A stretch of 64,000 nucleotides of DNA from Janibacter sp. DB-40. GTDB lineage: Bacteria > Actinomycetota > Actinomycetes > Actinomycetales > Dermatophilaceae. The stretch covers positions 3,286,001-3,350,000 of the forward strand of contig NZ_CP120360.1 of the NCBI RefSeq assembly GCF_029510815.1, given 5' to 3'. A program made the translations under genes and the position numbers. The notes under the pieces were generated by a model, which worked only from the letters and a program-made list of their open reading frames with translations, made no database searches and was not told where the DNA came from. Below are positions 1-64,000 of the stretch, piece by piece (positions within the stretch are counted from its first letter, which is position 1; each line of letters opens with the position of its first letter).

Positions 1-1273
1 CCTGGGTGAGCAGCCCGTCGGCGAGCGCGTCGGTGACCTCGGGCGAAGGGTGGTGGCTCGCCTCGACCTGCGCGTCCCACTCCTCCCACAGCCGCTCCTG
101 CTCGTCGCGGTAGTCCTCCGCGACGGACCACCCGTCGAGAGCAGTGGTCAGCGCCGTGAGCGACTCGCGCGCGTCCCCGACCACGGTCAGGCCCGATTGC
201 TTGACCGCGTCGAAGGAGCCGATGTTGAGGTTGACGAAGCGCACGTCCTCGGCGGCGAAGGCGGTGCGGGAGGCGGTGGTGAAGTCCTGGTAGCGGGTGC
301 CGATGCCGATGACGACATCCGCCTGCGCCGCGACCATGTTGGCCGCCGTGGTGCCGGTCGACCCGACGGCGCCGAGCAGGCGCGGGTCGCCGTGCAGCAG
401 CGATCCCTTGCCGGCCTGGGTCTCGCCGACGGGGATGCCGGTCGCCGCGCAGAACCGCGCGAGCGCGTCCTCCGCGCCGGAGTAGTGCACACCGCCCCCG
501 GCGACCACCATCGGGCGCTGCGCGGACCGGATGATCTCGGCGGCGGCCGCGATCCGGGAGGGCTCGGCAGGAGGTCGGGCGACGTGGTGGGTGCGCTCGG
601 CGAAGAGCTCGACGGGCCAGTCGTGGGCCTCGGCCTGCACGTCCTGGGGAAGGGAGATGGTCACCGCCCCCGTCTCGGCCGGGTCGGTGAGCACCCGCAT
701 CGCGGACAGCAGGATGCTCGGCAGCTGCTCCGGCCGGCGTACCTCGTCGTAGAAGCGCGAGAGCGGGCGGAAGGCGTCGTTGACGGTCAGGTCACCGGCG
801 TGCGGGGTCTCGAGCTCCTGCAGCAGCGGGCCGGCGGCACGGGTGGCGAAGACCGAGCTGGGCAGCAGCAGGACGGGAAGTCGGTTGATCGTCGCGAGGG
901 CGGCGCCGGTGAGCATGTTGGTGCTGCCGGGGCCGACGGAGGCGGTGCACGCCCACGTCTGCAGGCGGTCGCGCTGCTTGGCGTAGGCGACGGCGGTGTG
1001 CACCATCGCCTGCTCGTTGCGGGCCAGCACGTAAGGCATGTGATCGGGGCCGTCGGCTTGTTCGTCCACGCTGAGCTCCTGCTGGAGCAGCGCCTGCCCG
1101 ATGCCCGCGACGTTGCCGTGGCCGAAGATCCCCAGGCACCCCGCGAAGAGGGGCTGTCGCTCGCCGTCGCGCTCGCTGTACTGGTTGGCGAGGAAGCGCA
1201 CCACGGCCTGACCGACGGTGAGGCGGACGGTCGGGGGTGACGTGGGGCTCTGTGCGGTCATCGCGGTGGTCAC
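1..1273 (-). CDS. iolD: 3D-(3,5/4)-trihydroxycyclohexane-1,2-dione hydrolase IolD, 5' part
   Basis: About 424 N-terminal residues are present; the gene runs off the left edge. IolD is a cytosolic thiamine-diphosphate enzyme that opens the ring of the inositol-derived dione to give 5-deoxy-D-glucuronate. Seen: the ThDP pyrimidine-binding half, with IFGHGNVAGIG near residues 49-59 and ARNEQAMVHTA (catalytic Glu region) near 84-94, then the start of the central domain (VVAGGGVHYSGA). The chosen start is GTG 1273, which overlaps the iolB stop as GTGA; an in-frame ATG at 1261 is the alternative. It is the last visible gene of the iol operon. Confidence 0.93.
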   Translation of the reverse strand, partial: MTTAMTAQSPTSPPTVRLTVGQAVVRFLANQYSERDGERQPLFAGCLGIFGHGNVAGIGQALLQQELSVDEQADGPDHMPYVLARNEQAMVHTAVAYAKQRDRLQTWACTASVGPGSTNMLTGAALATINRLPVLLLPSSVFATRAAGPLLQELETPHAGDLTVNDAFRPLSRFYDEVRRPEQLPSILLSAMRVLTDPAETGAVTISLPQDVQAEAHDWPVELFAERTHHVARPPAEPSRIAAAAEIIRSAQRPMVVAGGGVHYSGAEDALARFCAATGIPVGETQAGKGSLLHGDPRLLGAVGSTGTTAANMVAAQADVVIGIGTRYQDFTTASRTAFAAEDVRFVNLNIGSFDAVKQSGLTVVGDARESLTALTTALDGWSVAEDYRDEQERLWEEWDAQVEASHHPSPEVTDALADGLLTQ

Positions 1274-2250
1274 TGCACGCCTCCCATGGGCAGTCGGTCG
1301 TTGACGTCCTGGCCGGTCCAGGTCGCGCGGATCGCGCCGTGGGCCGGGTCGTCGCAGATGAGCCACACGCGCTCGGGGCCGGGCCCGGCCATGACGTTCA
1401 GGTAGTACAGGTCGGCGTCGGGGGCGGCCATCGCCGGCCCGTGCCACCCGTGGGGGACGAGGACCGTGTCCCCCGTCGCGACCTCCACGAGCACGTCGAT
1501 GTCGCGCCCCCCGGCGCCGTACACCTGCTGGTAGCCGACGGGCTCGAGACCGTCCTCGCGCTCGGTGCCGCGGGTCAGCGGCGGACGTCCCGCCTCGGCG
1601 TCGCCGACGGCCTGCGTCTCGAAGTAGTAGATCTCCTCGAGCCGGCTCTCCTCCCCGGGACGCTCGGTGTCGTGCTTGTGCGGCGGGTAGGAGCTCCAGC
1701 CACCGGCGGGGGTGATGACCTCGCAGGCGAGGATCTGCTCCGCCTCGGGGAGCGTGCCGGGCATCCCGAAGCCGCGCACCTCGCGGCTGCACGTGCCCGC
1801 GCCGCGCAGCTCGACGGGGACGTCGGCGACGGGGACGTGGATGACGTGGCGGTCACCGCCGGTACCGTCCTGGACCCGCGCACCGCACAGGGCGATCCGG
1901 ACGGGACGGTCCCCGTCGTTGGTCAGGGTCAGCTCGGTGCCGGCCGGCACGTAGAGCGTGTCGCTCGGCCCGGCGAAGACGCTCGTGCGCCCGGTCAGCA
2001 CGGTCCGTGACCGGCCGCGCTCGCGCACGGTCTCGACGACGGCACCGCCGGTGAGGGGCACGACGATGCCCTCCTCGCCGGTGAGGACATGGCCGACGGA
2101 GGCTCCGGGCGCCAGCTCGGCCACGCGGAGGGAGGTGTACTGCCATCCGTCGACGGCGTCGGTGATCTCGACGACCCAGCCCTCCCCCTTCGCGGCGAAG
2201 GGGTGGAACCAGCGGTCGTTGTCGGCACCGGTGCGGGGTGCGTGGCTCAC
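1270..2250 (-). CDS. iolB: 5-deoxy-glucuronate isomerase IolB
   Basis: 326 residues. IolB isomerises 5-deoxy-D-glucuronate to 2-deoxy-5-keto-D-gluconate, the step after IolD. It belongs to the KduI/IolB double-cupin family. Seen: N-terminal GWVVEITDAVDGWQYTSLRV, a C-terminal cupin with SYPPHKHDTERPGEE (metal-ligand His/Glu cluster near residue 190), and HGWHGPAMAAPDADLYYLNV near residue 270, all typical of IolB. Length fits the family. The GTG start at 2250 overlaps the upstream aldolase stop by four bases (GTGA), so translation is probably coupled. Confidence 0.95.
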   Translation of the reverse strand: MSHAPRTGADNDRWFHPFAAKGEGWVVEITDAVDGWQYTSLRVAELAPGASVGHVLTGEEGIVVPLTGGAVVETVRERGRSRTVLTGRTSVFAGPSDTLYVPAGTELTLTNDGDRPVRIALCGARVQDGTGGDRHVIHVPVADVPVELRGAGTCSREVRGFGMPGTLPEAEQILACEVITPAGGWSSYPPHKHDTERPGEESRLEEIYYFETQAVGDAEAGRPPLTRGTEREDGLEPVGYQQVYGAGGRDIDVLVEVATGDTVLVPHGWHGPAMAAPDADLYYLNVMAGPGPERVWLICDDPAHGAIRATWTGQDVNDRLPMGGVQ

Positions 2251-3155
2251 GAGGCACCTCCGTGGACGAGGTCTGCGGCGATGTCGACGGCGGCGGCGAC
2301 GTCACCGTCCGGCGGGTAGAGCAGGGCGCGACCGACGACGAGGCCGCGGACCTGCGGGATGCTGAGGGAGCGGCCCCATGCAGCGTAGGTGTCGCGGGGG
2401 TCGCCCTTGGGGTCGCCGCCGAGCAGCAGGGTCGGCAGCGTCGTCGCGTCCATGACCCGCTCGAGGTCGTCGACGACCGGCAGCTTGAGCCAGGTGTGGG
2501 CGCTGCTCGTCCCCAGCGCGGAGGCGACACCGATCGACTTGATCGTGCTCTCGGGGTCGAGGAGGTTGACCACCTTGCCGTCCCGGCGCTGCGACCAGAA
2601 CGGCTCGACCATGGCCATGATCCCCTGGTCGGCGAGCTCGGAGACGGCGCGGCCGCTCGCCTCGAGGGTGGCCACGCTGCCCGGGTCGTCGAGGGCGATG
2701 CGGGTGAGCATCTTGCCGCCGTCGATGCCGCGGCGGGCGATCTCCGCGGCGCTGTACCCGGTGAAGCGGTCGTCGAGCTCGAAGGCAGCGCCCTGGAGGC
2801 CGCCACGGTTCATCGAGCCGATGACGACCTTGTCCTCGAGCGCTCCCATGAGGAGCAGGTCGTCGAGCACGTCCGGGGTCCCGAGGACACCGTCGACGCC
2901 GGGGCGGGAGAGGGCCGTCGCGAGCCGCGCGAGCAGGTCCGTGCGCGAGCCCATCGCCATCGCATCACCACGGATCCCGAGGGCGCCGCGGGCGGGGTGG
3001 TCGGCGGCGACGAGCAGCATCCGGCCGTCGTCACCGAGGAGCGGCCGGCGCGAGCGCCGCGCCCAGGCACGGGCGAAGGCGCCCGGGTCGCTCGCCCGGA
3101 CCCGGGTGAGGTGGGCGACGTCGACCGATCGCCGGGCCCCCGTCGTGGTGCTCAC
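2247..3155 (-). CDS. Cgl0159-type (beta/alpha)8 aldolase of the inositol cluster
   Basis: 302 residues, a TIM-barrel aldolase-like protein of the kind found in corynebacterial iol clusters. By pathway logic it may cleave 2-deoxy-5-keto-gluconate 6-phosphate, the IolJ role, but the substrate is not established from sequence. Seen: LLVAADHPARGALG near residue 45, DVLDDLLLMGALEDKVV, and a late TLLLGGDPKGDP plus GLVVGRALLYP typical of phosphate-binding barrel ends. The start is GTG 3155, overlapping the iolC stop as GTGA; a longer in-frame extension from 3230 would lie inside iolC and is not favoured. It lies between iolC and iolB. Confidence 0.8.
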   Translation of the reverse strand: MSTTTGARRSVDVAHLTRVRASDPGAFARAWARRSRRPLLGDDGRMLLVAADHPARGALGIRGDAMAMGSRTDLLARLATALSRPGVDGVLGTPDVLDDLLLMGALEDKVVIGSMNRGGLQGAAFELDDRFTGYSAAEIARRGIDGGKMLTRIALDDPGSVATLEASGRAVSELADQGIMAMVEPFWSQRRDGKVVNLLDPESTIKSIGVASALGTSSAHTWLKLPVVDDLERVMDATTLPTLLLGGDPKGDPRDTYAAWGRSLSIPQVRGLVVGRALLYPPDGDVAAAVDIAADLVHGGAS

Positions 3156-4123
3156 GTCCTCGCCCCCTTCGTCGCCCAGTCCGCGAGACCGGCCTCCACC
3201 TCGTCGGCAGTCGGCATCGCCGTGCTGCACTCGAGGCGGGAGGCGACGATCGCGCCGGCGACGTTGGCGAACTCCAGCAGACGTCGCAGGTCCCAGCCCT
3301 CGAGGAGTCCGTGGACGAGCGCCCCGCCGAAGGCATCGCCCGCGCCGAGCCCGTTGACGACCTCGACGAAGTACGGGGGGACCTCGACCCGCTCGTCCGC
3401 GGTGGCCGCCAGCACGCCCTTGGGGCCCTGCTTGACGACGGCGAGCTCCAGGCCGCGCTCCAGCAGCGCGTCGGCCGCGCGGTGCGGGTCGCTCTCACCG
3501 ACGGCCACCTCGCACTCCTGCGAGTTGCCCACCGCGATGGTCACGTGCTCCAGTGCCCGGCCGACCTCGGCGGAGGCCTCGCTCGGGTCGGCCCAGAACA
3601 TCGGGCGATAGTCGAGGTCGAGGACCGTGTGCGGGCGACGGCCGCGGGCGGCGAAGGCGGTGTGGTGCGCCGACCGGGAGGGCTCCCGGCACAGCCCGGT
3701 CACCGTGGTCCAGAAGACCCGTGCGGAGCGGATCTCCTCCAGCGGCAGGTCCGCGTCGGTGAGCATGAGGTCCGGCGCCGTCGGGTACCGGTAGAAGTAC
3801 AGCGGGAAGTCGTCCGGCGGGTGCACCTCGCAGAAGGTCACCGGCGTCGGTGGGCCCTCGCCCTCGATGGGGGTGATGTGCTCGCCCCGGACCCCGAGCC
3901 GCTCGGCCTCGGAGCGCACGTAGCGCCCGAAGGCGTCCGCGCCGGTCTTGGTCACGAGGGTCGCGCTGCGGCCGTACCTGGCGGCGGCGACGGCGACATT
4001 GGTGGCCGACCCGCCGAGGAACTTCTCGAAGGTGCGCACCTCCTCCAGCGGGACGCCGTGGTCGAGGGGGTAGATGTCCACCCCGGTCCGGCCCATCGCG
4101 ACGAGGTCGACCATCTCAGGCAC
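3152..4123 (-). CDS. iolC: 5-dehydro-2-deoxygluconokinase IolC
   Basis: 323 residues of the PfkB/ribokinase family. It phosphorylates 2-deoxy-5-keto-D-gluconate in the cytosol. Seen: the N-terminal PfkB motif with GGSATNVAVAAARYG near residue 40, and the C-terminal signature VNGLGAGDAFGGALVHG near residue 260, where the GAGD Asp is the catalytic base. The start is GTG 4123 (overlapping the iolE stop) or ATG 4114; both leave the MGRTGVDIYP beginning intact. The neighbours upstream (IolE) and downstream (aldolase) match the pathway order. Confidence 0.93.
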   Translation of the reverse strand: MPEMVDLVAMGRTGVDIYPLDHGVPLEEVRTFEKFLGGSATNVAVAAARYGRSATLVTKTGADAFGRYVRSEAERLGVRGEHITPIEGEGPPTPVTFCEVHPPDDFPLYFYRYPTAPDLMLTDADLPLEEIRSARVFWTTVTGLCREPSRSAHHTAFAARGRRPHTVLDLDYRPMFWADPSEASAEVGRALEHVTIAVGNSQECEVAVGESDPHRAADALLERGLELAVVKQGPKGVLAATADERVEVPPYFVEVVNGLGAGDAFGGALVHGLLEGWDLRRLLEFANVAGAIVASRLECSTAMPTADEVEAGLADWATKGART

Positions 4124-5090
4124 CACCCTCGTCCACCCCGTCGGTCGAGGTGCGAGCGCCGGCGAGCCTCGGATCCAGCGACTCGGCAATCGTCGTCAGG
4201 TGACCGATGGAGGTGCGCACGTCCGCGACGGGGTCGCCGGCCCCCTTCGTCGTGGTCGGGTCCGCCGGGTCGCCGGTGAGGATGGTGTCCTGCTCGAGGA
4301 CGTACCACCCCGTGTAGCCCGCTCCCTCGAGCGAGGCCACGATGGCCTCGATGTCCACGTCACCCTCGCCGAGCGCGACGTACATCCCCGAGGCGACGGC
4401 GTCGGTGTAGGCGGCGGACCCGTCCTGGACCTTGCGCGCCCAGGCCAGGTCGACGTCCTTGAGGTGCATGTGGGCGATGCGGTCCGGGTGCTCGACGGCG
4501 ACCCGGACCGGGTCACCGCCGCCGATGAGGAGGTGACCGGTGTCGAGGCAGAGCCCGATGCGTGAGCCGGCGAGGACCCGATCGGTCTCCTCCCCCGACT
4601 CGACCATCGTGCCCACGTGCGGGTGGAGGGTCGCCGTCAGGCCGAGCCGGGCGGCGGCCTCGTCGATGCGGTCGAGGTTGGCCAGGAGCGTGGACCAGCC
4701 CGCCTCGTCGAGCTCGGGACGCGCGTCGTAGCCCTCGGCGCCGGTGGCCGCGGCGATGACGACGGTCGAGGCCTGCGCCGCGACGAGCCCGGCCATCGCG
4801 GCCTCGACGATGGGAAGGGGGTCGAAGCCGGGGTCGTGGAGCACGACCGGCACGAACTGGCCCACGGCCGCGAGACCGTACTCGGCGAGCGTGTCCGCCT
4901 TGCCCTGCGGCGAGTCGGGCAGGAAGCCGTCGGGGCCGAACTCGGTCGCGGCGATGCCCAGGTCACGCATCTCGGTGAGGACGGTCGGCGGTTGGTGCTG
5001 CCAGCCCCAGCCGGGCACCTCGCACACGCCCCAGGAGATGGGCGCGGCGGCGATGCGCTCGGTCAGCGGCGGGATGGCGGTCTCGGTCAT
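4116..5090 (-). CDS. iolE: inosose dehydratase-like sugar phosphate isomerase/epimerase IolE
   Basis: 324 residues of the AP endonuclease-2-like TIM-barrel family (xylose isomerase-like). IolE dehydrates 2-keto-myo-inositol (scyllo-inosose) to the trihydroxycyclohexanedione. Seen: APISWGVCEVPGWGWQ at the N-terminus, and metal-ligand segments TLHPHVGTMVE, GLCLDTGHLLIGGGD and HMHLKDVDLAWA. The actinobacterial version is longer than the Bacillus one. ATG 5090 is preferred because it follows the iolG stop directly. A closely related family member, IolH, cannot be fully excluded. Confidence 0.85.
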   Translation of the reverse strand: MTETAIPPLTERIAAAPISWGVCEVPGWGWQHQPPTVLTEMRDLGIAATEFGPDGFLPDSPQGKADTLAEYGLAAVGQFVPVVLHDPGFDPLPIVEAAMAGLVAAQASTVVIAAATGAEGYDARPELDEAGWSTLLANLDRIDEAAARLGLTATLHPHVGTMVESGEETDRVLAGSRIGLCLDTGHLLIGGGDPVRVAVEHPDRIAHMHLKDVDLAWARKVQDGSAAYTDAVASGMYVALGEGDVDIEAIVASLEGAGYTGWYVLEQDTILTGDPADPTTTKGAGDPVADVRTSIGHLTTIAESLDPRLAGARTSTDGVDEGGA

Positions 5091-5091
5091 G

Positions 5092-6117
5092 TCACAGTCC
5101 CTTGATCTCGGAGAGGGTAACGGCGCGGCCCTCGGCACGGGAGAGCTCGCACGCCTCGGCGGTGCGGAAGGCCGCCAGGGCGTCGGCGATGGTGCACGGG
5201 CTCTCGGACCGACCGGCGGCCACGTCGAAGAATGCGGTCAGCTCGGCCTGGTACGCGGGCAGGAAGCGCTCCATGAAGGACCACCTCTGCGGGCCGTGGG
5301 GGAAGTCGGCGCCCGGCTCGGCGCTGGACATGGCCAGGCTGTGGTCGAGTCCCACGCCAATCGTGCCCCGCTCCCCCATGACCTCCATGCGCACGTCGTG
5401 ACCCCCGCCGTTGTAGCGGGTGGTCGACATGAGCACGAGGGTCTCGTCGTCAAGGGTGAGGACGGCGGCACCGGTGTCGACGTCGCCGGCCGCGGTGAAG
5501 TAGTCGGCACCCTTGTTGGACCCGGTCGCGTAGACGGAGGTGACCTCCTGACCGGTGACGAAGCGGATCGCGTCGAAGTCGTGGACGCCGCAGTCGCGGA
5601 AGATCCCGCCGGAGGTCGCGATGAACTCGGCCGGTGGGGGCGACTGGTCGTGGGTGTTGGCCCGGATGGTGTGCACGAAGCCGAGCTCACCCGACGCCAC
5701 GGCCTCGCGTGCCCGGCGGAAGCCGGCGTCGAAGCGGCGCTGGTGACCGACGTGCACCGGGGTGTCGCTGTCCGCCTCGAGGCGGGCCAGCTCGATCGTC
5801 TCCTCGAGGGTGCTCGCGACCGGCTTCTCGCAGAACGTCGGCGTGCCCGATGCGATGCCCCGGCGGATCCACTCCGCGTGCGCCCCCGTCGCGGTGGCGA
5901 TGACGAGGCCGTCGAGGTGTGCGGCAAACAGCTCCTCGGCCGTGTCGGCGACCTCGACGTCCTTGTCGGGGTGGGCGGTGCGCATCCGGGCGGCCACCTC
6001 GCGGGCCGTCTCGGGCCGGGCGTCGTTGACCACGAGGGTCTCGACGGCCGGCAGGCCGAGCAGCGTATCGGCGTGGAACGCGCCGATACGGCCGAGGCCG
6101 GTCAGTCCGATGCGCAT
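5092..6117 (-). CDS. iolG: inositol 2-dehydrogenase IolG (Gfo/Idh/MocA family)
   Basis: 341 residues. It oxidises myo-inositol (or scyllo-inositol) to 2-keto-inositol with NAD+, the first catabolic step. Seen: the Rossmann motif GLTGLGRIGAFHADTL at residues 4-19, the EKPVASTLEE motif with the conserved Lys at residue 98, VGHQRRFDAGF, and GGIFRDCGVHDFDAIRF with the conserved Asp and His of the active site. The ribosome site GAAGGAG lies about eight bases upstream of ATG 6117. It is the first gene of the iol operon, whose promoter lies in the divergent region next to the GntR gene. Confidence 0.92.
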   Translation of the reverse strand: MRIGLTGLGRIGAFHADTLLGLPAVETLVVNDARPETAREVAARMRTAHPDKDVEVADTAEELFAAHLDGLVIATATGAHAEWIRRGIASGTPTFCEKPVASTLEETIELARLEADSDTPVHVGHQRRFDAGFRRAREAVASGELGFVHTIRANTHDQSPPPAEFIATSGGIFRDCGVHDFDAIRFVTGQEVTSVYATGSNKGADYFTAAGDVDTGAAVLTLDDETLVLMSTTRYNGGGHDVRMEVMGERGTIGVGLDHSLAMSSAEPGADFPHGPQRWSFMERFLPAYQAELTAFFDVAAGRSESPCTIADALAAFRTAEACELSRAEGRAVTLSEIKGL

Positions 6118-6158
6118 CCGGGGCGCTCCTTCGCGTGGGTGCTGGCGTGGTGGGCATC

Positions 6159-6188
6159 ACTCTTGCGCACCTCAAGAGGCCATGTCAA
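6159..6188 (-). promoter_or_regulatory. candidate iol operon promoter
   Basis: On the minus strand a consensus -35 TTGACA (6183-6188) is followed 18 bases later by AAGAGT (6159-6164) as a weak -10. This would start transcription about 35 bases before iolG. The -35 fits well; the -10 is poor, which suits a regulated promoter. Confidence 0.45.
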
Positions 6189-6193
6189 CAGTT

Positions 6194-6203
6194 TGTTAGG
6201 ACA
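6194..6203 (-). promoter_or_regulatory. candidate IolR operator
   Basis: The minus-strand decamer TGTCCTAACA matches at every position the degenerate consensus KGWCHTRACA that I recall for Corynebacterium glutamicum IolR, a GntR-type inositol regulator. It lies just upstream of the candidate iol -35 and between the two divergent genes. A single site only; function is inferred. Confidence 0.45.
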
Positions 6204-6232
6204 TATGAACGTCTACCTGTCAGGCGCTCGGC

Positions 6233-6238
6233 TATGCT
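6233..6238 (+). promoter_or_regulatory. -10 element of the gntR gene, probably leaderless
   Basis: TATGCT ends six bases before the ATG at 6245, so transcription should start at or next to the start codon. No clear -35 and no Shine-Dalgarno sequence is visible. Confidence 0.45.
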
Positions 6239-6244
6239 CGCGCC

Positions 6245-6985
6245 ATGTCCGCAGTGCAACTCGACGTCGTCATCGATCGCGAGTCGCCCGTGCCGCTGTA
6301 CCACCAGCTCTCGGAGCAGCTCACCGCCGCGGTCGATGACCATCGGCTGGAGCCGGGGGACGCCTTCGAGAACGAGGTCGCCCTCGCCCAGCGGCTGGGG
6401 CTCTCCCGGCCGACCGTTCGCCGCGCGATCCAGGAGATGGTCGACCAGGGCCTCCTCGTGCGACGCCGTGGTCTCGGCACCACCGTCGCCAACCGCAAGG
6501 TGCACCGCAAGGCCCGGTTGTCCTCGCTCTTCGACGACCTCGAGGCCGAGGGGCGCGAGCCCCGGACCCGCGTCGTCGAGATGGGCCTGTCCACGGACGA
6601 GCGCGCCGCAGCGGCACTCGACCTCGAGCCCGGGACCGAGATGCTCTCGATCCTGCGGGTGCGCCTCGCCGGGGATCTCCCGCTGGCGATCATGCACAAC
6701 TGGCTGCCACCGGCCCAGTCCGACATCACCCGCGAGGACCTGGAGGGGCAGGGTCTCTACGCGCTGCTGCGCCGGCGCGGGGTCAAGCCCGTCGTCGCCC
6801 AGCAGTCCATCGGCGCCCGGATGCCCACCGCCGCGGAGCGCCGGGAGCTCGAGCTCGGCAGCGGGCAGCCGGTCCTGACCATGACGCGGATGGCCTTCGA
6901 CGCCGCGGGCGACGCCATCGAGTTCGGCGACCACGCCTACCGCGCCGAGGACTACACCATCGACCTCATGCTCGACGAGCGCTGA
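6245..6985 (+). CDS. iolR: GntR family regulator with UTRA domain, probable IolR
   Basis: 246 residues. An N-terminal winged helix (about 17-80, with LAQRLGLSRPTVRRAIQEMV as the recognition region) is followed by a UTRA ligand-binding domain (about 95-240, ending EFGDHAYRAEDYTIDL). HutC-subfamily proteins bind sugar or acid ligands and usually repress a neighbouring operon. Divergence from the iol operon and the operator match in the shared intergenic region suggest it represses inositol catabolism. The symbol is inferred from context; the effector cannot be read from sequence. Confidence 0.85.
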   Translation: MSAVQLDVVIDRESPVPLYHQLSEQLTAAVDDHRLEPGDAFENEVALAQRLGLSRPTVRRAIQEMVDQGLLVRRRGLGTTVANRKVHRKARLSSLFDDLEAEGREPRTRVVEMGLSTDERAAAALDLEPGTEMLSILRVRLAGDLPLAIMHNWLPPAQSDITREDLEGQGLYALLRRRGVKPVVAQQSIGARMPTAAERRELELGSGQPVLTMTRMAFDAAGDAIEFGDHAYRAEDYTIDLMLDER

Positions 6986-6987
6986 AC

Positions 6988-7098
6988 CCCCTTCGCAACT
7001 GCTTAGGCTCCTGCACGAATCGGCCCCCTCCCCTTCGCAACTGCTTAGGCTCCTGCACGAATCGGCCCCCTCCCCGTCGCAACTGCTTAGGCTCCTGC
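6988..7098. repeat. 42-bp tandem direct repeat, about 2.6 copies
   Basis: Units begin CCCCTTCGCAACTGCTTAGG at 6988 and 7030. A third, partial copy begins at 7072 with one substitution (CCCCGTCGCAACTGC) and ends near 7098. Copies one and two are identical over 42 bases. The array begins directly after the GntR stop and ends about 22 bases before the -10 of the MATE gene. It has no strong internal palindrome, so it is not an obvious terminator. Confidence 0.85.
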
Positions 7099-7119
7099 GA
7101 CTCTCGTGGTGAGGGTTCG

Positions 7120-7125
7120 TAGGGT
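7120..7125 (+). promoter_or_regulatory. -10 element of the MATE gene, probably leaderless
   Basis: TAGGGT ends seven bases before ATG 7133, the spacing expected for a leaderless transcript. It also argues against the in-frame upstream start at 7106, which would lie before the transcription start. Confidence 0.45.
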
Positions 7126-7132
7126 TCGGGAC

Positions 7133-8488
7133 ATGACCGCCCAGCCACAGCCGCGGCGAGCCGGCCCGCGCGAGGTCCTGGCCCTGGCCGTACCCGCCTT
7201 CCTCGCCCTGGTGGCCGAGCCGCTCTTCCTCATGGTCGACGCCGCGGTCGTCGGTCGGCTCGGGGTCGTCCCCCTCGCCGGGCTCGGCACCGCGAGCTCC
7301 GTCCTGCTCACCGCGGCCGGCGTCTTCGTCTTCCTCGCCTACGGCACGACGAGCGTCGTCGCCCGCCAGGTCGGTGCCGGCTCGCCCCGGGGCGCGATCG
7401 AGGTCGGCACGGGAGGGGTGTGGCTGGCCGGGGGCCTCGGCGTCGTGGCGGCCCTCGTCGTCGGGTTGGTCGCCCGACCGATCGCGGGGGTCTTCGGCTC
7501 CTCCCCCGAGGCACTCGACCAGGCGGTGGTCTACCTGCAGGTCAGCGCCCTCGGGTTGCCGGGGATGCTCCTCGTCCTCGCCGCGACCGGCATCCTGCGC
7601 GGCCTGATGGACACCCGCACGCCGCTGGTGGTCTCGATCTTCGGCTTCGGCGGCAACGCCGCGCTGTCGGCGCTGCTCGTCCTCGGCCTGGACATGGGGA
7701 TCGCCGGGGCCGCGTGGGGCACGGTCATCGCCCAGTGGGGCATGGCCCTCGCGCTCCTCGCCGTCGTCCTGCACCGGGGCAGGGGGGTGGGAGCCTCCCT
7801 TCGCCCGCACGTCGGTCGGGTCGTCTCCGCCGCCCTGGACGGCGCGCCGCTGCTCGTGCGGACCCTGGCGCTGCGGGCGATCATCCTGCTCACCGTCTAC
7901 GTGGCCGCCGGCTTCGGCGACGTCCCGCTCGCCGCCTACCAGGTGACGACGACGATCTGGTCCCTGCTGACCTTCGCCCTCGACGCGTTGGCCATCGCCG
8001 GCCAGGCGCTCACCGGCGCCTCCCTCGGCGGCGGCGACGCCGACGGGGCGCGGGAGGCCACCACGCTCATGGTCCGGTGGGGAGTGTGGGGCGGGGTCGG
8101 CCTCGGCGTGGTCGTCCTCCTGCTGCACCGGGCCATCCCGCACCTGTTCACCCAGGACCCGCAGGTGCAGGCGGCGATCGCTGGCGGTCTCGTCGTCGTC
8201 GCCCTCGCCCAGCCCCTCTCGGGGTACGTCTTCGTCGTCGACGGGGTCCTCATCGGCGCCGGTGACGGCCCCTGGCTGGCCGGCTCGATGACGCTCGTGC
8301 TGATCGCCTACGTCCCCGTGGTCGCCCTGGCGCGCTCCCTCGGGGACGGGCACGGTGACGTCGTCTCGGTCGTCGTCCTCTGGACCGCGTTCACGGTCTT
8401 CATGCTGCTGCGCGGGGCATGCATGGCCTGGCGCATCCGGGGTAACGCCTGGGCCGTGCTCGGCGCGGAGCGACCGCGACGGGGATGA
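7133..8488 (+). CDS. MATE family efflux transporter (DinF-like)
   Basis: 451 residues with about twelve hydrophobic segments in two related halves. MATE proteins export drugs or metabolites in exchange for protons or sodium at the cytoplasmic membrane. Seen: the DinF-type N-terminus REVLALAVPAFLALVAEPLF and LMVDAAVVGRLG, with VPLAGLGTASSV after it, and the matching second-half segment PLAAYQVTTTIWSLLTFALD. The substrate is unknown. ATG 7133 is chosen because a -10 element lies seven bases before it. Confidence 0.85.
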   Translation: MTAQPQPRRAGPREVLALAVPAFLALVAEPLFLMVDAAVVGRLGVVPLAGLGTASSVLLTAAGVFVFLAYGTTSVVARQVGAGSPRGAIEVGTGGVWLAGGLGVVAALVVGLVARPIAGVFGSSPEALDQAVVYLQVSALGLPGMLLVLAATGILRGLMDTRTPLVVSIFGFGGNAALSALLVLGLDMGIAGAAWGTVIAQWGMALALLAVVLHRGRGVGASLRPHVGRVVSAALDGAPLLVRTLALRAIILLTVYVAAGFGDVPLAAYQVTTTIWSLLTFALDALAIAGQALTGASLGGGDADGAREATTLMVRWGVWGGVGLGVVVLLLHRAIPHLFTQDPQVQAAIAGGLVVVALAQPLSGYVFVVDGVLIGAGDGPWLAGSMTLVLIAYVPVVALARSLGDGHGDVVSVVVLWTAFTVFMLLRGACMAWRIRGNAWAVLGAERPRRG

Positions 8489-8505
8489 CCGCTGGGCGCA
8501 CCAAA

Positions 8506-8537
8506 GGTCACGGTTCAGTAAAGCCGGAACCGTGACC
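8506..8537 (+). terminator. hairpin after the MATE gene
   Basis: Perfect 11-bp arms GGTCACGGTTC (8506-8516) and GAACCGTGACC (8527-8537) with a 10-base loop lie 18 bases after the MATE stop and before the symporter gene. There is no T-run, as is usual in GC-rich genomes. Confidence 0.6.
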
Positions 8538-8575
8538 GGGGTCACGGGGGCCTGTCGGGTGTTGGGTGACTGCTT

Positions 8576-10204
8576 ATGGTGTCACCACTCCTCATACCGA
8601 CCGCTGAGTCCGGACCTCTGAAGTCCATCGAGGACTCGATCAACAGCTTCTTCGAGCCCTTCGCCGCCTGGATCTCCGGGTGGGTCTTCTACGCCTTCCC
8701 CATTGCCGGGATCTCGATCCCCATCGTCGTCATCTGGCTCGTGGCCGCGGCCACGATCATCACCATCTTCCTGGGTTTCGTGCAGTTCCGCTCGTTCAAG
8801 CTCGCGATCGAGGTCGTGCGAGGCAAGTTCTCCCACGCCGACGACCCCGGCGAGATCACCCACTTCCAGGCACTCTCCTCCGCCCTGTCCGGCACCGTCG
8901 GTCTCGGCAACATCGCCGGTGTCGGCGCCGCGATGGCACTCGGTGGCGCCGGCGCCACCTTCTGGATGATCGTCTGCGGTCTGCTCGGCATGGCGACGAA
9001 GTTCGCCGAGTGCAGCATGGGCGTGAAGTACCGCAAGCAGAACGCCGACGGCACCTTCTCCGGCGGACCGTTCAAGTACATGCCGATTGCCTTCGGCCGC
9101 CTCTTCGGCAAGGTCCCGGCGATGATCCTCACCGGCGCCTTCGCCATCGCGATCTTCGGCTTCGGCGTCGGCGGCGGCAACATGTTCCAGGCCAACCAGA
9201 CCTTCGTCCAGGCCCGGGACGTCACCGGTGGCAGCGACGGGTTCCTCGGCTCCGACGGGGCCGCGCTGATCTTCGGTCTCGTCCTCGCCGGCCTGATCGC
9301 CGCGGTCATCCTCGGCGGCATCCAGTCCATCGCCCGCGTCACGAGCAAGCTGGTGCCCTTCATGGGCATCATGTACGTCGCCGCGTGCCTCTTCGTCATC
9401 CTGGCCAACGTCGGGCAGGTCGGCTCCGCCATCGGCTCGATCATCGAGGGTGCCTTCACCCCGGAGGCCGGTCTCGGTGGCCTCGTCGGTGTCCTGATCG
9501 TCGGTTTCCAGCGTGCCGCCTTCTCCAACGAGGCGGGCCTGGGTTCCGCGCCCATCGCGCACTCCCCGGTCAAGACCCGGCGCCCCACCTCGGAGGGCTT
9601 CGTCGCCCTGCTGGAGCCCTTCATCGACACCGTGATCGTCTGCACGATGACCGCCCTGACGATCATCATCGCCGACGCCCCGTCCTTCCGGAACGGCATC
9701 GACCAGGTCATCGCCGGTGACGGCCCGCCGGACGGCGTCACGCTCACCTCCGACGCCTTCGAGACCTTCCTTCCGTGGTTCCCGATCGTGCTCGCCGTCG
9801 CCGTCGCGCTCTTCGCCTTCTCGACGCTGATCACCTGGAGCTACTACGGCGAGAAGGCCTGGGAGTTCTTCTTCGGCCACACGAAGACGTCGCTGAACAT
9901 CTACCGACTGATCTTCTGCACCTTCACCGTCATCGGTACGGTCCTGACCTTCAGCCAGGTGCTGACGATCACCGACTCCTTCCTCTTCATCTGCGGCTTC
10001 ATCAACCTCGCCGCCCTGTACATCCTCCTCCCGGAGATCCGTCAGGACATGAAGGAGTACATCGCCGACCGCAAGTCCGGTCGTCTCTACGAGCTCGGTG
10101 CCGAGGACGACGCGCACCTCGCCGAGATCCGCGCTGAGCACGGCAACACCGGTGAGCTGCCCAAGATGAAGGGCACCGAGCAGCGCCACCACACCGAGGA
10201 GTGA
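8576..10204 (+). CDS. alanine/glycine:cation (sodium) symporter, AGCS family
   Basis: 542 residues, polytopic. AGCS carriers import alanine or glycine with Na+ across the cytoplasmic membrane. Seen: the family signature region ITHFQALSSALSGTVGLGNI near residues 95-115 (it contains the GTVGLGNIAG core), GPFKYMP, the AFSNEAGLGSAPIAHS motif near residue 318, and late helices with WSYYGEKAWEFFFG. The C-terminus is a hydrophilic tail of about 50 residues. The ATG at 8576 follows the MATE hairpin; no strong ribosome site is visible. Transcribed alone, with a strong terminator after it. Confidence 0.93.
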   Translation: MVSPLLIPTAESGPLKSIEDSINSFFEPFAAWISGWVFYAFPIAGISIPIVVIWLVAAATIITIFLGFVQFRSFKLAIEVVRGKFSHADDPGEITHFQALSSALSGTVGLGNIAGVGAAMALGGAGATFWMIVCGLLGMATKFAECSMGVKYRKQNADGTFSGGPFKYMPIAFGRLFGKVPAMILTGAFAIAIFGFGVGGGNMFQANQTFVQARDVTGGSDGFLGSDGAALIFGLVLAGLIAAVILGGIQSIARVTSKLVPFMGIMYVAACLFVILANVGQVGSAIGSIIEGAFTPEAGLGGLVGVLIVGFQRAAFSNEAGLGSAPIAHSPVKTRRPTSEGFVALLEPFIDTVIVCTMTALTIIIADAPSFRNGIDQVIAGDGPPDGVTLTSDAFETFLPWFPIVLAVAVALFAFSTLITWSYYGEKAWEFFFGHTKTSLNIYRLIFCTFTVIGTVLTFSQVLTITDSFLFICGFINLAALYILLPEIRQDMKEYIADRKSGRLYELGAEDDAHLAEIRAEHGNTGELPKMKGTEQRHHTEE

Positions 10205-10220
10205 CCCGGCGCTGACGCCG

Positions 10221-10255
10221 AAGGGGCGCGGGAGTCGATGACTCCCGGGCCCCTT
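10221..10255 (+). terminator. terminator of the AGCS symporter
   Basis: A 16-base stem with one mismatch: AAGGGGCGCGGGAGTC (10221-10236), a three-base loop, then its complement (10240-10255). It lies 16 bases after the stop and faces a convergent gene. Confidence 0.75.
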
Positions 10256-10282
10256 CCGCGTCGTGGCCGGTGACGGACCCGC

Positions 10283-10927
10283 TCAGAGCACGGACGGCCG
10301 CTCGGCGTCGGCGTAGGAGTACCAGCCGGAGGAGGCGAGCGCCTCGGCGACCCGCTGCCGGCCCCGGGGCCCCTCCTCGGCGATCACCGCCAGCTCATCG
10401 GGGCGAAGGGGGGTCACGGACAGGGCGTCCACCCTCACCCCGTCGACGTCGTAGCCGGTGGACCGTCCCGGCAACCGGATCCCGAGGATCACCCCGAGAC
10501 GGCCGTCGGAGACCCAGTCGGACGGCGCACCCGCACCACTCACCTCGAGCGAGAGCAGCTCGTGCTCGGCCAACGCGTCCGCGACGCTCGGCGCTGCTCC
10601 GGCGACGGCGCCGGCACACTCCTCGAGCGCCGCGACGAGCCAGCGACCGGCATCGGGGTCCGTGTCGGTGAGCTCGACGCTCTCGACGTACAGCTCGAGC
10701 CCGAGGGCGGGCGCGCCCGCCGACCCCGGGTTGCTCAACCCATCGGTCGTCACGACCCCGGCATGGGCGGTGGTCACCTGGCGGTACGCGGAGATGCCGT
10801 CGGGCCACAGGGAGGGCTCGTCGACGTCGCCGAGGGGGCCTCGGCTCTCGCCGGGCTCGCCGACGCCGCGCCAGAACTCCTCCCGCAGCTCACGGCACCG
10901 ATCGCGTGGGTCCGAGGAAGTGGTCAT
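10283..10927 (-). CDS. suppressor-of-fused-like protein, function unknown
   Basis: 214 residues, no signal peptide or membrane segment. The layout (an N-terminal helix region, then VTTDGLSNPGSAGAPALGLE and a long alpha/beta region ending YSYADAERPSVL) resembles bacterial SUFU-domain proteins. Many of these are immunity or accessory proteins, but the resemblance is judged by eye and weak. The start is ATG 10927 (MTTSSDPRDRC); longer in-frame readings lack support. The gene is flanked by the AGCS terminator on one side and the OmpA gene on the other. No partner toxin is visible here. Confidence 0.5.
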   Translation of the reverse strand: MTTSSDPRDRCRELREEFWRGVGEPGESRGPLGDVDEPSLWPDGISAYRQVTTAHAGVVTTDGLSNPGSAGAPALGLELYVESVELTDTDPDAGRWLVAALEECAGAVAGAAPSVADALAEHELLSLEVSGAGAPSDWVSDGRLGVILGIRLPGRSTGYDVDGVRVDALSVTPLRPDELAVIAEEGPRGRQRVAEALASSGWYSYADAERPSVL

Positions 10928-10985
10928 GCCTGCATCCTGCCGCCTACCCGCCGCCATGTGCAGCCGGGGGCACCACCCCGAGGTG

Positions 10986-11594
10986 TCAGCTGGCGTAGCG
11001 CAGCTCGACGCGGCGGTTCTTCTCCCGACCCTCCGGGTTGTCCTCGCCACCGCGTTCATTGGGCTCGACCGGCTCTGACTCCCCCTTCCCGCTCACGTCG
11101 AGGGTGAGATCACCGCGCTCGGTCTCGATGACCTCGGCCACGGACCGGGCTCGCTGGGTCGACAGCTTCTGGTTGTCGGCATCAGATCCGATCGAGTCGG
11201 TGTGCCCGACGACCTCGACCTCGGCGTCGTCCGGCAGCTCGGCGACGGCCGAGGCGACCGCGTCCTCCGCGGACGAGGTCAGCGTGGCCTCACCGAAGCG
11301 GAAGAGCACATCCGTCTGCAGGCTGACGACGGTCCGGTCGCCGGACTCCTCGACGTCGGGCTCGAAGGTCTCGATGTCGGGCACCGTGATGGCGGTGAGC
11401 TCCGGGACGTCGATGCTGACGCGCTGGTCGGCGATCGCGGAGTCGGACACGGCAGGCAGGCTGTCGATCGTCAACGGCTCGTCGCCGGCCGCGGTCGCGC
11501 TCGCGCCCAGCGCTGCAAGAGGGAGTGCGACAGCGATGGAGGCGAGAGGCCGGTGCAGACGTCTCCTGGGCGTGGGGCGGTCCACAGGGATCAC
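10986..11594 (-). CDS. OmpA/MotB-domain cell-wall protein (pair 1)
   Basis: 202 residues. Signal-peptide-like N-terminus (positively charged start, then LASIAVALPLAALGASATAA), a short linker, and an OmpA-like peptidoglycan-binding domain at about residues 90-200. Seen: DVLFRFGEATLTSSAEDAVA, VEVVGHTDSIGSDADNQKLS and NRRVELRYAS, which carry the conserved GHTD and NRRVE residues. Expected outside the membrane, bound to peptidoglycan. The start overlaps the stop of the lipoprotein gene upstream by four bases. A second OmpA/lipoprotein pair lies at 19.9-21.7 kb. Confidence 0.85.
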   Translation of the reverse strand: MIPVDRPTPRRRLHRPLASIAVALPLAALGASATAAGDEPLTIDSLPAVSDSAIADQRVSIDVPELTAITVPDIETFEPDVEESGDRTVVSLQTDVLFRFGEATLTSSAEDAVASAVAELPDDAEVEVVGHTDSIGSDADNQKLSTQRARSVAEVIETERGDLTLDVSGKGESEPVEPNERGGEDNPEGREKNRRVELRYAS

Positions 11595-12178
11595 TTCGGC
11601 ATCGGGACGTCGACGATCTCCGCGCGGGCCGACACGATCTGCAGATCCATCGTCTCCACGCCCTCGCGCGGGAGCGGGAAGGCGGTGAACATGTAGAGCG
11701 GCCGCCCCAGGGGTGCTTTGACACCGATGTCGTTGCTCGTGAGGTCAGTCACGTTGCGGTACTTCTCCATGTTCTCCATGTCGACGAAGACCGGCCTGAA
11801 GGAGTTGTCGCCGAGCAGGTCGAAGGCCGACGTCGGCTCGGTGCCACGTCCCTCGCCGGTGAGGCGGAAGGTCGCGAGCATGACGTTGGTGTCCTTGCGC
11901 AGCTCGACGAGCTCGACCTTCGTCTCCTCCACCGTGTCGTGGTTGAGCCGGTCCAACGTCACCGAGGCGATTGCCTCCGGCGGGTTCTCCGTGTCGATGT
12001 TGGCGGCCTTGGCGCCGTTCTCCTCGGGGTCCCCCTCGGGCCCCGAGGACTCGGCTCCGTCGCCCGACCCCGTGGACTGCGAGCTCGAGTCGGACGAATC
12101 GGATGCCTGGTCGAGCATCGAGCAGCCGCTCAGTGCGGTGGCGGTGGCCGCCGCGAGTGCGACGAGGCGTGTGCGCAT
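11591..12178 (-). CDS. secreted lipoprotein of OmpA pair 1
   Basis: 195 residues. The signal sequence ends in the lipobox LSGC (Cys near residue 18), followed by a Ser/Asp/Gly-rich linker of about 35 residues and a beta-rich domain with VMLATFRLTGEGRGTEP and YMFTAFPLP. The family is not recognised. It sits directly upstream of the OmpA gene, with ATGA overlap, so the two are probably made together at the cell envelope. The ribosome site AAGGGG precedes ATG 12178. A -10-like TACCCT lies at 12221-12226. Confidence 0.75.
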   Translation of the reverse strand: MRTRLVALAAATATALSGCSMLDQASDSSDSSSQSTGSGDGAESSGPEGDPEENGAKAANIDTENPPEAIASVTLDRLNHDTVEETKVELVELRKDTNVMLATFRLTGEGRGTEPTSAFDLLGDNSFRPVFVDMENMEKYRNVTDLTSNDIGVKAPLGRPLYMFTAFPLPREGVETMDLQIVSARAEIVDVPMPK

Positions 12179-12268
12179 GATGATGATGTCCCCTTTGTCG
12201 TTCCCTGATGAACCGCTGCGAGGGTAACCCATCGGCTCCGCGGCCGCGCGCGATCCATAGAGGGACGA

Positions 12269-12309
12269 CGAAGGGGGTGACCGCCACGACGGGCGGTCAC
12301 CCCCCTTCG
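12269..12309 (-). terminator. terminator after rplI
   Basis: A near-perfect 17-bp inverted repeat: CGAAGGGGGTGACCGCC (12269-12285) pairs with 12292-12309, one extra C bulged. It lies 48 bases after the rplI stop and before the promoter of the lipoprotein gene. The CGAAGGGG octamer common in this window forms the stem ends. Confidence 0.8.
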
Positions 12310-12356
12310 AGGCTCGTGCCCCGCACCTCGGGACAACGCCTTCGGGTGGTGCGTCG

Positions 12357-12803
12357 TCAGCCGGCGACGACGTCCAGGGCGACCTTGGCCTGCACCTCGG
12401 GGTGCAGGCGGACGAAGGCCTCGGCAGGGCCGACGTTCTTGATCGGGGTCGGGATCTCGATCGTGCGACGGTCGATCTCCGGGCCACCACCGGCCTGGAT
12501 CGCCTCGGCGACCTCACGGCTGGTGACGGCACCGAAGAGACGGCCCGACTCGCCCGCGTGGGCGGTGACCGTGACCTGCTGGGCCTCGAGGTTGCCCTTG
12601 ATGGACTGCGCCTCCTCGAGGGACTTCACGGCGCGCGCTGCGCGACCGGCGGCGATGGCGTCGACCTGCTTCTGCGCCCCCTTCGTCCACTGCGTGGCCA
12701 GGCCACGGCGGTAGAGGAAGTTGCGGGCGTACCCCGGCTTGACGTCGACGACGTCACCGGGGGTACCGAGGCCGGACACCTCGTGGGTGAGGATGACCTT
12801 CAT
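12357..12803 (-). CDS. rplI: 50S ribosomal protein L9
   Basis: 148 residues, the normal L9 length. Seen: the N-terminal 23S rRNA-binding domain [20 protein letters not shown] with [16 protein letters not shown] near residues 22-37, a central helix, and the C-terminal domain ending in VALDVV. Last gene of the rpsF-ssb-rpsR-rplI operon. Confidence 0.97.
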
Positions 12804-12833
12804 GTCTGCTCCTGTTTCTTCTCGGCCGCGGGA

Positions 12834-13070
12834 TCAGCGGTTGGACGAGGAGTAGGGCAGCAGCGCCATCTCCCGGGCGTTCTTCACAGCGGTCGCGATG
12901 CGGCGCTGCTCCTGGACGGAGACGCCGGTGACGCGGCGGGCGCGGATCTTGCCGCGGTCGGAGACGAACTTGCGCAGCAGGTTCGAGTCCTTGTAGTCGA
13001 TGTTCTCGACCTTCGCCGCCTTCAGCGGGTTGGCCTTCTTCTTGGGCTTGCGCACTACGGGCTTGGCCAT
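12834..13070 (-). CDS. rpsR: 30S ribosomal protein S18, zinc-free (C-) type
   Basis: 78 residues from ATG 13070 ([15 protein letters not shown]). A longer in-frame start at 13094 is less likely. The core [20 protein letters not shown] and [20 protein letters not shown] is unmistakable S18. The N-terminal and central cysteines that bind zinc in many actinobacterial S18 proteins are all absent: the protein has no Cys. C- paralogues are often made only under zinc starvation, but here this form sits in the main ribosomal operon. Confidence 0.95.
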
Positions 13071-13165
13071 CGTGGTGCTCTCCTTCGTGTTCACGAGAGC
13101 CCGAGGTTGCTCCTCGGGATGGGGGTGTTGTCAGTGCCCGGCCGGGGCCGGGCGCGAGAGATCGA

Positions 13166-13753
13166 TCAGAAGGGGGGCTCGTCGTAGCTGGGCGCGTTGC
13201 CCCAGCCACCACCCGGCTGGCCACCCTGGCCACCGGCGGGCTGACCGCCGAAGCCGGGCTGCGGCTGACCGCCGCCCTGCTGGCCACCAGTCGCCCACGG
13301 GTCGGACTGCTGGCCACCGAAGCCGGAGCCACCGCCCTGCGGGGCGCCTCCGCCCCAGCTGCCGCCCTGGCCGCCGCCACCGCCGCGCTGGGTCTTCGTC
13401 ACCTTGGCGGTGGCGTAGCGCAGCGACGGGCCGACCTCGTCGACCTGCATCTCCATGACGGTGCGCTTCTGCCCGGTCTCCTTGTCCTCCCACGAGCGGG
13501 AGACGAGGCGGCCGGTGACGACGACGCGCGCGCCACGGACCAGCGACTCGGCGGCGTTCTCCGCAGCCTCGCGCCACACGGAGCAGCGCATGAAGAGCGT
13601 CTCCGCGTCCTTCCACTCGTTGGTCTGACGGTCGAAGGTGCGCGGGGTGGACGCAACGGTGAAGTTGGCCACGGCCGCGCCGCTCGGGGTGAACCGGAGC
13701 TCCGGGTCAGCCGTGAGGTTTCCGACGACGGTGATGGGGGTCTCGCCTGCCAT
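13166..13753 (-). CDS. ssb: single-stranded DNA-binding protein
   Basis: 195 residues. N-terminal OB fold (about 1-115: [40 protein letters not shown]), a Gly/Gln-rich flexible linker and the acidic C-terminal tip YDEPPF that docks replication and repair partners. SSB protects single-stranded DNA at forks. Ribosome site GAAGGAAACC precedes ATG 13753. Second gene of the rpsF operon. Confidence 0.96.
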
Positions 13754-13825
13754 GGGTTTCCTTCTCGATCGGTGATCGTCTCAGGTGAGGTCGTCAGCAG
13801 CTGCTGACGACCCGGGGAGGACGCC

Positions 13826-14113
13826 TCAGGCGTCGGCGCGCATGATCTTGCTGCGCAGGACCTGCTCGGAGAGGCCGAGCTGGCGCTCGAGCTCCTTGCT
13901 CGTCTCCGGCGTGCACGTCATGTTGGCGACGGCGTAGAGGCCCTCGGCCTTCTTGTTGATCTCGTACGCGAGACGACGGCGACCCCAGTGGTCCACCTTC
14001 TCCACGCTGCCACCGTCCTTGGTGACGACGGTGAGGAACTTCTCGAACAGCGGCTGGACGCTCCGCTCGTCGTTCTCCGGGTCGAAGATGACCATGAGTT
14101 CGTACTGACGCAT
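13826..14113 (-). CDS. rpsF: 30S ribosomal protein S6
   Basis: 95 residues from ATG 14113 ([20 protein letters not shown]). Seen: [20 protein letters not shown] near residue 43 and the C-terminal [12 protein letters not shown]. The ribosome site GGAGGCGGG lies upstream. First gene of the rpsF-ssb-rpsR-rplI operon. The 158 bases before it should hold its promoter, but I see no clear -35/-10 pair. Confidence 0.97.
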
Positions 14114-14271
14114 GCTGATAACCCGCCTCCTTCGGTCTGTGCGGTCACGGTCTCTCCGTGACAGGAGGGTCTGTGCATCCGTACCGGCCCGCCAGACGGC
14201 AGACCGGGACGGTTCAGGGTATCGGCTGCACTCCCTTCGCACCAAAGCGTGCCCGGGGAGCAGCCCGACGG

Positions 14272-15597
14272 TCAGGCCCCCACCGACTCCTGTGGACGGG
14301 ACCGCGGGACGAAGGGGGGTTGTGGACGGGGGATCGGGTTGTCCACCGGCGTGTACCAGACGCTCCACAGGAGGAAGCACCACGCGATGGCGCGGCCGAG
14401 GACGACGACCGCGTACCACTCACCCGGGAGGCCGACGTCCGGGTCCGACGCCCCACCGATGTACAACCACAGCGCGGTGGCGTGGACCGCCTCGACCGCG
14501 ACGAAGCCGAGGTGGGTCCGCCACGTGACGCCGGCGAGGATCGCGAGCGGCAGGACCCACAGCGCGGCCTGGACCGGCACGGCGGTCCCGGTCAGGGCGA
14601 CCACGGGCACGGCGAAGGCCGCCACCTGTGCCCAGGTCGCCGGACGCCAGGCCCGGCGGGCCATCACGAGCGATCCGACGACCGCCACGAGCCACCCCAG
14701 GAGCGCCACGGCCGGCGACACCCACGCGGGGAGCGGGTGGCCCACCAGCGCCGGAATCCTCAGCACCGAGCCGTAGCCGGCGGACTCCGCCCACCAGGAC
14801 GTGAGCGGACCGGTGACGACCTCGGGGGCCACGAGGAGCAGCAGGATCCCGATCACCGCGGCCGTGCCGAGCGCGATGGTTGCGGTGCGCACGGCCGCCG
14901 CACCGTCCCCCAGGCGCCGCGCGGAGACCAGGAGGGCGACCAGGACGACGCCGACCCAGGCATGACCGGTCAGTCCCAGGCCGAGCAGCACCCCGGCGGT
15001 CGTCGGCCGCCGCCGGCTGTGCGCGAGCAGGGCCGCGAGCACGAGCACGACGACCACGAGGTCCGCCGAGAGCAGGCCCGCGACGACATACACCGGCGAG
15101 AGCGCCAGCTGGGTCGCCAGGTCGAGGCGCTCCGGCCGGGTCCGGGCCACGCACCACACCCCCACCACGGCGCAGACGGCCAGGAGGAGCGCCCACATGC
15201 CGAAGTACCACCGGCTCGCCTCCAGCCAGCCGGAATCGCTCGGGACGAAGCCACCGAGGAGTGCCATCAGCCCCGACACCAAGGGCATCTGGGTCGGCTC
15301 CCTGCCGGAGGTGAGCCACCCCGTCAGGCCGCTGTCGAGGCCGGCCAGCTGGTACTGCGCCGGCAGGTCGGAGAAGCATCCCCGCCAGAACTGCTCGTCA
15401 CCGTTCCATCCCCGGGCCACGCAGTGGCCCTGCCTCAGGACGGCCGCCGCCATGGGCACGGCGACCATGGCGAGGATGACCGGAACGAGCCGGCGGGGGG
15501 ATCGCTGCCGCCTCGCGGCGCGGCGCCCGAGCCGTCCGCCGATGACGGCGGTGGCGTCCTGCGGGAGCAGGTCGCCGGGCACGGACTCGCTGGGCAC
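14272..15597 (-). CDS. polytopic GT87-type mannosyltransferase-like membrane protein
   Basis: 441 residues with about ten hydrophobic segments. Actinobacterial genes in this position, between a bifunctional PBP and rpsF, encode GT-C-fold proteins of the GT87 (PimE-like, polyprenyl-phosphate-mannose dependent) group that add sugars to envelope glycolipids. Seen: an extracytoplasmic first loop with [20 protein letters not shown] and [15 protein letters not shown], then repeated hydrophobic helices. The substrate is unknown. The GTG start at 15597 overlaps the PBP stop by one base (TAGTG), so the two genes are coupled. Confidence 0.8.
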
Positions 15598-17942
15598 TAC
15601 CCGGACCCGTTCCCCGTCGTCGTGGCCCCGCCACCCGGCGTCGGCGGCACGGTGAGACTCGGCTCGGGCTCGGTGGTGGTCGTCGACGTCGGAGCCGGTG
15701 GCGTCGAGGAGGTCGGACTCGGTGTCGTCGTGGTCGTCGAGGACGACGAGCTCGTGGAGGAGGAGCTGGTCGAGCTGCTCGTGGACGAGCTGGTCGAGCT
15801 GGTCGAGCTGCTCGTCGTGGTGCTGCTCGTCGTGGGCTCCGGAGCCTGGGTCGTCGTCGGCTCGGGCTCCGGCTCGGGCGGCGGTGGCGGCGGCGTGTAC
15901 GGGGTCGGCGCACCGGACGGCAGGTCGGTGTGCGGCTTCTTCTTGACGTTGCCCGGGGGCGGCAGCTGGACGACCGGCTCGCCCTCCAGGGCGCCGATCA
16001 TGTAGTCCGTCCAGATCTGCGCCGGCACCGTGCCACCGGTGATCTCCTCGAATCCGCCGATGCCGGTCAGCTGGTTCTTCTCGACGAGCCTGCCGTCGCC
16101 CTTGTACATGCCGACGGCCGTGGCCAGCTGACCCGGCGTGAAGCCGTCGAACCAGGCGGCGTAGTTGTTCGAGGTCGTCCCGGTCTTGCCTCCGAGAGGA
16201 CGGCCGAGGTCGGCGACCGTCGGGTACCCGGTCCCACCGGGCTCGTCCACCCGACTCATCGCCTGGATCGCGTCGCGGGTGACGTCCTTGGGGAAGACGC
16301 GGCGCACGTCGGGCTTCGCCTCGTAGTCGACGTCCCGGCCTCCGGTGCCCGTCACGGACTTGATGTAGTACGGCTCGGCGCGCATCCCCTCTGCGGAGAT
16401 CGTCGCGTAGGCATTGGCCATGTCGATCACCCGGACCGCGTCGGTACCGAAGACGTTCGAGGGATCGGTGTTGAGCGGGACGCGCTCGTTGCCCGACCAC
16501 GAGGTGACACCCGCCGCCTTGGCCGCCTCCGCGGTCGCCTTGGGGGTGGCCGCGAGGTTGAGCTGGGCGTAGTAGGTGTTGATCGACTTCTGGGTGGCCG
16601 TGCGCATGTCCACGGGGCCGAAGGATCTCCCGTTGTAGTTGACGACGCCGCCCTCTTCCTGGATGTCCGTCGCCCCGGGCCCGTCGTAGATGAAGGCGTC
16701 GTCGTAGAAGGGACTCCGGCCGCTGTACTTCGTGTCGAGCGGGAATCCGTCGCGCAGGGCCGCGATCATGGTGAAGGGCTTCATCGTCGAGCCGGCCTGC
16801 ATCTTGCCGTCCACGGAGGCGTTGAAGTAGCCGTACTTGCCCTCACCGAACTTCGGCCCGCCGTACATCGCGCGGACGGCGCCGTCCCCGGGCTCGATCG
16901 AGGCGAGGCCGATGTGCAGGTCGGAGGCGCGCTCCCCCGTGGGACGGTGCTCCGAGACCGCCTCGGCCGCGGACTGCTGGGCCGCCTTGTCGATCGTCGT
17001 GACGATCTCGAAGCCCCCGCGGTCGAGCTGGGCGTCGGTGATGTCGAGGTCACGCCGCATCTCGGCCCGCACCTCCTCGGTGATGAAGCCGATGTCGTCG
17101 TCGCGCGTCTGGGAACGCTGGGGCGCCGTCGTCTTCGGGAAGGCTGCATCCTGCCGCTCGGCGGCGGTCATCCACCCCTCCTCGACCATGCCGTCGAGGA
17201 CGTAGTTCCACCGCTCCTGGGCCCGCTTCTTCTGGTCCTCACCGAGCGCGGGGTCGTAGAGGGAGGGGGCGTTGACGACGCTGGCGAGCAGCGCCCCCTC
17301 GGATGCGGTCAGGTCCTTCACGTCCTTGTCGAAGTAGGCCTCGGACGCGGTCTGGATACCGTCCGCACCGCGACCGAAGTAGATCGTGTTGAGGTAGTTC
17401 TCCAGGATCTGGTCCTTGCTCAGCTCCCCGTCGATCTTGACGGAGATGAGGATCTCCTTGAACTTGCGCAGGTAGGTCTGGTCCTGGGTGAGGAAGTAGT
17501 TCTTCACGTACTGCTGGGTGATCGTCGAGCCACCACCGCGGTCCTCGCCGGAGACGACACCGCTCACGGCCCGCAGGATGCCCTTGGGCGAGATGCCGCT
17601 GTTGTCGTAGAAGCTGCGGTCCTCGGCCGCGATGAAGGCGCGCCGGACCTCCGTGGGCACGTTCTCCAGCTCGACCGACTCGCGGTTGACCTTGGCGATC
17701 CGGTCCATCTCCGTCTCGCCGTCGGAGTAGTAGAGGACCGAGGCCTGCGCCACCGCCTGGTCGTTCGGCCTGGGGATGTCGATGATCATGTACGCGATGA
17801 CGATCCCGGCGACGCCGAGGGCGACGAGCGCCGTGAAGGCGAGCAGGAGGGTGCGCAGGATGCCCCGCTTCCCTCGACGGCCCCGCGAGGACGCGCCACG
17901 CCGCCGACGAGCGTCGGCGCGCGTACGTGGGTGATCGGCCAT
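15597..17942 (-). CDS. bifunctional penicillin-binding protein (class A PBP)
   Basis: 781 residues. Cytoplasmic Arg-rich start, membrane anchor at about 28-52, GT51 transglycosylase domain ([10 protein letters not shown] with catalytic Glu107; [15 protein letters not shown] near 136-150), and a transpeptidase domain with SxxK at 385-388 (STMK), SxN at 453-455 (SIN) and KTG at 586-588. A tail of about 100 residues rich in Ser, Thr and Pro follows. It polymerises and cross-links peptidoglycan outside the membrane. ATG 17942 has GAGG upstream. Coupled to the GT87 gene, and divergent from padR-ino1. Confidence 0.93.
15660..15890. repeat. low-complexity DNA coding the Ser/Thr-rich PBP tail
   Basis: Runs of related 9-15-base words (GAGCTGGTCGAG, GAGCTGCTCGTG, GTGGTCGTC) encode the Ser/Thr-rich tail of the PBP. 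The tract is part of the coding sequence and a likely site of length change by slippage. Confidence 0.6.
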
Positions 17943-18033
17943 GGGGACACCTCGTGGGGCGAAGGGGGCAGTCGTGCGCCATCCAGTATGAACGCTCTTC
18001 GACACACGAGTGCACTCGAGGTCGACATATCTG

Positions 18034-18047
18034 CTCGATACATCGAG
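18034..18047. promoter_or_regulatory. palindrome before padR, possible PadR operator
   Basis: CTCGAT-AC-ATCGAG is a perfect 6-bp inverted repeat with a two-base centre, 13 bases before the GTG of the PadR gene. A dyad with an AC centre is typical of PadR-family sites. A -10-like TAGAGT lies at 18048-18053. Confidence 0.45.
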
Positions 18048-18059
18048 TAGAGTTCCCCC

Positions 18060-18677
18060 GTGCGCCGCCGAGACATGCTCGAGTTCGCCGTGCTCGGTCT
18101 GCTCCACGAGAGCCCCCTGCACGGCTACGAGCTCCGTCGACGCCTCAACTCCCGACTCGGCCCCTTCCGCGCCCTGTCCTTCGGCACGCTCTACCCCTGC
18201 CTCGCCGGCCTGCAGGGGCGTGGTCTCGTCAGCGTCGACCGGGAGGAACCCGCCACCGGACGCCGGCAGCGGATCACCTACACGCTCACCGACGAGGGGC
18301 GCGCCACCTTCGCCGCTCTGGCCGACCGCAGCGATCCCGGCAGCTGGGAGGACGAGGCCTTCGACGTGCGGCTGGCCTTCTTCGCCCGTACCGAGCGCGA
18401 GGTCCGCCTGCGGATCCTCGAGGGCCGCCGTGCCCGACTGGCCGAGCGTCTGGCGGCCATGCGCGGCGAGGACCCCGCCGGCGAGGGCGCGGACCGCTGG
18501 ACCAACGCCCTTCGAACCCATGGCGAGGACTCGACCGAGCGGGCGCTGGTCTGGATCGAGGACCTCATCGAGAGCGAGCGGCAGGCCCCGCGGGTACGCC
18601 CCGGCAGCCTGTCCGACCCCGGCCACCCCGCCTTCAACCCACCACGGACCCAGTCACCAACCAAGGAGAACCCATGA
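18060..18677 (+). CDS. PadR family transcriptional regulator
   Basis: 205 residues. An N-terminal PadR winged helix (about 5-80: [52 protein letters not shown]), then a helical C-terminal region for dimerisation and a Pro-rich end. The GTG start at 18060 gives MRRRDMLEF. Its stop overlaps the ino1 start (ATGA), so regulator and enzyme form one unit. A PadR gene next to ino1 is conserved in actinobacteria, so control of inositol synthesis is likely. The ligand is unknown. Confidence 0.9.
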
Positions 18678-19753
18678 GTTCCATCCGCGTCGCCATCGTC
18701 GGTGTCGGCAACTGCGCCAGCTCCCTCGTCCAGGGCGTGCAGTACTACCAGGACGCCGACCCGCAGGGGAGCGTCCCCGGCCTGATGCACGTGACCTTCG
18801 GTGACTACCACGTCTCGGACGTGCAGTTCGTCGCCGCGTTCGACGTCGACGACAAGAAGGTCGGCAAGGACCTGTCCGAGGCGATCAACGCCTCGGAGAA
18901 CAACACCATCAAGATCTGCGACGTGCCCACCTCCGGTGTCGAGGTGCAGCGCGGGCACACCCTCGACGGGATCGGCAGGTACTACGCGGAGACCATCGAC
19001 GAGTCCCCCGCCGAGCCGGTCGACGTCGTGCAGGCGCTCAAGGACGCCGAGGTCGACGTGCTCGTCTCCTACCTTCCGGTGGGCTCGGAGGAGGCCGACA
19101 AGTTCTACGCGCAGTGCGCCATCGACGCCGGTGTGGCCTTCGTCAACGCCCTGCCGGTCTTCATCGCCTCCGACCCGGAGTGGTCGCAGAAGTTCGCGGA
19201 CGCGGGGGTGCCGATCATCGGTGACGACATCAAGAGCCAGGTGGGCGCGACGATCACCCACCGCGTGATGGCCCGCCTCTTCCAGGAGCGTGGCGTCGTC
19301 CTCGACCGGACCTACCAGCTCAACGTCGGCGGCAACATGGACTTCAAGAACATGCTCGAGCGCGAGCGCCTGGAGTCGAAGAAGGTCTCCAAGACGCGGG
19401 CCGTCACCTCCAACCTCAGCCACGACCTCGGCGCACGCAACGTCCACATCGGCCCCTCGGACTACGTCCAGTGGCTCGACGACCGCAAGTGGGCCTATGT
19501 CCGTCTGGAGGGTCGCGCCTTCGGCGACGCCCCGCTGAACCTCGAGTACAAGCTCGAGGTCTGGGACTCCCCCAACAGCGCCGGCATCATCATCGACGCC
19601 ATCCGCGCGGCCAAGATCGCCAAGGACCGCGGCATCGGCGGCGCCCTGCTCTCCGCGAGCTCCTACCTGATGAAGTCCCCGCCGGAGCAGCGCGAGGACA
19701 CCGAGGGTCGCCGCCGGCTCGAGGCCTTCATCGCCGGCGACGAGCCCCGCTGA
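18674..19753 (+). CDS. ino1: myo-inositol-1-phosphate synthase
   Basis: 359 residues. It converts glucose 6-phosphate to 1D-myo-inositol 3-phosphate using NAD+, giving inositol for phosphatidylinositol and mycothiol. Seen: the Rossmann start [16 protein letters not shown] at residues 6-21, [37 protein letters not shown] near 190, [11 protein letters not shown], and [14 protein letters not shown] near 300. The ribosome site AAGGAGAACCC precedes ATG 18674. The window therefore encodes both inositol synthesis (here) and catabolism (iol operon). Confidence 0.95.
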
Positions 19754-19769
19754 GTCCGTCCGAGCGAAG

Positions 19770-19797
19770 GGGGGTGACCGGTTCTCCGGTCACCCCC
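19770..19797 (+). terminator. terminator of padR-ino1
   Basis: A perfect 12-bp stem, GGGGGTGACCGG (19770-19781), a TTCT loop and CCGGTCACCCCC (19786-19797), 16 bases after the ino1 stop. Confidence 0.85.
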
Positions 19798-19935
19798 GTC
19801 CCATCCGGGCACAGATGTCGATGCAGGGCAGTACTGGCTCGACCAGCCGACGGCAGCGACGTCCAGATGCAGTCGGGGACAGCCGCCCCCGCCCGAGGAC
19901 GAGGGCGTCGACGGGACGCGCCACGGTTGGTTTCG

Positions 19936-19941
19936 TACAGT
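19936..19941 (+). promoter_or_regulatory. -10 element of OmpA gene 2, probably leaderless
   Basis: TACAGT ends seven bases before ATG 19949; there is no Shine-Dalgarno sequence in between. This spacing supports ATG 19949 rather than the in-frame GTG at 19940. Confidence 0.45.
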
Positions 19942-19948
19942 GGGCGCC

Positions 19949-21061
19949 ATGATCGTGATGAGCAGGGGACGTCCACGCCGTAAACCCATCAGACGGGTGG
20001 TGGGCGCGGCCTCCGTGGCCGCGCTCGTGCTGTCAGGGCTGTCCTTCGCGACCCCGGCCCATGCCGAGGGTGAGGTGCCGATCTTGGGTCAGGCGTGGAC
20101 CACGTCCAACGAGGACACGGCCGAGACGAGGATGGACGTGGTGATCTCGGTCCACGGGGTGCGTCGTGTCGAGGGCGCGACGATGGTGTACTGGTCGGTC
20201 GGGTACACGCCCGACTCCACCTCCGGATCGGATTTCCGGCAACTGGTGATGGCCTTCGGCAGTGGGTCCAGCCTGTCCCCTCCGCGGAGTGGGACTGAGT
20301 TCATGGGCGATGTCGCCGTCATCGACCTGCCCGGTCGCAAGGCGTACACGACGCTCTACAAGGGCGACACCGTCTATGACTGCCTCTGCAACACGTGGAC
20401 CCAGATCCTGCCGGAAGTCCCCGAGCCCGGCACCGCGTACGTCAACGCGGCGGCACTGCCCCAGATCCCCGGGGGCATGGACACCGTCACCGTCCGAGTG
20501 GCCGGTCAGATCATCCCCGACGTCCCCGTCGAGGACGGCCCCATGCTGCCGATCGCGAAGGAGTGGCCGATCCCTGTGGGGAAGGGCTGGCCGCGGGTCA
20601 AGACCGACGCCATCAACGACATCGAGGACCCCTCAGCCTTCATCGTGCCGCTGACCACCCACAAGGTCATCGAGGACTCCGCTCTCAGCGAGCGATCCGA
20701 TGCCGAGTCCCGCTCCCTCGACCTGTCGGCCGATGTCCTCTTCGAGGTGGACGAGGCCACCCTCAGCGGCAAGGCAAAGCGAGAGATCAAGGCCGCCGCG
20801 AAGACGGTCAAGGAGGCGGACGCCACCGGCACGCTCAGGGTCACGGGGCACACCGACTCCAGCGGTGAGGCAGGCTACAACCAGAGCCTGTCCACGCGTC
20901 GCGCCGAGTCCGTCGCCAAGGCCCTCGAGCCCCTCCTACCGTCCGGCGTGCGCCTCACGACCTCCGGCAGGGGAGAGAGCGAACCCATTGCCAGCAACGA
21001 GACCGACGAGGGCAAGACCCTCAACCGCCGCGTGACGATCACCCTCCCGAAGGAGCAGTGA
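19949..21061 (+). CDS. OmpA-family cell-wall protein (pair 2)
   Basis: 370 residues. Signal peptide (RRVVGAASVAALVLSGLSFA, cleaved after THAxA-like PAHA), a novel N-terminal domain of about 200 residues with paired cysteines (DCLCNTW), and a C-terminal OmpA domain (about 255-370) with DVLFEVDEATLSGKAK, LRVTGHTDSSGEAGYNQSLS and NRRVTITLP. Exported and peptidoglycan-binding by family. The stop overlaps the next gene's ATG by one base (TGATG). It resembles the pair at 11-12 kb, with the gene order reversed. Confidence 0.85.
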   Translation: MIVMSRGRPRRKPIRRVVGAASVAALVLSGLSFATPAHAEGEVPILGQAWTTSNEDTAETRMDVVISVHGVRRVEGATMVYWSVGYTPDSTSGSDFRQLVMAFGSGSSLSPPRSGTEFMGDVAVIDLPGRKAYTTLYKGDTVYDCLCNTWTQILPEVPEPGTAYVNAAALPQIPGGMDTVTVRVAGQIIPDVPVEDGPMLPIAKEWPIPVGKGWPRVKTDAINDIEDPSAFIVPLTTHKVIEDSALSERSDAESRSLDLSADVLFEVDEATLSGKAKREIKAAAKTVKEADATGTLRVTGHTDSSGEAGYNQSLSTRRAESVAKALEPLLPSGVRLTTSGRGESEPIASNETDEGKTLNRRVTITLPKEQ

Positions 21062-21666
21062 TGACCCGCACCCGCACCCTGGCCGCCACCGCGACCGCCG
21101 CAGTGCTCGCGCTGACCCTGTCCGCGTGCTCCGACGACTCCGATTCCTCCCCGAGCGGCTCGACCAGCAGCTCGAGCGGCTCCAGCACCAGCCAGCAGAC
21201 GACATCCATGAAGGACCGCAGCAGCCAGATCTTCGAGGCTGCCCAAGAGCCCCAAGCGCTGGGTGCGGCCAAGGGGACGGTCAACCTCGGAATCGGCTTT
21301 CGCGACAGAGAGCACGTGATCTTCGAAGTCACCGACGTCAGGGTGACCACGGACGCGACCATCCTGCGCTACCAACTCACCGCCCAGCAGGATGCGGTAA
21401 ATCTCGCGATGGAAGGTCGGTTCTGGTTCGACCAGCCGACCCTGCAGGCCCCCGGATCCGACACGAAACTGCAGACGGTCACCGCCTCGATACCCGAGGG
21501 GAAGCATCAAAGAGCGCAGGAGCGGTGCGTGTGCACCTCGATCCATGACGCGGGCCCCGACCCCCGCTCCCAGACCGCCATGTACCCACCCCTGCCCAAG
21601 GACGCCACCAAGGTCAAGGTCACCTTGCCGGGGCTGGACCCCGTGACGGTCCCGATCACCCGGTAG
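21061..21666 (+). CDS. secreted lipoprotein of OmpA pair 2
   Basis: 201 residues. The signal sequence ends in the lipobox LSAC (Cys near residue 23), then a Ser/Gly-rich linker and a beta-rich domain with GIGFRDREHVIFEVTDVRV. It contains an unusual CVCTSIHD pair of cysteines near residue 160. Family not recognised. Translationally coupled to the OmpA gene and convergent with the TadG-like gene, only 21 bases apart. Confidence 0.75.
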   Translation: MTRTRTLAATATAAVLALTLSACSDDSDSSPSGSTSSSSGSSTSQQTTSMKDRSSQIFEAAQEPQALGAAKGTVNLGIGFRDREHVIFEVTDVRVTTDATILRYQLTAQQDAVNLAMEGRFWFDQPTLQAPGSDTKLQTVTASIPEGKHQRAQERCVCTSIHDAGPDPRSQTAMYPPLPKDATKVKVTLPGLDPVTVPITR

Positions 21667-21687
21667 CACACGCCGGTTCGCGCAGTC

Positions 21688-22383
21688 TCAGTCGGTCAGC
21701 GCGGGCTCGAGATCGAGGTCCTTGATCAAGGATGCGTCGACGTGGGAGTCGAGATCCCACCCCTCGTCCTCGTCCCACTCCCAGACCACGGGGATGTCCA
21801 GGCCGCCGCACTCGAGCGTGTCGGAGACGTCATCGACGGATGGCGGGGTGGTGCTCGACGACGTCGACGACGTGGGCGAGCTCGAGGACGACGAACTCGA
21901 CGTGGAGGGAGCCGGCGGCTCCTGCGACGTGCCGCACGCACTGAACGGCATGCCCAACTTCGCAGCGGCCGACCGGCGCTCACGCTGACCGGACTCGAGG
22001 ACGTCCTTGCTCTCCACGGTGACTCGGATCCGGTCCAGGCTCGGGCTGTAGCTGTAGGAGACCAGCGTCGCGCCGTTACGGCTGGCGAAGTCCTCCGCCT
22101 TGGCCTGCCCCAGGCTCCCGGGGATCACCTCACCGCTCACGAGTGCCGAGACGATCTGGCCAGGTGCATCGGCGACGATGGACTGCGCTCCTGCCAGAGC
22201 AGCGGCGTCGGCGGCGGTCTGCAATCCTGAGGCTTCGTCCGTGGCCTTGCTCAGTCGCACGCCAAAGAGCATCGCGAAACCCAGGAGCAGGATGGCCACC
22301 ATGACGATGAGAGTCATGGCGGCAGCTCCCGACTCGGAGTCCCTTCCACCCCCGCCTTGCCTCTGTCCAACCCCGGCGTTCAT
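21688..22383 (-). CDS. TadG-like pilus-assembly protein
   Basis: 231 residues from ATG 22383 (MNAGVGQRQGGGG). One N-terminal membrane helix (AAAMTLIVMVAILLLGFAML) with the Tad motif QTAADAAALAGAQSIV, then an exported domain and a Ser/Thr-rich, acidic C-terminus. The leader reads SESG then AAAMT, so the usual Glu at +5 is missing. TadG proteins anchor or assemble Flp pili. It is downstream of flp, with 120 bases between, including partial dyad symmetry that could limit read-through. Confidence 0.75.
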   Translation of the reverse strand: MNAGVGQRQGGGGRDSESGAAAMTLIVMVAILLLGFAMLFGVRLSKATDEASGLQTAADAAALAGAQSIVADAPGQIVSALVSGEVIPGSLGQAKAEDFASRNGATLVSYSYSPSLDRIRVTVESKDVLESGQRERRSAAAKLGMPFSACGTSQEPPAPSTSSSSSSSSPTSSTSSSTTPPSVDDVSDTLECGGLDIPVVWEWDEDEGWDLDSHVDASLIKDLDLEPALTD

Positions 22384-22503
22384 GTCCACATCCTCCCGGC
22401 TCCAGCACGACGCGCAATTCGGTACCAACAGGCGAAGAGGGTCGAGTACGCAACCCGGCCCTCTTCGCACGATCATCCGAACCTCACGTCCGGATCAGGT
22501 TGA

Positions 22504-22737
22504 TCACGGGGTCTCACCGCCACCGTCGCCGGTGCCCAGGATCCCGTTGATCGCGGGGCCCAAAGCACCCTTGATCTTGCCATCCGTGAGGAGACCTGCG
22601 ACGGCGCCGACGACGACGGCTGCGACGATGATCATGCCCACGTACTCCAGTGCGCTCGCACCGCGCTCACGGTTCGACAGGCGCTCGGTGAGCACGTGCT
22701 GGGCGACGAAGAACTTGGCTGCGGCCTTGTGCGTCAT
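22504..22737 (-). CDS. flp: Flp-type major pilin
   Basis: 77 residues from ATG 22737. Leader of 26 residues ending SNRERG, then ASALEYVGMIIVAAVVVGAV: a class III signal with cleavage after Gly26, Glu at +5 and Tyr at +6, followed by the hydrophobic helix and a short Gly-rich end. Flp pilins polymerise into thin adhesive pili through the Tad machinery. RBS AGGGAGAAAC. It has its own promoter, with GGGCCC boxes, after the response regulator gene. Confidence 0.92.
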   Translation of the reverse strand: MTHKAAAKFFVAQHVLTERLSNRERGASALEYVGMIIVAAVVVGAVAGLLTDGKIKGALGPAINGILGTGDGGGETP

Positions 22738-22814
22738 GATGTTTCTCCCTGAATCGAGTTCGTGTGGCTCCCGGCCCCCTGAGCGGGAAGCCTTCGTCTG
22801 CGATGACATGGAAG

Positions 22815-22894
22815 ACATTACGGTCGGGCTGACGCTGCCGGCAGGGCCCTCGGGCCCGCGTGCGGGCCCAAAGTTTCCTTGGGTCCCTGGGCCC
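22815..22894 (-). promoter_or_regulatory. flp promoter with five GGGCCC-type boxes
   Basis: On the minus strand a -10 TAATGT (22815-22820) would start transcription about 70 bases before flp. Upstream lie GGGCCC at 22844, 22852, 22864 and 22889 and GGACCC at 22881. Start-to-start spacings are 8, 12, 17 and 8, and the box nearest the -10 starts 29 bases from it. The promoters of modules A, B and C have the same layout. Probably activator sites; the binding protein is unknown. Confidence 0.65.
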
Positions 22895-22896
22895 AG

Positions 22897-23556
22897 TCAG
22901 CGCCGAAGCCACAGGACGATGGCCTCGGCCCGCGTTTCGACGCCGAGCTCGGCGAAGATCGCGTTGATGTGGTTCTTGACCGTCTTCTCCGCGAGGAAGA
23001 GCTCTGTGGCGATCTGCTGGTTCGACCGACCGTTCGCGACAAGTTCCATCACCTCGCTCTGACGAGCGCTCAGTGACGTCGACCGCGGGCTGTCACGTGT
23101 TTCTCGGGATGCTGGCCCGGGCGCGACAGCTGGGCCCGTGCTCGCCCCGCCACGCAGTGCCGCGAGCGCCGGACCGGAGAAGGCTCCTGCCCCGGCCGCG
23201 CACTGCCGGATCATCGCTGCCAAGGACTGGGCATCAAAGGTTCCATGGACGAGATATCCACTCGCTCCACGGCTGAGCGCCTCCTGGATGACGTGACTCT
23301 CGTCGGTGAAGGTCATCATGATCACGGTGGCTTCCTCAGCGAGCTCGTTGATGACCGACACTCCGTCCCGAGTGGGCATCCGAACGTCGAGAAGGACAAC
23401 GTCTGGGTCCACCTCGGCTGCACGATCGAGCGCCTCGTTCCCGTCACCGGCCTCCCCGACCAGCTCGAGATCATTCTCGGTCGACAGCAGGGCCTTCAGC
23501 CCCATGCGTACGACCGGGCTGTCATCGACGACCAGCACCCGGAGCGTCGCGCTCAT
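22897..23556 (-). CDS. NarL/LuxR-family response regulator of the Tad locus
   Basis: 219 residues. Receiver domain 1-120 with acidic pair Asp11-Asp12, phospho-acceptor Asp57 (VVLLDVRMP) and Thr82; the usual conserved Lys is His104 (GASGYLVHGTF). A linker of about 40 residues precedes a LuxR helix-turn-helix (SLSARQSEVMELVANGRSNQ, then IATELFLAEKTVKNHINAIF). ATGA overlap with the kinase gene. It lies immediately before the boxed flp promoter, so it is the obvious candidate for the activator of flp and the related modules, but that is inference. Confidence 0.9.
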   Translation of the reverse strand: MSATLRVLVVDDSPVVRMGLKALLSTENDLELVGEAGDGNEALDRAAEVDPDVVLLDVRMPTRDGVSVINELAEEATVIMMTFTDESHVIQEALSRGASGYLVHGTFDAQSLAAMIRQCAAGAGAFSGPALAALRGGASTGPAVAPGPASRETRDSPRSTSLSARQSEVMELVANGRSNQQIATELFLAEKTVKNHINAIFAELGVETRAEAIVLWLRR

Positions 23557-24728
23557 CGCTCGATCAGTCCTTCCCGGTGAATGCTCAGCTCAAGGGTCGT
23601 TCCCTCCCCTTCCGCGGAGATGACCTCGGCCAGACCGCCGATCCGGGCCATCCGCTCACGGATACCCGAGACCCCGTGGTGCCCGGCCCGCGCAGCGCTC
23701 TCCACCGCGGTGTGGTTCATACCGACACCGTCATCGGCGATCCTGAGGACGAGGCGATCCGGGTCCTCGCGCGCCAGTGACACGACGACCCGGCACGGCC
23801 CCGCGTGCCGGCGCACGTTGTCCAGGGCCTCGGTGACACAGTGCACGAGCTCGTAGCGCACGGCGTCGTCCTCCGTGTCGAGGTTCTCCCGCACGGACAG
23901 CTCGACCTGCCGGCCGGTGGCCACCTGCCAGGCCATGACCACCTCGGCCACGGCCGAGGACAGGCTCTGGTCCGCTGACCGCTCGCGGAGCGAGGTCATG
24001 ATCTGACGCATCTGGTGGACGGCCTGGCTGGCCATGCCCTGCAGCTCCTGGGCCTGCTCCCGTGCGCCCGTGGGGTTGCGCTCCACCAGCGTTGGCAGCG
24101 CGGCACTGGTCATGACGATGCCCTGCAACGACTTCGCCATCGAGTCATGGATCTCCCGTGCGATGGCGGTCCGTTCACCCGCCGCGGCGGCACTGGCAAT
24201 GGCGTCACGCACAGATGCCTGTGCCCGACGCTCACCCTCGACGGCGCGGGCCACCACCATGCCGAGCAGCCACAGGACGATGAAGACGAACGGCAGGATG
24301 GCGGTGACCAGGAAGCTGCCCTGACCCGCGAAGGTGGTCGCCTGGAGGGCGAAGACGTACACCCCGAGCAGGCACACGATGACGATCGCCCCGGCAATAC
24401 GATCGACCCACAGTCCGAGCAGGAGCGCAGTTGGAAGCAGAACGAGCACGAGCGGGGAGTCGGCCCCGGCGAAGGCCACGGCTGTCGCCATGATCGCCAG
24501 GTCGACCAAGGCAATGCTCGGGTGTCGGCTGACCATTCGAAGGTACTCGGGGCGCGCAAGCCCCACGTAGGAGGTCAGCCCCGCCGCCACGACTCCGACG
24601 AGGATCGCCGGTGTCAGCTCACGCCCCATGACCAGGACCAGCGCGGCCAACAACCCGACGAGACGAACGACGAAGGCCGTCTGGGTGACTGTGACCAGCA
24701 ACCGCGGGATGCCGTGAACATCAACCAC
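23553..24728 (-). CDS. sensor histidine kinase of the Tad locus
   Basis: 391 residues. Six or so N-terminal membrane helices with little extracellular sequence (1-165), a HisKA_3 dimerisation helix with the phosphorylated His194 (AREIHDSMAKSLQGI), and an HATPase domain with EALDNVRRHA, IADDGVGM and GVSGIRERMARIGG. It should phosphorylate the neighbouring response regulator. With almost no periplasmic domain, it may sense the membrane. The GTG start at 24728 overlaps the tadC stop by eight bases, so it is part of the Tad operon. Confidence 0.9.
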   Translation of the reverse strand: MVDVHGIPRLLVTVTQTAFVVRLVGLLAALVLVMGRELTPAILVGVVAAGLTSYVGLARPEYLRMVSRHPSIALVDLAIMATAVAFAGADSPLVLVLLPTALLLGLWVDRIAGAIVIVCLLGVYVFALQATTFAGQGSFLVTAILPFVFIVLWLLGMVVARAVEGERRAQASVRDAIASAAAAGERTAIAREIHDSMAKSLQGIVMTSAALPTLVERNPTGAREQAQELQGMASQAVHQMRQIMTSLRERSADQSLSSAVAEVVMAWQVATGRQVELSVRENLDTEDDAVRYELVHCVTEALDNVRRHAGPCRVVVSLAREDPDRLVLRIADDGVGMNHTAVESAARAGHHGVSGIRERMARIGGLAEVISAEGEGTTLELSIHREGLIER

Positions 24729-25632
24729 CGAGGACCGACCCCAGCGCCTCTGAACCGAGCGCGACGTACATGCCGCCGGCGATGAGGATCATGGCTCCCG
24801 GGACCATGACCGCGGTGATGACCATGGTCACGCGCGGCTCGATCCGTGCCGCCAGCTGACGCATTCGTTGGGCGGCGGCCTTACGCATCTCCGCTGCGAT
24901 CTGGTTGAGCGTGTCTGCCAGCGGGGCACCGAGCTCCTCCGACTGCAGGTAGGCGGTGACGAACTCATCCATCGCATCGGAGTCGGCACGTTGACGCATC
25001 GAGGTGAAAGCCGATCGGACACTCGCCCCGTTGTTGATCTGGTGGAGGACGGTCATGACTTCCTCACCGATGGGGCCTTCGAACCGTTGGGCCACCGTCC
25101 CCAGGGCCGAACGGAACCCGACTCCGGCGCTGACCGTCACTGCCAGTACGTCGAGGAAGTCGGGCAGGTCGCGATCGATCTGCTCCCGGCGTTTGCGGGC
25201 CATGCCCGAGAGTCGGGCCAGCGGGAGAATGATCACGGCGGCGACTGCCAAGAGCACCTGCACGATGTTCGCCTGGACGGCTGCGAGGATCACCACCGGC
25301 GTCAGGATGATGATCCACCGGGACGCGTTCGACAGGAGCGAGTCGACACTCATCCCCTGTGGCCGACCAGCGACATCGACCTGCCGCTGAAGCCACCTGA
25401 TGGCTTGAGCCGGTAGCCATGCCCTCAGCTTGGAACCCATACCTGACGCCAGCCGCTGGAAGGCGCTCTCACCCTCACTCCGCTTGCGCTCGTCGCCCCG
25501 CAGGAGCACGAAGTCCTCTGCCAGGAGATGCTCGGACGGGTCCGACCGCAGCAGGTGGTAGCCACGGAAGCACAGAAGGACGACGAGCAGCGCGACCAGG
25601 CCCGGGATGGCGCCGACGAGGAAGCTCATCAA
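24721..25632 (-). CDS. tadC: Tad platform protein TadC (type II secretion F domain)
   Basis: 303 residues with membrane helices near 5-22, 110-140 and 270-295 and a cytoplasmic T2SSF domain (RDLPDFLDVLAVTVSAGVGF, FVTAYLQSEELGAPLADTLN). TadB and TadC form the inner-membrane platform on which the TadA ATPase drives pilin assembly. The ATG overlaps the tadB stop by four bases. Confidence 0.92.
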   Translation of the reverse strand: MMSFLVGAIPGLVALLVVLLCFRGYHLLRSDPSEHLLAEDFVLLRGDERKRSEGESAFQRLASGMGSKLRAWLPAQAIRWLQRQVDVAGRPQGMSVDSLLSNASRWIIILTPVVILAAVQANIVQVLLAVAAVIILPLARLSGMARKRREQIDRDLPDFLDVLAVTVSAGVGFRSALGTVAQRFEGPIGEEVMTVLHQINNGASVRSAFTSMRQRADSDAMDEFVTAYLQSEELGAPLADTLNQIAAEMRKAAAQRMRQLAARIEPRVTMVITAVMVPGAMILIAGGMYVALGSEALGSVLGG

Positions 25633-26549
25633 TCGACCTTCGTGATCTGCCTGATGATGACCACACCCCCGGCGAAGAGAACCCCGGCGGTGAGGAGAAC
25701 CACCTGACCGACCAGGTCGGTCGTCATCTTCTGGACCGTGCCGGCCTCGATCGTGTTGAGCAGGAACAGGATGCCGAACGCGACGATCACGATCATGTTC
25801 GAGGTCGCGACGGACTGCGCCAGAACCGTCTGGACCTCCCGACGCGTCTCCTTGCGCTGGTCGAGGGCTTCGGCGATGTCCCGCAACGCCGAGACGAGGG
25901 AGCCGCCTGATCGAGCCGAGACGATGAGCGTGGAGATGAGCACGTTGCTCTCGCGGGTACCGACCCGATCCTTCAGCTCCGCCAGTGCAGAGTCGAGCGA
26001 GGAGCCGAACTTCAGTGCGTTGCTCACTCGTTCCAGCTCGGTTCGAGCCGGCTCGTTGAGCTCATCGCCGGCGATCGCCACTGCGGTGGGCAGGGAGAGA
26101 CCCGCATAGCTCGCATTGGCGAGAACCCGCGCCAGCTCAGGCAGCTGGGCGGTGAACTTCTCCCTGCGACGGTGCTGCTCGCGTTGCAGGTACCAGCGCA
26201 GGGCGAGGTACCCGGCGAGGACACCGAGGACCGCCAGGGTCGGGGCCAGGAAGTTCCACAGGACGTACGTGACAGTGACGCCCACTCCCACAGAGCCACC
26301 GAGGACGAGGAGGGGACGGACGGTCACACCCGCGACGTCCAGCTCGCTCTTCAACCATCGACCGACCCGAGTGCGCACCAGACGCTGGTCCATGTCCTCG
26401 AGAAGGGAGGCGTCGTCGTTGAGACGGGTGCTCTCGGCCCTGAGGACGGCACGACGTCGCTCTGCCGCGAGCTCGGCCAGGTCGCGGATGCCGTAGACGA
26501 GGAGCACCGCGGCCAGCACCGCCCCGACGATGATCGCGAACACGGTCAT
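25629..26549 (-). CDS. tadB: Tad platform protein TadB (type II secretion F domain)
   Basis: 306 residues. N-terminal helix (2-20), paired helices near 80-120, and a T2SSF domain (AQLPELARVLANASYAGLSL, STLIVSARSGGSLVSALRDI) before the last helices. Partner of TadC in the assembly platform. Start and stop both overlap the neighbours by four bases. Confidence 0.92.
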   Translation of the reverse strand: MTVFAIIVGAVLAAVLLVYGIRDLAELAAERRRAVLRAESTRLNDDASLLEDMDQRLVRTRVGRWLKSELDVAGVTVRPLLVLGGSVGVGVTVTYVLWNFLAPTLAVLGVLAGYLALRWYLQREQHRRREKFTAQLPELARVLANASYAGLSLPTAVAIAGDELNEPARTELERVSNALKFGSSLDSALAELKDRVGTRESNVLISTLIVSARSGGSLVSALRDIAEALDQRKETRREVQTVLAQSVATSNMIVIVAFGILFLLNTIEAGTVQKMTTDLVGQVVLLTAGVLFAGGVVIIRQITKVD

Positions 26550-27901
26550 GTCGAGACTCCGGAGTCCGGCGGCGTGTCGTTCGGCAGGGCCTCGAAGCGC
26601 GTCGTATCGACATGGCCGTAGCGCAGGCGCTCGAGGAACTCCTCGGGGATCGCGTGCTGCACGAAGACCCCCGTGCTCCCGTCCGGGTTCTGCGCACGGG
26701 CGTCGAAGGTCATCAGCGGGATGAGGTTGAACTCCTCCTGACGGCGACTGGCGACGTAGCAGACCTCGGTGATCCGGCGGGTGCCGTCGCGCTGGCGACC
26801 GAGCTGGACGATGACATCGATCGCCGAGTTCGTCTGGGAGCGCAGTGCGTGAAAGGGAACCTCGACCTCACTCATCGCAGCCAGGGTCTCGAGACGGGCG
26901 AGCGCGTCGTCGGTGGAGTTGGCGTGCACCGTGGTCAGTGACCCGTCATGGCCGGTGTTCATCGCCTGCAGCATGTCCAGCGCCTCACCGCCACGACACT
27001 CACCGACGATGATTCGGTCCGGACGCATACGAAGGGAGTTGCGCACGAGATCGCGGATCGTCACCTGTCCACGACCCTCGACATTGGGCGGACGCGTCTC
27101 CAACCGGATCGTGTGCGGCTGATCCAGGCTCAGCTCGGCCGCGTCCTCGATGGTCACGATCCGCTCGTGCCGCGGGATGAAGGTGGACAGGGCGTTGAGG
27201 AGGGTCGTCTTGCCAGAACCGGTGCCACCGGAGACGACGACGTTCAGCCGGGCAGTGACACACGCTTGAAGCAGTGCGGCCGAGCGCTCATCGAGACTCT
27301 TGTGCTCACGGATCAACGTCTGCAGACTCAACGCACGTGGGAAGAGACGGATCGTCACGGTCGGGCCGTTGAGCGCCAGCGGCGGAAGCACCACGTTGAC
27401 GCGCGCACCTCTCGGCATCCGACTGTCCGCCGGAAGGCGAGCATCGGCCATCGGGCTCGACTCGTCGACACGGCGGTTGACCGTGGAGACGATGCGGTCG
27501 ATCGTCTGGAGCAGCTGTTCCTCACTGCTGAAGGGCGCCGGCCAGCGCTCCAGACGCCCGGCGCGCTCGACGAAGATCGTGTCGTGGCCGTTGATCATGA
27601 CCTCGCTGACCTCCGGGTCGGCGAGGATCGGCTCGAGGACACCCAGACCGACGGCTTCGTCGACGACACGGCGGATGAGCTGGTTGCGCTCGCTCGCGGA
27701 GACGACGACCCCCTCGCGCGAGACGAGGTGGGCGATGACCCGCTCCAGACGGGCACGGCGCTGGTTGGCATCGAGCTGGTTCAGCTCGTGGAGGTCAACC
27801 TCCTCCAGCAGCAACCGACGGAAGAACACGACTTGGGACTCGTCCTCGGTCGCCTGTCCTACTGGGCTGTTCCCGGCGAAGGACGTGTAGGACCGGCTCA
27901 C
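26546..27901 (-). CDS. tadA: Tad pilus assembly ATPase TadA/CpaF
   Basis: 451 residues of the secretion-ATPase (VirB11/GspE) family, cytoplasmic hexamer that powers pilus assembly. Seen: the N-terminal domain with [19 protein letters not shown] near 140, Walker [18 protein letters not shown] near 225, Asp box [12 protein letters not shown], Walker [21 protein letters not shown], and the His box [14 protein letters not shown]. All catalytic motifs are intact. GTG start at 27901. Confidence 0.95.
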
Positions 27902-28245
27902 TTGATCACCGGCATCTCGGCAGAGCGAGTGACCGACCCCAACGAGACGGGCACCACGGTGGGGAACTCGACCTCGACGGTGTACCGGTAGCCCTCAGCC
28001 GGGGTCTTGGCCCCGGCCGAGGAACTCTTCGGTTCGAGCATCCCACCCAAGGACTCCTTGACCGCCTCCTTGGGATCCATCCCGACACTTTCGGCCCGCG
28101 CACCGGCTTGCGCTGCCTCACCCGTCTCCACGACGGTCCAGCCGACGATCCCGATCTGGAGCGCGACCATCATCGACAAGAGCAGCACGGGCACTGTCCC
28201 GACGACCTCGAGCGCAGCGGTCCCCCGCTCGCGTGTGCTCCTCAT
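27898..28245 (-). CDS. TadE-like pseudopilin
   Basis: 115 residues. The leader RSTRERG is followed by TAALEVVGTVPVLLLSMMVA: class III cleavage after Gly8 with Glu at +5, then one membrane helix and a small exported domain (GYRYTVEVEFPTVVPVSLGS). TadE/TadF pseudopilins are minor components that prime the Flp pilus. Both ends overlap neighbouring genes by four bases (the fusion gene and tadA). Confidence 0.88.
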   Translation of the reverse strand: MRSTRERGTAALEVVGTVPVLLLSMMVALQIGIVGWTVVETGEAAQAGARAESVGMDPKEAVKESLGGMLEPKSSSAGAKTPAEGYRYTVEVEFPTVVPVSLGSVTRSAEMPVIK

Positions 28246-29933
28246 GGCTCCATCACCACCCCTTCGGTGACCGTCAGTTGTTGGGGCAGCCCAGGGACAT
28301 CGAACGACGCCGGGATGTCCATGCGCACGGTGACCCTGGCGTCGTGGGCAGCGACATCGACGCCCGAGCCAAAGGGCTGCGGTACCGCATCACGCGCCTC
28401 GGTCCTGGCATCGTGCTCGTTGCCGGTGATGGCCCACTCCCGGGTGGCGGCTGAACTCGCATGACCGGTGTAGATGAAGGTCAGACCGGTCACCGCGACC
28501 TGCCAGCCGATCACGGCGAGCAGGAGAGCGATCGGGATCATCGCGGCATTCTCCAGGGCAACGGCTCCACGCTCGCGGATTCCCGGCTCCATCGCTCGAG
28601 GCGGTGCAGGGGACGTTGCCGGTGAGGGGACCGTCTCAGCCGCGGGCTCCTGTGTCACGATGCTGTCTCCGGGCGCCGCTGTGGCGGCATCGGCCGACGC
28701 CTCCCCCTGCTGCCTCCTGGGGTCCTTTCGTCGACGACGGCCCTCCGGCTTCGTCGACGAAGGCGCCGGAGAGGACGTGTGGCCGCTGTCCGCCAGGCCC
28801 AGGTCGGACCGGATCGCACGGATCAGGCGCCACCACCCCGACTCCGTGACCGATCGCGGGTCGCGATCGTTGATGGCCTGCTCAAGGACCCGGGGGCTCA
28901 GGGGGATCGTCGTGTCGAGGACGCTCGCGGTGGTCAGCTTCTGCACCGCCGAGCTGGGGAAGAGACTGCCCTTGTCGACCTGGTTGACGAGGATCATGCA
29001 AGAGGCCTCGTCAGTGACGCCGAGTGCCTCCCACGCCTGCATCCGCTTGCGCATCGCCCGCACGGCGAGGACATCCGCAGTGGTCACGACGAGCGTCATG
29101 CCAGCTGCTTCGACGACTGTCGCCTGGGTTGGTGAGACGTGTCCACCGCCGTCGACGACGACGAGGTCGAAGTCCCGGCGCAGCATCTCGATGATGGCCC
29201 GCAGCGCGTCGGGAGTGACGTACTCCGCCTCCCGCACATCCACCGGCGCGAGCATCATGAACAGCCCCGTCTCGTGGTGGACCAGGGCATCTCGCACCGT
29301 CTGCGTCGTCATGTCGTCCGACACCCGGGCGACGTTCGCGATCGACACCGACTGCCGGACCTCGAGGAGTGCACTGACGTCACCCTTCTCCACGTCCGCG
29401 TCGATCACGCAGACGCGCGCGTCCGGATGGTCCATGAGGTGATCGAGGGCCATGTGGGTGGCGACGGTCGTCGTACCGACGCCCCCCTTCGCCCCGACCA
29501 CGGCCACCACCTTGCCCCGGCGACTGGTGGTGACCTCCATGCCCTCCAGCACGGAGCGCATCGAATTGGACCACCCGACCGCCGTGTCGAGGTGGGTGGC
29601 GACGTCCTCGTAGGCGAACGGATAGCCGATCACCCCACGAGCGCCGGCAGCCATGGCCTGGATGGTCTTCTCAGGGGTCCGCAGCGCCGAGATGACCAGG
29701 ACGGACGTCCCGGGAGACCGGCGGCTCATCTCCCCCACGATGACGCTCGTGGGCTGTGGGCCGAGGTTCTCGTCGACGAGTGCGACCATCGGGTTGGCCC
29801 GGCGCGTGCGTTCCAGGAGTGCCTCGGTGGTCTCCAGGATCGCCTCGACCTGGTAGTCGCCCTGCTCGTCGAGGATGCCGGAAAGGTCGGACGCAAGATT
29901 CGAGTCCGGTGTTCCGATGATGACGCTGGTCAT
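28242..29933 (-). CDS. CpaE/TadZ-like ATPase fused to a TadE-like pseudopilin
   Basis: 563 residues in one frame. 1-120: receiver-like domain (VALVDENLG). 140-375: MinD/ParA-type ATPase, deviant Walker A VVGAKGGVGTTT (146-157), DADVEKGDVSALL and DLVVVDGGGHVS; CpaE/TadZ proteins place the Tad system at the pole. 380-450: Pro/Ala/Ser linker. 451-563: a complete TadE-like unit with the class III signal GIRERG/AVALE (cleavage after Gly456, Glu461), one membrane helix and an exported domain. These are normally separate proteins. Coding is continuous, with no sign of a missed stop. Confidence 0.88.
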   Translation of the reverse strand: MTSVIIGTPDSNLASDLSGILDEQGDYQVEAILETTEALLERTRRANPMVALVDENLGPQPTSVIVGEMSRRSPGTSVLVISALRTPEKTIQAMAAGARGVIGYPFAYEDVATHLDTAVGWSNSMRSVLEGMEVTTSRRGKVVAVVGAKGGVGTTTVATHMALDHLMDHPDARVCVIDADVEKGDVSALLEVRQSVSIANVARVSDDMTTQTVRDALVHHETGLFMMLAPVDVREAEYVTPDALRAIIEMLRRDFDLVVVDGGGHVSPTQATVVEAAGMTLVVTTADVLAVRAMRKRMQAWEALGVTDEASCMILVNQVDKGSLFPSSAVQKLTTASVLDTTIPLSPRVLEQAINDRDPRSVTESGWWRLIRAIRSDLGLADSGHTSSPAPSSTKPEGRRRRKDPRRQQGEASADAATAAPGDSIVTQEPAAETVPSPATSPAPPRAMEPGIRERGAVALENAAMIPIALLLAVIGWQVAVTGLTFIYTGHASSAATREWAITGNEHDARTEARDAVPQPFGSGVDVAAHDARVTVRMDIPASFDVPGLPQQLTVTEGVVMEP

Positions 29934-30661
29934 TGGTTCTCCCCTTCGGTCACGGCCTTGCCTCCGAGATCACCGGCATCGAACTCCTCCACGTCACTCT
30001 CTCGATCGACACCGACATCACTGGGCAGTGCCACCAGACGCACCTCGCTCGCGAAGGCAGCTGCGTAGGTCACGGCCATGGTCTTCTCCGGCGACAACGC
30101 CAGGGTGACGGGGATGACCTCCTGCTCGGTCAGTCCCCCTTGGCTCTCCTTGGTGACCGTCTGCTTCCCCGCGATGGAGACGACGCGCACGTCCTTGTCG
30201 ACCATCTTCACGCTCGCCGGGAGCCCGGGCACCTCGCCGAACACCGCGACGATGTCGACGCGGTCTCCGGGTCGCACCCGCCCGGCGACACCGGTCACCG
30301 CGTTGACGTTGATGGCGATCTCACGCTCGTCCCGGTCGAGGCTGGAGCTGGGGATGAGCATGTCCGAGCTGACGGTGCTCCCGGAGTTGACCCGGAATCC
30401 GATCCGTCGACCCTGCAGGTCGCTCATGCTCAGCACGGAGGATTCCGCAGCCCACCGGGCTGGCACCTCGACGGGCTCGATGTTGTTGGCGCTGAGTGGC
30501 GTGTAGGGCTCGATGGCCTCCGTGGCCCGGTAGACCGTCACTCGCGACCCCACCTGGCTGTTCACCGACGCCACATAACCCGTGACGACGAAGAAGGTGG
30601 CGATGGCGACGAGCGCGGCGATGATGATCATCACCAGTCCTCGGCGTTGGCGGGGGTTCAC
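29930..30661 (-). CDS. cpaB: Flp pilus assembly protein CpaB/RcpC
   Basis: 243 residues. N-terminal membrane helix (RGLVMIIIAALVAIATFFVV), a SAF-type domain (about 38-105: VYRATEAIEPYTPLSANNIE, GFRVNSGSTVSSDMLIP) and an RcpC-like domain with VRPGDRVDIVAVFG and VALPSDVG. Works on the outer face of the membrane in pilus assembly. GTG/ATG overlaps on both sides. Confidence 0.9.
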   Translation of the reverse strand: MNPRQRRGLVMIIIAALVAIATFFVVTGYVASVNSQVGSRVTVYRATEAIEPYTPLSANNIEPVEVPARWAAESSVLSMSDLQGRRIGFRVNSGSTVSSDMLIPSSSLDRDEREIAINVNAVTGVAGRVRPGDRVDIVAVFGEVPGLPASVKMVDKDVRVVSIAGKQTVTKESQGGLTEQEVIPVTLALSPEKTMAVTYAAAFASEVRLVALPSDVGVDRESDVEEFDAGDLGGKAVTEGENQ

Positions 30662-31443
30662 GCGGTCTCCTGGGAGTCATCGTCGAGTCGGGCACGGCAG
30701 AAGGGGCACACTTGGCCGGACACGGTGAGTGAGCAGAGGGGGCAGGTCTGGGTGGACAGGGCGTCATCACGACCGAGACGCACGTATTCGACCCCGGAGG
30801 ACCCGTAGCGCGTGGCGGTCGAACCCACCGGAGGCAGCGTGTTCCACTCCGGACCGAAGACCTCGGTGAGGACCTCCGTACCCATGCGGTCGTCCGTCTC
30901 CTCGCTGACGAGATGTCCGGCATGCTCCGCGACCGCTTCGCGGGCCTTGGCAGAGGCGACCACCAGGGGCTCCGGGGTCATCGTCGCGATGTAACCGCGT
31001 CCTCCCGGCAACATCGAGCGCAGGTGCTGCGCGAACCTCGGCTGCGGAGCCCGCAGCCTGTGGACCCTGCGCAACCACACACCTGCGTCGGTCGTCGCGA
31101 GCATCGACTGCAGCTGGGCGACCACCTCCGTCGACTCGACCCGGCTCTCCAAGGCAGTCATCCCACACGCCGCCAGTGCCAGGAGGGAGACCTCCCGCTC
31201 GAGCACGCTGAAGGCGATGTGCGGGTACTGTCCGGCGGCGATGGTCGTCTGCAACTTGGCGTGCGACAGCGTCTCGGGTCGTGTCAGGACGACGACGTGC
31301 GTGGCTGACAAGCCATCGCTCCAGTGGCTCAGCGCGACCGGGTCGTGCGCACCGACGATGACGAGTGGGACGTCCTCCCGCACCCACGTGCGGACCGACT
31401 CCTCTGACTGCGTCCCGTCGACGACGGCGACCGCGAGTCGCAT
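30658..31443 (-). CDS. zinc-ribbon protein at the head of the Tad operon, function unknown
   Basis: 261 residues, no signal or membrane segment. The first half looks like an alpha/beta nucleotide-like fold (LAVAVVDGTQSEESVRTWV, VPLVIVGAHDPVALSHWSDG, HVVVLTRPETLSHAKLQT). The end carries a compact zinc ribbon, CPLCSLTVSGQVCPFC near residues 235-250. Not recognised. As the first gene of the Tad operon, coupled to cpaB by ATGA, it may be a regulator or assembly factor specific to this Tad lineage. Confidence 0.75.
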   Translation of the reverse strand: MRLAVAVVDGTQSEESVRTWVREDVPLVIVGAHDPVALSHWSDGLSATHVVVLTRPETLSHAKLQTTIAAGQYPHIAFSVLEREVSLLALAACGMTALESRVESTEVVAQLQSMLATTDAGVWLRRVHRLRAPQPRFAQHLRSMLPGGRGYIATMTPEPLVVASAKAREAVAEHAGHLVSEETDDRMGTEVLTEVFGPEWNTLPPVGSTATRYGSSGVEYVRLGRDDALSTQTCPLCSLTVSGQVCPFCRARLDDDSQETA

Positions 31444-31505
31444 ACAACCCCCTGATCACACTGAAGGACCGTCTGGCGCCTGCTCGCCGCACGGAACCCT
31501 TCGAA

Positions 31506-31533
31506 ATGGTAGAGGATGTGCGGGATATGACAA
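31506..31533 (-). promoter_or_regulatory. candidate Tad operon promoter
   Basis: Minus strand: -35 TTGTCA (31528-31533), 16-base spacer, -10 TACCAT (31506-31511), about 60 bases before the first Tad gene. This promoter has no GGGCCC boxes, unlike flp. Confidence 0.5.
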
Positions 31534-31555
31534 CTTGAAGGGGGAATACTCGACC

Positions 31556-32119
31556 ATGGCGAGACGACGGACCGCCCGTCGACGCACGAGCCTGGACCGT
31601 GCGCACCGCACGGGAGTGGCCGTGAGTTCCGCGCTCCTGCTGACAGCGCTGGTTGCCATCGGTGTCGGGTCGTACGCATGGCAGCTGGACCGCAACCCGC
31701 CGACCCGCGTAAGCGGTAGCAGCGCGATCGGTCTCGGTCAGACGCCGCTCTTCGACCCTGGCGTCACGCTCTTCGTCCACGAGGGCGACCTCGAGGACGA
31801 CTTTCGAGCGAGCCGATGGAGCTGCGCGCTGTCGACTGCGGATGGGAGACGCGATCTGCGCACCCCCGGCGACGTCGAGCGCACGGGAACGCGGGTGCAG
31901 GATGGCCAGGCGCTCGTCCCCGCACTCGTCATCGGCGAGACCTCGCGATCGGATCGATTGTCGTGCCCCGACCTGCCGGCAGACGTGGTGGCTTGGTCGC
32001 TGCCAACCGAAGCGGGCTATCCGCGCATCCCCATGGCGCTCGTCGTGGGTGGCGTCGCACTCGCTGGCGTGAGCGCTCTCAGCCATCCTCGGTCCCGAGG
32101 GCTGGCCCGCTTCGTCTGA
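31556..32119 (+). CDS. two-helix membrane protein, unknown
   Basis: 187 residues from ATG 31556, RBS GAAGGGGG. Very basic N-terminus (ARRRTARRRTSLDRAHRTG), a membrane helix at about 23-45, an exported domain of about 100 residues with two cysteines (SRWSCALST, SDRLSCPDL), and a second helix near the end (IPMALVVGGVALAGVSAL). Family not recognised. It is divergent from the Tad operon and shares its intergenic region, so a link to pilus function is possible. Confidence 0.65.
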   Translation: MARRRTARRRTSLDRAHRTGVAVSSALLLTALVAIGVGSYAWQLDRNPPTRVSGSSAIGLGQTPLFDPGVTLFVHEGDLEDDFRASRWSCALSTADGRRDLRTPGDVERTGTRVQDGQALVPALVIGETSRSDRLSCPDLPADVVAWSLPTEAGYPRIPMALVVGGVALAGVSALSHPRSRGLARFV

Positions 32120-32188
32120 CCCGACATCCGGGCCGGCGACCGGGTAGCGTCACCAGCGCACGGGGGAGACATCAGCGAAGGGAGCCCG

Positions 32189-32602
32189 ATGCGGACGCTC
32201 AGCCCCACCCTCCTCAAGACCGCTCTGGCCGTCGGCGGCGTGGCCCTCGTGGCGGTCGTGATCGTGGCCGTCATCCTCGCCGGGCGGGACTCGGGTGAGT
32301 CCGAGCTCCTCGCGGACTCGATGGCGGGACAGGACACCCAGGTGCAGGTGGGCGAAGGAACGGCCATGGTGTGGGTCTCCAGCTCCGGGTCGGGCGATCC
32401 GCGTCCCGGTGGTGAGCCCGACCCCGGGCTGTGCAGCGTCACCGGACAAGGGATGCCGTCCCTCGCCGACCCCGACACGACGGACACGACCACCATCGGC
32501 GAGACGACCCTCTACCCGGTTGCCCAGGTGGAGGACTACACGGCCCCCATGAAGGTCGTCTGCTCCGGCGGGAGCATCGACCACGTCTACGTCATGCGCT
32601 GA
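32189..32602 (+). CDS. membrane-anchored exported protein, unknown
   Basis: 137 residues, RBS GAAGGGAGC before ATG 32189. One N-terminal helix (ALAVGGVALVAVVIVAVILA), then an exported domain with two cysteines (GLCSVTG, KVVCSGGSIDHVYVM) that could pair. Not recognised. It follows the two-helix protein by 69 bases on the same strand and converges on the module A operon. Confidence 0.65.
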   Translation: MRTLSPTLLKTALAVGGVALVAVVIVAVILAGRDSGESELLADSMAGQDTQVQVGEGTAMVWVSSSGSGDPRPGGEPDPGLCSVTGQGMPSLADPDTTDTTTIGETTLYPVAQVEDYTAPMKVVCSGGSIDHVYVMR

Positions 32603-32669
32603 CGCTCGTCAGGTGCACACCCGGTCAGCACACGACGGCGCAGCCAGCCCACGACAGGCCCCGCCACTC

Positions 32670-33023
32670 TCAGCGGTCGACCCCGCGCACCCTCGCGAGC
32701 CAGATCGTCGGCGCGGCCGCGCCGAGCAGCGCAGCGGCGAGCTGGGCGAGCCAGTCAGGCGAGGCCATCGAGTTGTAGGGCAGGTACAACAAGCCCAAGA
32801 GGATGCACGTGACGACGGCGCTGACCATCGTGGACGGTGCGAACCACGCACTCGCGGCCCCGACCGCGAGGCCGATCACGACCGCCCCGACGATGAAGTG
32901 GATCCGGATGGCCGTCACGTCGGCACCCGCCCAACCGGCGGTCAGCATGACCGCGGACAGCGCGAGGAATGCGGCGATCGCGGCCGCGACGACCGCGGCG
33001 ATGATCCTTACGGCGCGCTTCAC
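32670..33023 (-). CDS. module A small membrane protein
   Basis: 117 residues with four hydrophobic segments. The middle segment VVIGLAVGAASAWFAPST matches the module C protein (VVIGAASAWVARR) and more loosely module D (GGALAAWSRPED). Last gene of module A, coupled to the lipoprotein gene by ATGA. Function unknown; its repeated place after the lipoprotein suggests a working partnership. Confidence 0.7.
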   Translation of the reverse strand: MKRAVRIIAAVVAAAIAAFLALSAVMLTAGWAGADVTAIRIHFIVGAVVIGLAVGAASAWFAPSTMVSAVVTCILLGLLYLPYNSMASPDWLAQLAAALLGAAAPTIWLARVRGVDR

Positions 33024-33583
33024 GACTGCTCATTCGCATCCGGCACCGGCTCGTCCGAGTGCTGGTACCGCAGGGTGTCCACGACATGGCTGATCAGCGC
33101 CTTGTCCACCTCGGTCCCACCGATGGTCACCGCCACCGACGCCGAGGGCTGGCGCTGCGAGGCGATGATCCACGCCCCTTGCGCCGTCTCGCCACCATCC
33201 TCGTAGGTGAAGGTCTGCAGCAGGGCGGTGTCAGCCCCCTCCACCGTGATGTCCCGACCCTCACCCGGCTGGTACCCGTCCAGTTTCATCGTGGCGGGAA
33301 ACTGGAGTGAGCCGATCGCCCCGGCAGCCGTCCGGGAGTCGTCGAAGGGATCGGCCACCTGGATGCCGGCGCCATCGGTCTCGGCAGCCAGCACCCACTT
33401 CTCGCCGGAGCCCTCCCCCTTCGTCCACTCCTGCGGGTACTCCACCGTGACCCGCTCGCCCTCGAGCTGCTTCCACCCGTCGCTGGGTGCGTCGCTCGAG
33501 CAGGCCGACAGGGCCGTCGTCCCCACGAGGGCCGCCACCGCGATCGCCGCCCCCGTCCGCGGACGATGTCCCGTCCTGGTCAT
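33020..33583 (-). CDS. module A lipoprotein (GWKQLEG family)
   Basis: 187 residues from ATG 33583, RBS AAGGAGAGTC. The signal sequence ends in the lipobox LSAC (Cys near 28). The mature part starts GWKQLEGERVTVEYPQEW and includes VADPFDDSR, EGADTALLQTFTYEDGGETA and QGAWIIASQRQPSASVAVTI. The module C lipoprotein is clearly homologous (GWKQLEGDRLSLEVPEEF, GADSALIQTFTYADGGDTA), and D more distantly. The shape resembles LpqN/DUF1795-type lipoproteins, without proof. Follows the pilin-like gene. Confidence 0.8.
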   Translation of the reverse strand: MTRTGHRPRTGAAIAVAALVGTTALSACSSDAPSDGWKQLEGERVTVEYPQEWTKGEGSGEKWVLAAETDGAGIQVADPFDDSRTAAGAIGSLQFPATMKLDGYQPGEGRDITVEGADTALLQTFTYEDGGETAQGAWIIASQRQPSASVAVTIGGTEVDKALISHVVDTLRYQHSDEPVPDANEQS

Positions 33584-33597
33584 GACTCTCCTTGGTC

Positions 33598-35052
33598 TCA
33601 TGAGATGCAGTCCGAGTAGGGAACCATCGAACGCGCTCCGCCGCTCGGTGCTCCAAGGTACGCGGCATACACCGCCTCCGCCTCACTGGTGTTGGCCGAG
33701 AAGTCGAACCCGAGCTTGACGCCGAGCGCGACCTCAGCCGCGAGGCCGGAGGTGCTGGTCACCCCTTCGCTGGTGACCGCAGACACATTGGCCTGCTCGT
33801 GCATCAGCTGGCTGAAGGGATCCGCCCCGGGATGAGCAGGGTTGACGGCACTCATCGGGATCGCGCCCGGCCACTCGTAACCATCGCCACCGAGCCACTC
33901 CTCGACGACTGCCGCGTCCTGCGCGTACCCGGGAGCCTCCGGGTCCAAGGTGAGCCTGGTTGTCGTCACCGTGGCCGTCGTCTCCTCGTGCGAGGTGAAG
34001 AACGAGCCCTTGGTCCCGGAACCACTCTCCCCGGCGAGGCCGACCCCGCCGTTGATCGCCCCGTCGTTGGTGGACACGACGGCGATCTCGGTGATCTGGC
34101 CCTCGGCGTTCTGGGTCACCGCCATGCTCATCCCCGCCGTATCACCCAATCCCAGGTCCGCCGCCCAGATGTCCGACGAGACATCCGGGTTGATGGACAT
34201 GTCCACGGTGTAGGTCTTCGTGTCGTCCTCCATGGACTCCGTCCCGTGGGTGTCCAGAGTTCGAGTCCACGTGGCGTCCGCATCGATGGACCCGGCGATG
34301 ACCTGCGCATCGAGACTCGGACCGCTGCCGTCCTCGGTGGCCGACACAGAGAGACCGAGCTGCGCATCGAACCCACCGGTCACCCCCATGTCGACCGTCG
34401 TCGAATCCGGCTCGGGGAGCGGCTCCAACGGATCGATGACATCCGCCACCACGGCTCCCCGTGGGTTCCATCTGCGGTTCGCGTCGCGGAAACGGTGCTC
34501 GTCCAACGCCTCCTCGAACTCCTTCGCCTGCTCTTCAGCACCGTCACCCGAGAAGGTCCAGGTGTCGCCGACGCCGAAGGTGACGCCACCCCCGAAGTTG
34601 ACCTCGGCGCCGAGGTCAGTGCCTCCCCCGGCTTCGAAATCGGCACCGACGGACCCCGAAGCCCCGATCGTGCTTCCTCGTGTGGCCGTCAGGGTGATGG
34701 TTCCATCGCTCATGACCGTGCGCATCAGGCCGGCGTCGTCCCCGACGTCGAAGAAGGCAATGGAGACGGTGGAGTTGACCTGCTCGCCCGTCTGTGACAC
34801 CTGGCAGACCGGTGGCGCGAAGTCCTCGTCGGTGGGTTGTCCGGCATCCTCCTCCCCTTCGCCCTCCGACCCACACGAGAGGTCGGTCCGCAGGATCGAG
34901 CCCACCGCATCGCACACGGCGGCTCGGACGTTCGCACCCTGGGGGCTGATCGCGAGGACGATCGCCCCCACGAGAACCGCGGTCACCACGACGACGCCGA
35001 CGTACTCGGCCGAGCTGGCACCGCGCTCCCGGCGACGGGCGCGCTCACTCAT
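33598..35052 (-). CDS. module A large protein with Flp-pilin-type leader
   Basis: 484 residues. The leader SERARRRERG is followed by ASSAEYVGVVVVTAVLVGAI: a class III signal (cleavage after Gly11, Glu and Tyr at +5/+6) just like the Flp pilin. Then come a short Cys-containing segment (AAVCDAVGSIL, DLSCGSEGE) and a beta-rich acidic domain of about 400 residues (TLTATRGSTIGASG, VNFGGGVTFGVGDTWTF, PFSQLMHEQANVSAVTSEGV), ending near a Cys. Homologous to modules C and D along its length. Not a known family to me. Function unknown; probably surface or pilus-associated. Confidence 0.8.
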   Translation of the reverse strand: MSERARRRERGASSAEYVGVVVVTAVLVGAIVLAISPQGANVRAAVCDAVGSILRTDLSCGSEGEGEEDAGQPTDEDFAPPVCQVSQTGEQVNSTVSIAFFDVGDDAGLMRTVMSDGTITLTATRGSTIGASGSVGADFEAGGGTDLGAEVNFGGGVTFGVGDTWTFSGDGAEEQAKEFEEALDEHRFRDANRRWNPRGAVVADVIDPLEPLPEPDSTTVDMGVTGGFDAQLGLSVSATEDGSGPSLDAQVIAGSIDADATWTRTLDTHGTESMEDDTKTYTVDMSINPDVSSDIWAADLGLGDTAGMSMAVTQNAEGQITEIAVVSTNDGAINGGVGLAGESGSGTKGSFFTSHEETTATVTTTRLTLDPEAPGYAQDAAVVEEWLGGDGYEWPGAIPMSAVNPAHPGADPFSQLMHEQANVSAVTSEGVTSTSGLAAEVALGVKLGFDFSANTSEAEAVYAAYLGAPSGGARSMVPYSDCIS

Positions 35053-36134
35053 GGGTACTCCGGCTCCCTGATCTGGTCTTCGACGAGCTCCGCCATCGCG
35101 GCGTGCCCCTGGGCGTTGGGGTGGAAACTGCCGGGGTCGACGAGCGAGAGCCCTGGGCCACCCCAGTTGAGGTCGTTGATCCACGGGTCGTCGGACCCGA
35201 TGCCGTGGCCACGGAAGGCCTCCGTCGGATCGATGAACTCCACCCCGGCCTCACGGGCGGCCTCCCGGAGCATGTCATTGAGCTCACCTGCCTGCTCGTT
35301 CATCCACTCCTGGTCCTCGGCGAAGAGCAGGTTGCTGACGCTGTCCCGGGGCTCCTGCTCGAAGAGCTCCGGGTAACCGACGATGACGACCCGGGCGTTG
35401 CGGGCCTGCTCCTGGATCTCGTCATACGTGTCCACGAGCTCCTCGTGCATGGTGTCCAGGCGCTCGTCGATCCGGTCCGCATGCGTGTCCTGGCACGAGT
35501 CGAGCATGGGGATCCCGCTCTCCCCGTTGATGACGCAATCCTTGACGACATCGGCGAAGCCGAGGTCGTTGCCACCGATCGACATCGTGACGAGCGAGAC
35601 GTCGTCGTCGAGGTCGTCCAGCTGCGGGTTCTCGTGGTCGTTGCTGTCGTTGTCGTCGGTCAGGTCGTCCTGGGTCGCGCCCGAGCACGCGGCGAAGGTG
35701 GACCCCCCTTCGAAGGTGATGCCCGTCCCCTCACGCTGGATGACGTTGGAGTACGCGTTGCCCGAGCGGTGGCACCGGTTGCGCTCGTCGTCACCCCAGT
35801 TGTCCCGGTCCCACTCGTCACCGTGGTCGTAGTCGGTGTCCGGGTCGTAGTCCCCCGCACCCTCACCGGAGGCGTAGCTGTCGCCCAGGGCGACGTACTC
35901 CCCCCACGTGGCCCGCTGCAACGGGGTCGCGGTCGAGCCCTTCGGCGGACACGAGCCCTGGTCGAGGATCCGGCAGACAGCATTCCCCACCGCTGTCTGC
36001 AGCTGCGCCCCGCTGATACCGGCGACGACACCCGCGACGACCATCGCCGCGACGACGATCAGACCCACCCGCTCGAGGGCGGCGGCCCCCTGCTCCGCCG
36101 TCCTCGAGCGGTACCCCCGCGACCGCACGATCAC
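35049..36134 (-). CDS. SGNH/GDSL esterase with Flp-pilin-type leader
   Basis: 361 residues from GTG 36134, overlapping the upstream stop as GTGA. The leader YRSRTAEQG is followed by AAALERVGLIVVAAMVVAGV (class III cleavage after Gly16, Glu at +5), then AVCRILDQGSC as in the pilin-like proteins. The rest is an SGNH hydrolase: GDSYASGEG (Ser86), NRCHRSGNAYSN, SIGGNDLGF (Asn189) and DPGSFHPNAQGH (Asp333/His338). All catalytic blocks are intact, and several Cys could form disulfides as in secreted SEST-like esterases. An enzyme held by a pilin leader is unusual. Confidence 0.88.
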   Translation of the reverse strand: MIVRSRGYRSRTAEQGAAALERVGLIVVAAMVVAGVVAGISGAQLQTAVGNAVCRILDQGSCPPKGSTATPLQRATWGEYVALGDSYASGEGAGDYDPDTDYDHGDEWDRDNWGDDERNRCHRSGNAYSNVIQREGTGITFEGGSTFAACSGATQDDLTDDNDSNDHENPQLDDLDDDVSLVTMSIGGNDLGFADVVKDCVINGESGIPMLDSCQDTHADRIDERLDTMHEELVDTYDEIQEQARNARVVIVGYPELFEQEPRDSVSNLLFAEDQEWMNEQAGELNDMLREAAREAGVEFIDPTEAFRGHGIGSDDPWINDLNWGGPGLSLVDPGSFHPNAQGHAAMAELVEDQIREPEYP

Positions 36135-36823
36135 TCCGTCCGGTCGAAGGCCCCGACGGCGTCCTCGAGGACCTGCGGGTCGGGGTGGCCCTTGAGCGCA
36201 TAGGAGGTGAGCGCGATCAGGGCATGGTCGTCGCTCATGAGGACCATGTCTGTGGTCGGCCCGGCTCCGGTGGTCGCCGTCTGGCGCCACGCCACGGCGT
36301 TGGCCGGCAGTCCCTTGACCTCCACGGGCTCGACGTCGAAGCGCACGGTCGGACTGTCGGCCCTGTTGCCCTTGGTCTCGTACGACGTACACCCGGGAAG
36401 AGATGCCTTCAGGTCGCGGACCACTGCCGCCGGCGTCGTGGCATCGGAGTGGATGCGCACGTGCTGGGCGAGGAAGGGGCCCAGACCCCCCTGCGAGAAC
36501 CGGATGGCACCACCGTCGACCGGCTTCTGCGGCTCGATGTCGACCCCGCACACGAGCTGCTTGAATCCCGGGCCGGGTGGTTCGCTGTCCCGCCACGTCC
36601 CGGGGAGGTCCTTGCTGGCGATGAATCGGTCGGCCACCGGACGGTCGTCCTGGCTGCTGGCGGGTGACGACACCTCTGACGCGGCGGGCGCACTGCCGGC
36701 TTCCTCGGGCGCGGGCTCGTCCCCGCACGCACTCAGGCCGAGCACGAGCGCACCCACCGCCACCAGGGCAACACGTCGTACTCCGGGCACCGCTCGTGCC
36801 CTGCTGGTGGCTGAGAGGCCCAT
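36131..36823 (-). CDS. module A leading lipoprotein
   Basis: 230 residues from ATG 36823, RBS GAAGGAGAG. The signal sequence ends in the lipobox LSAC, then an Ala/Glu/Ser linker and a domain with DRFIASKDLPGTWRDSEPPG, QLVCGVDIEPQKP and WRQTATTGAGPTTDMVLMSD. The paired cysteines may bond. It lies first in the module A operon, behind the boxed promoter. Overall shape is that of PknH-sensor or LpqN-like lipoproteins; I cannot assign it. Confidence 0.7.
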   Translation of the reverse strand: MGLSATSRARAVPGVRRVALVAVGALVLGLSACGDEPAPEEAGSAPAASEVSSPASSQDDRPVADRFIASKDLPGTWRDSEPPGPGFKQLVCGVDIEPQKPVDGGAIRFSQGGLGPFLAQHVRIHSDATTPAAVVRDLKASLPGCTSYETKGNRADSPTVRFDVEPVEVKGLPANAVAWRQTATTGAGPTTDMVLMSDDHALIALTSYALKGHPDPQVLEDAVGAFDRTE

Positions 36824-36873
36824 GTCATCGCTCTCCTTCGATCCCGGGCGACCCCGGTAGTGCGTCCAGATCG

Positions 36874-36952
36874 AAGGTAGAAGGGCACGAACCGCCTGCA
36901 CAGGGCGCTGGGGCCCGGTTGTGGGCCCCGCTCGCGGTGGGACCACGGGCCC
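36874..36952 (-). promoter_or_regulatory. module A promoter with GGGCCC boxes
   Basis: Minus strand -10 TACCTT (36874-36879). Boxes: GGGCCC at 36911, 36923 and 36947, GGTCCC at 36939 and a weak GCGCCC at 36903. Spacings 8, 12, 16, 8; the nearest box starts 29 bases from the -10. Same layout as the flp promoter. The 5' leader would be about 44 bases. Confidence 0.6.
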
Positions 36953-37013
36953 ACGACAGCCCGGGCGAAGGGGGGCGCGCCCCCGTCAGCACCCCTGCGG
37001 GAGGCGGTACTGG

Positions 37014-37265
37014 CTACAGCAGGGCGACGACCAACGCTGCGAGACCGAGCAGGGCCGACAGACCCCCGGCCACGGTCGCCCAGCGCCGTCGGATCAGTCC
37101 GGCAACGGCCAGGACCACCCCCGGGACGGCGAACAACGCCATGCGCTGACCTTGGGCCGACTCCTGGAGTGCAGCCGTGGTCGGCTCGATATAGAACCCC
37201 TTGAGCAGCGCCCAGGCGCAGATGACGAGGTTGAGCACGAGGGCGAGTGCGGGGACCGATCGCAT
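37014..37265 (-). CDS. small membrane protein after the prepilin peptidase
   Basis: 83 residues with two or three hydrophobic segments (VPALALVLNLVICAWALL, ALFAVPGVVLAVAGLI, GGLSALLGLAALVVALL). Start ATG overlaps the peptidase stop by one base (TGATG). Not recognised. It is the last gene of the module B operon. Confidence 0.6.
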   Translation of the reverse strand: MRSVPALALVLNLVICAWALLKGFYIEPTTAALQESAQGQRMALFAVPGVVLAVAGLIRRRWATVAGGLSALLGLAALVVALL

Positions 37266-37948
37266 CAGATCTCCGGGACCAGGTGGCCGAGGGCCGGGGC
37301 GACGAGGACGAGCAGCGTGCCGGCGACGAGGTAGGGGCCGAAGGCCAGGTGGGACTTGCGTCCGGCGCCGGTGAAGACCACGAGGTAGACCGCAGCCACC
37401 GCGGCGAGGAGGAAGGCGACGATGGACCCGAGCAGGACGTGCCCCCAGGACAGGTGGCCCAGGAGCATGCCGAGGCTGGGCGCGAGCTTCGCGTCGCCCA
37501 GGCCCATGCCCGCCCCGCCACCGATGAGCACGAGGATCAGGTAGAACCCGCCGAGCGCCAACCCGGCCAGCAGGGCTCGCACCCAGGCGTCGACGTCGTC
37601 GGCCACGAGGGCTGCACCGAGAAGGCCGACCATCACCCCGGCCACCAGCGGGTAGGTGATCATGTCGGGCAGGCGGAAGACGTCGATGTCGATGGCACCG
37701 AGGACGACGAGGGCGATGGCGGCCACTGACTGGACCGCCACGAGCGGGAGCTGGTCCGGTCGCGCGAGCACCAGGAGCACCGGAAGCAGGGCGCAGGCGG
37801 GGACCACCCAGCCCACCCGTCTGGTCCGCAGCTCGAGCTCGTCCTCGTAGCGGTACGCCTGCGAGCGCAACCACCGGGAGCACCACAGTCCGACCGCACC
37901 TCCGAGGAGTGCCGCGACCCCGATCCCGGGGAGCACGTCGTCGCTCAT
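37265..37948 (-). CDS. A24 prepilin peptidase (TadV/CpaA type)
   Basis: 227 residues, about seven membrane helices. The two catalytic aspartates of the A24 family are in DIDVFRLPDMITYP (near residue 90) and GMGLGDAKLAPSLG (near 155, GxGD). It lacks the N-methylating Cys domain of larger type IV peptidases. It should cleave the class III leaders of Flp, TadE and the pilin-like module proteins at the membrane. ATG 37948 is preferred to 37957 because the ribosome site GAGGGG is then well spaced. It is the only such gene in the window and lies in the module B operon. Confidence 0.92.
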   Translation of the reverse strand: MSDDVLPGIGVAALLGGAVGLWCSRWLRSQAYRYEDELELRTRRVGWVVPACALLPVLLVLARPDQLPLVAVQSVAAIALVVLGAIDIDVFRLPDMITYPLVAGVMVGLLGAALVADDVDAWVRALLAGLALGGFYLILVLIGGGAGMGLGDAKLAPSLGMLLGHLSWGHVLLGSIVAFLLAAVAAVYLVVFTGAGRKSHLAFGPYLVAGTLLVLVAPALGHLVPEI

Positions 37949-37961
37949 CGAGACCATCCCC

Positions 37962-38507
37962 TCATTGTCGGATCGTCCACCCGGCGATCAGGGCCGGGAC
38001 ACCCATGACGAGCCCGAGGACTCCCGCTCCGAGGGCGACGAGTCCGACGGTCGTGGTGGAGCGGCCGAAGGTGGACTGCTCGGACAGTGCCGCGGGCGTC
38101 AGCGTGTCGCCGGGGCAGGTCAAAGTCGCCGGCTCGGACCGCAGCTCGATCTGCGTGAACGGGTGCCACGTGGTCCCCTCGACGGTGATCGGATCCCCGA
38201 GGGCGAAGTCGAAGTTCCCGACCCGGGTCCCGCTCGCGACGTCCCCGTCGTCCTCGATGAGCTCGCAGCCCAGCCTCCGCGGCGAGTCCGTCGCGGGTTC
38301 AGCGGTGTAGACCATCACCGACCCACCGAGGAGCCCGGAGGCCGGGGGGACGGCCGTCTTCGGCCCCTCGGTGACCGTGAGACGGACCGGCTCGTTGCCC
38401 TGTGCGAGGGTCACGCCCCCGACGATGATCGAGGCGACACCTCCGATGACGAGGGATGCGCCGGCGACGAGCAGGACGAGCTTCAGGACCGACGAGAACC
38501 GTGTCAT
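37962..38507 (-). CDS. module B two-helix membrane protein
   Basis: 181 residues. An N-terminal helix (VLLVAGASLVIGGVASIIVG), an exported middle domain with two cysteines (LGCELIEDD, ATLTCPGDT), and a C-terminal helix (GLVALGAGVLGLVMGVPALI). Layout like the unknown two-helix gene at 31.6 kb. It lies just before the prepilin peptidase gene, 13 bases away, in the module B operon. Function unknown. Confidence 0.65.
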   Translation of the reverse strand: MTRFSSVLKLVLLVAGASLVIGGVASIIVGGVTLAQGNEPVRLTVTEGPKTAVPPASGLLGGSVMVYTAEPATDSPRRLGCELIEDDGDVASGTRVGNFDFALGDPITVEGTTWHPFTQIELRSEPATLTCPGDTLTPAALSEQSTFGRSTTTVGLVALGAGVLGLVMGVPALIAGWTIRQ

Positions 38508-38526
38508 GGAGGTGCGCGTGACCCGA

Positions 38527-38985
38527 CTACCGCAGTCCGGAGGTGTCGATGCGCGCGTCGGTGATCTCCGGCAGGGACCGGACCACGACCACCACCACGA
38601 CCATCCACACCAAGGCGTCCACCGCCCATGCGAGGGCGCCCTCCCACCCGAAGGCGGTGGCGATCAGCGCCTTGCCGCTCCACGCGGCAGGCAGGAGGAC
38701 GTACGCGACCAGCCCGGCGACGAGCCACAGGGTTCGCGGTCCGCCGCGCGACCACCGGTACCCGGTGGTGAGCACCAGGATCACCGACCCGAGGACGAGG
38801 ACGGTGCGCACCACTGCACCGACGGTGACGCTCAGGGCCATGATGCCGATGATCGACCCGACGATGCCGAAGATGGTGGCGGCCACCACCAGGGCCACGC
38901 AGGTCAGGACGGCGCCGACCACCCGGTGGGTCGTCCAGGTGCGTGTCGTCGGCGACGGATGGAGATCGTGGACCACGCGCGTCAC
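38527..38985 (-). CDS. module B small membrane protein
   Basis: 152 residues with about four hydrophobic segments. GTG 38985 overlaps the lipoprotein stop as GTGA. It takes the same place as the small membrane proteins of modules A, C and D, but the sequence has diverged (TLWLVAGLVAYVLLPAAWSG). Unknown function. Confidence 0.65.
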   Translation of the reverse strand: MTRVVHDLHPSPTTRTWTTHRVVGAVLTCVALVVAATIFGIVGSIIGIMALSVTVGAVVRTVLVLGSVILVLTTGYRWSRGGPRTLWLVAGLVAYVLLPAAWSGKALIATAFGWEGALAWAVDALVWMVVVVVVVRSLPEITDARIDTSGLR

Positions 38986-39608
38986 GCCCCCTTGAAGGTC
39001 GACAGGATCGTCGGCAGCTCGCTCTGCTCGAAGGTCTCGGCGTCACCGAGGGCGACGACGTTGAGGATGAGGTCGGGGTTGATCTGGACCATCAGCTGCC
39101 ACGTCTCCCGGCGCTGGCCATCTGCGCCGCCGACAGGGTTCGTCCACTGGACGAGGACAGCCTTCTCGGCGCCCGGCCAGGTGACCTCGGAGCGCGCCAC
39201 CTCCTCCTCGTTGTTGACCGACTGCATCTCCTCCAGCACGAAGGACTGCTGGATGACGTCCTGCTTCGGCTTCACGTCCCGCAGGACCGCCACCCGGTGC
39301 AGCGAGGTGTCCTCGCCCTCGGCACGTGGCGCGTCGAAGACGTAGGCCTTGGTGCCGTTGGCGGCGGTGGTGATGTCCTCCTCGAAGGAGCCGGGGACCC
39401 CGATGGTGAAGTCCGGCCCCTCGACGGTGCGCCACTGCGAGGAGATCGCGGTCGGGGTCACCGGCGGTGTCGGTGTCCCGGTGGGCTGCATCTGCGACTG
39501 CGAGGGGTTCACGTTCTCCTCCTCCGGCTCGTCGGAGGACGAGCACGCAGCCATGGTCACCACGAGGGCCGTGGTCACGGCCACGAGACAGCGGTGGTGG
39601 CCGGACAT
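38982..39608 (-). CDS. module B lipoprotein
   Basis: 208 residues from ATG 39608, overlapping the pilin-like stop by one base. The signal sequence ends in the lipobox MAAC, then a Glu/Ser/Pro linker. The domain contains SQWRTVEGPDFTIGVPGSFE, EKAVLVQWTNPVGG and QLMVQINPDLILNVVALGD. The pattern (Trp-Arg-x-x-Glu-Gly, then a beta-rich fold) parallels the A and C lipoproteins at low identity. Placed right after the pilin-like gene, as in A and C. Confidence 0.75.
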   Translation of the reverse strand: MSGHHRCLVAVTTALVVTMAACSSSDEPEEENVNPSQSQMQPTGTPTPPVTPTAISSQWRTVEGPDFTIGVPGSFEEDITTAANGTKAYVFDAPRAEGEDTSLHRVAVLRDVKPKQDVIQQSFVLEEMQSVNNEEEVARSEVTWPGAEKAVLVQWTNPVGGADGQRRETWQLMVQINPDLILNVVALGDAETFEQSELPTILSTFKGA

Positions 39609-41017
39609 CAGCCACCTCCTGCAGCGCTGGCACCAGTGCAACTCGTCCATTCGGACATCTGCGATCCGTCCCAGTATTGCGCATCGGTCAGGTCGATGGT
39701 CTGGGTGGACACATCCACCGCACCTGCCAGCGCGATGGGCCCGGCCTTGCCACCGCTGTTGCCCGCCAACGGAGTCGAGCTGGCCATGTCGTAGCCCTGC
39801 TGGGTCAGGTTGCCGGTCTGTCGGACCCGGTTGAAGTAGTTCAGGTCGGCGGGGACCGTCGCCGGCAGCGCGGCCGCTGCGGTGACGCCACCGACGGACT
39901 TGACTCCCTGGCTGGCGAGGAAGGACCAGCCGGCGACCTGGTTGTCCTCGGAATCCATGGGCAGCGAGGTCTGGAAGACCGTGGACCGCCCGGCCGAGGT
40001 GTCGATGTACGTGCCCTCGTACTCCCCGGTGAAGGCTGCGGCCGCCACGCCGTTCCCCTCACCGGAGGCAGTGACCGTGGCATCGACGGAGCTCACCTGA
40101 CCATCGGGATCCACCGTGACTGCTGTCACCATCTCCATGGAGCCGTTGATCGCACCGCCCGTGAAGTCGATGCCCTCCGTGTCCACCCCGAGAGTCTGCA
40201 GCCCGGCCTCCCCACTGACCTCGGACGACAGGTAGAAGGTCTTCGAGCCATCCTTGGACTCCCGGTATCCGAGGGCCTGGGCGGTACTCACCCCGGCGTT
40301 GGCCTTCCCGAGACTAGCCGCCTGGGCCGACGCGTTGACCGAGAACCCGCCTTCGTAGAACGTCTCGTCCGCTTCGGGCAGGGGCTTGGTCAGCCCGGTC
40401 CCGTCCGTCACCTTGTCGGTCAGCCACCGCACGGGCCCGGACTCGGCCACCAGCTCGTCCTTGGCGACGTCGGCGATGTGGGCCTCCACCACCTCGCGCA
40501 ACTCGGCCTCGTCCTCGGCGTGGTAGACCTCACCCTCGGTGATGGACAGGCCGGCTCCCACGTCGGCCGACGCCTGGTTGCCGACCGTGCGGTCGGCGAC
40601 GGTCAGCGACGTGCCGCCCCCCACGCCGAGTTCGACGCCGGCGCCCTCGCCCTTACTGAAGGTCAGCCGGTAGGTCCCGTCGCTGAGCTGCTCGACCTGG
40701 AACTGCCGGCCGTTCTCCAGGGTGACCACGGAGATGGAGACCTGGCCGTGGACGTTGCCGGAGGACCCGGTCACGGTGCAGGGATCGGTCGGCTCGGGTC
40801 GCTTCGCGGTGTCCTCACCACCACCGGACCCGCACGAGCCCTGACCGAGGTTGAGGATGGTGCACACGGCCTGGCGAGCGCTCTCCGCGACCGGGGTGCG
40901 CTGGGTGAGCACGACGACGAGGGCACCCACGAGCATCGCGGAGACGACGATGATGCCCACCCGTTCGAGGCTGACCGCACCTCGCTCATGGCGGTACCGC
41001 GTCCACTCCCGGCTCAT
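39608..41017 (-). CDS. module B large protein with Flp-pilin-type leader
   Basis: 469 residues from ATG 41017, RBS AGGGGGATGG. The leader ends YRHERG and continues AVSLERVGIIVVSAMLVGAL (class III cleavage after Gly13, Glu at +5). AVCTILNLGQGSC follows, matching the SGNH esterase (AVCRILDQGSC). The large exported domain has GGGTSLTVADRTVG, EGNGVAAAAFTGEYEGTYID and Gly/Ser-rich beta repeats, and ends near a Cys. It is a divergent relative of the A and C proteins. First gene of the module B operon, behind a boxed promoter. Confidence 0.78.
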   Translation of the reverse strand: MSREWTRYRHERGAVSLERVGIIVVSAMLVGALVVVLTQRTPVAESARQAVCTILNLGQGSCGSGGGEDTAKRPEPTDPCTVTGSSGNVHGQVSISVVTLENGRQFQVEQLSDGTYRLTFSKGEGAGVELGVGGGTSLTVADRTVGNQASADVGAGLSITEGEVYHAEDEAELREVVEAHIADVAKDELVAESGPVRWLTDKVTDGTGLTKPLPEADETFYEGGFSVNASAQAASLGKANAGVSTAQALGYRESKDGSKTFYLSSEVSGEAGLQTLGVDTEGIDFTGGAINGSMEMVTAVTVDPDGQVSSVDATVTASGEGNGVAAAAFTGEYEGTYIDTSAGRSTVFQTSLPMDSEDNQVAGWSFLASQGVKSVGGVTAAAALPATVPADLNYFNRVRQTGNLTQQGYDMASSTPLAGNSGGKAGPIALAGAVDVSTQTIDLTDAQYWDGSQMSEWTSCTGASAAGGG

Positions 41018-41076
41018 CCATCCCCCTGCTGGTCATGACCGCTACCGGGATCTCCGGCAGAACTGGCGCGCCCCCA

Positions 41077-41131
41077 TGTAACCATCACCCCAGTACCCGC
41101 GTCTTGGGCCCGAGGGCCCGGATCAGGGCCC
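41077..41131 (-). promoter_or_regulatory. module B promoter with GGGCCC boxes
   Basis: Minus strand -10 TTACAT (41076-41081) or GTTACA one base over, with GGGCCC at 41106, 41114 and 41126 (spacings 8 and 12, as at flp). The nearest box starts 29-30 bases from the -10. The distal pair is degenerate (GGATCC near 41138; GGGTCC at 41152). The region also holds the divergent promoter of the biotinyl gene. Confidence 0.6.
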
Positions 41132-41158
41132 AAGGACGGGATCCGACGCGTGGACCCG

Positions 41159-41164
41159 TAACCT
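41159..41164 (+). promoter_or_regulatory. -10 element of the biotinyl carrier gene, probably leaderless
   Basis: TAACCT ends seven bases before ATG 41172. No Shine-Dalgarno sequence is present. Confidence 0.4.
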
Positions 41165-41171
41165 GTGTGCC

Positions 41172-41390
41172 ATGGGTCACAGGATCGAGTCCGAGCTCGT
41201 CGCGAACGTCATCTCCGTGCACGTCACCGAGGGGCAGACGGTCGCCGCCGGCGACGAGCTGGTGCTCCTGGAGTCGATGAAGATGGAGATCCCCGTCCTC
41301 ACCGAGGGCCCCGGCCGGATCGCCGAGGTCAAGGTCACCGCCGGCGACGTCGTCCAGGAGGGCGAGGTCCTCGTCGTCATCGACGACTGA
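41172..41390 (+). CDS. biotin/lipoyl carrier protein (small BCCP-like)
   Basis: 72 residues, a single biotinyl domain. The attachment site is LLESMKMEIPV, with the modified Lys in the MKM motif near residue 37, and the fold ends VQEGEVLVVIDD. Stand-alone carriers of this size serve acyl-CoA or pyruvate carboxylases in actinobacteria; no carboxylase subunit is nearby. Convergent with the FHA gene. Confidence 0.88.
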   Translation: MGHRIESELVANVISVHVTEGQTVAAGDELVLLESMKMEIPVLTEGPGRIAEVKVTAGDVVQEGEVLVVIDD

Positions 41391-41423
41391 CCACCCGCCG
41401 GGCGAAGGGGGCCGGTTGCCCGG

Positions 41424-42476
41424 TCAGTCCTCGTCGCCGAGGACCACCGCGACCTGACCGGCGAGGCGGATCGTCGTCCCGGGCTCGATCTGCTGCGGCT
41501 CGCCCGGAGACATCCGTCGCGACGGCCCGTGGGGAGCGCTCAGCGTCGTGCCGTTCGTCGAGCCGAGGTCGCGGACCATGACCTGCGAGCCCTCCGGATA
41601 CACCTCGACGTGGCTGCGGGAGATCTCGTTGTCGGGGCTGGCGACCCGCACGAGGTGCGGCTGGCCGGTGGCGCCGATACCGGCGCTCGCCCGCGGGGCC
41701 CGACCGATCAGGACACCACGGTCGAGCTCGACGACCTCTCCGGTCGGGAGGACGAGCCGCCCGGATGACCGCGGCGGCTCCGGCTCCTCCTCGTCCGCCG
41801 TCTCACCCACGACCGGCAGGACACCCGTCGACGGGCCCGACCGGCGAGCGGCCACGTCGTCCCTGGCGTGGGCGGCGTCGTCGCCGGAGGCATCATCGGC
41901 GTCAGGGGGAGAAGACGCATCATCGGCGTCACCGAAGTCACCTGTCCCGGCGACCCGGGCACCCACGAGATGCCCCTCGACGAACTGCGGACGGCTCGGT
42001 GCCTGCGCCGCGGGGGGGCCTTGCGGCGCCATCTCCGGGGAGACGGCGGCCGGGGCCATCGACTCGGGGGTCGAGGTGGGCTCCGCCGGCGCCGGCTCCG
42101 CCGCAACGGGCTCCGGCTCCCCGGTGGAGAGCACGGCAGTCGCGGTGTGCTCGTCGAGGTCCTCGTCGATCCACGGTGCCCGGGCAGGCGCGACGACCTC
42201 ACGGGTGGTCCCGTCGTCAGCGGTGAGCAGCACCCGGGCCGCGCCGCGCACGAGGACGCGGTGATCGCTCTCGTCGACGATCGCGAAGTCCGGGGCCCGG
42301 CGCACGCCACCGCTCGTCAGCTCGTCGGTCAGCACGTCAGCACGGGGGTCGTCGCCGTCGGCCGCGAGGGCCGAGGTGAGGCGCTCGCGGAGGGTGTCAT
42401 CCCCCTTCGCCAGGACGTGGACGCCCTCCCGGGTGATCTCGACCCAGCCGTCGCGGCCCTCGGTCCTCGTCTCCAT
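41424..42476 (-). CDS. FHA-domain protein
   Basis: 350 residues, cytoplasmic. A poorly conserved N-terminal part of about 110 residues, a long Pro/Ala/Glu/Asp-rich linker (115-250), and a C-terminal FHA domain (about 250-345) with GVLIGRAPRASAG, NEISRSHVEVYPEG and DLGSTNGTTL: the phosphothreonine-binding Arg, Ser-x-x-His and Asn are present. FHA domains read Ser/Thr kinase output. ATG 42476 has GGAG five bases upstream; GTG 42482 is the alternative. It follows the PP2C gene and is probably co-transcribed with it. Confidence 0.87.
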   Translation of the reverse strand: METRTEGRDGWVEITREGVHVLAKGDDTLRERLTSALAADGDDPRADVLTDELTSGGVRRAPDFAIVDESDHRVLVRGAARVLLTADDGTTREVVAPARAPWIDEDLDEHTATAVLSTGEPEPVAAEPAPAEPTSTPESMAPAAVSPEMAPQGPPAAQAPSRPQFVEGHLVGARVAGTGDFGDADDASSPPDADDASGDDAAHARDDVAARRSGPSTGVLPVVGETADEEEPEPPRSSGRLVLPTGEVVELDRGVLIGRAPRASAGIGATGQPHLVRVASPDNEISRSHVEVYPEGSQVMVRDLGSTNGTTLSAPHGPSRRMSPGEPQQIEPGTTIRLAGQVAVVLGDED

Positions 42477-42489
42477 CGTCACTCCTTCG

Positions 42490-43266
42490 TCACCGGTCGC
42501 CCGCGAGTTCCGCGTCGACGTCAGCGTCGTCGAGGGCGACCACGACGACGCTCACATTGTCCCTGCCCCCTGCGGCCACGGCAGCACGGACGAGCTCGTC
42601 CGCCGCGTCGCGGGGCTCGGGGTGTGCCTGCAGGATCGCACGCACCTGCTCGTCGGCGACCTCGTTCGTCAGGCCGTCACTGCACACGAGGAACCGCTCG
42701 CCCGGGGTCAGGGGGACCACCCAGAGGTCCGGGTCGTGCGCCAGCGGCGCACCCAGGGAGCGGGTGACGACGTTACGGGCCGGGTGCACCTGCGCCTCCG
42801 CGGCGGTGATGATGCCCGCGTCGACGAGCTCCTGCACCTCGGAGTGGTCGACCGTGACCCGGCCGAGGTCGTCGCCCAGGAGCCGGTAGGCCCGCGAGTC
42901 CCCGACGTTGAAGACCGCCCACTGCGCGCGGTCCTCGTGGGTGACGAGGACGAGGCCGGTCGCGGTGGTGCCCATCCCCCGCTGCTCGGGGTGGGCCGCG
43001 ACGGAGGCCAGGATGCGTTCGTTCGCCTGCAGGACCTGGCCGGTGACCTCGGCGGTGGTGAGGCCGTCCCGGCCGACCAGCTCGCGCATCGTCTCGACGA
43101 CGATCCCGCTGGCCACCTCTCCTGCGGCGTGCCCGCCCATCCCGTCGGCGACGACGAAGACCGTGCCCTCGGCCAGCACCGCGTCCTCGTTGTGGTCACG
43201 GACCCGGCCGGTGTCCGTGGCGCTGCCGAACCGCAGGCGCCTGCCCACCTCGCCCGGGGTGCTCAC
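42490..43266 (-). CDS. PP2C-family Ser/Thr protein phosphatase
   Basis: 258 residues, complete PPM/PP2C fold without membrane anchor. Metal-ligand motifs: VRDHNEDAV near 23-31, VFVVADGMGGHAAGEV near 36-51, VCSDGLTNEV near 195, and GGRDNVSVVVV near 236. It removes phosphate from Ser/Thr residues in the cytosol, opposing a PknB-like kinase not found here. GTG start overlaps the upstream stop as GTGA. In an operon with the FHA gene and a small upstream gene. Confidence 0.93.
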   Translation of the reverse strand: MSTPGEVGRRLRFGSATDTGRVRDHNEDAVLAEGTVFVVADGMGGHAAGEVASGIVVETMRELVGRDGLTTAEVTGQVLQANERILASVAAHPEQRGMGTTATGLVLVTHEDRAQWAVFNVGDSRAYRLLGDDLGRVTVDHSEVQELVDAGIITAAEAQVHPARNVVTRSLGAPLAHDPDLWVVPLTPGERFLVCSDGLTNEVADEQVRAILQAHPEPRDAADELVRAAVAAGGRDNVSVVVVALDDADVDAELAGDR

Positions 43267-43739
43267 GGGTCCAGGTGGAGCGAGTCGATGATGCGGTCGA
43301 TGACGGCGCCGTCGGCCTCGCGCCGCGACCCCGCGAAGGAGCCGGTCACCTGGACGACGTCGAGCACGTCCTGGCGCTGCTGCGTGGCGAACCAGTGCGT
43401 CTGCGCCACCGTGCCCGCCTGCGGGTCGACGAAGGAGACCTCGGCCCCCACGGCGGACCGATCGTCCAGCTCCCGGGTGCGCGGCCCGTCGACCTCCCCG
43501 CGCTGCCGCTGACCGGCGTACTCCCCGAGCTCGGCCATGATCTCGTCCGTGCCGAAGGGCGCCAGGCGCTGGTAGTGCCGCACCACGAGGTTGGCGAGGA
43601 AGTGGTCGGTCCCCTGCGCGTCGTCACGCAGGGCGACGAGGGTGTCCGGCGCCCACACCTGGATCCAGCCATCGGGCATCTCGAGGTGGAGCCGAGGCGG
43701 CCCGGGCACGACCGGGCTCGGGTAGGTCACGGTGGGCAC
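43263..43739 (-). CDS. DUF1795/LpqN-like cytoplasmic protein, unknown
   Basis: 158 residues from GTG 43739, RBS AGGAGAG. No signal peptide. One compact alpha/beta domain: RLHLEMPDGWIQVWAPDTLV, FLANLVVRHYQRLAP, THWFATQQRQDVLDVVQVTG. The pattern recalls the single-domain LpqN-like fold of the module lipoproteins but without export signals. First gene of the operon with PP2C and FHA. Role unknown; the neighbours suggest a link to phospho-signalling. Confidence 0.65.
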   Translation of the reverse strand: MPTVTYPSPVVPGPPRLHLEMPDGWIQVWAPDTLVALRDDAQGTDHFLANLVVRHYQRLAPFGTDEIMAELGEYAGQRQRGEVDGPRTRELDDRSAVGAEVSFVDPQAGTVAQTHWFATQQRQDVLDVVQVTGSFAGSRREADGAVIDRIIDSLHLDP

Positions 43740-43822
43740 AGTTGCTCTCCTGGCTGACGAAGGGGGGGTCCCCGGGTCTGTCTGCCCCCAGCCTGCCACT
43801 TGGCGGCGTCGGGGTGGACGAC

Positions 43823-45292
43823 TCAGCCCCGCTCGGCCCACCACGCGCGCAGTCGATCGGTCGCGGCGTCCTTGCCGATGGGGCCCTCGTCGAGGCGGAC
43901 CTGCAGGAGGTAGCGGTAGGCCTGCCCGATCTCGGGGCCGGGCGGGATCCCGAGGACCGCGCCGATCTCGTTGCCGTCGAGCTCGGGTCGCACGGCGTCG
44001 AGCTCCTCCTGCTCCAGCAGGCGCTCGATCCGCTCCTCCAGGTCGTCGTAGGCGCGGGCCAGACGGGCGGCCTTTCGCTGGTTGCGCGTGGTGCAGTCCG
44101 CCCGGGTCAGCCGGTGCAGCCGCTGCAGGAGGGGGCCCGCGTCGGTGACGTAGCGCCGCACGGCCGAGTCGGTCCACTGGCCGTCGCGGTACCCGTGGAA
44201 GCGCAGGTGAAGCTCGACCAGACGGGCGACTTGCTTGGTCGTGTCCTTGTCGAAGCGCAGCGCCTTCATCCGCTTGGCGGTCAGCTTCGCACCGACGACA
44301 TCGTGGTGGTGGAAGGAGACCCCGCCGCCGGGCTCGAAGCGCCGGGTCCGTGGCTTCCCCACGTCGTGGAGCAGGGCGGCCAGTCGCAGCACGAGGTCCG
44401 GGCCGGGCACCGGGTGCTCGTCCTCCCGATCTGGGCCCGGGTCCGCAGCGCCTTCCAGGTCGATCGCCTGCTGCAGCACCGTCAGCGAGTGCTCGTAGAC
44501 GTCCTTGTGCCGGTGGTGTTCGTCGATCTCCAGACGCAGTGCGGGCAGCTCGGGGAGCATGTGGTCGGCCAGCCCGGTCTCGACGAGCAGGCGCAGCCCG
44601 GCGACCGGGTCCGCACCGAGCACGAGCTTGACCAGCTCGTCCCGGATCCGCTCCGCGGAGACGATGTCCAGGGTCGCGGCGGCCTCGGTCATGGCTGCGG
44701 TCACCTCGGGGGCAGGAACGAGCCCGAGCTGGGAGACGAATCGCGCCGCCCGCATCATCCGCAGCGGGTCATCGGTGAAGGAGACCTCGGGCGTGGACGG
44801 CGTGCGCAACCGCCCGGCCGCGAGGTCGAGCAGGCCCCCGTGCGGGTCGACGAGCTCGAGGTCGGGCAGGCGCAGCGCCATCGCGTTGACGGTGAAGTCG
44901 CGCCGGACGAGGTCGTCCTCGAGGTTGTCGCCGAAGGCGACGACCGGCTTGCGGGTTTCCCCATCGTACGCGTCGGCGCGGTAGGTGGTGACCTCGACGA
45001 CCATGTCGCCCCGGCGGGCGCCGATCGTGCCGAACTCCCGACCCATGTCCCAGGTGGCATCGCCCCATGCGGCGAGGATCCGCTCGCTCTCCTCCGGTGC
45101 CGCCGACGTGGTGAAGTCGAGGTCCCCGCTCGTGCGGGAGAGGAAGGCGTCACGGACCGGGCCACCGACGAGGGCCAGCTCGTGTCCCCCCTTCGCAAAT
45201 GCCGTGCCGAGCTCGGTCAGCAGCGGGATCACCGGGGCCAGCTGAGCCACCGCGGCGCGCAGGACCTCGGGGGGAAGAGCAGGGGTGGACAT
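43823..45292 (-). CDS. pcnB: CCA tRNA nucleotidyltransferase (class II, HD domain)
   Basis: 489 residues. N-terminal nucleotidyltransferase head with ALVGGPVRDAFLSRTSGDLD (GxGxxR-like loop and the DxD metal pair near 41-60), RRDFTVNAMALRL near 140, and SFTDDPLRMMRAARFVSQLG (motif D). A neck and body follow, with an HD domain (LRLAALLHDVGKPRTRR, GVSFHHHDVVGAKL). It adds or repairs the CCA end of tRNAs; the HD part is phosphohydrolytic. Conserved near NUDIX and murJ in actinobacteria, but here separated from NUDIX by modules C and D. Confidence 0.93.
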   Translation of the reverse strand: MSTPALPPEVLRAAVAQLAPVIPLLTELGTAFAKGGHELALVGGPVRDAFLSRTSGDLDFTTSAAPEESERILAAWGDATWDMGREFGTIGARRGDMVVEVTTYRADAYDGETRKPVVAFGDNLEDDLVRRDFTVNAMALRLPDLELVDPHGGLLDLAAGRLRTPSTPEVSFTDDPLRMMRAARFVSQLGLVPAPEVTAAMTEAAATLDIVSAERIRDELVKLVLGADPVAGLRLLVETGLADHMLPELPALRLEIDEHHRHKDVYEHSLTVLQQAIDLEGAADPGPDREDEHPVPGPDLVLRLAALLHDVGKPRTRRFEPGGGVSFHHHDVVGAKLTAKRMKALRFDKDTTKQVARLVELHLRFHGYRDGQWTDSAVRRYVTDAGPLLQRLHRLTRADCTTRNQRKAARLARAYDDLEERIERLLEQEELDAVRPELDGNEIGAVLGIPPGPEIGQAYRYLLQVRLDEGPIGKDAATDRLRAWWAERG

Positions 45293-45300
45293 GGGGACCT

Positions 45301-45306
45301 AGGCTA
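45301..45306 (-). promoter_or_regulatory. -10 element of pcnB, probably leaderless
   Basis: TAGCCT on the minus strand ends eight bases before ATG 45292, with no ribosome site in between. Confidence 0.35.
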
Positions 45307-45344
45307 CGCGGATCCGGGGTGCCGCCCCGCACCCGCCGGGTGGG

Positions 45345-45734
45345 CTACCGCAGTCGTGCGACCGGGTCGCGACGTGCCCGACGACGGACGACGGGGGCGA
45401 GCGCCGTGACCGCCGCGTGCACGGCAGCGAGCACGACCGCGACGACGACCCACCCGAGGACGATCCGCAGCAGGTAGCCGGAGGGGACGCTCTCGACCAT
45501 CCACAGGCCGACGGCGACCACCGTGGCGACCGCCGCACCCGCCGCCGTCACCAGCCGCTCGGGCAGCTCGTCCTCGGGACGCGACCACGCCGCGAGCGCG
45601 CCGCCCACGAGACCAGCGGGCAGTGCCGAGACGAGTGGAAGGACGAGGAAGAGGCGCTGCACGAGGATCATCGTCACGGCGCTGAGGACGGCCGCGACGA
45701 GGACCGTGCCGACCCGGCCGCGCAGGCGGCTCAT
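45345..45734 (-). CDS. module D small membrane protein
   Basis: 129 residues, four hydrophobic segments (VGTVLVAAVLSAVTMILVQ, ALPAGLVGGALAAW, LVTAAGAAVATVVAVGLWMV, VVVAVVLAAVHAAVTAL). ATG 45734 overlaps the lipoprotein stop by one base. Same position and layout as the A and C proteins, with a shared GGALAAW/GAASAW core. Intact even though the large module D gene is broken. Confidence 0.65.
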   Translation of the reverse strand: MSRLRGRVGTVLVAAVLSAVTMILVQRLFLVLPLVSALPAGLVGGALAAWSRPEDELPERLVTAAGAAVATVVAVGLWMVESVPSGYLLRIVLGWVVVAVVLAAVHAAVTALAPVVRRRARRDPVARLR

Positions 45735-46261
45735 CAGGGCTCCCCACCCTGGGTCCTGGTGAACCGCAGGCTGTCGATGATCGACTGCACGACGTCACTC
45801 TCGAGGGACCCTCCCGTGAGGGCGATCGCGGCGGTGGACGGGTGCGGCCACTGTCCTGCGATGACCCAGGCGCCCTCCCTCCGGGCGCCCTCCTCCGTGT
45901 AGGTGAAGTCGGCCCGCATGGACGTGTCGGCGCCCTCGACCTCGACGTCGGGCTGGTGCACTCCACCACTCCGGTAGCCGGGCAGCTCCATCGTCGCCGG
46001 CAGGTCCAGCCGGCTGTACGCCGCCGACGCGGTCGGGTCCTCGCTGAAGGTCCCCGAGATCTGCAGCTCGAGGCCGTCGCCGACGAACCTGCGGTCCCAC
46101 GTCCCGCGGGCGTCCTGCTCGGTCCACCCGGCGGGGACGGTGACGGTGAGGTGCCCGGCCGTCACCTCCCGGGCGCCGCCGCCGGCGTCGTCCGACCCGG
46201 AACACCCGGCCACCGCGAGCACGAGTCCCGCCACCATCACGTCACGACGTCGCGGCGTCAT
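45734..46261 (-). CDS. module D lipoprotein
   Basis: 175 residues from ATG 46261, RBS GAGAGGACC. The signal sequence ends in the lipobox VAGC near residue 20. The domain (HLTVTVPAGWTEQDARGTWD, VEVEGADTSMRADFTYTEEG, EGAWVIAGQWPHPSTAAIAL) aligns with the A and C lipoproteins around EGAD..FTY and the GAW-I pattern. No frame damage, so it may still work despite the decay of its large partner. Confidence 0.72.
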   Translation of the reverse strand: MTPRRRDVMVAGLVLAVAGCSGSDDAGGGAREVTAGHLTVTVPAGWTEQDARGTWDRRFVGDGLELQISGTFSEDPTASAAYSRLDLPATMELPGYRSGGVHQPDVEVEGADTSMRADFTYTEEGARREGAWVIAGQWPHPSTAAIALTGGSLESDVVQSIIDSLRFTRTQGGEP

Positions 46262-46284
46262 CGTCGGTCCTCTCCCCACGCGCA

Positions 46285-47130
46285 TCACCCTACGCACTCC
46301 GTGTAGTCGAGCACCGGCCGAGTCCCGTCCGACCGCGGGGCGCCCAGGAGGCTCGCCTCGGTGATCGTGCTCTCCTCGGATGCCATCGTGAAGTCGGCCC
46401 CCAGCGCCATCCCGAGCTTGATGTTGAAGCCGAACTGGGTCACGTCGCCGACCTTGTCGTAGGCCATGGAGGTGCTCGTCGCCCGGTCGAAGAGCAGCTG
46501 TCCGAAGGGGTCGTCCGGGTCTGCCTGTGACGCGTCCAAGGCACTCATCGGCAGGGCGCCCGGCCACTCGTGGTTGCCGGTACCACCCAGCCAGTCGGTG
46601 ACGATGCCCTGCTGCTCGGCATCCTCCGGGTCCACCGCCAGGGTGATCTCGTTGACGACCACGTCCGGTCGCCCCCAGCCCGTGGGTGGTCATCTCCACC
46701 TCGGTCATCGAACGCGTCCTGCCCGTCGCCGAGATCCCCAGCTCCGCCTGGACGTCACCGGTGACCCTGACCCCGGTGAAGCTCGTCGAGGGAACCGGCG
46801 GCGGATCGGCTCCCAGCAGTGGCCTGGGCATGCACGTGCCCATCGCACACGCCGGGTGGGTCATCGCCCACTGGTCGTAGAGGTAGTCGTCCAGCTGCTC
46901 CCGGAACTGCTCTGCCTGGTCCGCGTCCTCGAAGGTCCACGTGCTGCCAGAGTCGAACTCGACCCCGCCGCCGAAGTCGATCCTCGCCCCTGCCTGCCCG
47001 GTCCCCCAGGAGGCGTCCGCGCCAAAGCCGCCCGTGGCACCCAGGCTGCCGCCGTCGGTCGCCGTCATCGTGACCGTCCGTCGCTGCGGTGGCGACGAGG
47101 CCGGCGTGCGGTCGTCCTGACGAGCACGGT
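46285..47130 (-). pseudogene. decayed module D pilin-like gene
   Basis: Remnant of a module A/C-type large protein. Recognisable parts: TATDGGSLGATGG and RIDFGGGVEFDSGSTWTFED (about 46920-47068), then in another frame VVVNEITLAVDPEDAEQQG, NHEWPGALPMSALDASQ and DPFGQLLFDRATSTS (46285-46670), ending LDYTECVG. The frame changes near 46668 at a run of five G. A second break lies near 47075, where one base is missing within SDG-TVTMTA. The leader, membrane helix and Cys segment are gone, as is the boxed promoter. Confidence 0.75.
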
Positions 47131-47188
47131 TCCGACTGAGCGGGTACCCGCTGATCAGGACGGTGTCCGACGTCGGCGACTCGAAGGG

Positions 47189-47530
47189 TCAGGCCTCGTG
47201 CGGAGTCCTCAGCCTGAGTACCAGCGCAATCGCCACGCCCGTTGCCACGAATGTTGCGAGCACCCGGGGAGCGACATGGATCAGGTTGTCCGGGATGTCG
47301 GCCCAGTAGGACAGCAGCACCACGACGACAGCGACGACCGACGCCGTCAAAGCCCGGCGTGCGACCCAGGCACTCGCCGCACCGATCACCACTCCCACCA
47401 GGATGTAACCGACGAAGAACTGGGTTCCCAGCGAGGACGGGTCATCGATCCACAACGTGGTCGCCACCACGAGGACCAGCGTGAGCCCTCCCGCGACGAT
47501 CGCCGTCGCCAACGCCAGAACGGCCCTCAC
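47189..47530 (-). CDS. module C small membrane protein
   Basis: 113 residues from GTG 47530 (GTGA overlap with the lipoprotein stop). Four hydrophobic segments; FFVGYILVGVVIGAASAWVA matches module A. Unknown function. Confidence 0.7.
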   Translation of the reverse strand: MRAVLALATAIVAGGLTLVLVVATTLWIDDPSSLGTQFFVGYILVGVVIGAASAWVARRALTASVVAVVVVLLSYWADIPDNLIHVAPRVLATFVATGVAIALVLRLRTPHEA

Positions 47531-48093
47531 GAGGCGTCGGCATCCAGCGGCTTGCCGTCCTGGTCCACCCGTTCCTCCGAGTGTTCGTAGACGAGAGAGT
47601 CCTTGACGTGACTGATCAGCTCGGTGTCCGCCCCGGTGCCAGCGATGGCGACGGCGACCGTGGTCGCTGGTTGCGTCTGCCCGACGATGATCCAAGCCCC
47701 CTTCGCCGTGTCCCCGCCATCGGCGTAGGTGAAGGTCTGGATCAACGCTGAGTCGGCGCCATCGACCTCGATGTCCCGCACCTCGCCGGGCTCCCAGTCG
47801 TCCAGGCCCAGGGTCGAGGCCAGATGCATGCGGCCCAGGGCGGACGAGATGATCCGTGAGTTGTCGAAGGGGTCGGCCACTTGCACGCTGACATCATCCC
47901 CACGCACGGCTGTCGTCCACCTCTCTCCGGAGCCCTCGTCCTCCGTGAACTCCTCGGGCACCTCCAGGCTCAACCGATCACCCTCGAGCTGTTTCCACCC
48001 CTCAGTCGGAGCGTCGGAGCAGGCAGACGCCATCCCCACGCTGATCAGGGCCGCAGCGACGGCCGCAGCGGATCGGACTCGGTCTGAGCGCAT
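47527..48093 (-). CDS. module C lipoprotein (GWKQLEG family)
   Basis: 188 residues from ATG 48093, RBS GAGGAGCC. The signal sequence ends in the lipobox ASAC near residue 26; the mature part starts SDAPTEGWKQLEGDRLSLEV and continues QVADPFDNSR, DGADSALIQTFTYADGGDTA and KGAWIIVGQTQPATTVAVAI. Roughly half the residues match the module A lipoprotein by eye, making this the best conserved pair among the modules. Envelope role unknown. Confidence 0.8.
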   Translation of the reverse strand: MRSDRVRSAAAVAAALISVGMASACSDAPTEGWKQLEGDRLSLEVPEEFTEDEGSGERWTTAVRGDDVSVQVADPFDNSRIISSALGRMHLASTLGLDDWEPGEVRDIEVDGADSALIQTFTYADGGDTAKGAWIIVGQTQPATTVAVAIAGTGADTELISHVKDSLVYEHSEERVDQDGKPLDADAS

Positions 48094-48107
48094 TTCTGGC
48101 TCCTCGT

Positions 48108-49563
48108 TCACGGTAGGCAATTGGTGTCGCGAACCATCTCACGCGTACCCCCAGACGGCGCCCCAAGGTACCCGGCGTAGACGGCCTCCGAGTCGCTCGA
48201 CGATGAGGAGAAGTCGAACCCAAGCTTGACCCCGAACTTCACCTCGGCCGCCAGGCCCTTGGTGTCGGTCACCCCTTCACGCGTTATGGCCGAGACCGCC
48301 GCGCGCTCGTGCATCAGCTGGCTGAACGGATCGGACCCGCGCTGTGCCGGATTGACCGCCCCCATCGGCATCACGCCGGCCCACTCGTACCCGCTGCCGT
48401 CACCGCCGAGCCAGCCTTCGACCACCGCCATGTCCTCCTGGTACCCGGGTGCGTCCGGGTCGAGAGTGAGCTTGGTCTCCGTCACGGTCGCCGTCGTGGA
48501 CTCGCTCGAGGCGAAGACGGACCCCGACCCCGAGTTGGAGTCGTCATCGATGCCGTCCTTGCCGCCGACATCGACACTGTTCCCATCGACGACGGCGCCC
48601 TCGTTCGTCGTGACGATGGCGATATCGGTGACCCGTCCCCGGGCGTCCTCGGTGATGGCCAGGCTCATGCCGTGGGTGTCGCCCAGTCCGAAGTCCTCGG
48701 CCCAGATGTCCGAGCCGAGTTCTGGAGTGATCGACATGTCCACGGTGTAGGTCCGGCTGTCGTCCTCGGTCGTCTCCGTCCCGTTCGTGCTCGTCGTCTG
48801 GATCCAGTGCGCCTCGGGGTCCACGGACCCGGCGATGGCGTTCAGCTGCACGTTGGGTCCCGACCCGTCCGCGTTCCCGGTGGCCTGGAAGCCCACCTGC
48901 CCACTGACGTCGGCGGTGACACCCATGTCGCGGGACACCGAGTCCGGCGGTGGTAGTGGGTCGAGCGGGTCGATGGCGTCGGCGATGTTGAGGCCGGTAC
49001 GGGACGGACCGCGGTGGTGCTCTCGGGTCCTGTGCTCCTGGAGCAGCTCTTGGAACTCGTCCGCCGACTCCGCGTCCGGGAAGGTCCAGGTGTCGCCGGC
49101 AGCAAAGGAGTAGCCCCCACCGAAGTCGATGGACGCACCGAGCTCCAGTCCACCCCCGGTCCGGAGCTCCGCACCCGCACCGGACGAGACCCCCAACTGG
49201 CTTCCATCGGTCGCCGTGAGACTCACGCTTCCGTCACTCATCGTCTGGCGCGCCAGACCCGCGTTCTCGCCGAAGTCGACGATGCCCACGGAGACGACCG
49301 AGCTGATCTGGCTGCCGGACTGGGTCACGGTGCAAGGCCCCGGCTGGTAGTCCACGTCCCTGGGCGGGCCCGCCTCATCTCCCGCGCCACCGCCGGAACA
49401 CCCGAGTTCGGTTTGCAGGACCTGCCCCACCGCACGGCAGGTGGCGGCACGCACATCCGCCCCGGCGGGGCTGATCGCCAGGACGATCGCGGCCACGACG
49501 ATCATGCCGACGTACTCGACGCCAGACGCACCGCGCTCGGTGTTGTGGGCGTGCCCCCCCCAT
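48108..49563 (-). pseudogene. module C pilin-like gene, out of frame at a C8/G8 tract (possibly phase-variable)
   Basis: The body (48108-49505 and beyond) encodes about 480 residues close to the module A protein: LTATDGSQLGVSSGAG, ASIDFGGGYSFAAGDTWTF, DPFSQLMHERAAVSAITREG, ending near a Cys. The reading frame extends upstream through HNTERG/ASGVEYVGMIVVAA, a class III signal, but has no start codon there. The only well-placed start, ATG 49563 with RBS GAAAGGATCC, is one base out of frame. A run of eight C (49554-49561; G on the coding strand) follows the ATG; losing one base restores MGGHAHNTERG. So it is either switched off, phase-variable, or a sequencing error. Confidence 0.75.
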
Positions 49564-49613
49564 GTGGATCCTTTCGCGGACGGCGCCGGCCGGGCCGACC
49601 CTCTCGTGCAGCG

Positions 49614-49688
49614 ACACTACGAAGGAGGCATCGGCGACAGAAGGGGCCACGGGCCCGACGTCAGCCATCCCGGTGGGTCCACGGGCCC
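49614..49688 (-). promoter_or_regulatory. module C promoter with GGGCCC boxes
   Basis: Minus strand -10 TAGTGT (49614-49619). Boxes: GGCCCC at 49643, GGGCCC at 49651, GGACCC at 49675 and GGGCCC at 49683, forming two pairs with 8-base spacing. The nearest box starts 29 bases from the -10. The single middle box of the other promoters is absent. The leader would be about 44 bases. Confidence 0.6.
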
Positions 49689-49789
49689 ACTGCGGGCGTG
49701 CGCCCCTGCGACCGCGGCACGACGGCGAAGGGGGTCACAGTCCGATCGAGGCTCTCGCACCGGCACCCTCCCGTTGCAGGTGCGATGGC

Positions 49790-49795
49790 TACAGT
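49790..49795 (+). promoter_or_regulatory. -10 element of the NUDIX gene, probably leaderless
   Basis: TACAGT ends six bases before ATG 49802, the same word and nearly the same spacing as at 19936. No Shine-Dalgarno sequence. Confidence 0.45.
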
Positions 49796-49801
49796 GACCA
49801 C

Positions 49802-50284
49802 ATGAGTCACCCCGCCCCCGCCTCCGGATCGCAGCGGCGTCTGCCCGCGGTCGAGGAGCGCAGTGCGGGTGGGGTCGTCGTCGACATCCACGAGGGTGAC
49901 GCCCGGATCGCCGTCATCGCCCGGCGCAACCGAGCCGGACGACTCGAGTGGTGCCTGCCCAAGGGCCACATCGAGGGTCAGGAGACGCTCGTGGAGACCG
50001 CGGCCCGTGAGGTCGCGGAGGAGACCGGCATCGAGGCGCGGGTGCTCGTCGAGCTCGGCACGATCGACTACTGGTTCGCCACCCCCGACCGACGGATCCA
50101 CAAGTTCGTCCACCACTACCTCCTCGAGGCGACCGGTGGCCACCTGACGATCGAGAACGACCCCGACCACGAGGCCGTCGACGTCGCCTGGCTGCCCCTG
50201 CGCGAGGCGCACCGGCACCTGACCTTCCCCAACGAAAGACGCATCGCGAGGGAGGCGTGGCAGCGGCTCGCCGGCGACGCCTGA
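49802..50284 (+). CDS. NUDIX hydrolase
   Basis: 160 residues. The NUDIX box is complete: GHIEGQETLVETAAREVAEE then TGIEA near residues 59-83 (GX5EX7REUXEEXGU). NUDIX enzymes hydrolyse nucleoside diphosphate-linked compounds; the position before DUF6049 and murJ matches the mycobacterial MutT4 neighbourhood, but the substrate is unknown. ATG 49802 is supported by the -10 element. The stop overlaps the start of the next gene by 28 bases. Confidence 0.92.
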   Translation: MSHPAPASGSQRRLPAVEERSAGGVVVDIHEGDARIAVIARRNRAGRLEWCLPKGHIEGQETLVETAAREVAEETGIEARVLVELGTIDYWFATPDRRIHKFVHHYLLEATGGHLTIENDPDHEAVDVAWLPLREAHRHLTFPNERRIAREAWQRLAGDA

Positions 50285-52304
50285 GGCTGACCAGCATCGC
50301 GACGCTGCTCGCGATGCTGGTCCTGCTGCCCTCGGCCGCCGCCACACCCCTGTCCCCGGGGGAGGACTCCACCGAGAGCGAGCTGACCATCAGCTCCATC
50401 ACCCCCGTCGTCGACGGGGCGAGCACCGGCCGGGTCGACGGCGAGCTGACGAACACCACCGACGAGACACTCGTCGCCCCGGAGGTCTCGCTGGTCGGTC
50501 GGGCCGCCTCGGCCGACCGCGACGACATCGCGACCTGGGCCGAGGAAGCGATCCGATCGCCAAGGATCCCCGGGCCACGGCCACCCTCGAGGATCTCGAG
50601 CCGGGCGAGTCCGCTCCCTTCACGATCGAGGTGACCGCCGATGAGCTCGCACCCGGGCTCACCGCGGGTGCGGCCTGGGTGAGTGTGCAGACGCCGCGGG
50701 CCGCGGTGCACACCTTCATGGGGGTGCACCGGAGCAAGGAGTACGTCCCCATGGACATGGTCTGGGGGGTGCCGCTGCTGCTCCCGACCGAGGAGGGGCT
50801 CTTCGGCGAGCCCGGCGCCGACCGCACGCAGGCGTGGGAGGACACCGTCGGTCCGGACTCACGACTGTGGGAGATGACCGAGGAGCCCCCGGCCGAGGAC
50901 GAGGTGTGGATCCTGGACCCCAGCCTCCTCTCCCTTCCGCCGGAGCCGACCGAGGACACCGGTCAAGAGCTCAGCCGGGCCCTGACCGCCGAGCGGGACA
51001 TCCGGGCCGAGTGGGCGAGCCGGGTCCGCTCGGCCCTGGACCCCGCGCGCACGATCGTCCTGCCCTTCGCCGACGCCGACGTCGCAGCTGCCGCCCGGTC
51101 GAAGGCCGTCGCCGACCTCGTCGCCCCGCAGGTCGAGGAGGGCGTGCGATCAGCCGGCCTGCTCAGCGACGCCCACGGGGACATCCAGTGGCCGAGCGAC
51201 GGGGTCGTCACCGAGCGCCGGACCACGGCGCTCGACCGGCTCCAGCCGGGGTCCACGACGCCGACCCTGCTCACCGACACCTCCGCCATCGCTCCCGGGG
51301 GGTTCACCCCCACCGGCGCGACCCGCGCCACCCACGGGGCCGGGCTGCTCGTGGCCGACGACTCCCTGTCCACCCTCGCCGGTGAGGTCTCCTCCCCGGA
51401 GACCGCGACCCTCGCGCGGCAGCGCCTCGTCGCCGAGACCTCCGTACTGCTCGGTGAGCGCCCCGGCACGCCCCGGTCACTGCTCGTGGTGCCCGGTCGC
51501 GAGGGCCTCCCCTCCCCGGAGGACTACGACGAGCTGCGATCCGTCGTGGACGAGGTCCCGTGGCTCGAGCGGGGCAGCTTCACGGCCATGCTCGACCAGG
51601 TCGACGAGGCGCCCCGCGACGCCGTCCCGCGGACCGCGCAGCAGATCGAGCGGGCGACCGGGGAGATCGCGCCACCCGTGCTGGACAGGACGGTGGCCGC
51701 CCGCCTCGCCGAGGACCGACGATCCATGTCGACCTTCGCCTCCGTCCGCACCGACGGTCCGCTCTGGAAGCAGAGGGTCGGTGCGGGCCTGGACCAGCTG
51801 ACCTCGTCCCGGTGGCGTTCCGACGTCTCCTCCTTCGACGGTCTGTACGACTACCTCCACGAGGAGGTCGGCCTCACCCGGGACGACCTCGTCGTCTCCT
51901 CAGGAGAGGTCAACTTCTTCGCCGACACCGGCCGTCTGCAGATCACCATCGTCAACCGGACGGACGTCGAGCTGAACAACCTCGACGTCAGGGTGGAGTC
52001 GCAGACTCCCTCCTTCCGCATCCAGGAGCCGTCCAAACCCCTGACCATCGGCCCCGACGGGCGGCAGAAGGTCACCGTGCAGGCCACCGCACTGGCCGCC
52101 GGGCAGACTCCCGTGCACGTCGTCGTCACGACACCCGACGGGCAGGCACTGACCGACCGGGCCACCCTGACGGTGCGGATGCGACCCACCGGTGAGGCCG
52201 TCTACTGGGTCATCGGCGGTCTCGCCGTCGCCCTCCTCGGTGCGGGCACCTGGCGTAGCCTTCGCCGTCGGAGGACGCCGACCGTGAGCGAGGACAGTGC
52301 ATGA
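50257..52304 (+). pseudogene. DUF6049-family membrane protein, frameshifted
   Basis: In actinobacteria this slot between NUDIX and murJ holds a DUF6049 protein: signal peptide, large extracellular region, one C-terminal helix. Here the first frame (GTG 50257) gives LTSIATLLAMLVLLPSAAA and continues to DDIATWAEEA. A second frame resumes as IAKDPRATATLEDLEPGESA and runs to the end (VYWVIGGLAVALLGAGTWRS near the C-terminus). The frame change falls at 50545-50565, at the perfect inverted repeat GCGATC-C-GATCGC. All else looks intact, so the break is recent or a sequence error. The stop overlaps murJ. Confidence 0.8.
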
Positions 52305-53992
52305 GCGAGCCGCCCAGCTCCCCCACGCCCGACCGCGACAGCGAGGACGTGACCCCGGGGACGAAGGTGGAGGCGCCCTCGATCATGCGCTCCAGCGCGA
52401 TCATGGCGGCCGGCAGCCTCGCCTCGCGCATCCTCGGCCTGGCCCGCAACACGATGACCATCGCCGTGGTCGGGCTGAACCTCATGCCCTCCGACGCGTG
52501 GAACGCCGCGAACACCCTGCCCAACATCTTCCACCTGCTCCTTGCCGGCGGAGTGCTCAACGCGGTGATCGTCCCGCAGATCACCAAGGCGCTGCGGCAC
52601 GAGGACGGCGGCGTCGTCTACATCAACCGGTTGCTGACCCTCGCGGTGACCGTCCTCGCCGGCGTGACCCTCGTCCTCACCCTCGCCGCCCCGCTCCTCG
52701 TCTCGCTCGTCGTCTCGAGCAGCTGGGACGGGGAGGCTCGCGGGCTGGCGACCGCCTTCGCCGTGATCTGCCTGCCCCAGGTCTTCTTCTACGGCCTCTA
52801 CACGCTCCTCGGCCAGGTGCTCACGGCGCACAACCGCTTCGGCATGTTCATGTGGGCCCCCGCGCTCGCCAACGTCGTCGCCATCGCGGGCCTGTCGTGG
52901 TTCCTCCTGACCGGTGTCCGGCTCAAGGCGCCCGTCTCGGAGTGGTCGCCGATGATGATCGGGGTCCTCGGCGGGTCGGCGACACTGGGCATCGCCCTGC
53001 AGGCGCTCGTGCTCATCCCGCCGCTGCGCGCCACCGGGCTGCGGTTCCGTCCCGTCTGGGGCATCCGTGGCAGCGGCCTGGGCTCCGCCTCCCGCATGGC
53101 CACGTGGGCCTTCGCCGCGGTCTCCGTCGGTCAGCTCGGGTACTTCGTCAACTCCCGCGTGCTCACCGACGCGACCAAGCGGGCCACCGAGGCCGGTATC
53201 GAGGGCGCGGGCCTGACCGCCTACGCCAACGCGTACCTGCTCTTCATGCTCCCGCACGGCCTCGTGACCGTCTCGCTGGTGACGGCGCTGTTCACCCGCC
53301 TGTCCCACGCGGCCCACGACCGCGACACGGCGGCCGTGACCGCCGATCTGCGCAGGGGCATGACCATGCCCGCCGTCCTGCTCATCCCGGCCACGGCCGT
53401 GGTCGTCCTGCTCGCCCCCTACGTCCTCGCCGCGATCCTGCCCGGGACCGACCGTGCCGCCACGAACGCCTCGGTCGGCGTCCTCGTGACGATGATGCTC
53501 GGGCTCGTGCCCTACGGCTGGTTCTTCCTCGTGCAGCGCGCCTTCTACGCCTACGAGGACGGGCGCACCCCCTTCGCCCTCCAGGTCGTGGTCACGCTCG
53601 TGGCGGTCTCCGTCACCCTCATCGGCAGCACGCGACCTGCCGAACACGTGGCCACCTGGGTCGGTTCCGGCCAGACCCTGTCCAACCTCGCCGCTGCGCT
53701 CATCGGGCTGTGGCTGCTCCGACGCCGCCTCGGTCGGTTGCGGCTGGGCCGGGTCGTGCGGCAGAACGTGCGCCTGGTCGTCGCGACCTGCATCGCCACC
53801 GCCGCCGGCTGGGGGGTCCTGCAGCTGCTGTCCGGCCCGGTCGCCGCCGAGACCTGGCTGGGCTCGCTCATCATCTGCCTCGTCGTCGGCTCGCTCGTCC
53901 TCGTCGTCACCCTCGCCCTGGCCGCCAGACTGCGGGTGCGCGAGGTCACCGAGGTCCTTCAGCCGCTGACGCGACGCCTCGCCCGCGGTTGA
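52301..53992 (+). CDS. murJ: lipid II flippase MurJ
   Basis: 563 residues, about 14 membrane helices of the MOP/MVF family. It moves lipid II to the outer face for peptidoglycan synthesis. Seen: SSAIMAAGSLASRILGLARN at 32-51, NTLPNIFHLLLAGGVLNAVI near 71-90, YANAYLLFMLPHGLVTVSLV and PYGWFFLVQRAFYAYEDGRT near 420. ATG overlaps the DUF6049 stop by four bases. Unlike mycobacterial MviN, the kinase-like domain is a separate downstream gene. Confidence 0.93.
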   Translation: MSEPPSSPTPDRDSEDVTPGTKVEAPSIMRSSAIMAAGSLASRILGLARNTMTIAVVGLNLMPSDAWNAANTLPNIFHLLLAGGVLNAVIVPQITKALRHEDGGVVYINRLLTLAVTVLAGVTLVLTLAAPLLVSLVVSSSWDGEARGLATAFAVICLPQVFFYGLYTLLGQVLTAHNRFGMFMWAPALANVVAIAGLSWFLLTGVRLKAPVSEWSPMMIGVLGGSATLGIALQALVLIPPLRATGLRFRPVWGIRGSGLGSASRMATWAFAAVSVGQLGYFVNSRVLTDATKRATEAGIEGAGLTAYANAYLLFMLPHGLVTVSLVTALFTRLSHAAHDRDTAAVTADLRRGMTMPAVLLIPATAVVVLLAPYVLAAILPGTDRAATNASVGVLVTMMLGLVPYGWFFLVQRAFYAYEDGRTPFALQVVVTLVAVSVTLIGSTRPAEHVATWVGSGQTLSNLAAALIGLWLLRRRLGRLRLGRVVRQNVRLVVATCIATAAGWGVLQLLSGPVAAETWLGSLIICLVVGSLVLVVTLALAARLRVREVTEVLQPLTRRLARG

Positions 53993-54032
53993 CGCGCCCG
54001 GGCGGCTCCCGGAGTCCGGGCCGATGTGGATC

Positions 54033-54038
54033 TAGGAT
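54033..54038 (+). promoter_or_regulatory. possible -10 before the pseudokinase gene
   Basis: TAGGAT, 36 bases before the GTG at 54075, in the only gap (82 bases) between murJ and the next gene. No clear -35. Confidence 0.3.
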
Positions 54039-54074
54039 GGCGCGGCAGGCCAGATCATCGACGAGAGGGACACC

Positions 54075-56105
54075 GTGCACGGGGTGAACCCGGGGACCGA
54101 GCTCGGTCGCTACACGCTCGACGCGCAGATCGAGACGGTCTCCAGCGGCGAGCGGTGGACCGCGCGCGACACAACGCTCGATCGCGACGTGATCCTCCTG
54201 GTCATGCCCGCCGACGAGACGCGGACCGCTGCGGCGCTCGACGCCGCCCGCCGGGCGGCCGGGATCGAGAGCGCCCAGCTCGTGCGCATCCTCGACGTCG
54301 GGACCGAGGGGCCGCTCGCCTACGTCTGCGAGGAGGGCATCGACGACCCCACCCCCTTCGCCACGATGATCGGTACGAAGGGTGTGCCCGCCGAGGAGGT
54401 CCGCCGGATCACCGGTGAGGTCGCCACCGGGCTCGAGGCCGCGCGCACGCGCGGCCTGCACCACCTCGCGCTCAACCCGGAGTCGGTGCTGCTGACCCCG
54501 GACGGGCGCATCAAGGTCCGCGGGCTGGCCACCACCGCTGCCCTCGCCGGCATCGAGACCGAGGGGGAGGACGCCGACCGTGACGACGCCACCGGTGTCG
54601 TCGCCCTCGCCTACGCCGGCCTGACCGCCACTTGGCCCCTCGAGACACCGTCGGTCGTACCCGCCGCCCGCCGTGGCGAGCACGGACCGCTGCCCCCGTC
54701 CCGGATCGCCGTCGGTGTCCCCGGTGACCTCGACACGATCTGCCGCGAGACCCTCGGCGAGGACGCCGGCCCCGACTCGCCGGGTGACTACGCCGCCCAG
54801 GTTGCCCCGTGGGCGCGCATCCCGCTGGCCGGCTCGGTGCGCACCACCCCGCAGACCCGGGCCGCCGCCACCGACATCGACGACCAGGGCGGCGAGGCGG
54901 CACCCGCTGACGACCCGGCCCCGACGTCGCCGGCCGTCGGGGCAGCAGCCGCCGGCGCAGTCGGTGCAGTCGGAGCAGCCGGAGCAGCCGGAGCAGCCGG
55001 AGCGGCCACGGGGGCCGCCGCGGCCGAGGGAGCGGGCGAGGCAGCGGACGAGACGCCCTCCGCCACCTCCGCCACCGACGACGCCGACGACGCCGACACC
55101 AACGAGATCCCCCGGTACCGCGAGGACACGGCCCCCACCGCGGTCACGCAGACCGACCACACCGACGACGACGCCCGGAACACCACGGGGGAGACCCAGG
55201 GGAACGGTCGGACCGCGGCCACCGCCGCCGCGGCGGCCGGCGCGGTCGGAACCGGGGCGAAGGTCATCGGCGACCGCCTCGGCAAGGCCTCGAAGAGCGC
55301 TGCCGAGCGCTCGCGGGAGAGACTGCACGAGACGCGCGCCCGCCGCGAGGCCATGCGTGAGGACCGCAACAGGCACTCCTCCCTCGGCGCGGCCCCCGTG
55401 TCCGCCGAGATCGAGCCCCCGGCGCCGCTGCTGCCCGCGGACGCCGGACAGGCACCCAGTCGCGCGCAGTCCAACCTCGTCCTGCTGATCGTCGCCGCTT
55501 TCGTCGCCGTCGCCTGCGTCTTCGGGGCGATCGGCACCGCGCAGATCGGTGACGGCAGCGAGCTGGGCGAGATCTTCGCGGGCGACGGGAGCACGCCCGA
55601 GCAGGCGGCCCCCACCGAGGAGCCGTCGGGCTCTGAGGGCTCCGCCTCGCCCGACTCGTCGGGCGGGGACGCGAACGACGAGCCCATCGGCGTGATCAAC
55701 GCGGCGGGGTACGACCCCTCCGGGGACGGCGTGGAGCACAACGCCGAGGCCGCGCGGGTCTACGACGGCGATCCCGCCACCGTCTGGACCACCGAGGGCT
55801 ACGAGACCCCCGACTTCGGTGGGGGCAAGGCCGGCGTCGGTATCACGGTCGACCTCGGTCAGAGCCAGGAGATCAACACCGTGACGTTGGCCCTCCCCAC
55901 GAGCGCAAACGCCACGGTCTACGCGGGTGATGCACCGGCCAGTTCCGGCACCGAGGTCGGCACGACCGACGGCCGCACCGGCGAGGTCGCCCTCGAGACC
56001 TCCGACCCGGTCCCGGCCCGGTACGTCACCGTCTGGTTCACCTCCCTGGTCCCCGACGGTCAGGGCCGCCACCGGGCGTCGCTGGGCGAGATCACCATCC
56101 AGTGA
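54075..56105 (+). CDS. MurJ-associated pseudokinase with discoidin-like C-terminus
   Basis: 676 residues from GTG 54075, RBS GAGAGGGAC. 1-255: a Ser/Thr-kinase-like fold (ELGRYTLDAQIETVSSGERW, LHHLALNPESVLLTPDGRIK) lacking the Gly loop, the HRD motif (HHLALNPES in its place) and DFG, so probably inactive. 260-450: Ala/Pro/Gly/Asp linker with repeated AAGAAGAAG. Helix at about 475-495. 530-676: an exported beta-sandwich (YDGDPATVWTTEGYETPDFG, GVGITVDLGQ), F5/8 C-type. In mycobacteria the matching domain, fused to MviN, binds FhaA when phosphorylated. Confidence 0.87.
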   Translation: MHGVNPGTELGRYTLDAQIETVSSGERWTARDTTLDRDVILLVMPADETRTAAALDAARRAAGIESAQLVRILDVGTEGPLAYVCEEGIDDPTPFATMIGTKGVPAEEVRRITGEVATGLEAARTRGLHHLALNPESVLLTPDGRIKVRGLATTAALAGIETEGEDADRDDATGVVALAYAGLTATWPLETPSVVPAARRGEHGPLPPSRIAVGVPGDLDTICRETLGEDAGPDSPGDYAAQVAPWARIPLAGSVRTTPQTRAAATDIDDQGGEAAPADDPAPTSPAVGAAAAGAVGAVGAAGAAGAAGAATGAAAAEGAGEAADETPSATSATDDADDADTNEIPRYREDTAPTAVTQTDHTDDDARNTTGETQGNGRTAATAAAAAGAVGTGAKVIGDRLGKASKSAAERSRERLHETRARREAMREDRNRHSSLGAAPVSAEIEPPAPLLPADAGQAPSRAQSNLVLLIVAAFVAVACVFGAIGTAQIGDGSELGEIFAGDGSTPEQAAPTEEPSGSEGSASPDSSGGDANDEPIGVINAAGYDPSGDGVEHNAEAARVYDGDPATVWTTEGYETPDFGGGKAGVGITVDLGQSQEINTVTLALPTSANATVYAGDAPASSGTEVGTTDGRTGEVALETSDPVPARYVTVWFTSLVPDGQGRHRASLGEITIQ

Positions 56106-56368
56106 CACGTACGGGGCCCTCGCACCTCCACGCGCTCGACGAGCGGCTGCTGCTGCATCGGCACACCGGGGGTGACGAGAAGGCCCGCCGGGGAGCGACC
56201 TCCCACCACGCTGACACGACCGCCGTGCTCCCGTGACCACGCCGTCTCGGCGCCGGGTCACCAAGGCATTGCTGCCATGCTCGGGAGGACCGGGTTCGCC
56301 GCGACGGGAACCCTGGAGCAGTCCACGACGTCAGACACTACGGCCATCACGGGACGAAGGAGGTGGCC
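56102..56368 (+). pseudogene. probable remnant of sigM (ECF sigma factor)
   Basis: The gene expected between the MurJ-associated gene and the anti-sigma gene is sigM. Only 267 bases lie here. From GTG 56102 the frame reads LDERLLLHRHTGGDEKARRG, like the start of ECF sigma region 2.1, then hits a stop. At the other end a frame reads GNPGAVHDVRHYGHHGTKEV into the anti-sigma start, like a SigM tail. The DNA-binding middle is absent. Resemblance is by eye and position; the region could also be non-coding. Confidence 0.4.
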
Positions 56369-57112
56369 ATGACCGACGACCAGGACCCGACCGGCATGAG
56401 TCACCTGCTTGCCGGACTCAAGGAGAGCGGACCAATGCCCGACGACCTCAGCGACCGCATCCGAGCAAGTCTGGAGCAGGAGCAGACGGCCCGCAGGGAC
56501 CCGAGCCGGGACGACGGTGCCTTCTGGTCGGAGATGGACTCCGATGAGCGGCGGCCGGCGCGGCGCCGGCATCCGGCGGGACGGTGGGTGCTGGGCATCG
56601 CGGTCGCCGCGGTCCTCGCCCTCGGCGTCGGGGGCGTCCTCGTCCTCGGCTCGGACGAGTCCGACGAGACGGACGGGGCGTCCGGTGGCCCCACCACCAG
56701 CGCTCCCGCGGACGAAGGGGGCGACTCCCCCTCCTCCTCCGACGGCTCCGGGTCCTCCGGCACGCCCTCGCAGGTCCCTGCCTTCGCGATCACGCACACC
56801 GAGACCGACTACTCCCGGGCGAACCTGCAGGAGAAGGCGGCGGATCTCGAGGCCGACCCACGCGGCGCCCCCGACCTGACGGACGCGAGCCTGCTCGATG
56901 GCATGGACACCGCCGCGGCGGCCAGCGACTGCCTCGCCCGCCTCGGACAGCCGGAGCTGCAGCCCGTCGTCCTCGACGTCGCCACCTTCGACGGTGAGGA
57001 CGGGCTCCTGCTCGTGGCCGAGGAGGCGCCCGAGGGCAAGGTCCGGGCCTGGGCGGTGACGACCGGCTGCGAGCCGATCTGGAAGGAGTCCTTCCCGGTT
57101 CGCGAGGAGTGA
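56369..57112 (+). CDS. anti-sigma-factor-like membrane protein
   Basis: 247 residues from ATG 56369, RBS AAGGAGG six bases upstream. A cytoplasmic N-terminus (LLAGLKESGPMPDDLSDRIR) resembles anti-sigma domains, a membrane helix at about 74-94 and a Ser/Gly/Asp linker follow, then an exported domain with two cysteines (ASDCLARLG, TTGCEPIW). Position matches the mycobacterial RsmA (Rv3912) gene between sigM and trxB. Its sigma factor appears lost. Confidence 0.7.
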   Translation: MTDDQDPTGMSHLLAGLKESGPMPDDLSDRIRASLEQEQTARRDPSRDDGAFWSEMDSDERRPARRRHPAGRWVLGIAVAAVLALGVGGVLVLGSDESDETDGASGGPTTSAPADEGGDSPSSSDGSGSSGTPSQVPAFAITHTETDYSRANLQEKAADLEADPRGAPDLTDASLLDGMDTAAAASDCLARLGQPELQPVVLDVATFDGEDGLLLVAEEAPEGKVRAWAVTTGCEPIWKESFPVREE

Positions 57113-57134
57113 TCCGCGGCCGCGGACCGGGGGT

Positions 57135-57162
57135 GGGAACAGACGCGATCTACGATGACGTT
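57135..57162 (+). promoter_or_regulatory. candidate ECF (SigR/SigH-type) promoter of trxBA
   Basis: GGGAAC (57135-57140), then 19 bases, then GTT (57160-57162), close to the GGAAT-N18-GTT pattern of thiol-stress sigma factors that drive trxBA in Streptomyces and mycobacteria. Transcription would start near 57169, after the ATG at 57155 and before GTG 57233. Confidence 0.5.
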
Positions 57163-57232
57163 GTCACAGGCAGACCTCGCCGGGACGGGATCCCACCGCT
57201 CCGGCACCACCTACCCCACAAGGACCGATTCC

Positions 57233-58255
57233 GTGGCCGACGCCAACACCTCCCCCGTCCGCAATGTCATCATCATCGGGTCCGGTCCGGCCGGCTACAC
57301 CGCCGCCGTCTACGCCGCCCGTGCGAACCTCGAGCCGCTGATGTTCGAGGGCTCCGTCACCGCTGGTGGGGCCCTGATGAACACGACCGACGTCGAGAAC
57401 TTCCCCGGCTTCACCGACGGCATCATGGGCCCGGACCTCATGCTCAACATGCGGGCCCAGGCGGCTCGGTTCGGCGCGGAGATCGTCACGGACGACGTCA
57501 CCGCGGTCTCGCTCGAGGGTGAGGTCAAGGTCGTCACCGATGGCGAGGGCAACGAGCACCGTGCCCACTCGGTCATCCTCGCGATGGGCTCGGCCTACCG
57601 CGAGCTCGGTCTCGAGGACGAGAAGCGCCTGTCCGGCCACGGCGTCAGCTGGTGTGCCACGTGTGACGGTTTCTTCTTCCGCGACCAGGACATCGTCGTC
57701 GTCGGTGGCGGGGACTCCGCCGTCGAGGAGGCGACCTTCCTGACCAAGTTCGCCCGGTCGGTGACCATCGTGCACCGTCGCGACGAGCTGCGCGCCAGCA
57801 AGATCATGGCCGACCGCGCACACGCCAACGAGAAGATCTCCTTCGCCTGGAACTCCGAGGTCCTGGCCATCCACGGCGATGACAAGGTCTCCGGACTGAC
57901 CCTGCGCGACACCGTCACCGGCGAGACCCGCGAGATCGAGGCCACCGGCCTCTTCGTCGCGATCGGGCACGACCCGCGCAACGAGCTGATCAAGGGCGTC
58001 GTCGACCTCGACGACGAGGGCTACGTCCTCGTCGAGGGGCGCTCGACCCGTACCAACGTCGAAGGGGTCTTCGCCTGCGGCGACCTCGTCGACCACACCT
58101 ACCGGCAGGCGATCACGGCCGCCGGTACCGGATGCTCCGCCGCCCTGGATGCGGAGCGGTGGCTCGCCGCTCGCGACGAGGCCGCCGCGCCGGCCGAGGA
58201 CCAGGCACTCACCTCCCAGGAGAACCCGGTCGCCGGCACCGTCGGCGCCCGCTGA
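57233..58255 (+). CDS. trxB: thioredoxin reductase
   Basis: 340 residues from GTG 57233, RBS AGGA. FAD motif [20 protein letters not shown] near 12-31, redox-active [14 protein letters not shown] (CATC), NADPH motif [16 protein letters not shown], and the C-terminal FAD motif [20 protein letters not shown]. It reduces thioredoxin using NADPH. An upstream in-frame ATG at 57155 would lie before the predicted transcription start. The C-terminus has an Ala/Glu-rich tail of about 30 residues. Followed by trxA, 37 bases away, in one operon. Confidence 0.95.
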
Positions 58256-58292
58256 ACCCCCGAACCACGCACCACCGAGAGGAAGATTTCGC

Positions 58293-58616
58293 ATGGCCAC
58301 CACACCGACCACCGACGCCACCTTCGACCAGGACGTCCTCAAGAGCGACACCCCCGTGCTCGTGGACTTCTGGGCGACCTGGTGCGGCCCGTGCCGCGCT
58401 GTCGCTCCGGTCCTCGAGGAGCTGTCCGGTGAGTACGACGGCAAGCTGAAGATCGTCAAGCTCGACACGGACGCGAACCCTCAGATCACCGCCCGCTACG
58501 GCATCACGTCGATCCCGACCATGCACGTGTTCCAGAACGGCGAGGTCGTCAAGACCCTCGTCGGCGCCATGCCGAAGCCCAAGCTGGTCAAGGAGCTCGA
58601 GCCGTTCGTCGGCTGA
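58293..58616 (+). CDS. trxA: thioredoxin
   Basis: 107 residues from ATG 58293, RBS GAGAGGAAG. Active site FWATWCGPCRAVAPVL with CGPC near 31-34, and the cis-Pro ITSIPTMHVFQNGE near 71-84. Reduces protein disulfides in the cytosol; partner of TrxB. Normal length. Confidence 0.97.
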   Translation: MATTPTTDATFDQDVLKSDTPVLVDFWATWCGPCRAVAPVLEELSGEYDGKLKIVKLDTDANPQITARYGITSIPTMHVFQNGEVVKTLVGAMPKPKLVKELEPFVG

Positions 58617-58627
58617 GTTCCGTTGTG

Positions 58628-58650
58628 GCAGAACCGTATTAGCGTTCTGC
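58628..58650 (+). terminator. hairpin after trxA
   Basis: GCAGAAC (58628-58634) and GTTCTGC (58644-58650) form a 7-bp stem with a nine-base loop, 11 bases after the trxA stop. Confidence 0.5.
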
Positions 58651-58656
58651 TGCAGT

Positions 58657-58751
58657 CTTGGCACCTGGTGCCAAGGTTCGCATGGGGCGCCCCTTGGGCC
58701 TTCGCAAGCTCAGGCCCTGAGTCGGGGCACTCCCACACGAACCTTGGCACC
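58657..58751. repeat. nested inverted repeats between trxA and parB
   Basis: An exact 19-base palindrome, CTTGGCACC-T-GGTGCCAAG (58657-58675). In addition GGTGCCAAGGTTCG (58667-58680) and CGAACCTTGGCACC (58738-58751) are exact 14-bp inverted repeats 57 bases apart; between them lie GGGGCGCCCC and a GGGCC/GGCCC stem. The region lies between convergent genes and has no coding signal. Confidence 0.7.
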
Positions 58752-58829
58752 TTTGCCGTACCCCCGGTCCGTGGATCAGGGGGCAACGATGCTGTGCCGG
58801 CTCACCCGATGTCCGGGCAAGGCGCGCTA

Positions 58830-59957
58830 TCAGTCCTCGGCGGCGTCGACCCCCATCTGACCGAGGACTCGGTGCAGGTCCTCGCGCGAGGCGAACTCGA
58901 TGGTCATCCGGCCCTTGCGCTTGCCGAGATCGATCTTGACCCGGGTGTCGAGCCGGTCGCTGATCCTGCCGGCGAGGTCGTCGAGCTGGGCGTCGCGCTC
59001 CTGACCCGCGCGGGAGGTGCTCCGTGCGGGGGACTCGGGCTCCACGCCGAGCGCCACGATCTCCTCGACGGTGCGGACGGACAGACCTTCGGCGACGATG
59101 CGCTGGGCCAGGTGCTCCATCTGGCTGCCGTCCTCGAGGGTGAGCAGCGCGCGGGCATGGCCCGCACTGAGCACTCCCGCGGCGACCCGCCGAGCCACCA
59201 TGGGTGGCAGGCGCAGCAGCCGGAGGGTGTTGGAGATCTGCGGTCGGCTGCGGCCGATCCGCTTGGACAGCTCCTCCTGGCTGCAACCGAAGTCATCGAG
59301 CAGCTGACGGTAGGCCGCCGCCTCCTCGAGGGGGTTGAGGTTGCTGCGGTGGAGGTTCTCCAGCAGCGCGTCGCGCAGCAGGTCCTCGTCGTCGGTCGTG
59401 CGCACGATGGCAGGGATCGTCTCGCGGCCCGCCTCACGACTGGCGCGCCAGCGCCGCTCACCCATGATGAGCTCGAACTCGACACCGTCATCAGGCTCGA
59501 CGCGCCTCACGACGATCGGCTGCAGGACGCCGATCTGCTCGATGGACTGGACCAGCTCGGCCATGTCGTCCTCGTCGAAGACGGTGCGAGGTTGGCGCGG
59601 GTTCGCCCGGATGGCGGCCACCGGGACCTCGCCGTAGGTGGCACCGGGCACCGGCGCCAGTCCGGTCCCGTCCTCCTCCATCGGCTCGTCGGTCTCGCGC
59701 GCACCACCGGTCGTCTCCGCCTCGCTGGACACGGGCGCGACCTCCGCTGCCGGAGGGGCGACCTCGACGCCCTCTCCGCCGGACTCGCCCACGGGTGTCT
59801 CGGCGAGCATCCCCGCAGCGGTGTGCGGCACAGCAGGACGCTCCTGGTCCCGGAACCAGACGTCGACCGGGCGTTCGGTCACCGGCCGGCCGGCCGTGGT
59901 CGAGTCGGGGATGAGGGCACCCAGCCCTCGGCCGAGTCCACGTCGCTTCTCGCTCAT
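58830..59957 (-). CDS. parB: chromosome partitioning protein ParB
   Basis: 375 residues from ATG 59957 ([19 protein letters not shown], the ParA-interacting start). A variable linker, then the ParB/Srx CTPase domain ([60 protein letters not shown]), the DNA-binding HTH ([20 protein letters not shown]), and a C-terminal dimer domain. It loads at parS sites and organises the origin. ATGA overlap with parA. Confidence 0.96.
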
Positions 59958-61066
59958 GCATCGTCCTTCGTGGCTGCGCCGCGGTGGGCGATCTCCGCCG
60001 CGGCCTCCTGGTAGCACCGGGCGCCGGTGCTCTGTGGGTCATACGTGATGACGGTCTGGCCGAAGCTCGGCGCCTCGGACACCCGCACCGATCGAGGGAT
60101 GGTCGCCTCGAGCACTTGGTCCGGGAAGTGCTCGCGGACCTCCTGTGCGACCTGCGAGGACAGGCGGGTCCGCGCGTCGTACATGGTCAGCAGGATGGTC
60201 GAGACGTGCAGATCCTGGTTCAGGTGGGTCTGGATGAGGGAGATGTTGTTGAGCAGCTGACTCAGCCCCTCGAGTGCGTAGTACTCGCACTGGATCGGGA
60301 TGAGGACCTCCTGGGCGGCCACGAAGGCGTTGACGGTGAGCAGGCCCAGGCTGGGAGGACAGTCGATGAGGACGTAGTCCAACGGTGGCTCGCCCGCGGA
60401 GGCGAGGTCCTCCTGGAGACCGGCGACTGCCTTGGCCATCCGGCTCTCCCTCGCCACCAGCGACACCAACTCGATCTCGGCCCCCGCGAGGTCGATGGTC
60501 GCCGGCACGCACCAGAGGTTGTCCACGTCCGGGCAGGGCCGCATGATCTCGCGGATCGGTGCGCCCTCGACCAGGACGTCGTAGACGCTCGGGATCTCCG
60601 CATGGTGCTCGATGTTCAGCGCGGTACTCGCGTTGCCCTGGGGGTCGGTGTCGATGAGCAGGACGCGCAGGCCGTTCTGCGCGAGTGCCGCCGCGAGGTT
60701 GACCGCGCTCGTCGTCTTGCCGACGCCGCCCTTCTGGTTCGACACGGTGATCACGCGCGGCTGCGCGGGGCGTGGCAACGAGGGCTCGGTCGCCGCCGAC
60801 GTCTCCACACGCTCCGCCGCCTCCTGCGCAGTGGCCGTCGCCGACATGGTCTCGGTACGGTCGGTCGAAGCGGTCACGGGCACCTCCGGCGCCGGGCTCG
60901 TGGGTCGTCCGGCGAGGTCGTCGTCGGCATCGAGGGCGGTCGGCCCGTCACTCGTGGGCGGGACCTGCTCGGGGTGACCGGGCAGCCACCCGATGGGTGC
61001 GGACGTCGCCGCTGCGGGCAGTGCGGGCCATCCGATGCCCGTGACGACGGATCGTTCGCTGATCAC
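59954..61066 (-). CDS. parA: chromosome partitioning ATPase ParA
   Basis: 370 residues from GTG 61066, RBS AGGAGG nine bases upstream. A low-complexity N-terminal extension of about 105 residues is followed by the ParA/Soj core: deviant Walker [54 protein letters not shown] and [18 protein letters not shown]. Its dynamic gradient moves ParB-parS complexes. In front of it lie three of the four parS sites. Confidence 0.95.
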
Positions 61067-61201
61067 CGAGTCATTCCTCCTGAAGGCTGGGAGCCCCGCC
61101 ATACAACCCCAACCGAGGACGACACGCCAAATGACGGGCGACCCTCGAGCGGAATGCGGTGACGAGCTGCGGTCGTCCTGCGGCATCCACGTCCCGCACG
61201 C

Positions 61202-61217
61202 CGTTCCACGTGAAACG
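61202..61217. promoter_or_regulatory. parS site 1
   Basis: CGTTCCACGTGAAACG: the ParB-binding palindrome (core GTTTCACGTGAAAC) with one mismatch in the left arm. Confidence 0.9.
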
Positions 61218-61359
61218 TCGAAGGGGTCGACGTGCGTCCCTCGCGGCTCGTCCGGGCTCGGGGAGGCTGCGTCCTGGACACCGTGAGGTCATCGCCCGAG
61301 GCAGTCCCCGAGCCGGGGCGTGGACGGTTGGCTCGCAGAGCACCCGTCGATGGCCGCGC

Positions 61360-61375
61360 GGTTTCACGTGAAACG
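61360..61375. promoter_or_regulatory. parS site 2
   Basis: GGTTTCACGTGAAACG: perfect 14-bp core GTTTCACGTGAAAC. Confidence 0.95.
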
Positions 61376-61489
61376 GCCACCACGTGGGGCCGGTCTGCCA
61401 CACACGCTGGCCCAGCGGGCGAAGGCACGCGGCGGGCATCGTCGTCGCCCGTCGCCATGGCGGCTTGTGCCGACGGGGCGACGGGTGCA

Positions 61490-61505
61490 CGTTCCACGTG
61501 AAACG
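61490..61505. promoter_or_regulatory. parS site 3
   Basis: CGTTCCACGTGAAACG, identical to site 1, immediately before the rsmG stop side. One mismatch to the core. Confidence 0.9.
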
Positions 61506-62147
61506 TCACCGTCGGTGACGGACGTAGCAGGTCACCGTCAGGGTCGGCGTCTCGAGCACGGCGGCTCCGTGCGAGGTCACCTCGGCGCGAACGAGGCCCT
61601 CCTTGCGAAGGGCCTTGGTGGTCGCCGCCAACTCGTCCTCAACCGACCGACCTTTGAGTGCCACGAGCTGGCCATCCTGCTCGACCAGCGGGAAGCACCA
61701 CCGGGCCAGCTTGTCCAGGCGTGCGACGGCGCGGGCAGTCACGTAGGGAGCAGACAGTCGCCCGTGGAACTCCTCTGCTCGCCCACGGTGCACCGTCACG
61801 TTGTCGAGTCCGACCTCGTCGACCGTCGACTCCAGCCAATCCGTCCTCCGCTGCATGGGCTCCACGAGGTGCACATCCAGGTCCGGGCGCGCGATGGCCA
61901 GGGCGACCCCGGGGAGCCCGGCGCCGGAGCCCACGTCGATGAGGCAGGCGCCCTCGCCGAAGGCGTCCTCAATGACGGCACAGTTGAGGATGTGGCGCTC
62001 CCAGAGAATCGGTACCTCTCGGGGACCGATGAGGCCATGGCTGACACCGGTGTCCGCAAGCACCGCGGCAAACGCCTCGGCATGCGGAAGGCGCTCACCG
62101 AAGAACCGGTGAGCGCCTTCCGTGGGTGGAGGAGGGTCGATCATCAT
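61506..62147 (-). CDS. rsmG: 16S rRNA (guanine-527-N7)-methyltransferase
   Basis: 213 residues from ATG 62147 (or 62144). RsmG methylates G527 of 16S rRNA with S-adenosylmethionine. Seen: EVPILWERHILNCAVIEDAF near 44-63, the SAM loop LIDVGSGAGLPGVALAIARP near 69-88, VTVHRGRAEEF, and APYVTARAVARLDKLARWCF. A parS site lies directly upstream of its start. Confidence 0.95.
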   Translation of the reverse strand: MMIDPPPPTEGAHRFFGERLPHAEAFAAVLADTGVSHGLIGPREVPILWERHILNCAVIEDAFGEGACLIDVGSGAGLPGVALAIARPDLDVHLVEPMQRRTDWLESTVDEVGLDNVTVHRGRAEEFHGRLSAPYVTARAVARLDKLARWCFPLVEQDGQLVALKGRSVEDELAATTKALRKEGLVRAEVTSHGAAVLETPTLTVTCYVRHRR

Positions 62148-62155
62148 GGGCCCAG

Positions 62156-62171
62156 CGTTTCACGTGAAACG
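62156..62171. promoter_or_regulatory. parS site 4
   Basis: CGTTTCACGTGAAACG: perfect core, between jag and rsmG, nine bases upstream of the rsmG ATG. Confidence 0.95.
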
Positions 62172-62178
62172 AGCATGG

Positions 62179-62862
62179 TCACGCCGAGCCCGGCGACTCC
62201 TCGTCGGCATCCGTACCACTCGTGTCGTCCCCGGGCTCGGACATGCCCTTCGCCTCCTCGCCCTCGGCGGGGTGCACGACAACGAAGCGACGCGGCTCCG
62301 TCCCGGAGGAGTCGGAGACGAGGCCACCGGCGAGCACCTCGTCGTGGACGACCTTGCGCTCGAAGGCGGTCATCGGCTCCAGGTCGTAGGACTCGCCGCT
62401 CTCCTTGACCGAGGCGATCGCGGCACGCGCCACCTCGACCAGCTCGGCTCGCCGGGCAGCCCGGTGCCCGGCGACATCGAGCATGAGACGGCTGCGGTCC
62501 CCGGTGGCGGACTGGACGGCAAGTCGGGTCAACTCCTGGAGTGCCTCCAGCACCTTGCCGTCCTGCCCCACGAGGCGGCGGGGCACGCGGCCCTCGTCGG
62601 AGTCCACGACGGCCACGGCAGCGCGGTCACCATCGATGTCCAGGTCGATGTCTCCGTCGAGGTCGGCGATATCGAGGAGGGTCTCCAGGAAGTCGGCCGC
62701 GACCTCACCCTCGCGCTCGAGCTGCCGACGGCGGCTCCCACCCTTGGCGGGGGCGGATGCGCCTGCCTCTTCCGTGCCGGCCTGCTCCTTGGCCCCGACG
62801 GCCTCGTTCTGGTCCGACTCGTCGGTGGTCGGCTCCCCGACGGGCGTGCTCTTCTCGCTCAT
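62179..62862 (-). CDS. khpB: RNA-binding protein KhpB/Jag (KH-R3H)
   Basis: 227 residues from ATG 62862, RBS CAGGAGAG. Acidic N-terminal region, then a Jag-N-related and KH domain (RRLVGQDGKVLEALQELTRL) and an R3H domain (DLEPMTAFERKVVHDEVLAG, with R-x-x-x-H). It binds RNA and affects cell elongation in Gram-positives. Conserved between yidC and rsmG. Confidence 0.92.
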   Translation of the reverse strand: MSEKSTPVGEPTTDESDQNEAVGAKEQAGTEEAGASAPAKGGSRRRQLEREGEVAADFLETLLDIADLDGDIDLDIDGDRAAVAVVDSDEGRVPRRLVGQDGKVLEALQELTRLAVQSATGDRSRLMLDVAGHRAARRAELVEVARAAIASVKESGESYDLEPMTAFERKVVHDEVLAGGLVSDSSGTEPRRFVVVHPAEGEEAKGMSEPGDDTSGTDADEESPGSA

Positions 62863-62924
62863 GGTCTCTCCTGCTGCGTGGTGCGGGCGGACGGTCCCGG
62901 CGGGTCGCCGGGTCACGACCGAGG

Positions 62925-63932
62925 TCAGGTGTTCTTACCGGGCTTCTTCGGCGACTGGCCGCTGGACTTCTTGGCTCGCTTCTTCGACATCGGCTGCTCT
63001 CGCTGGCCGGAGAGGACCCCCTTCGTGCGCAGCTCCTCCTCCATCTCGAGGTCGTGGGCCCGCTCGCGGGTCTCCTCGTAGGTGTCGATCGGCTTGCCCC
63101 GCTTGCGGCGACGCTCCTGCATGGCCTTCTCGGCCGCAGATCCCGGCGCCGGCATGCGTCGGATGACGTAGAACTGCTGGCACATGGTCCACAGGTTCGT
63201 CGTGAACCAGTAGATGAGGACACCGACGGGGAAGAAGACTCCGGAGACGGCGAAGATGATGGGGAAGAGGTAGAGCATCATCTTCTGCTGCTGGGCGAAC
63301 TGGCCCTCCAGCGCCGATGCCGGCATGTTCTTGCGCATCAGCTGGTACTGCGTGGTGAAGGTCGTCGCTGACATCAGGATGATCAGCACGACCGTGACGA
63401 TCCGCACGGACCAGTTGTCGGCGGCGTTGAACTGCGCGGACAGCTGCGCGCCGAAGATGGCGGATGACTCCGCCTGGGCCGCCACGTACTGGGTGATCGG
63501 ACCGATGGCGTTGGCCTGACCGGCACCGATCTCGTCGAGGGAGTTCAGGACCCGGAAGAGTCCGAAGAAGAAGGGCGACTGCGCCAGGATCGGCAGGCAC
63601 GAGGAGAACGGGTTGGTCCCGCTGTCCTTGTACAGCGCCATCGTCTCTTCCGTCATCTTCTGACGGGACTCGGGGTCCTTCTTGTCCTTGTACTTCGCCT
63701 GGATCTTCTGCATCTCGGGCTGGATGAGCTGCATCTTGCGCGAGGCATGGATCTGCTTGACGAAGAGGGGAATGAGGGCAGCCCTCATGACCAGGACGAG
63801 GCCGACGATGGACAGTGTCCACGTCCAGCCGCTGGCCTCCGGCAGACCGATCGAGGTCAGTGCGCTGTGCCACAGATACATGATCCAGGCGACGAGCCAC
63901 TCGAAGGGGTACATGATGTCGCTGAAGCTCAC
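62925..63932 (-). CDS. yidC: membrane protein insertase YidC (short Gram-positive/Oxa1 type)
   Basis: 335 residues from GTG 63932. Five to six helices: the first near 28-50 (WTLSIVGLVLVMRAALIPLF), a cytoplasmic coiled hairpin (EMQKIQAKYKDKKDPESRQK), FSSCLPILAQSPFFFGLFRV near 120, and the late helices with VGVLIYWFTTNLWTMCQQF. Basic C-terminal tail (KKRAKKSSGQSPKKPGKNT) that binds ribosomes. It inserts proteins into the cytoplasmic membrane. Start overlaps the upstream stop (GTGA). Confidence 0.95.
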   Translation of the reverse strand: MSFSDIMYPFEWLVAWIMYLWHSALTSIGLPEASGWTWTLSIVGLVLVMRAALIPLFVKQIHASRKMQLIQPEMQKIQAKYKDKKDPESRQKMTEETMALYKDSGTNPFSSCLPILAQSPFFFGLFRVLNSLDEIGAGQANAIGPITQYVAAQAESSAIFGAQLSAQFNAADNWSVRIVTVVLIILMSATTFTTQYQLMRKNMPASALEGQFAQQQKMMLYLFPIIFAVSGVFFPVGVLIYWFTTNLWTMCQQFYVIRRMPAPGSAAEKAMQERRRKRGKPIDTYEETRERAHDLEMEEELRTKGVLSGQREQPMSKKRAKKSSGQSPKKPGKNT

Positions 63933-64000
63933 TCGGTGAACATCCTTTTGTCGGTGACGTCGCGTACGACGCCGTCGTCGTCCTCCACCCGGGCCAGCTG
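63929..64000 (-). CDS. C-terminal 23 residues of the gene upstream of yidC
   Basis: Only 23 codons and the stop are in the window (QLARVEDDDGVVRDVTDKR then MFTE). By synteny this would be yidD (membrane protein insertion efficiency factor), perhaps with an extended tail, but nothing in these residues proves it. Confidence 0.4.
   Translation of the reverse strand, partial: QLARVEDDDGVVRDVTDKRMFTE

Follow-up and report, generated by a model that had tools for sequence, protein, structure and literature searches.

What are the large proteins encoded beside the Tad pilus genes of the actinobacterium Janibacter sp. DB-40, and what might a pilin leader at the start of each be for? The window (the whole analysed stretch of 64,000 nucleotides, positions 3,286,001 to 3,350,000 of contig NZ_CP120360.1) had been described in a sequence-only reading as holding a four-copy module, each copy consisting of a large protein with a class III leader and an early Cys pair, a lipoprotein and a small membrane protein. 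That description was too strong: the locus comprises two intact barrel-type modules (A and B), one with an out-of-frame start (C), one remnant (D), and one enzyme-type module, built around an SGNH hydrolase.

Organization of the locus

All of the genes lie on the minus strand. Those of the pilus machinery are as follows.

21688..22476, minus: TadG-like protein (PF13400)
22504..22818, minus: Flp-type pilin; leader common to A, B, C and SGNH, without the Cys pair
24721..26549, minus: TadC and TadB (T2SSF)
26546..27901, minus: TadA ATPase (T2SSE)
27898..28245, minus: TadE-like pseudopilin, slightly below the Pfam cut-off
28242..29933, minus: TadZ-type ATPase, with a TadE/F-like segment at its C-terminus
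29930..30661, minus: RcpC/CpaB
37265..37957, minus: A24 prepilin peptidase (PF01478, 2e-8)

The window had been credited with a full Tad machine and an A24 peptidase, and the gene assignments bear this out for the whole set, giving the TadA, TadB/TadC, RcpC, TadZ, Flp pilin and prepilin peptidase of a Tad (type IVc) locus. With the Flp_Fap Pfam model, two pilins were detected in other parts of the genome but no pilin of the Tad locus. A tRNA-linked island was considered and rejected, the window containing no tRNA. The modules are arranged as follows.

32670..33023, minus: small TM protein A; 4-nt overlap with lipoprotein A
33020..33601, minus: lipoprotein A; 4-nt overlap with A; immunity or partner role proposed
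33598..35052, minus: large protein A, 484 aa; Flp-type class III leader, then a TM helix and the Cys pair, with a 12-strand beta barrel predicted for the large domain
35049..36134, minus: Flp-leader SGNH hydrolase (PF13472, 6.2e-20); closest solved chain 4hyq_A (phospholipase A1), 5.3e-25
36131..36790, minus: lipoprotein S, GTG start, 219 aa; upstream member of the SGNH pair, 4-nt overlap with the SGNH gene
37962..38507, minus: TM protein with an extracytoplasmic part; 26% identity to 32189-32602
38527..38985, minus: TM protein B
38982..39650, minus: lipoprotein B; true start possibly further inside
39608..41017, minus: large protein B, 469 aa; architecture as A, 27% identity to A
45345..45734, minus: small TM protein D; reading frame open
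45734..46261, minus: lipoprotein D; reading frame open
46285..47068, minus: large protein D, decayed; two pieces in different frames, leader absent
47189..47530, minus: small TM protein C
47527..48093, minus: lipoprotein C; 56% identity to lipoprotein A
48108..49505, minus: large protein C, counted from the first in-frame ATG; in-frame leader further upstream, to about 49568, without a start codon

The genes are tightly packed, and their coordinates give 4-nt overlaps at six junctions (lipoS/SGNH, SGNH/A, A/lipoA, lipoA/tmA, lipoB/tmB and lipoC/tmC).

Relationships among the large proteins and their partners

A and B are intact open reading frames; each opens with a class III leader of the strict form (Gly at -1, Glu at +5) and has the early Cys pair, and in A, B and the SGNH protein the signal is followed by a hydrophobic helix. 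The leader ascribed to all of the large proteins holds for A and B. That of C has no start codon in its own frame: the upstream ATG (49563) sits in a different one, ahead of eight consecutive G, and a protein read from the first in-frame ATG is 465 aa long and begins within the TM helix. In D the leader is missing and the two pieces (46285-46662 and about 46685-47068) occupy separate reading frames. D is a decayed copy whose lipoprotein and small TM genes are still open.

Homology joins the large proteins A, B and C (identity 56% over 468 aa for A and C, 27% over 430 aa for A and B), and a whole-genome search with A, at E values up to 10, returned seven matches, namely the three large proteins A, B and C, two pieces of D, the local Flp pilin and the leader of the SGNH protein. 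Lipoprotein A is 56% identical to lipoprotein C, as the homology proposed for that pair would have it, and 33% identical to lipoprotein D, but lipoprotein B is only weakly related to the three (best 22% with C, E 0.006), and TM protein B has no match among the TM proteins of modules A, C and D.

The earlier impression that the large proteins fit no known family was borne out by Pfam searches of A, B and C and NCBIfam searches of A and B, none of which yielded a family over the cut-off; a profile of the A family against PDB sequences found only a nanobody (E 0.19). Between leader and helix on one side and cargo on the other, where a pilin globular module was looked for, lies just a short Cys-paired segment. 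We term the class III leader, TM helix and this segment together the N-module.

The enzyme-type module

The SGNH protein belongs to the SGNH hydrolase family (PF13472 6.2e-20, PF00657 6.2e-12). Its leader might have been an accident attached to a standard enzyme, an outcome that would have undone the original proposal; the leader-SGNH fusion, however, adjoins a relative of lipoprotein S in all three Nocardioides loci (3/3), the lipoprotein gene preceding. Both the leader-SGNH and the leader-barrel fusion are met again in other genera, and module matches are as good as 9e-16 per genome in a genus left out of profile building; chance leaders were rejected on these grounds. Lipoprotein S lies upstream of the SGNH gene and not downstream, which we count against an effector-immunity explanation.

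The leader-bearing SGNH hydrolase (35049-36134) and its lipoprotein (36131-36790), the toxin-domain link described below and the predicted barrel were all absent from the sequence-only reading.

The predicted beta-barrel domain

The model of A is predicted to form a closed antiparallel barrel, for which VIA gives autotransporter translocator barrels and FapF as the nearest solved folds, at 8-12% identity to the autotransporter beta domains in its rows (EspP, Hbp, BrkA, NalP). Foldseek with the same model gave FadL at 6e-7, but the TM-scores lay near 0.14 and its rows included soluble barrel enzymes (Fsa2), so our reading of the fold rests on VIA; with the model of B, Foldseek gave no match at E 0.001 or better. 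We propose, below, a membrane-type, pore-forming family. Insertion in a membrane remains putative, since the hydropathy gap between strand faces, whichever of the two points outward, reaches at least 2 units in 4/12 strands and is smaller in the rest, and conservation does not differ between the faces (p 0.42). Autotransporter beta domains also differ from these proteins in that the host group here is not known to have an outer membrane, and the window's barrel domain has Cys residues conserved close to both of its ends. In A, C83 and C482 might form a disulfide. An outer-membrane-type barrel in a monoderm, if the prediction holds, would be striking on its own.

The resemblance to translocator barrels raises the alternative that the barrel is a pore set by the pilus in a target membrane for other fused effectors to pass, rather than itself a weapon, and toxin fusions may indeed sit far from the Tad locus within one genome. 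We consider this very improbable, as each of the several barrel proteins in the window's genome is accompanied by a lipoprotein of its own, and the five module matches there include no nuclease-type fusion.

Linkage to Tad across genomes

All cross-genome counts given in this paper are inflated by paralogues and shared ancestry; with that limit, RcpC occurs in 24/25 genomes carrying the large domain against 111/396, and in 23/25 it lies on one contig with the large-domain gene, at most 21 kb away. The original proposal is thereby supported in part: its core, which tied large Flp-leader proteins with a lipoprotein partner to Tad, withstands the refutation set for it, as the large proteins are not found mostly in genomes without Tad, while its four-copy part goes too far. 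One genome (G609) has a barrel fusion without an RcpC match. A like gene neighbourhood is found again in three Nocardioides loci and one Cellulomonas locus. Relatives of lipoprotein B lie downstream of the B-type large gene in 4/4 named loci, and relatives of the TM protein at 37962-38507 lie near it in 2/4 (L060 and L062). The lipoprotein detector found none downstream of 19/39 large genes; one of its 20 matches (L061, 5761-7131) turns out to be the lipoS that belongs to the following SGNH gene. In one leader ORF (L053_11401) the second Cys is absent within the slice examined.

Within one large genus RcpC was present in 40/40 tested genomes (20 with fusions, 20 without a module match), so its co-presence is uninformative there and was dropped as evidence. 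In that genus the distance to RcpC exceeds 30 kb, or the contig is a different one, for 43/70 fusions, as might be expected were the leader a retained TM anchor, the Tad linkage a matter of shared regulation, and the proteins never part of a pilus. Such anchored surface proteins seem improbable to us: the strict Gly(-1)/Glu(+5) site resembles that of the local Flp pilin, and the A24 gene lies inside the cluster and directly adjoins the large gene in three loci (L049, L050 and L051).

Barrel-type genes adjoin Tad genes in many genomes (L101 included), which would also suit pilus tips with an adhesive or sensory role, in which the large beta domains are exchangeable modules that bind surfaces or cells and the lipoprotein is an assembly factor or docking partner. 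There are precedents, as far as described in excerpts of the two papers: the tips of Kil pili come in four paralogous sets, whose large pilin bears an extra domain without a known structural relative (PMC12075869), and CpaL joins a pilin-like protein to a vWA domain and is predicted to sit at the tip (PMC12607857). We nevertheless hold this reading to be rather unlikely, given the other cargos that ride on the same N-module, nuclease, ADP-ribosyltransferase and HINT domains among them, and given that partner type tracks cargo type, which is not expected of an assembly factor.

Toxin domains on the N-module

Proteins that share the N-module bear PT-HINT, Tox-REase-5, Ntox21, CdiA-CT RNase, deaminase, ADP-ribosyltransferase or RHS domains; many end in a known toxin domain, and most have an adjacent partner gene. 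To judge by sequence, the type and compartment of the partner follow the type of cargo; an immunity role for it is putative. Among the window proteins themselves, Pfam shows no C-terminal toxin domain in A, B and C, nor does NCBIfam in A and B; the SGNH protein has an enzyme fold. A search of plasmids gave nothing for the L101 barrel protein and 120 matching records for the L118 HINT protein, 112 of them from Streptomyces; in the best 12 of the 120 the alignment runs from residue 161 onward and so excludes the N-module.

A proposed mechanism

The toxin-domain link and the predicted barrel shift the likely function from a general pilus tip to envelope-acting effectors with immunity-like partners. 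We favor a reading, to our minds evenly poised between right and wrong, in which A, B, C and the SGNH protein act as modular Flp pilins carrying envelope-acting cargo, and the lipoproteins and small TM proteins protect the producer. The steps that we infer are processing, pilus loading, toxicity and immunity. The four proteins would be inserted in the membrane and cleaved by the A24 peptidase (37265-37957); the N-module would hand the folded cargo over to the Tad machine, and TadA/B/C would load the processed proteins onto the Flp pilus or its tip. The cargos, a phospholipase-like SGNH enzyme and pore-forming membrane-type beta barrels, would attack the cell envelopes of neighbors, and the neighboring lipoprotein, with the small TM protein, would shield the producer as an immunity protein sited where the effector acts. 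Against this reading weigh the barrel proteins' lack of a recognized toxin domain and their conserved C-terminal part, the slight contrast between strand faces and the soluble enzymes among the Foldseek rows, the G609 fusion without RcpC, the many fusions distant from RcpC in the large genus, the upstream position of lipoprotein S, the large genes with no lipoprotein downstream and the leader ORF that shows one Cys.

More tentatively, and with somewhat less than even confidence, we suggest that Tad/Flp pili serve across Actinomycetota to deliver polymorphic effectors against other bacteria, with the N-module as trafficking domain, nucleases, ADP-ribosyltransferases, hydrolases and pore-punching outer-membrane-type barrels as cargos, and lipoproteins as immunity proteins. 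If true, this would give Gram-positive actinobacteria a pilus-based route of contact killing, account for the large unannotated genes and lipoprotein partners in actinobacterial Tad loci, make the leader and Cys pair a sequence tag by which many effectors could be listed together, and unite Myxococcus Tad-pilus predation with soil-actinobacterial toxin-domain proteins of unclear export route.

Comparison with known systems

The Kil Tad pili of Myxococcus xanthus, as described in excerpts of PMC12075869, have four exchangeable KilLMN tips linked to contact killing, and resemble the present system in being Tad-type pili with, in each genome, several large pilin-like paralogues that bear an extra domain of unassigned kind. 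KilN, however, is a TadG-like protein that assembles with KilL and KilM into a heterotrimer, whereas the window's TadG-like protein is encoded apart from the large proteins; compared by description, the latter are also set apart by the Flp-type leader, the Cys-paired segment and the lipoprotein and small TM neighbors. Caulobacter CpaL likewise combines a pilin-like N-terminus with a large domain and is a proposed Tad pilus tip, but its cargo is a vWA domain with a MIDAS, and the excerpts of PMC12607857 mention no lipoprotein partner. In modular type IV pilins such as PilB of Streptococcus sanguinis, a class III signal and pilin part bear a grafted functional module, but there (in the excerpts of PMC8179133) the cargo follows a pilin globular module, where the window has a minimal Flp-type N-module and a cargo, in its own proteins or their relatives, of barrel, phospholipase-like or toxin-like type.

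Polymorphic toxin systems share with the N-module relatives the toxin domains and, mostly, the adjacent partner gene; they differ in that the trafficking module here is Flp-pilin-like, and the C-terminal part of the barrel proteins is conserved, unlike the variable ends of classic polymorphic toxins. The words 'pilus', 'pilin', 'Flp' and 'TadE' are absent from the searched text of PMC3482391, and that of PMC12691689 and PMC13018210 does not mention pilin, Tad or pilus. One phrase in the excerpts of PMC12605009 does name Flp pilins among the domains found with ARC toxins.

Organization of the locus

The window contains the following elements of the system, in falling coordinate:

48108-49505, minus strand: large Flp-leader protein C
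46285-47068, minus strand: D, a decayed relative of the large proteins
39608-41017, minus strand: large Flp-leader protein B
37265-37957, minus strand: A24 prepilin peptidase
36131-36790, minus strand: lipoprotein lipoS, its start set at the GTG at position 36790
35049-36134, minus strand: leader-bearing SGNH hydrolase
33598-35052, minus strand: large Flp-leader protein A
21.7-30.7 kb: Tad locus (TadG-like, Flp-type pilin, response regulator, histidine kinase, TadC, TadB, TadA, TadE-like, TadZ-type ATPase, RcpC)

Read along the minus strand, the C set (large protein, lipoprotein, small TM protein) leads to the D remnant set (lipoprotein, small TM protein), which genes that look unrelated by eye separate from the B set; B is followed by its lipoprotein, a TM protein and a second TM protein, and then by the A24 peptidase, a small TM gene, and the run lipoS, SGNH, A, lipoA and tmA, every junction of which is a 4-nt overlap. 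A, B, C and SGNH have leaders like that of the Flp-type pilin of the Tad locus, Gly standing at -1 and Glu at +5. Searched against its own genome at an E cut-off of 10, A matched seven times: itself, B, C, both pieces of D, the Flp pilin and the leader of SGNH. The TM proteins at 32189-32602 and 37962-38507 have related extracytoplasmic parts (26% identity).

The host genome is complete (3,351,260 bases, of which the window covers 3286001-3350000), and searches of it yielded no large-protein matches outside the window's locus. Two additional RcpC genes lie at ~2.85-2.87 Mb (2853675-2866840; loci L001 and L002), as do two Flp_Fap pilins, with no large leader proteins close by. The TadZ-type ATPase (28242-29933) joins response-regulator-like and ParA-like parts to a C-terminal TadE/F-like pseudopilin segment in a single ORF, and several relatives also match both its TadZ-type and its TadE/F-like part. 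Two proteins (10986-11594 and 19940-21061) have what by eye are OmpA-like C-terminal domains, each with a lipoprotein-like gene close by, in a bacterium expected to be without an outer membrane.

The large proteins occur with Tad machines

Protein searches, each scoring about 8000 candidates, returned 12 proteins related to A and 30 related to B, none of which has a precomputed Pfam domain. The closest named relative of B among them is a Janibacter alittae protein (86% identity), so the host probably belongs to Janibacter or a neighbouring group. Four cysteines are invariant in a joint alignment of 33 sequences (C47, C60, C83 and C482 in A numbering). When the alignment was used to search the order, 28 of 396 genomes, from 16 of 109 genera, had a match. 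Three genomes (G072, G121 and G135) matched over the leader only, as Flp pilins do, and were excluded from the domain count, leaving 25.

The sequence-only reading had linked these proteins to the Tad machine, and their distribution bears this out: RcpC is present in 24 of the 25 large-domain genomes versus 111/396 overall (Fisher p 1.5e-13, phylogeny ignored), and in 26/28 when the leader-only genomes are included. The large gene and RcpC share a contig, 2.0-20.9 kb apart, in 23/25 genomes, the exceptions being G030 (88% complete, without RcpC) and G179 (separate contigs). Among 20-kb neighbourhoods taken from 20 of the 27 matching genomes other than the window's own, 16 contain core Tad genes (A, B, C, Z or RcpC), which were not seen within those of L040, L044, L053 and L059. 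Four loci from a named collection, three in Nocardioides and one in Cellulomonas, all adjoin Tad genes, and each has a B-type large gene followed by a lipoB relative; the lipoS-SGNH pair occurs in 3/3 Nocardioides loci, and in 2/4 loci, both from Nocardioides, the B-type gene adjoins a gene related to that of the second TM protein (37962-38507). In Cellulomonas humilata, genes for an A-type large protein and a D-type lipoprotein come after the B-type set.

A shared N-terminal module carries different cargos

The N-terminal module (leader, TM helix and Cys pair) was aligned from 32 proteins, comprising A, B, SGNH and 29 of 53 candidate rows, and the Cys pair is present in 32/32. The 24 omitted rows comprise 16 near relatives (P0002, P0006, P0014, P0019, P0025, P0034, P0040, P0044, L040_9258, L050_9264, L057_7467, L060_9845, L061_5761, L061_9986, L062_7462 and L062_9836), others judged by eye or neighbourhood annotation to be different genes (L045_2815, TadB; L054_2527, kinase-like; L056_19176 and L063_1, TadZ/F; L059_2731, A24; and L051_7149), and two unusual leader ORFs, L053_10605 (wide Cys spacing) and L053_11401 (second Cys absent in the slice). 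At L053:8796-12381 one genome has three consecutive leader-bearing ORFs of 528, 239 and 326 aa, the two shorter having a widely spaced or missing second Cys.

Across the phylum the module profile matches 44/396 genomes, many by plain Flp-sized frames, and twenty stretches around long fusions were examined. Eight fusions carry the predicted beta-barrel domain (L097, L101, L102, L106_9544, L108, L110, L112 and L113; A3 profile, E <= 4e-27). Nine others were scanned for domains (L104, RHS-like by eye, and L105, L107 and L111 were left out), giving RHS with DUF6531, calpain (twice), a DUF6782 metallopeptidase, Abhydrolase_8, Tox-REase-5, PT-HINT with a CdiA-CT RNase, and PT-HINT; L098 matched no family. 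RcpC occurs in 10 of the 11 genomes of these fusions, the exception, G609, bearing a barrel fusion. At L094:4487-8434 an RHS-repeat protein with the module adjoins RcpC, TadZ, TadE and TadA.

In one large genus, probably Streptomyces, 123/150 genomes match the module, plain pilins included. The best 40 regions of the match list were examined for open, coding-like frames with the full module and >= 230 residues counted from it; 34 regions gave 41 fusions, and L114, L121, L122, L130, L144 and L148 had no qualifying fusion. The barrel is present in 9/41, and 30 of the 32 non-barrel fusions were scanned (L150 and L153 were left out): 14 contain PT-HINT (one with Ntox21, one with Tox-REase-5), four more Tox-REase-5, one a deaminase, two ADPrib_exo_Tox and four Abhydrolase_8, while five (L116, L124, L136, L137 and L146) matched no family. 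One genome has nine module matches and another twelve, some of these being short frames. Among the matches listed, 70 long fusions from 20 genomes (two entries with a partial module) include 27 that lie <= 30 kb from RcpC, spread over 16/20 genomes. L133, L134 and L151 each have three adjacent fusions (HINT, deaminase, Ntox21, Tox-REase-5, barrel) within this distance of RcpC. Judged from these sequences, the module is a tag common to different cargos.

Partner genes follow the type of cargo

With a simple lipobox detector, a lipoprotein gene was found directly downstream of 20/39 large genes versus 11/407 other genes (length >= 150 aa) in the same stretches. This count of 20 includes L061 5761-7131, where the lipoprotein detected is the lipoS belonging to the following SGNH gene; false negatives, among them L040 16543-18009 and L042 9792-11285, each followed by a lipoD-type gene, are uncounted. 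The SGNH cargo, which resembles phospholipase A1 (4hyq_A, 5.3e-25), is also paired with a lipoprotein, whose gene comes first.

In the large genus, partners of HINT, nuclease, deaminase and ADP-ribosyltransferase fusions (n=21) are cytoplasmic in 15 cases, have a signal or single TM in 2, are lipoproteins in 0 and went undetected in 4, versus 6 lipoproteins, 1 signal/TM and 6 undetected for hydrolase and barrel fusions (n=13; Fisher p 5e-5 for detected partners only, paralogues included). Fusions without assigned cargo (n=7) have 4 cytoplasmic partners, 1 lipoprotein (L153) and 2 none. Among the phylum fusions, the overlapping gene encodes a lipoprotein for the two calpains, the metallopeptidase and the hydrolase, and a TM protein for the RHS fusion of L094; the genes next to the L098, Tox-REase-5 and L109 PT-HINT fusions encode cytoplasmic proteins, and the L106 RNase fusion has no partner gene within reach. 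Partner compartment thus tracks cargo type, matching the prediction for effectors and immunity proteins that the protector is located where the effector acts.

Beyond this gene pattern, we infer a pathway in which the protein would be inserted into the membrane with its leader inside, the A24 enzyme would cut the leader, and TadA, TadB and TadC would load the cargo-bearing pilin onto the Flp pilus; on cell contact the cargo may act on the neighbour's envelope, and the lipoprotein and small TM protein, in the producer's own membrane, would protect it or retain the cargo until export. The leading competing reading is a pilus tip that serves adhesion or sensing, on the model of Kil and CpaL. Judged by titles and abstract openings, none of the papers listed in our searches of one library deals with Flp-leader effectors in Actinobacteria; the first 300,000 characters of PMC3482391 contain no 'pilus', 'pilin', 'Flp' or 'TadE', and a single phrase lists Flp pilins among domains accompanying ARC toxins (PMC12605009).

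Damaged copies

D survives as two pieces in different frames, its leader and middle part missing, beside lipoprotein and TM genes whose reading frames are open. Orphan immunity genes would fit this pattern; mere decay of one copy explains it as well. The leader of C shares its frame with the rest of the protein and has no in-frame start codon, the upstream ATG at 49563 lying in a different frame, with eight consecutive G after it; a switch, decay or a sequencing error could each account for this region (49520-49563). In P0009, the nearest relative, the leader lies inside an open frame and the TM helix is five residues longer, so intact copies exist.
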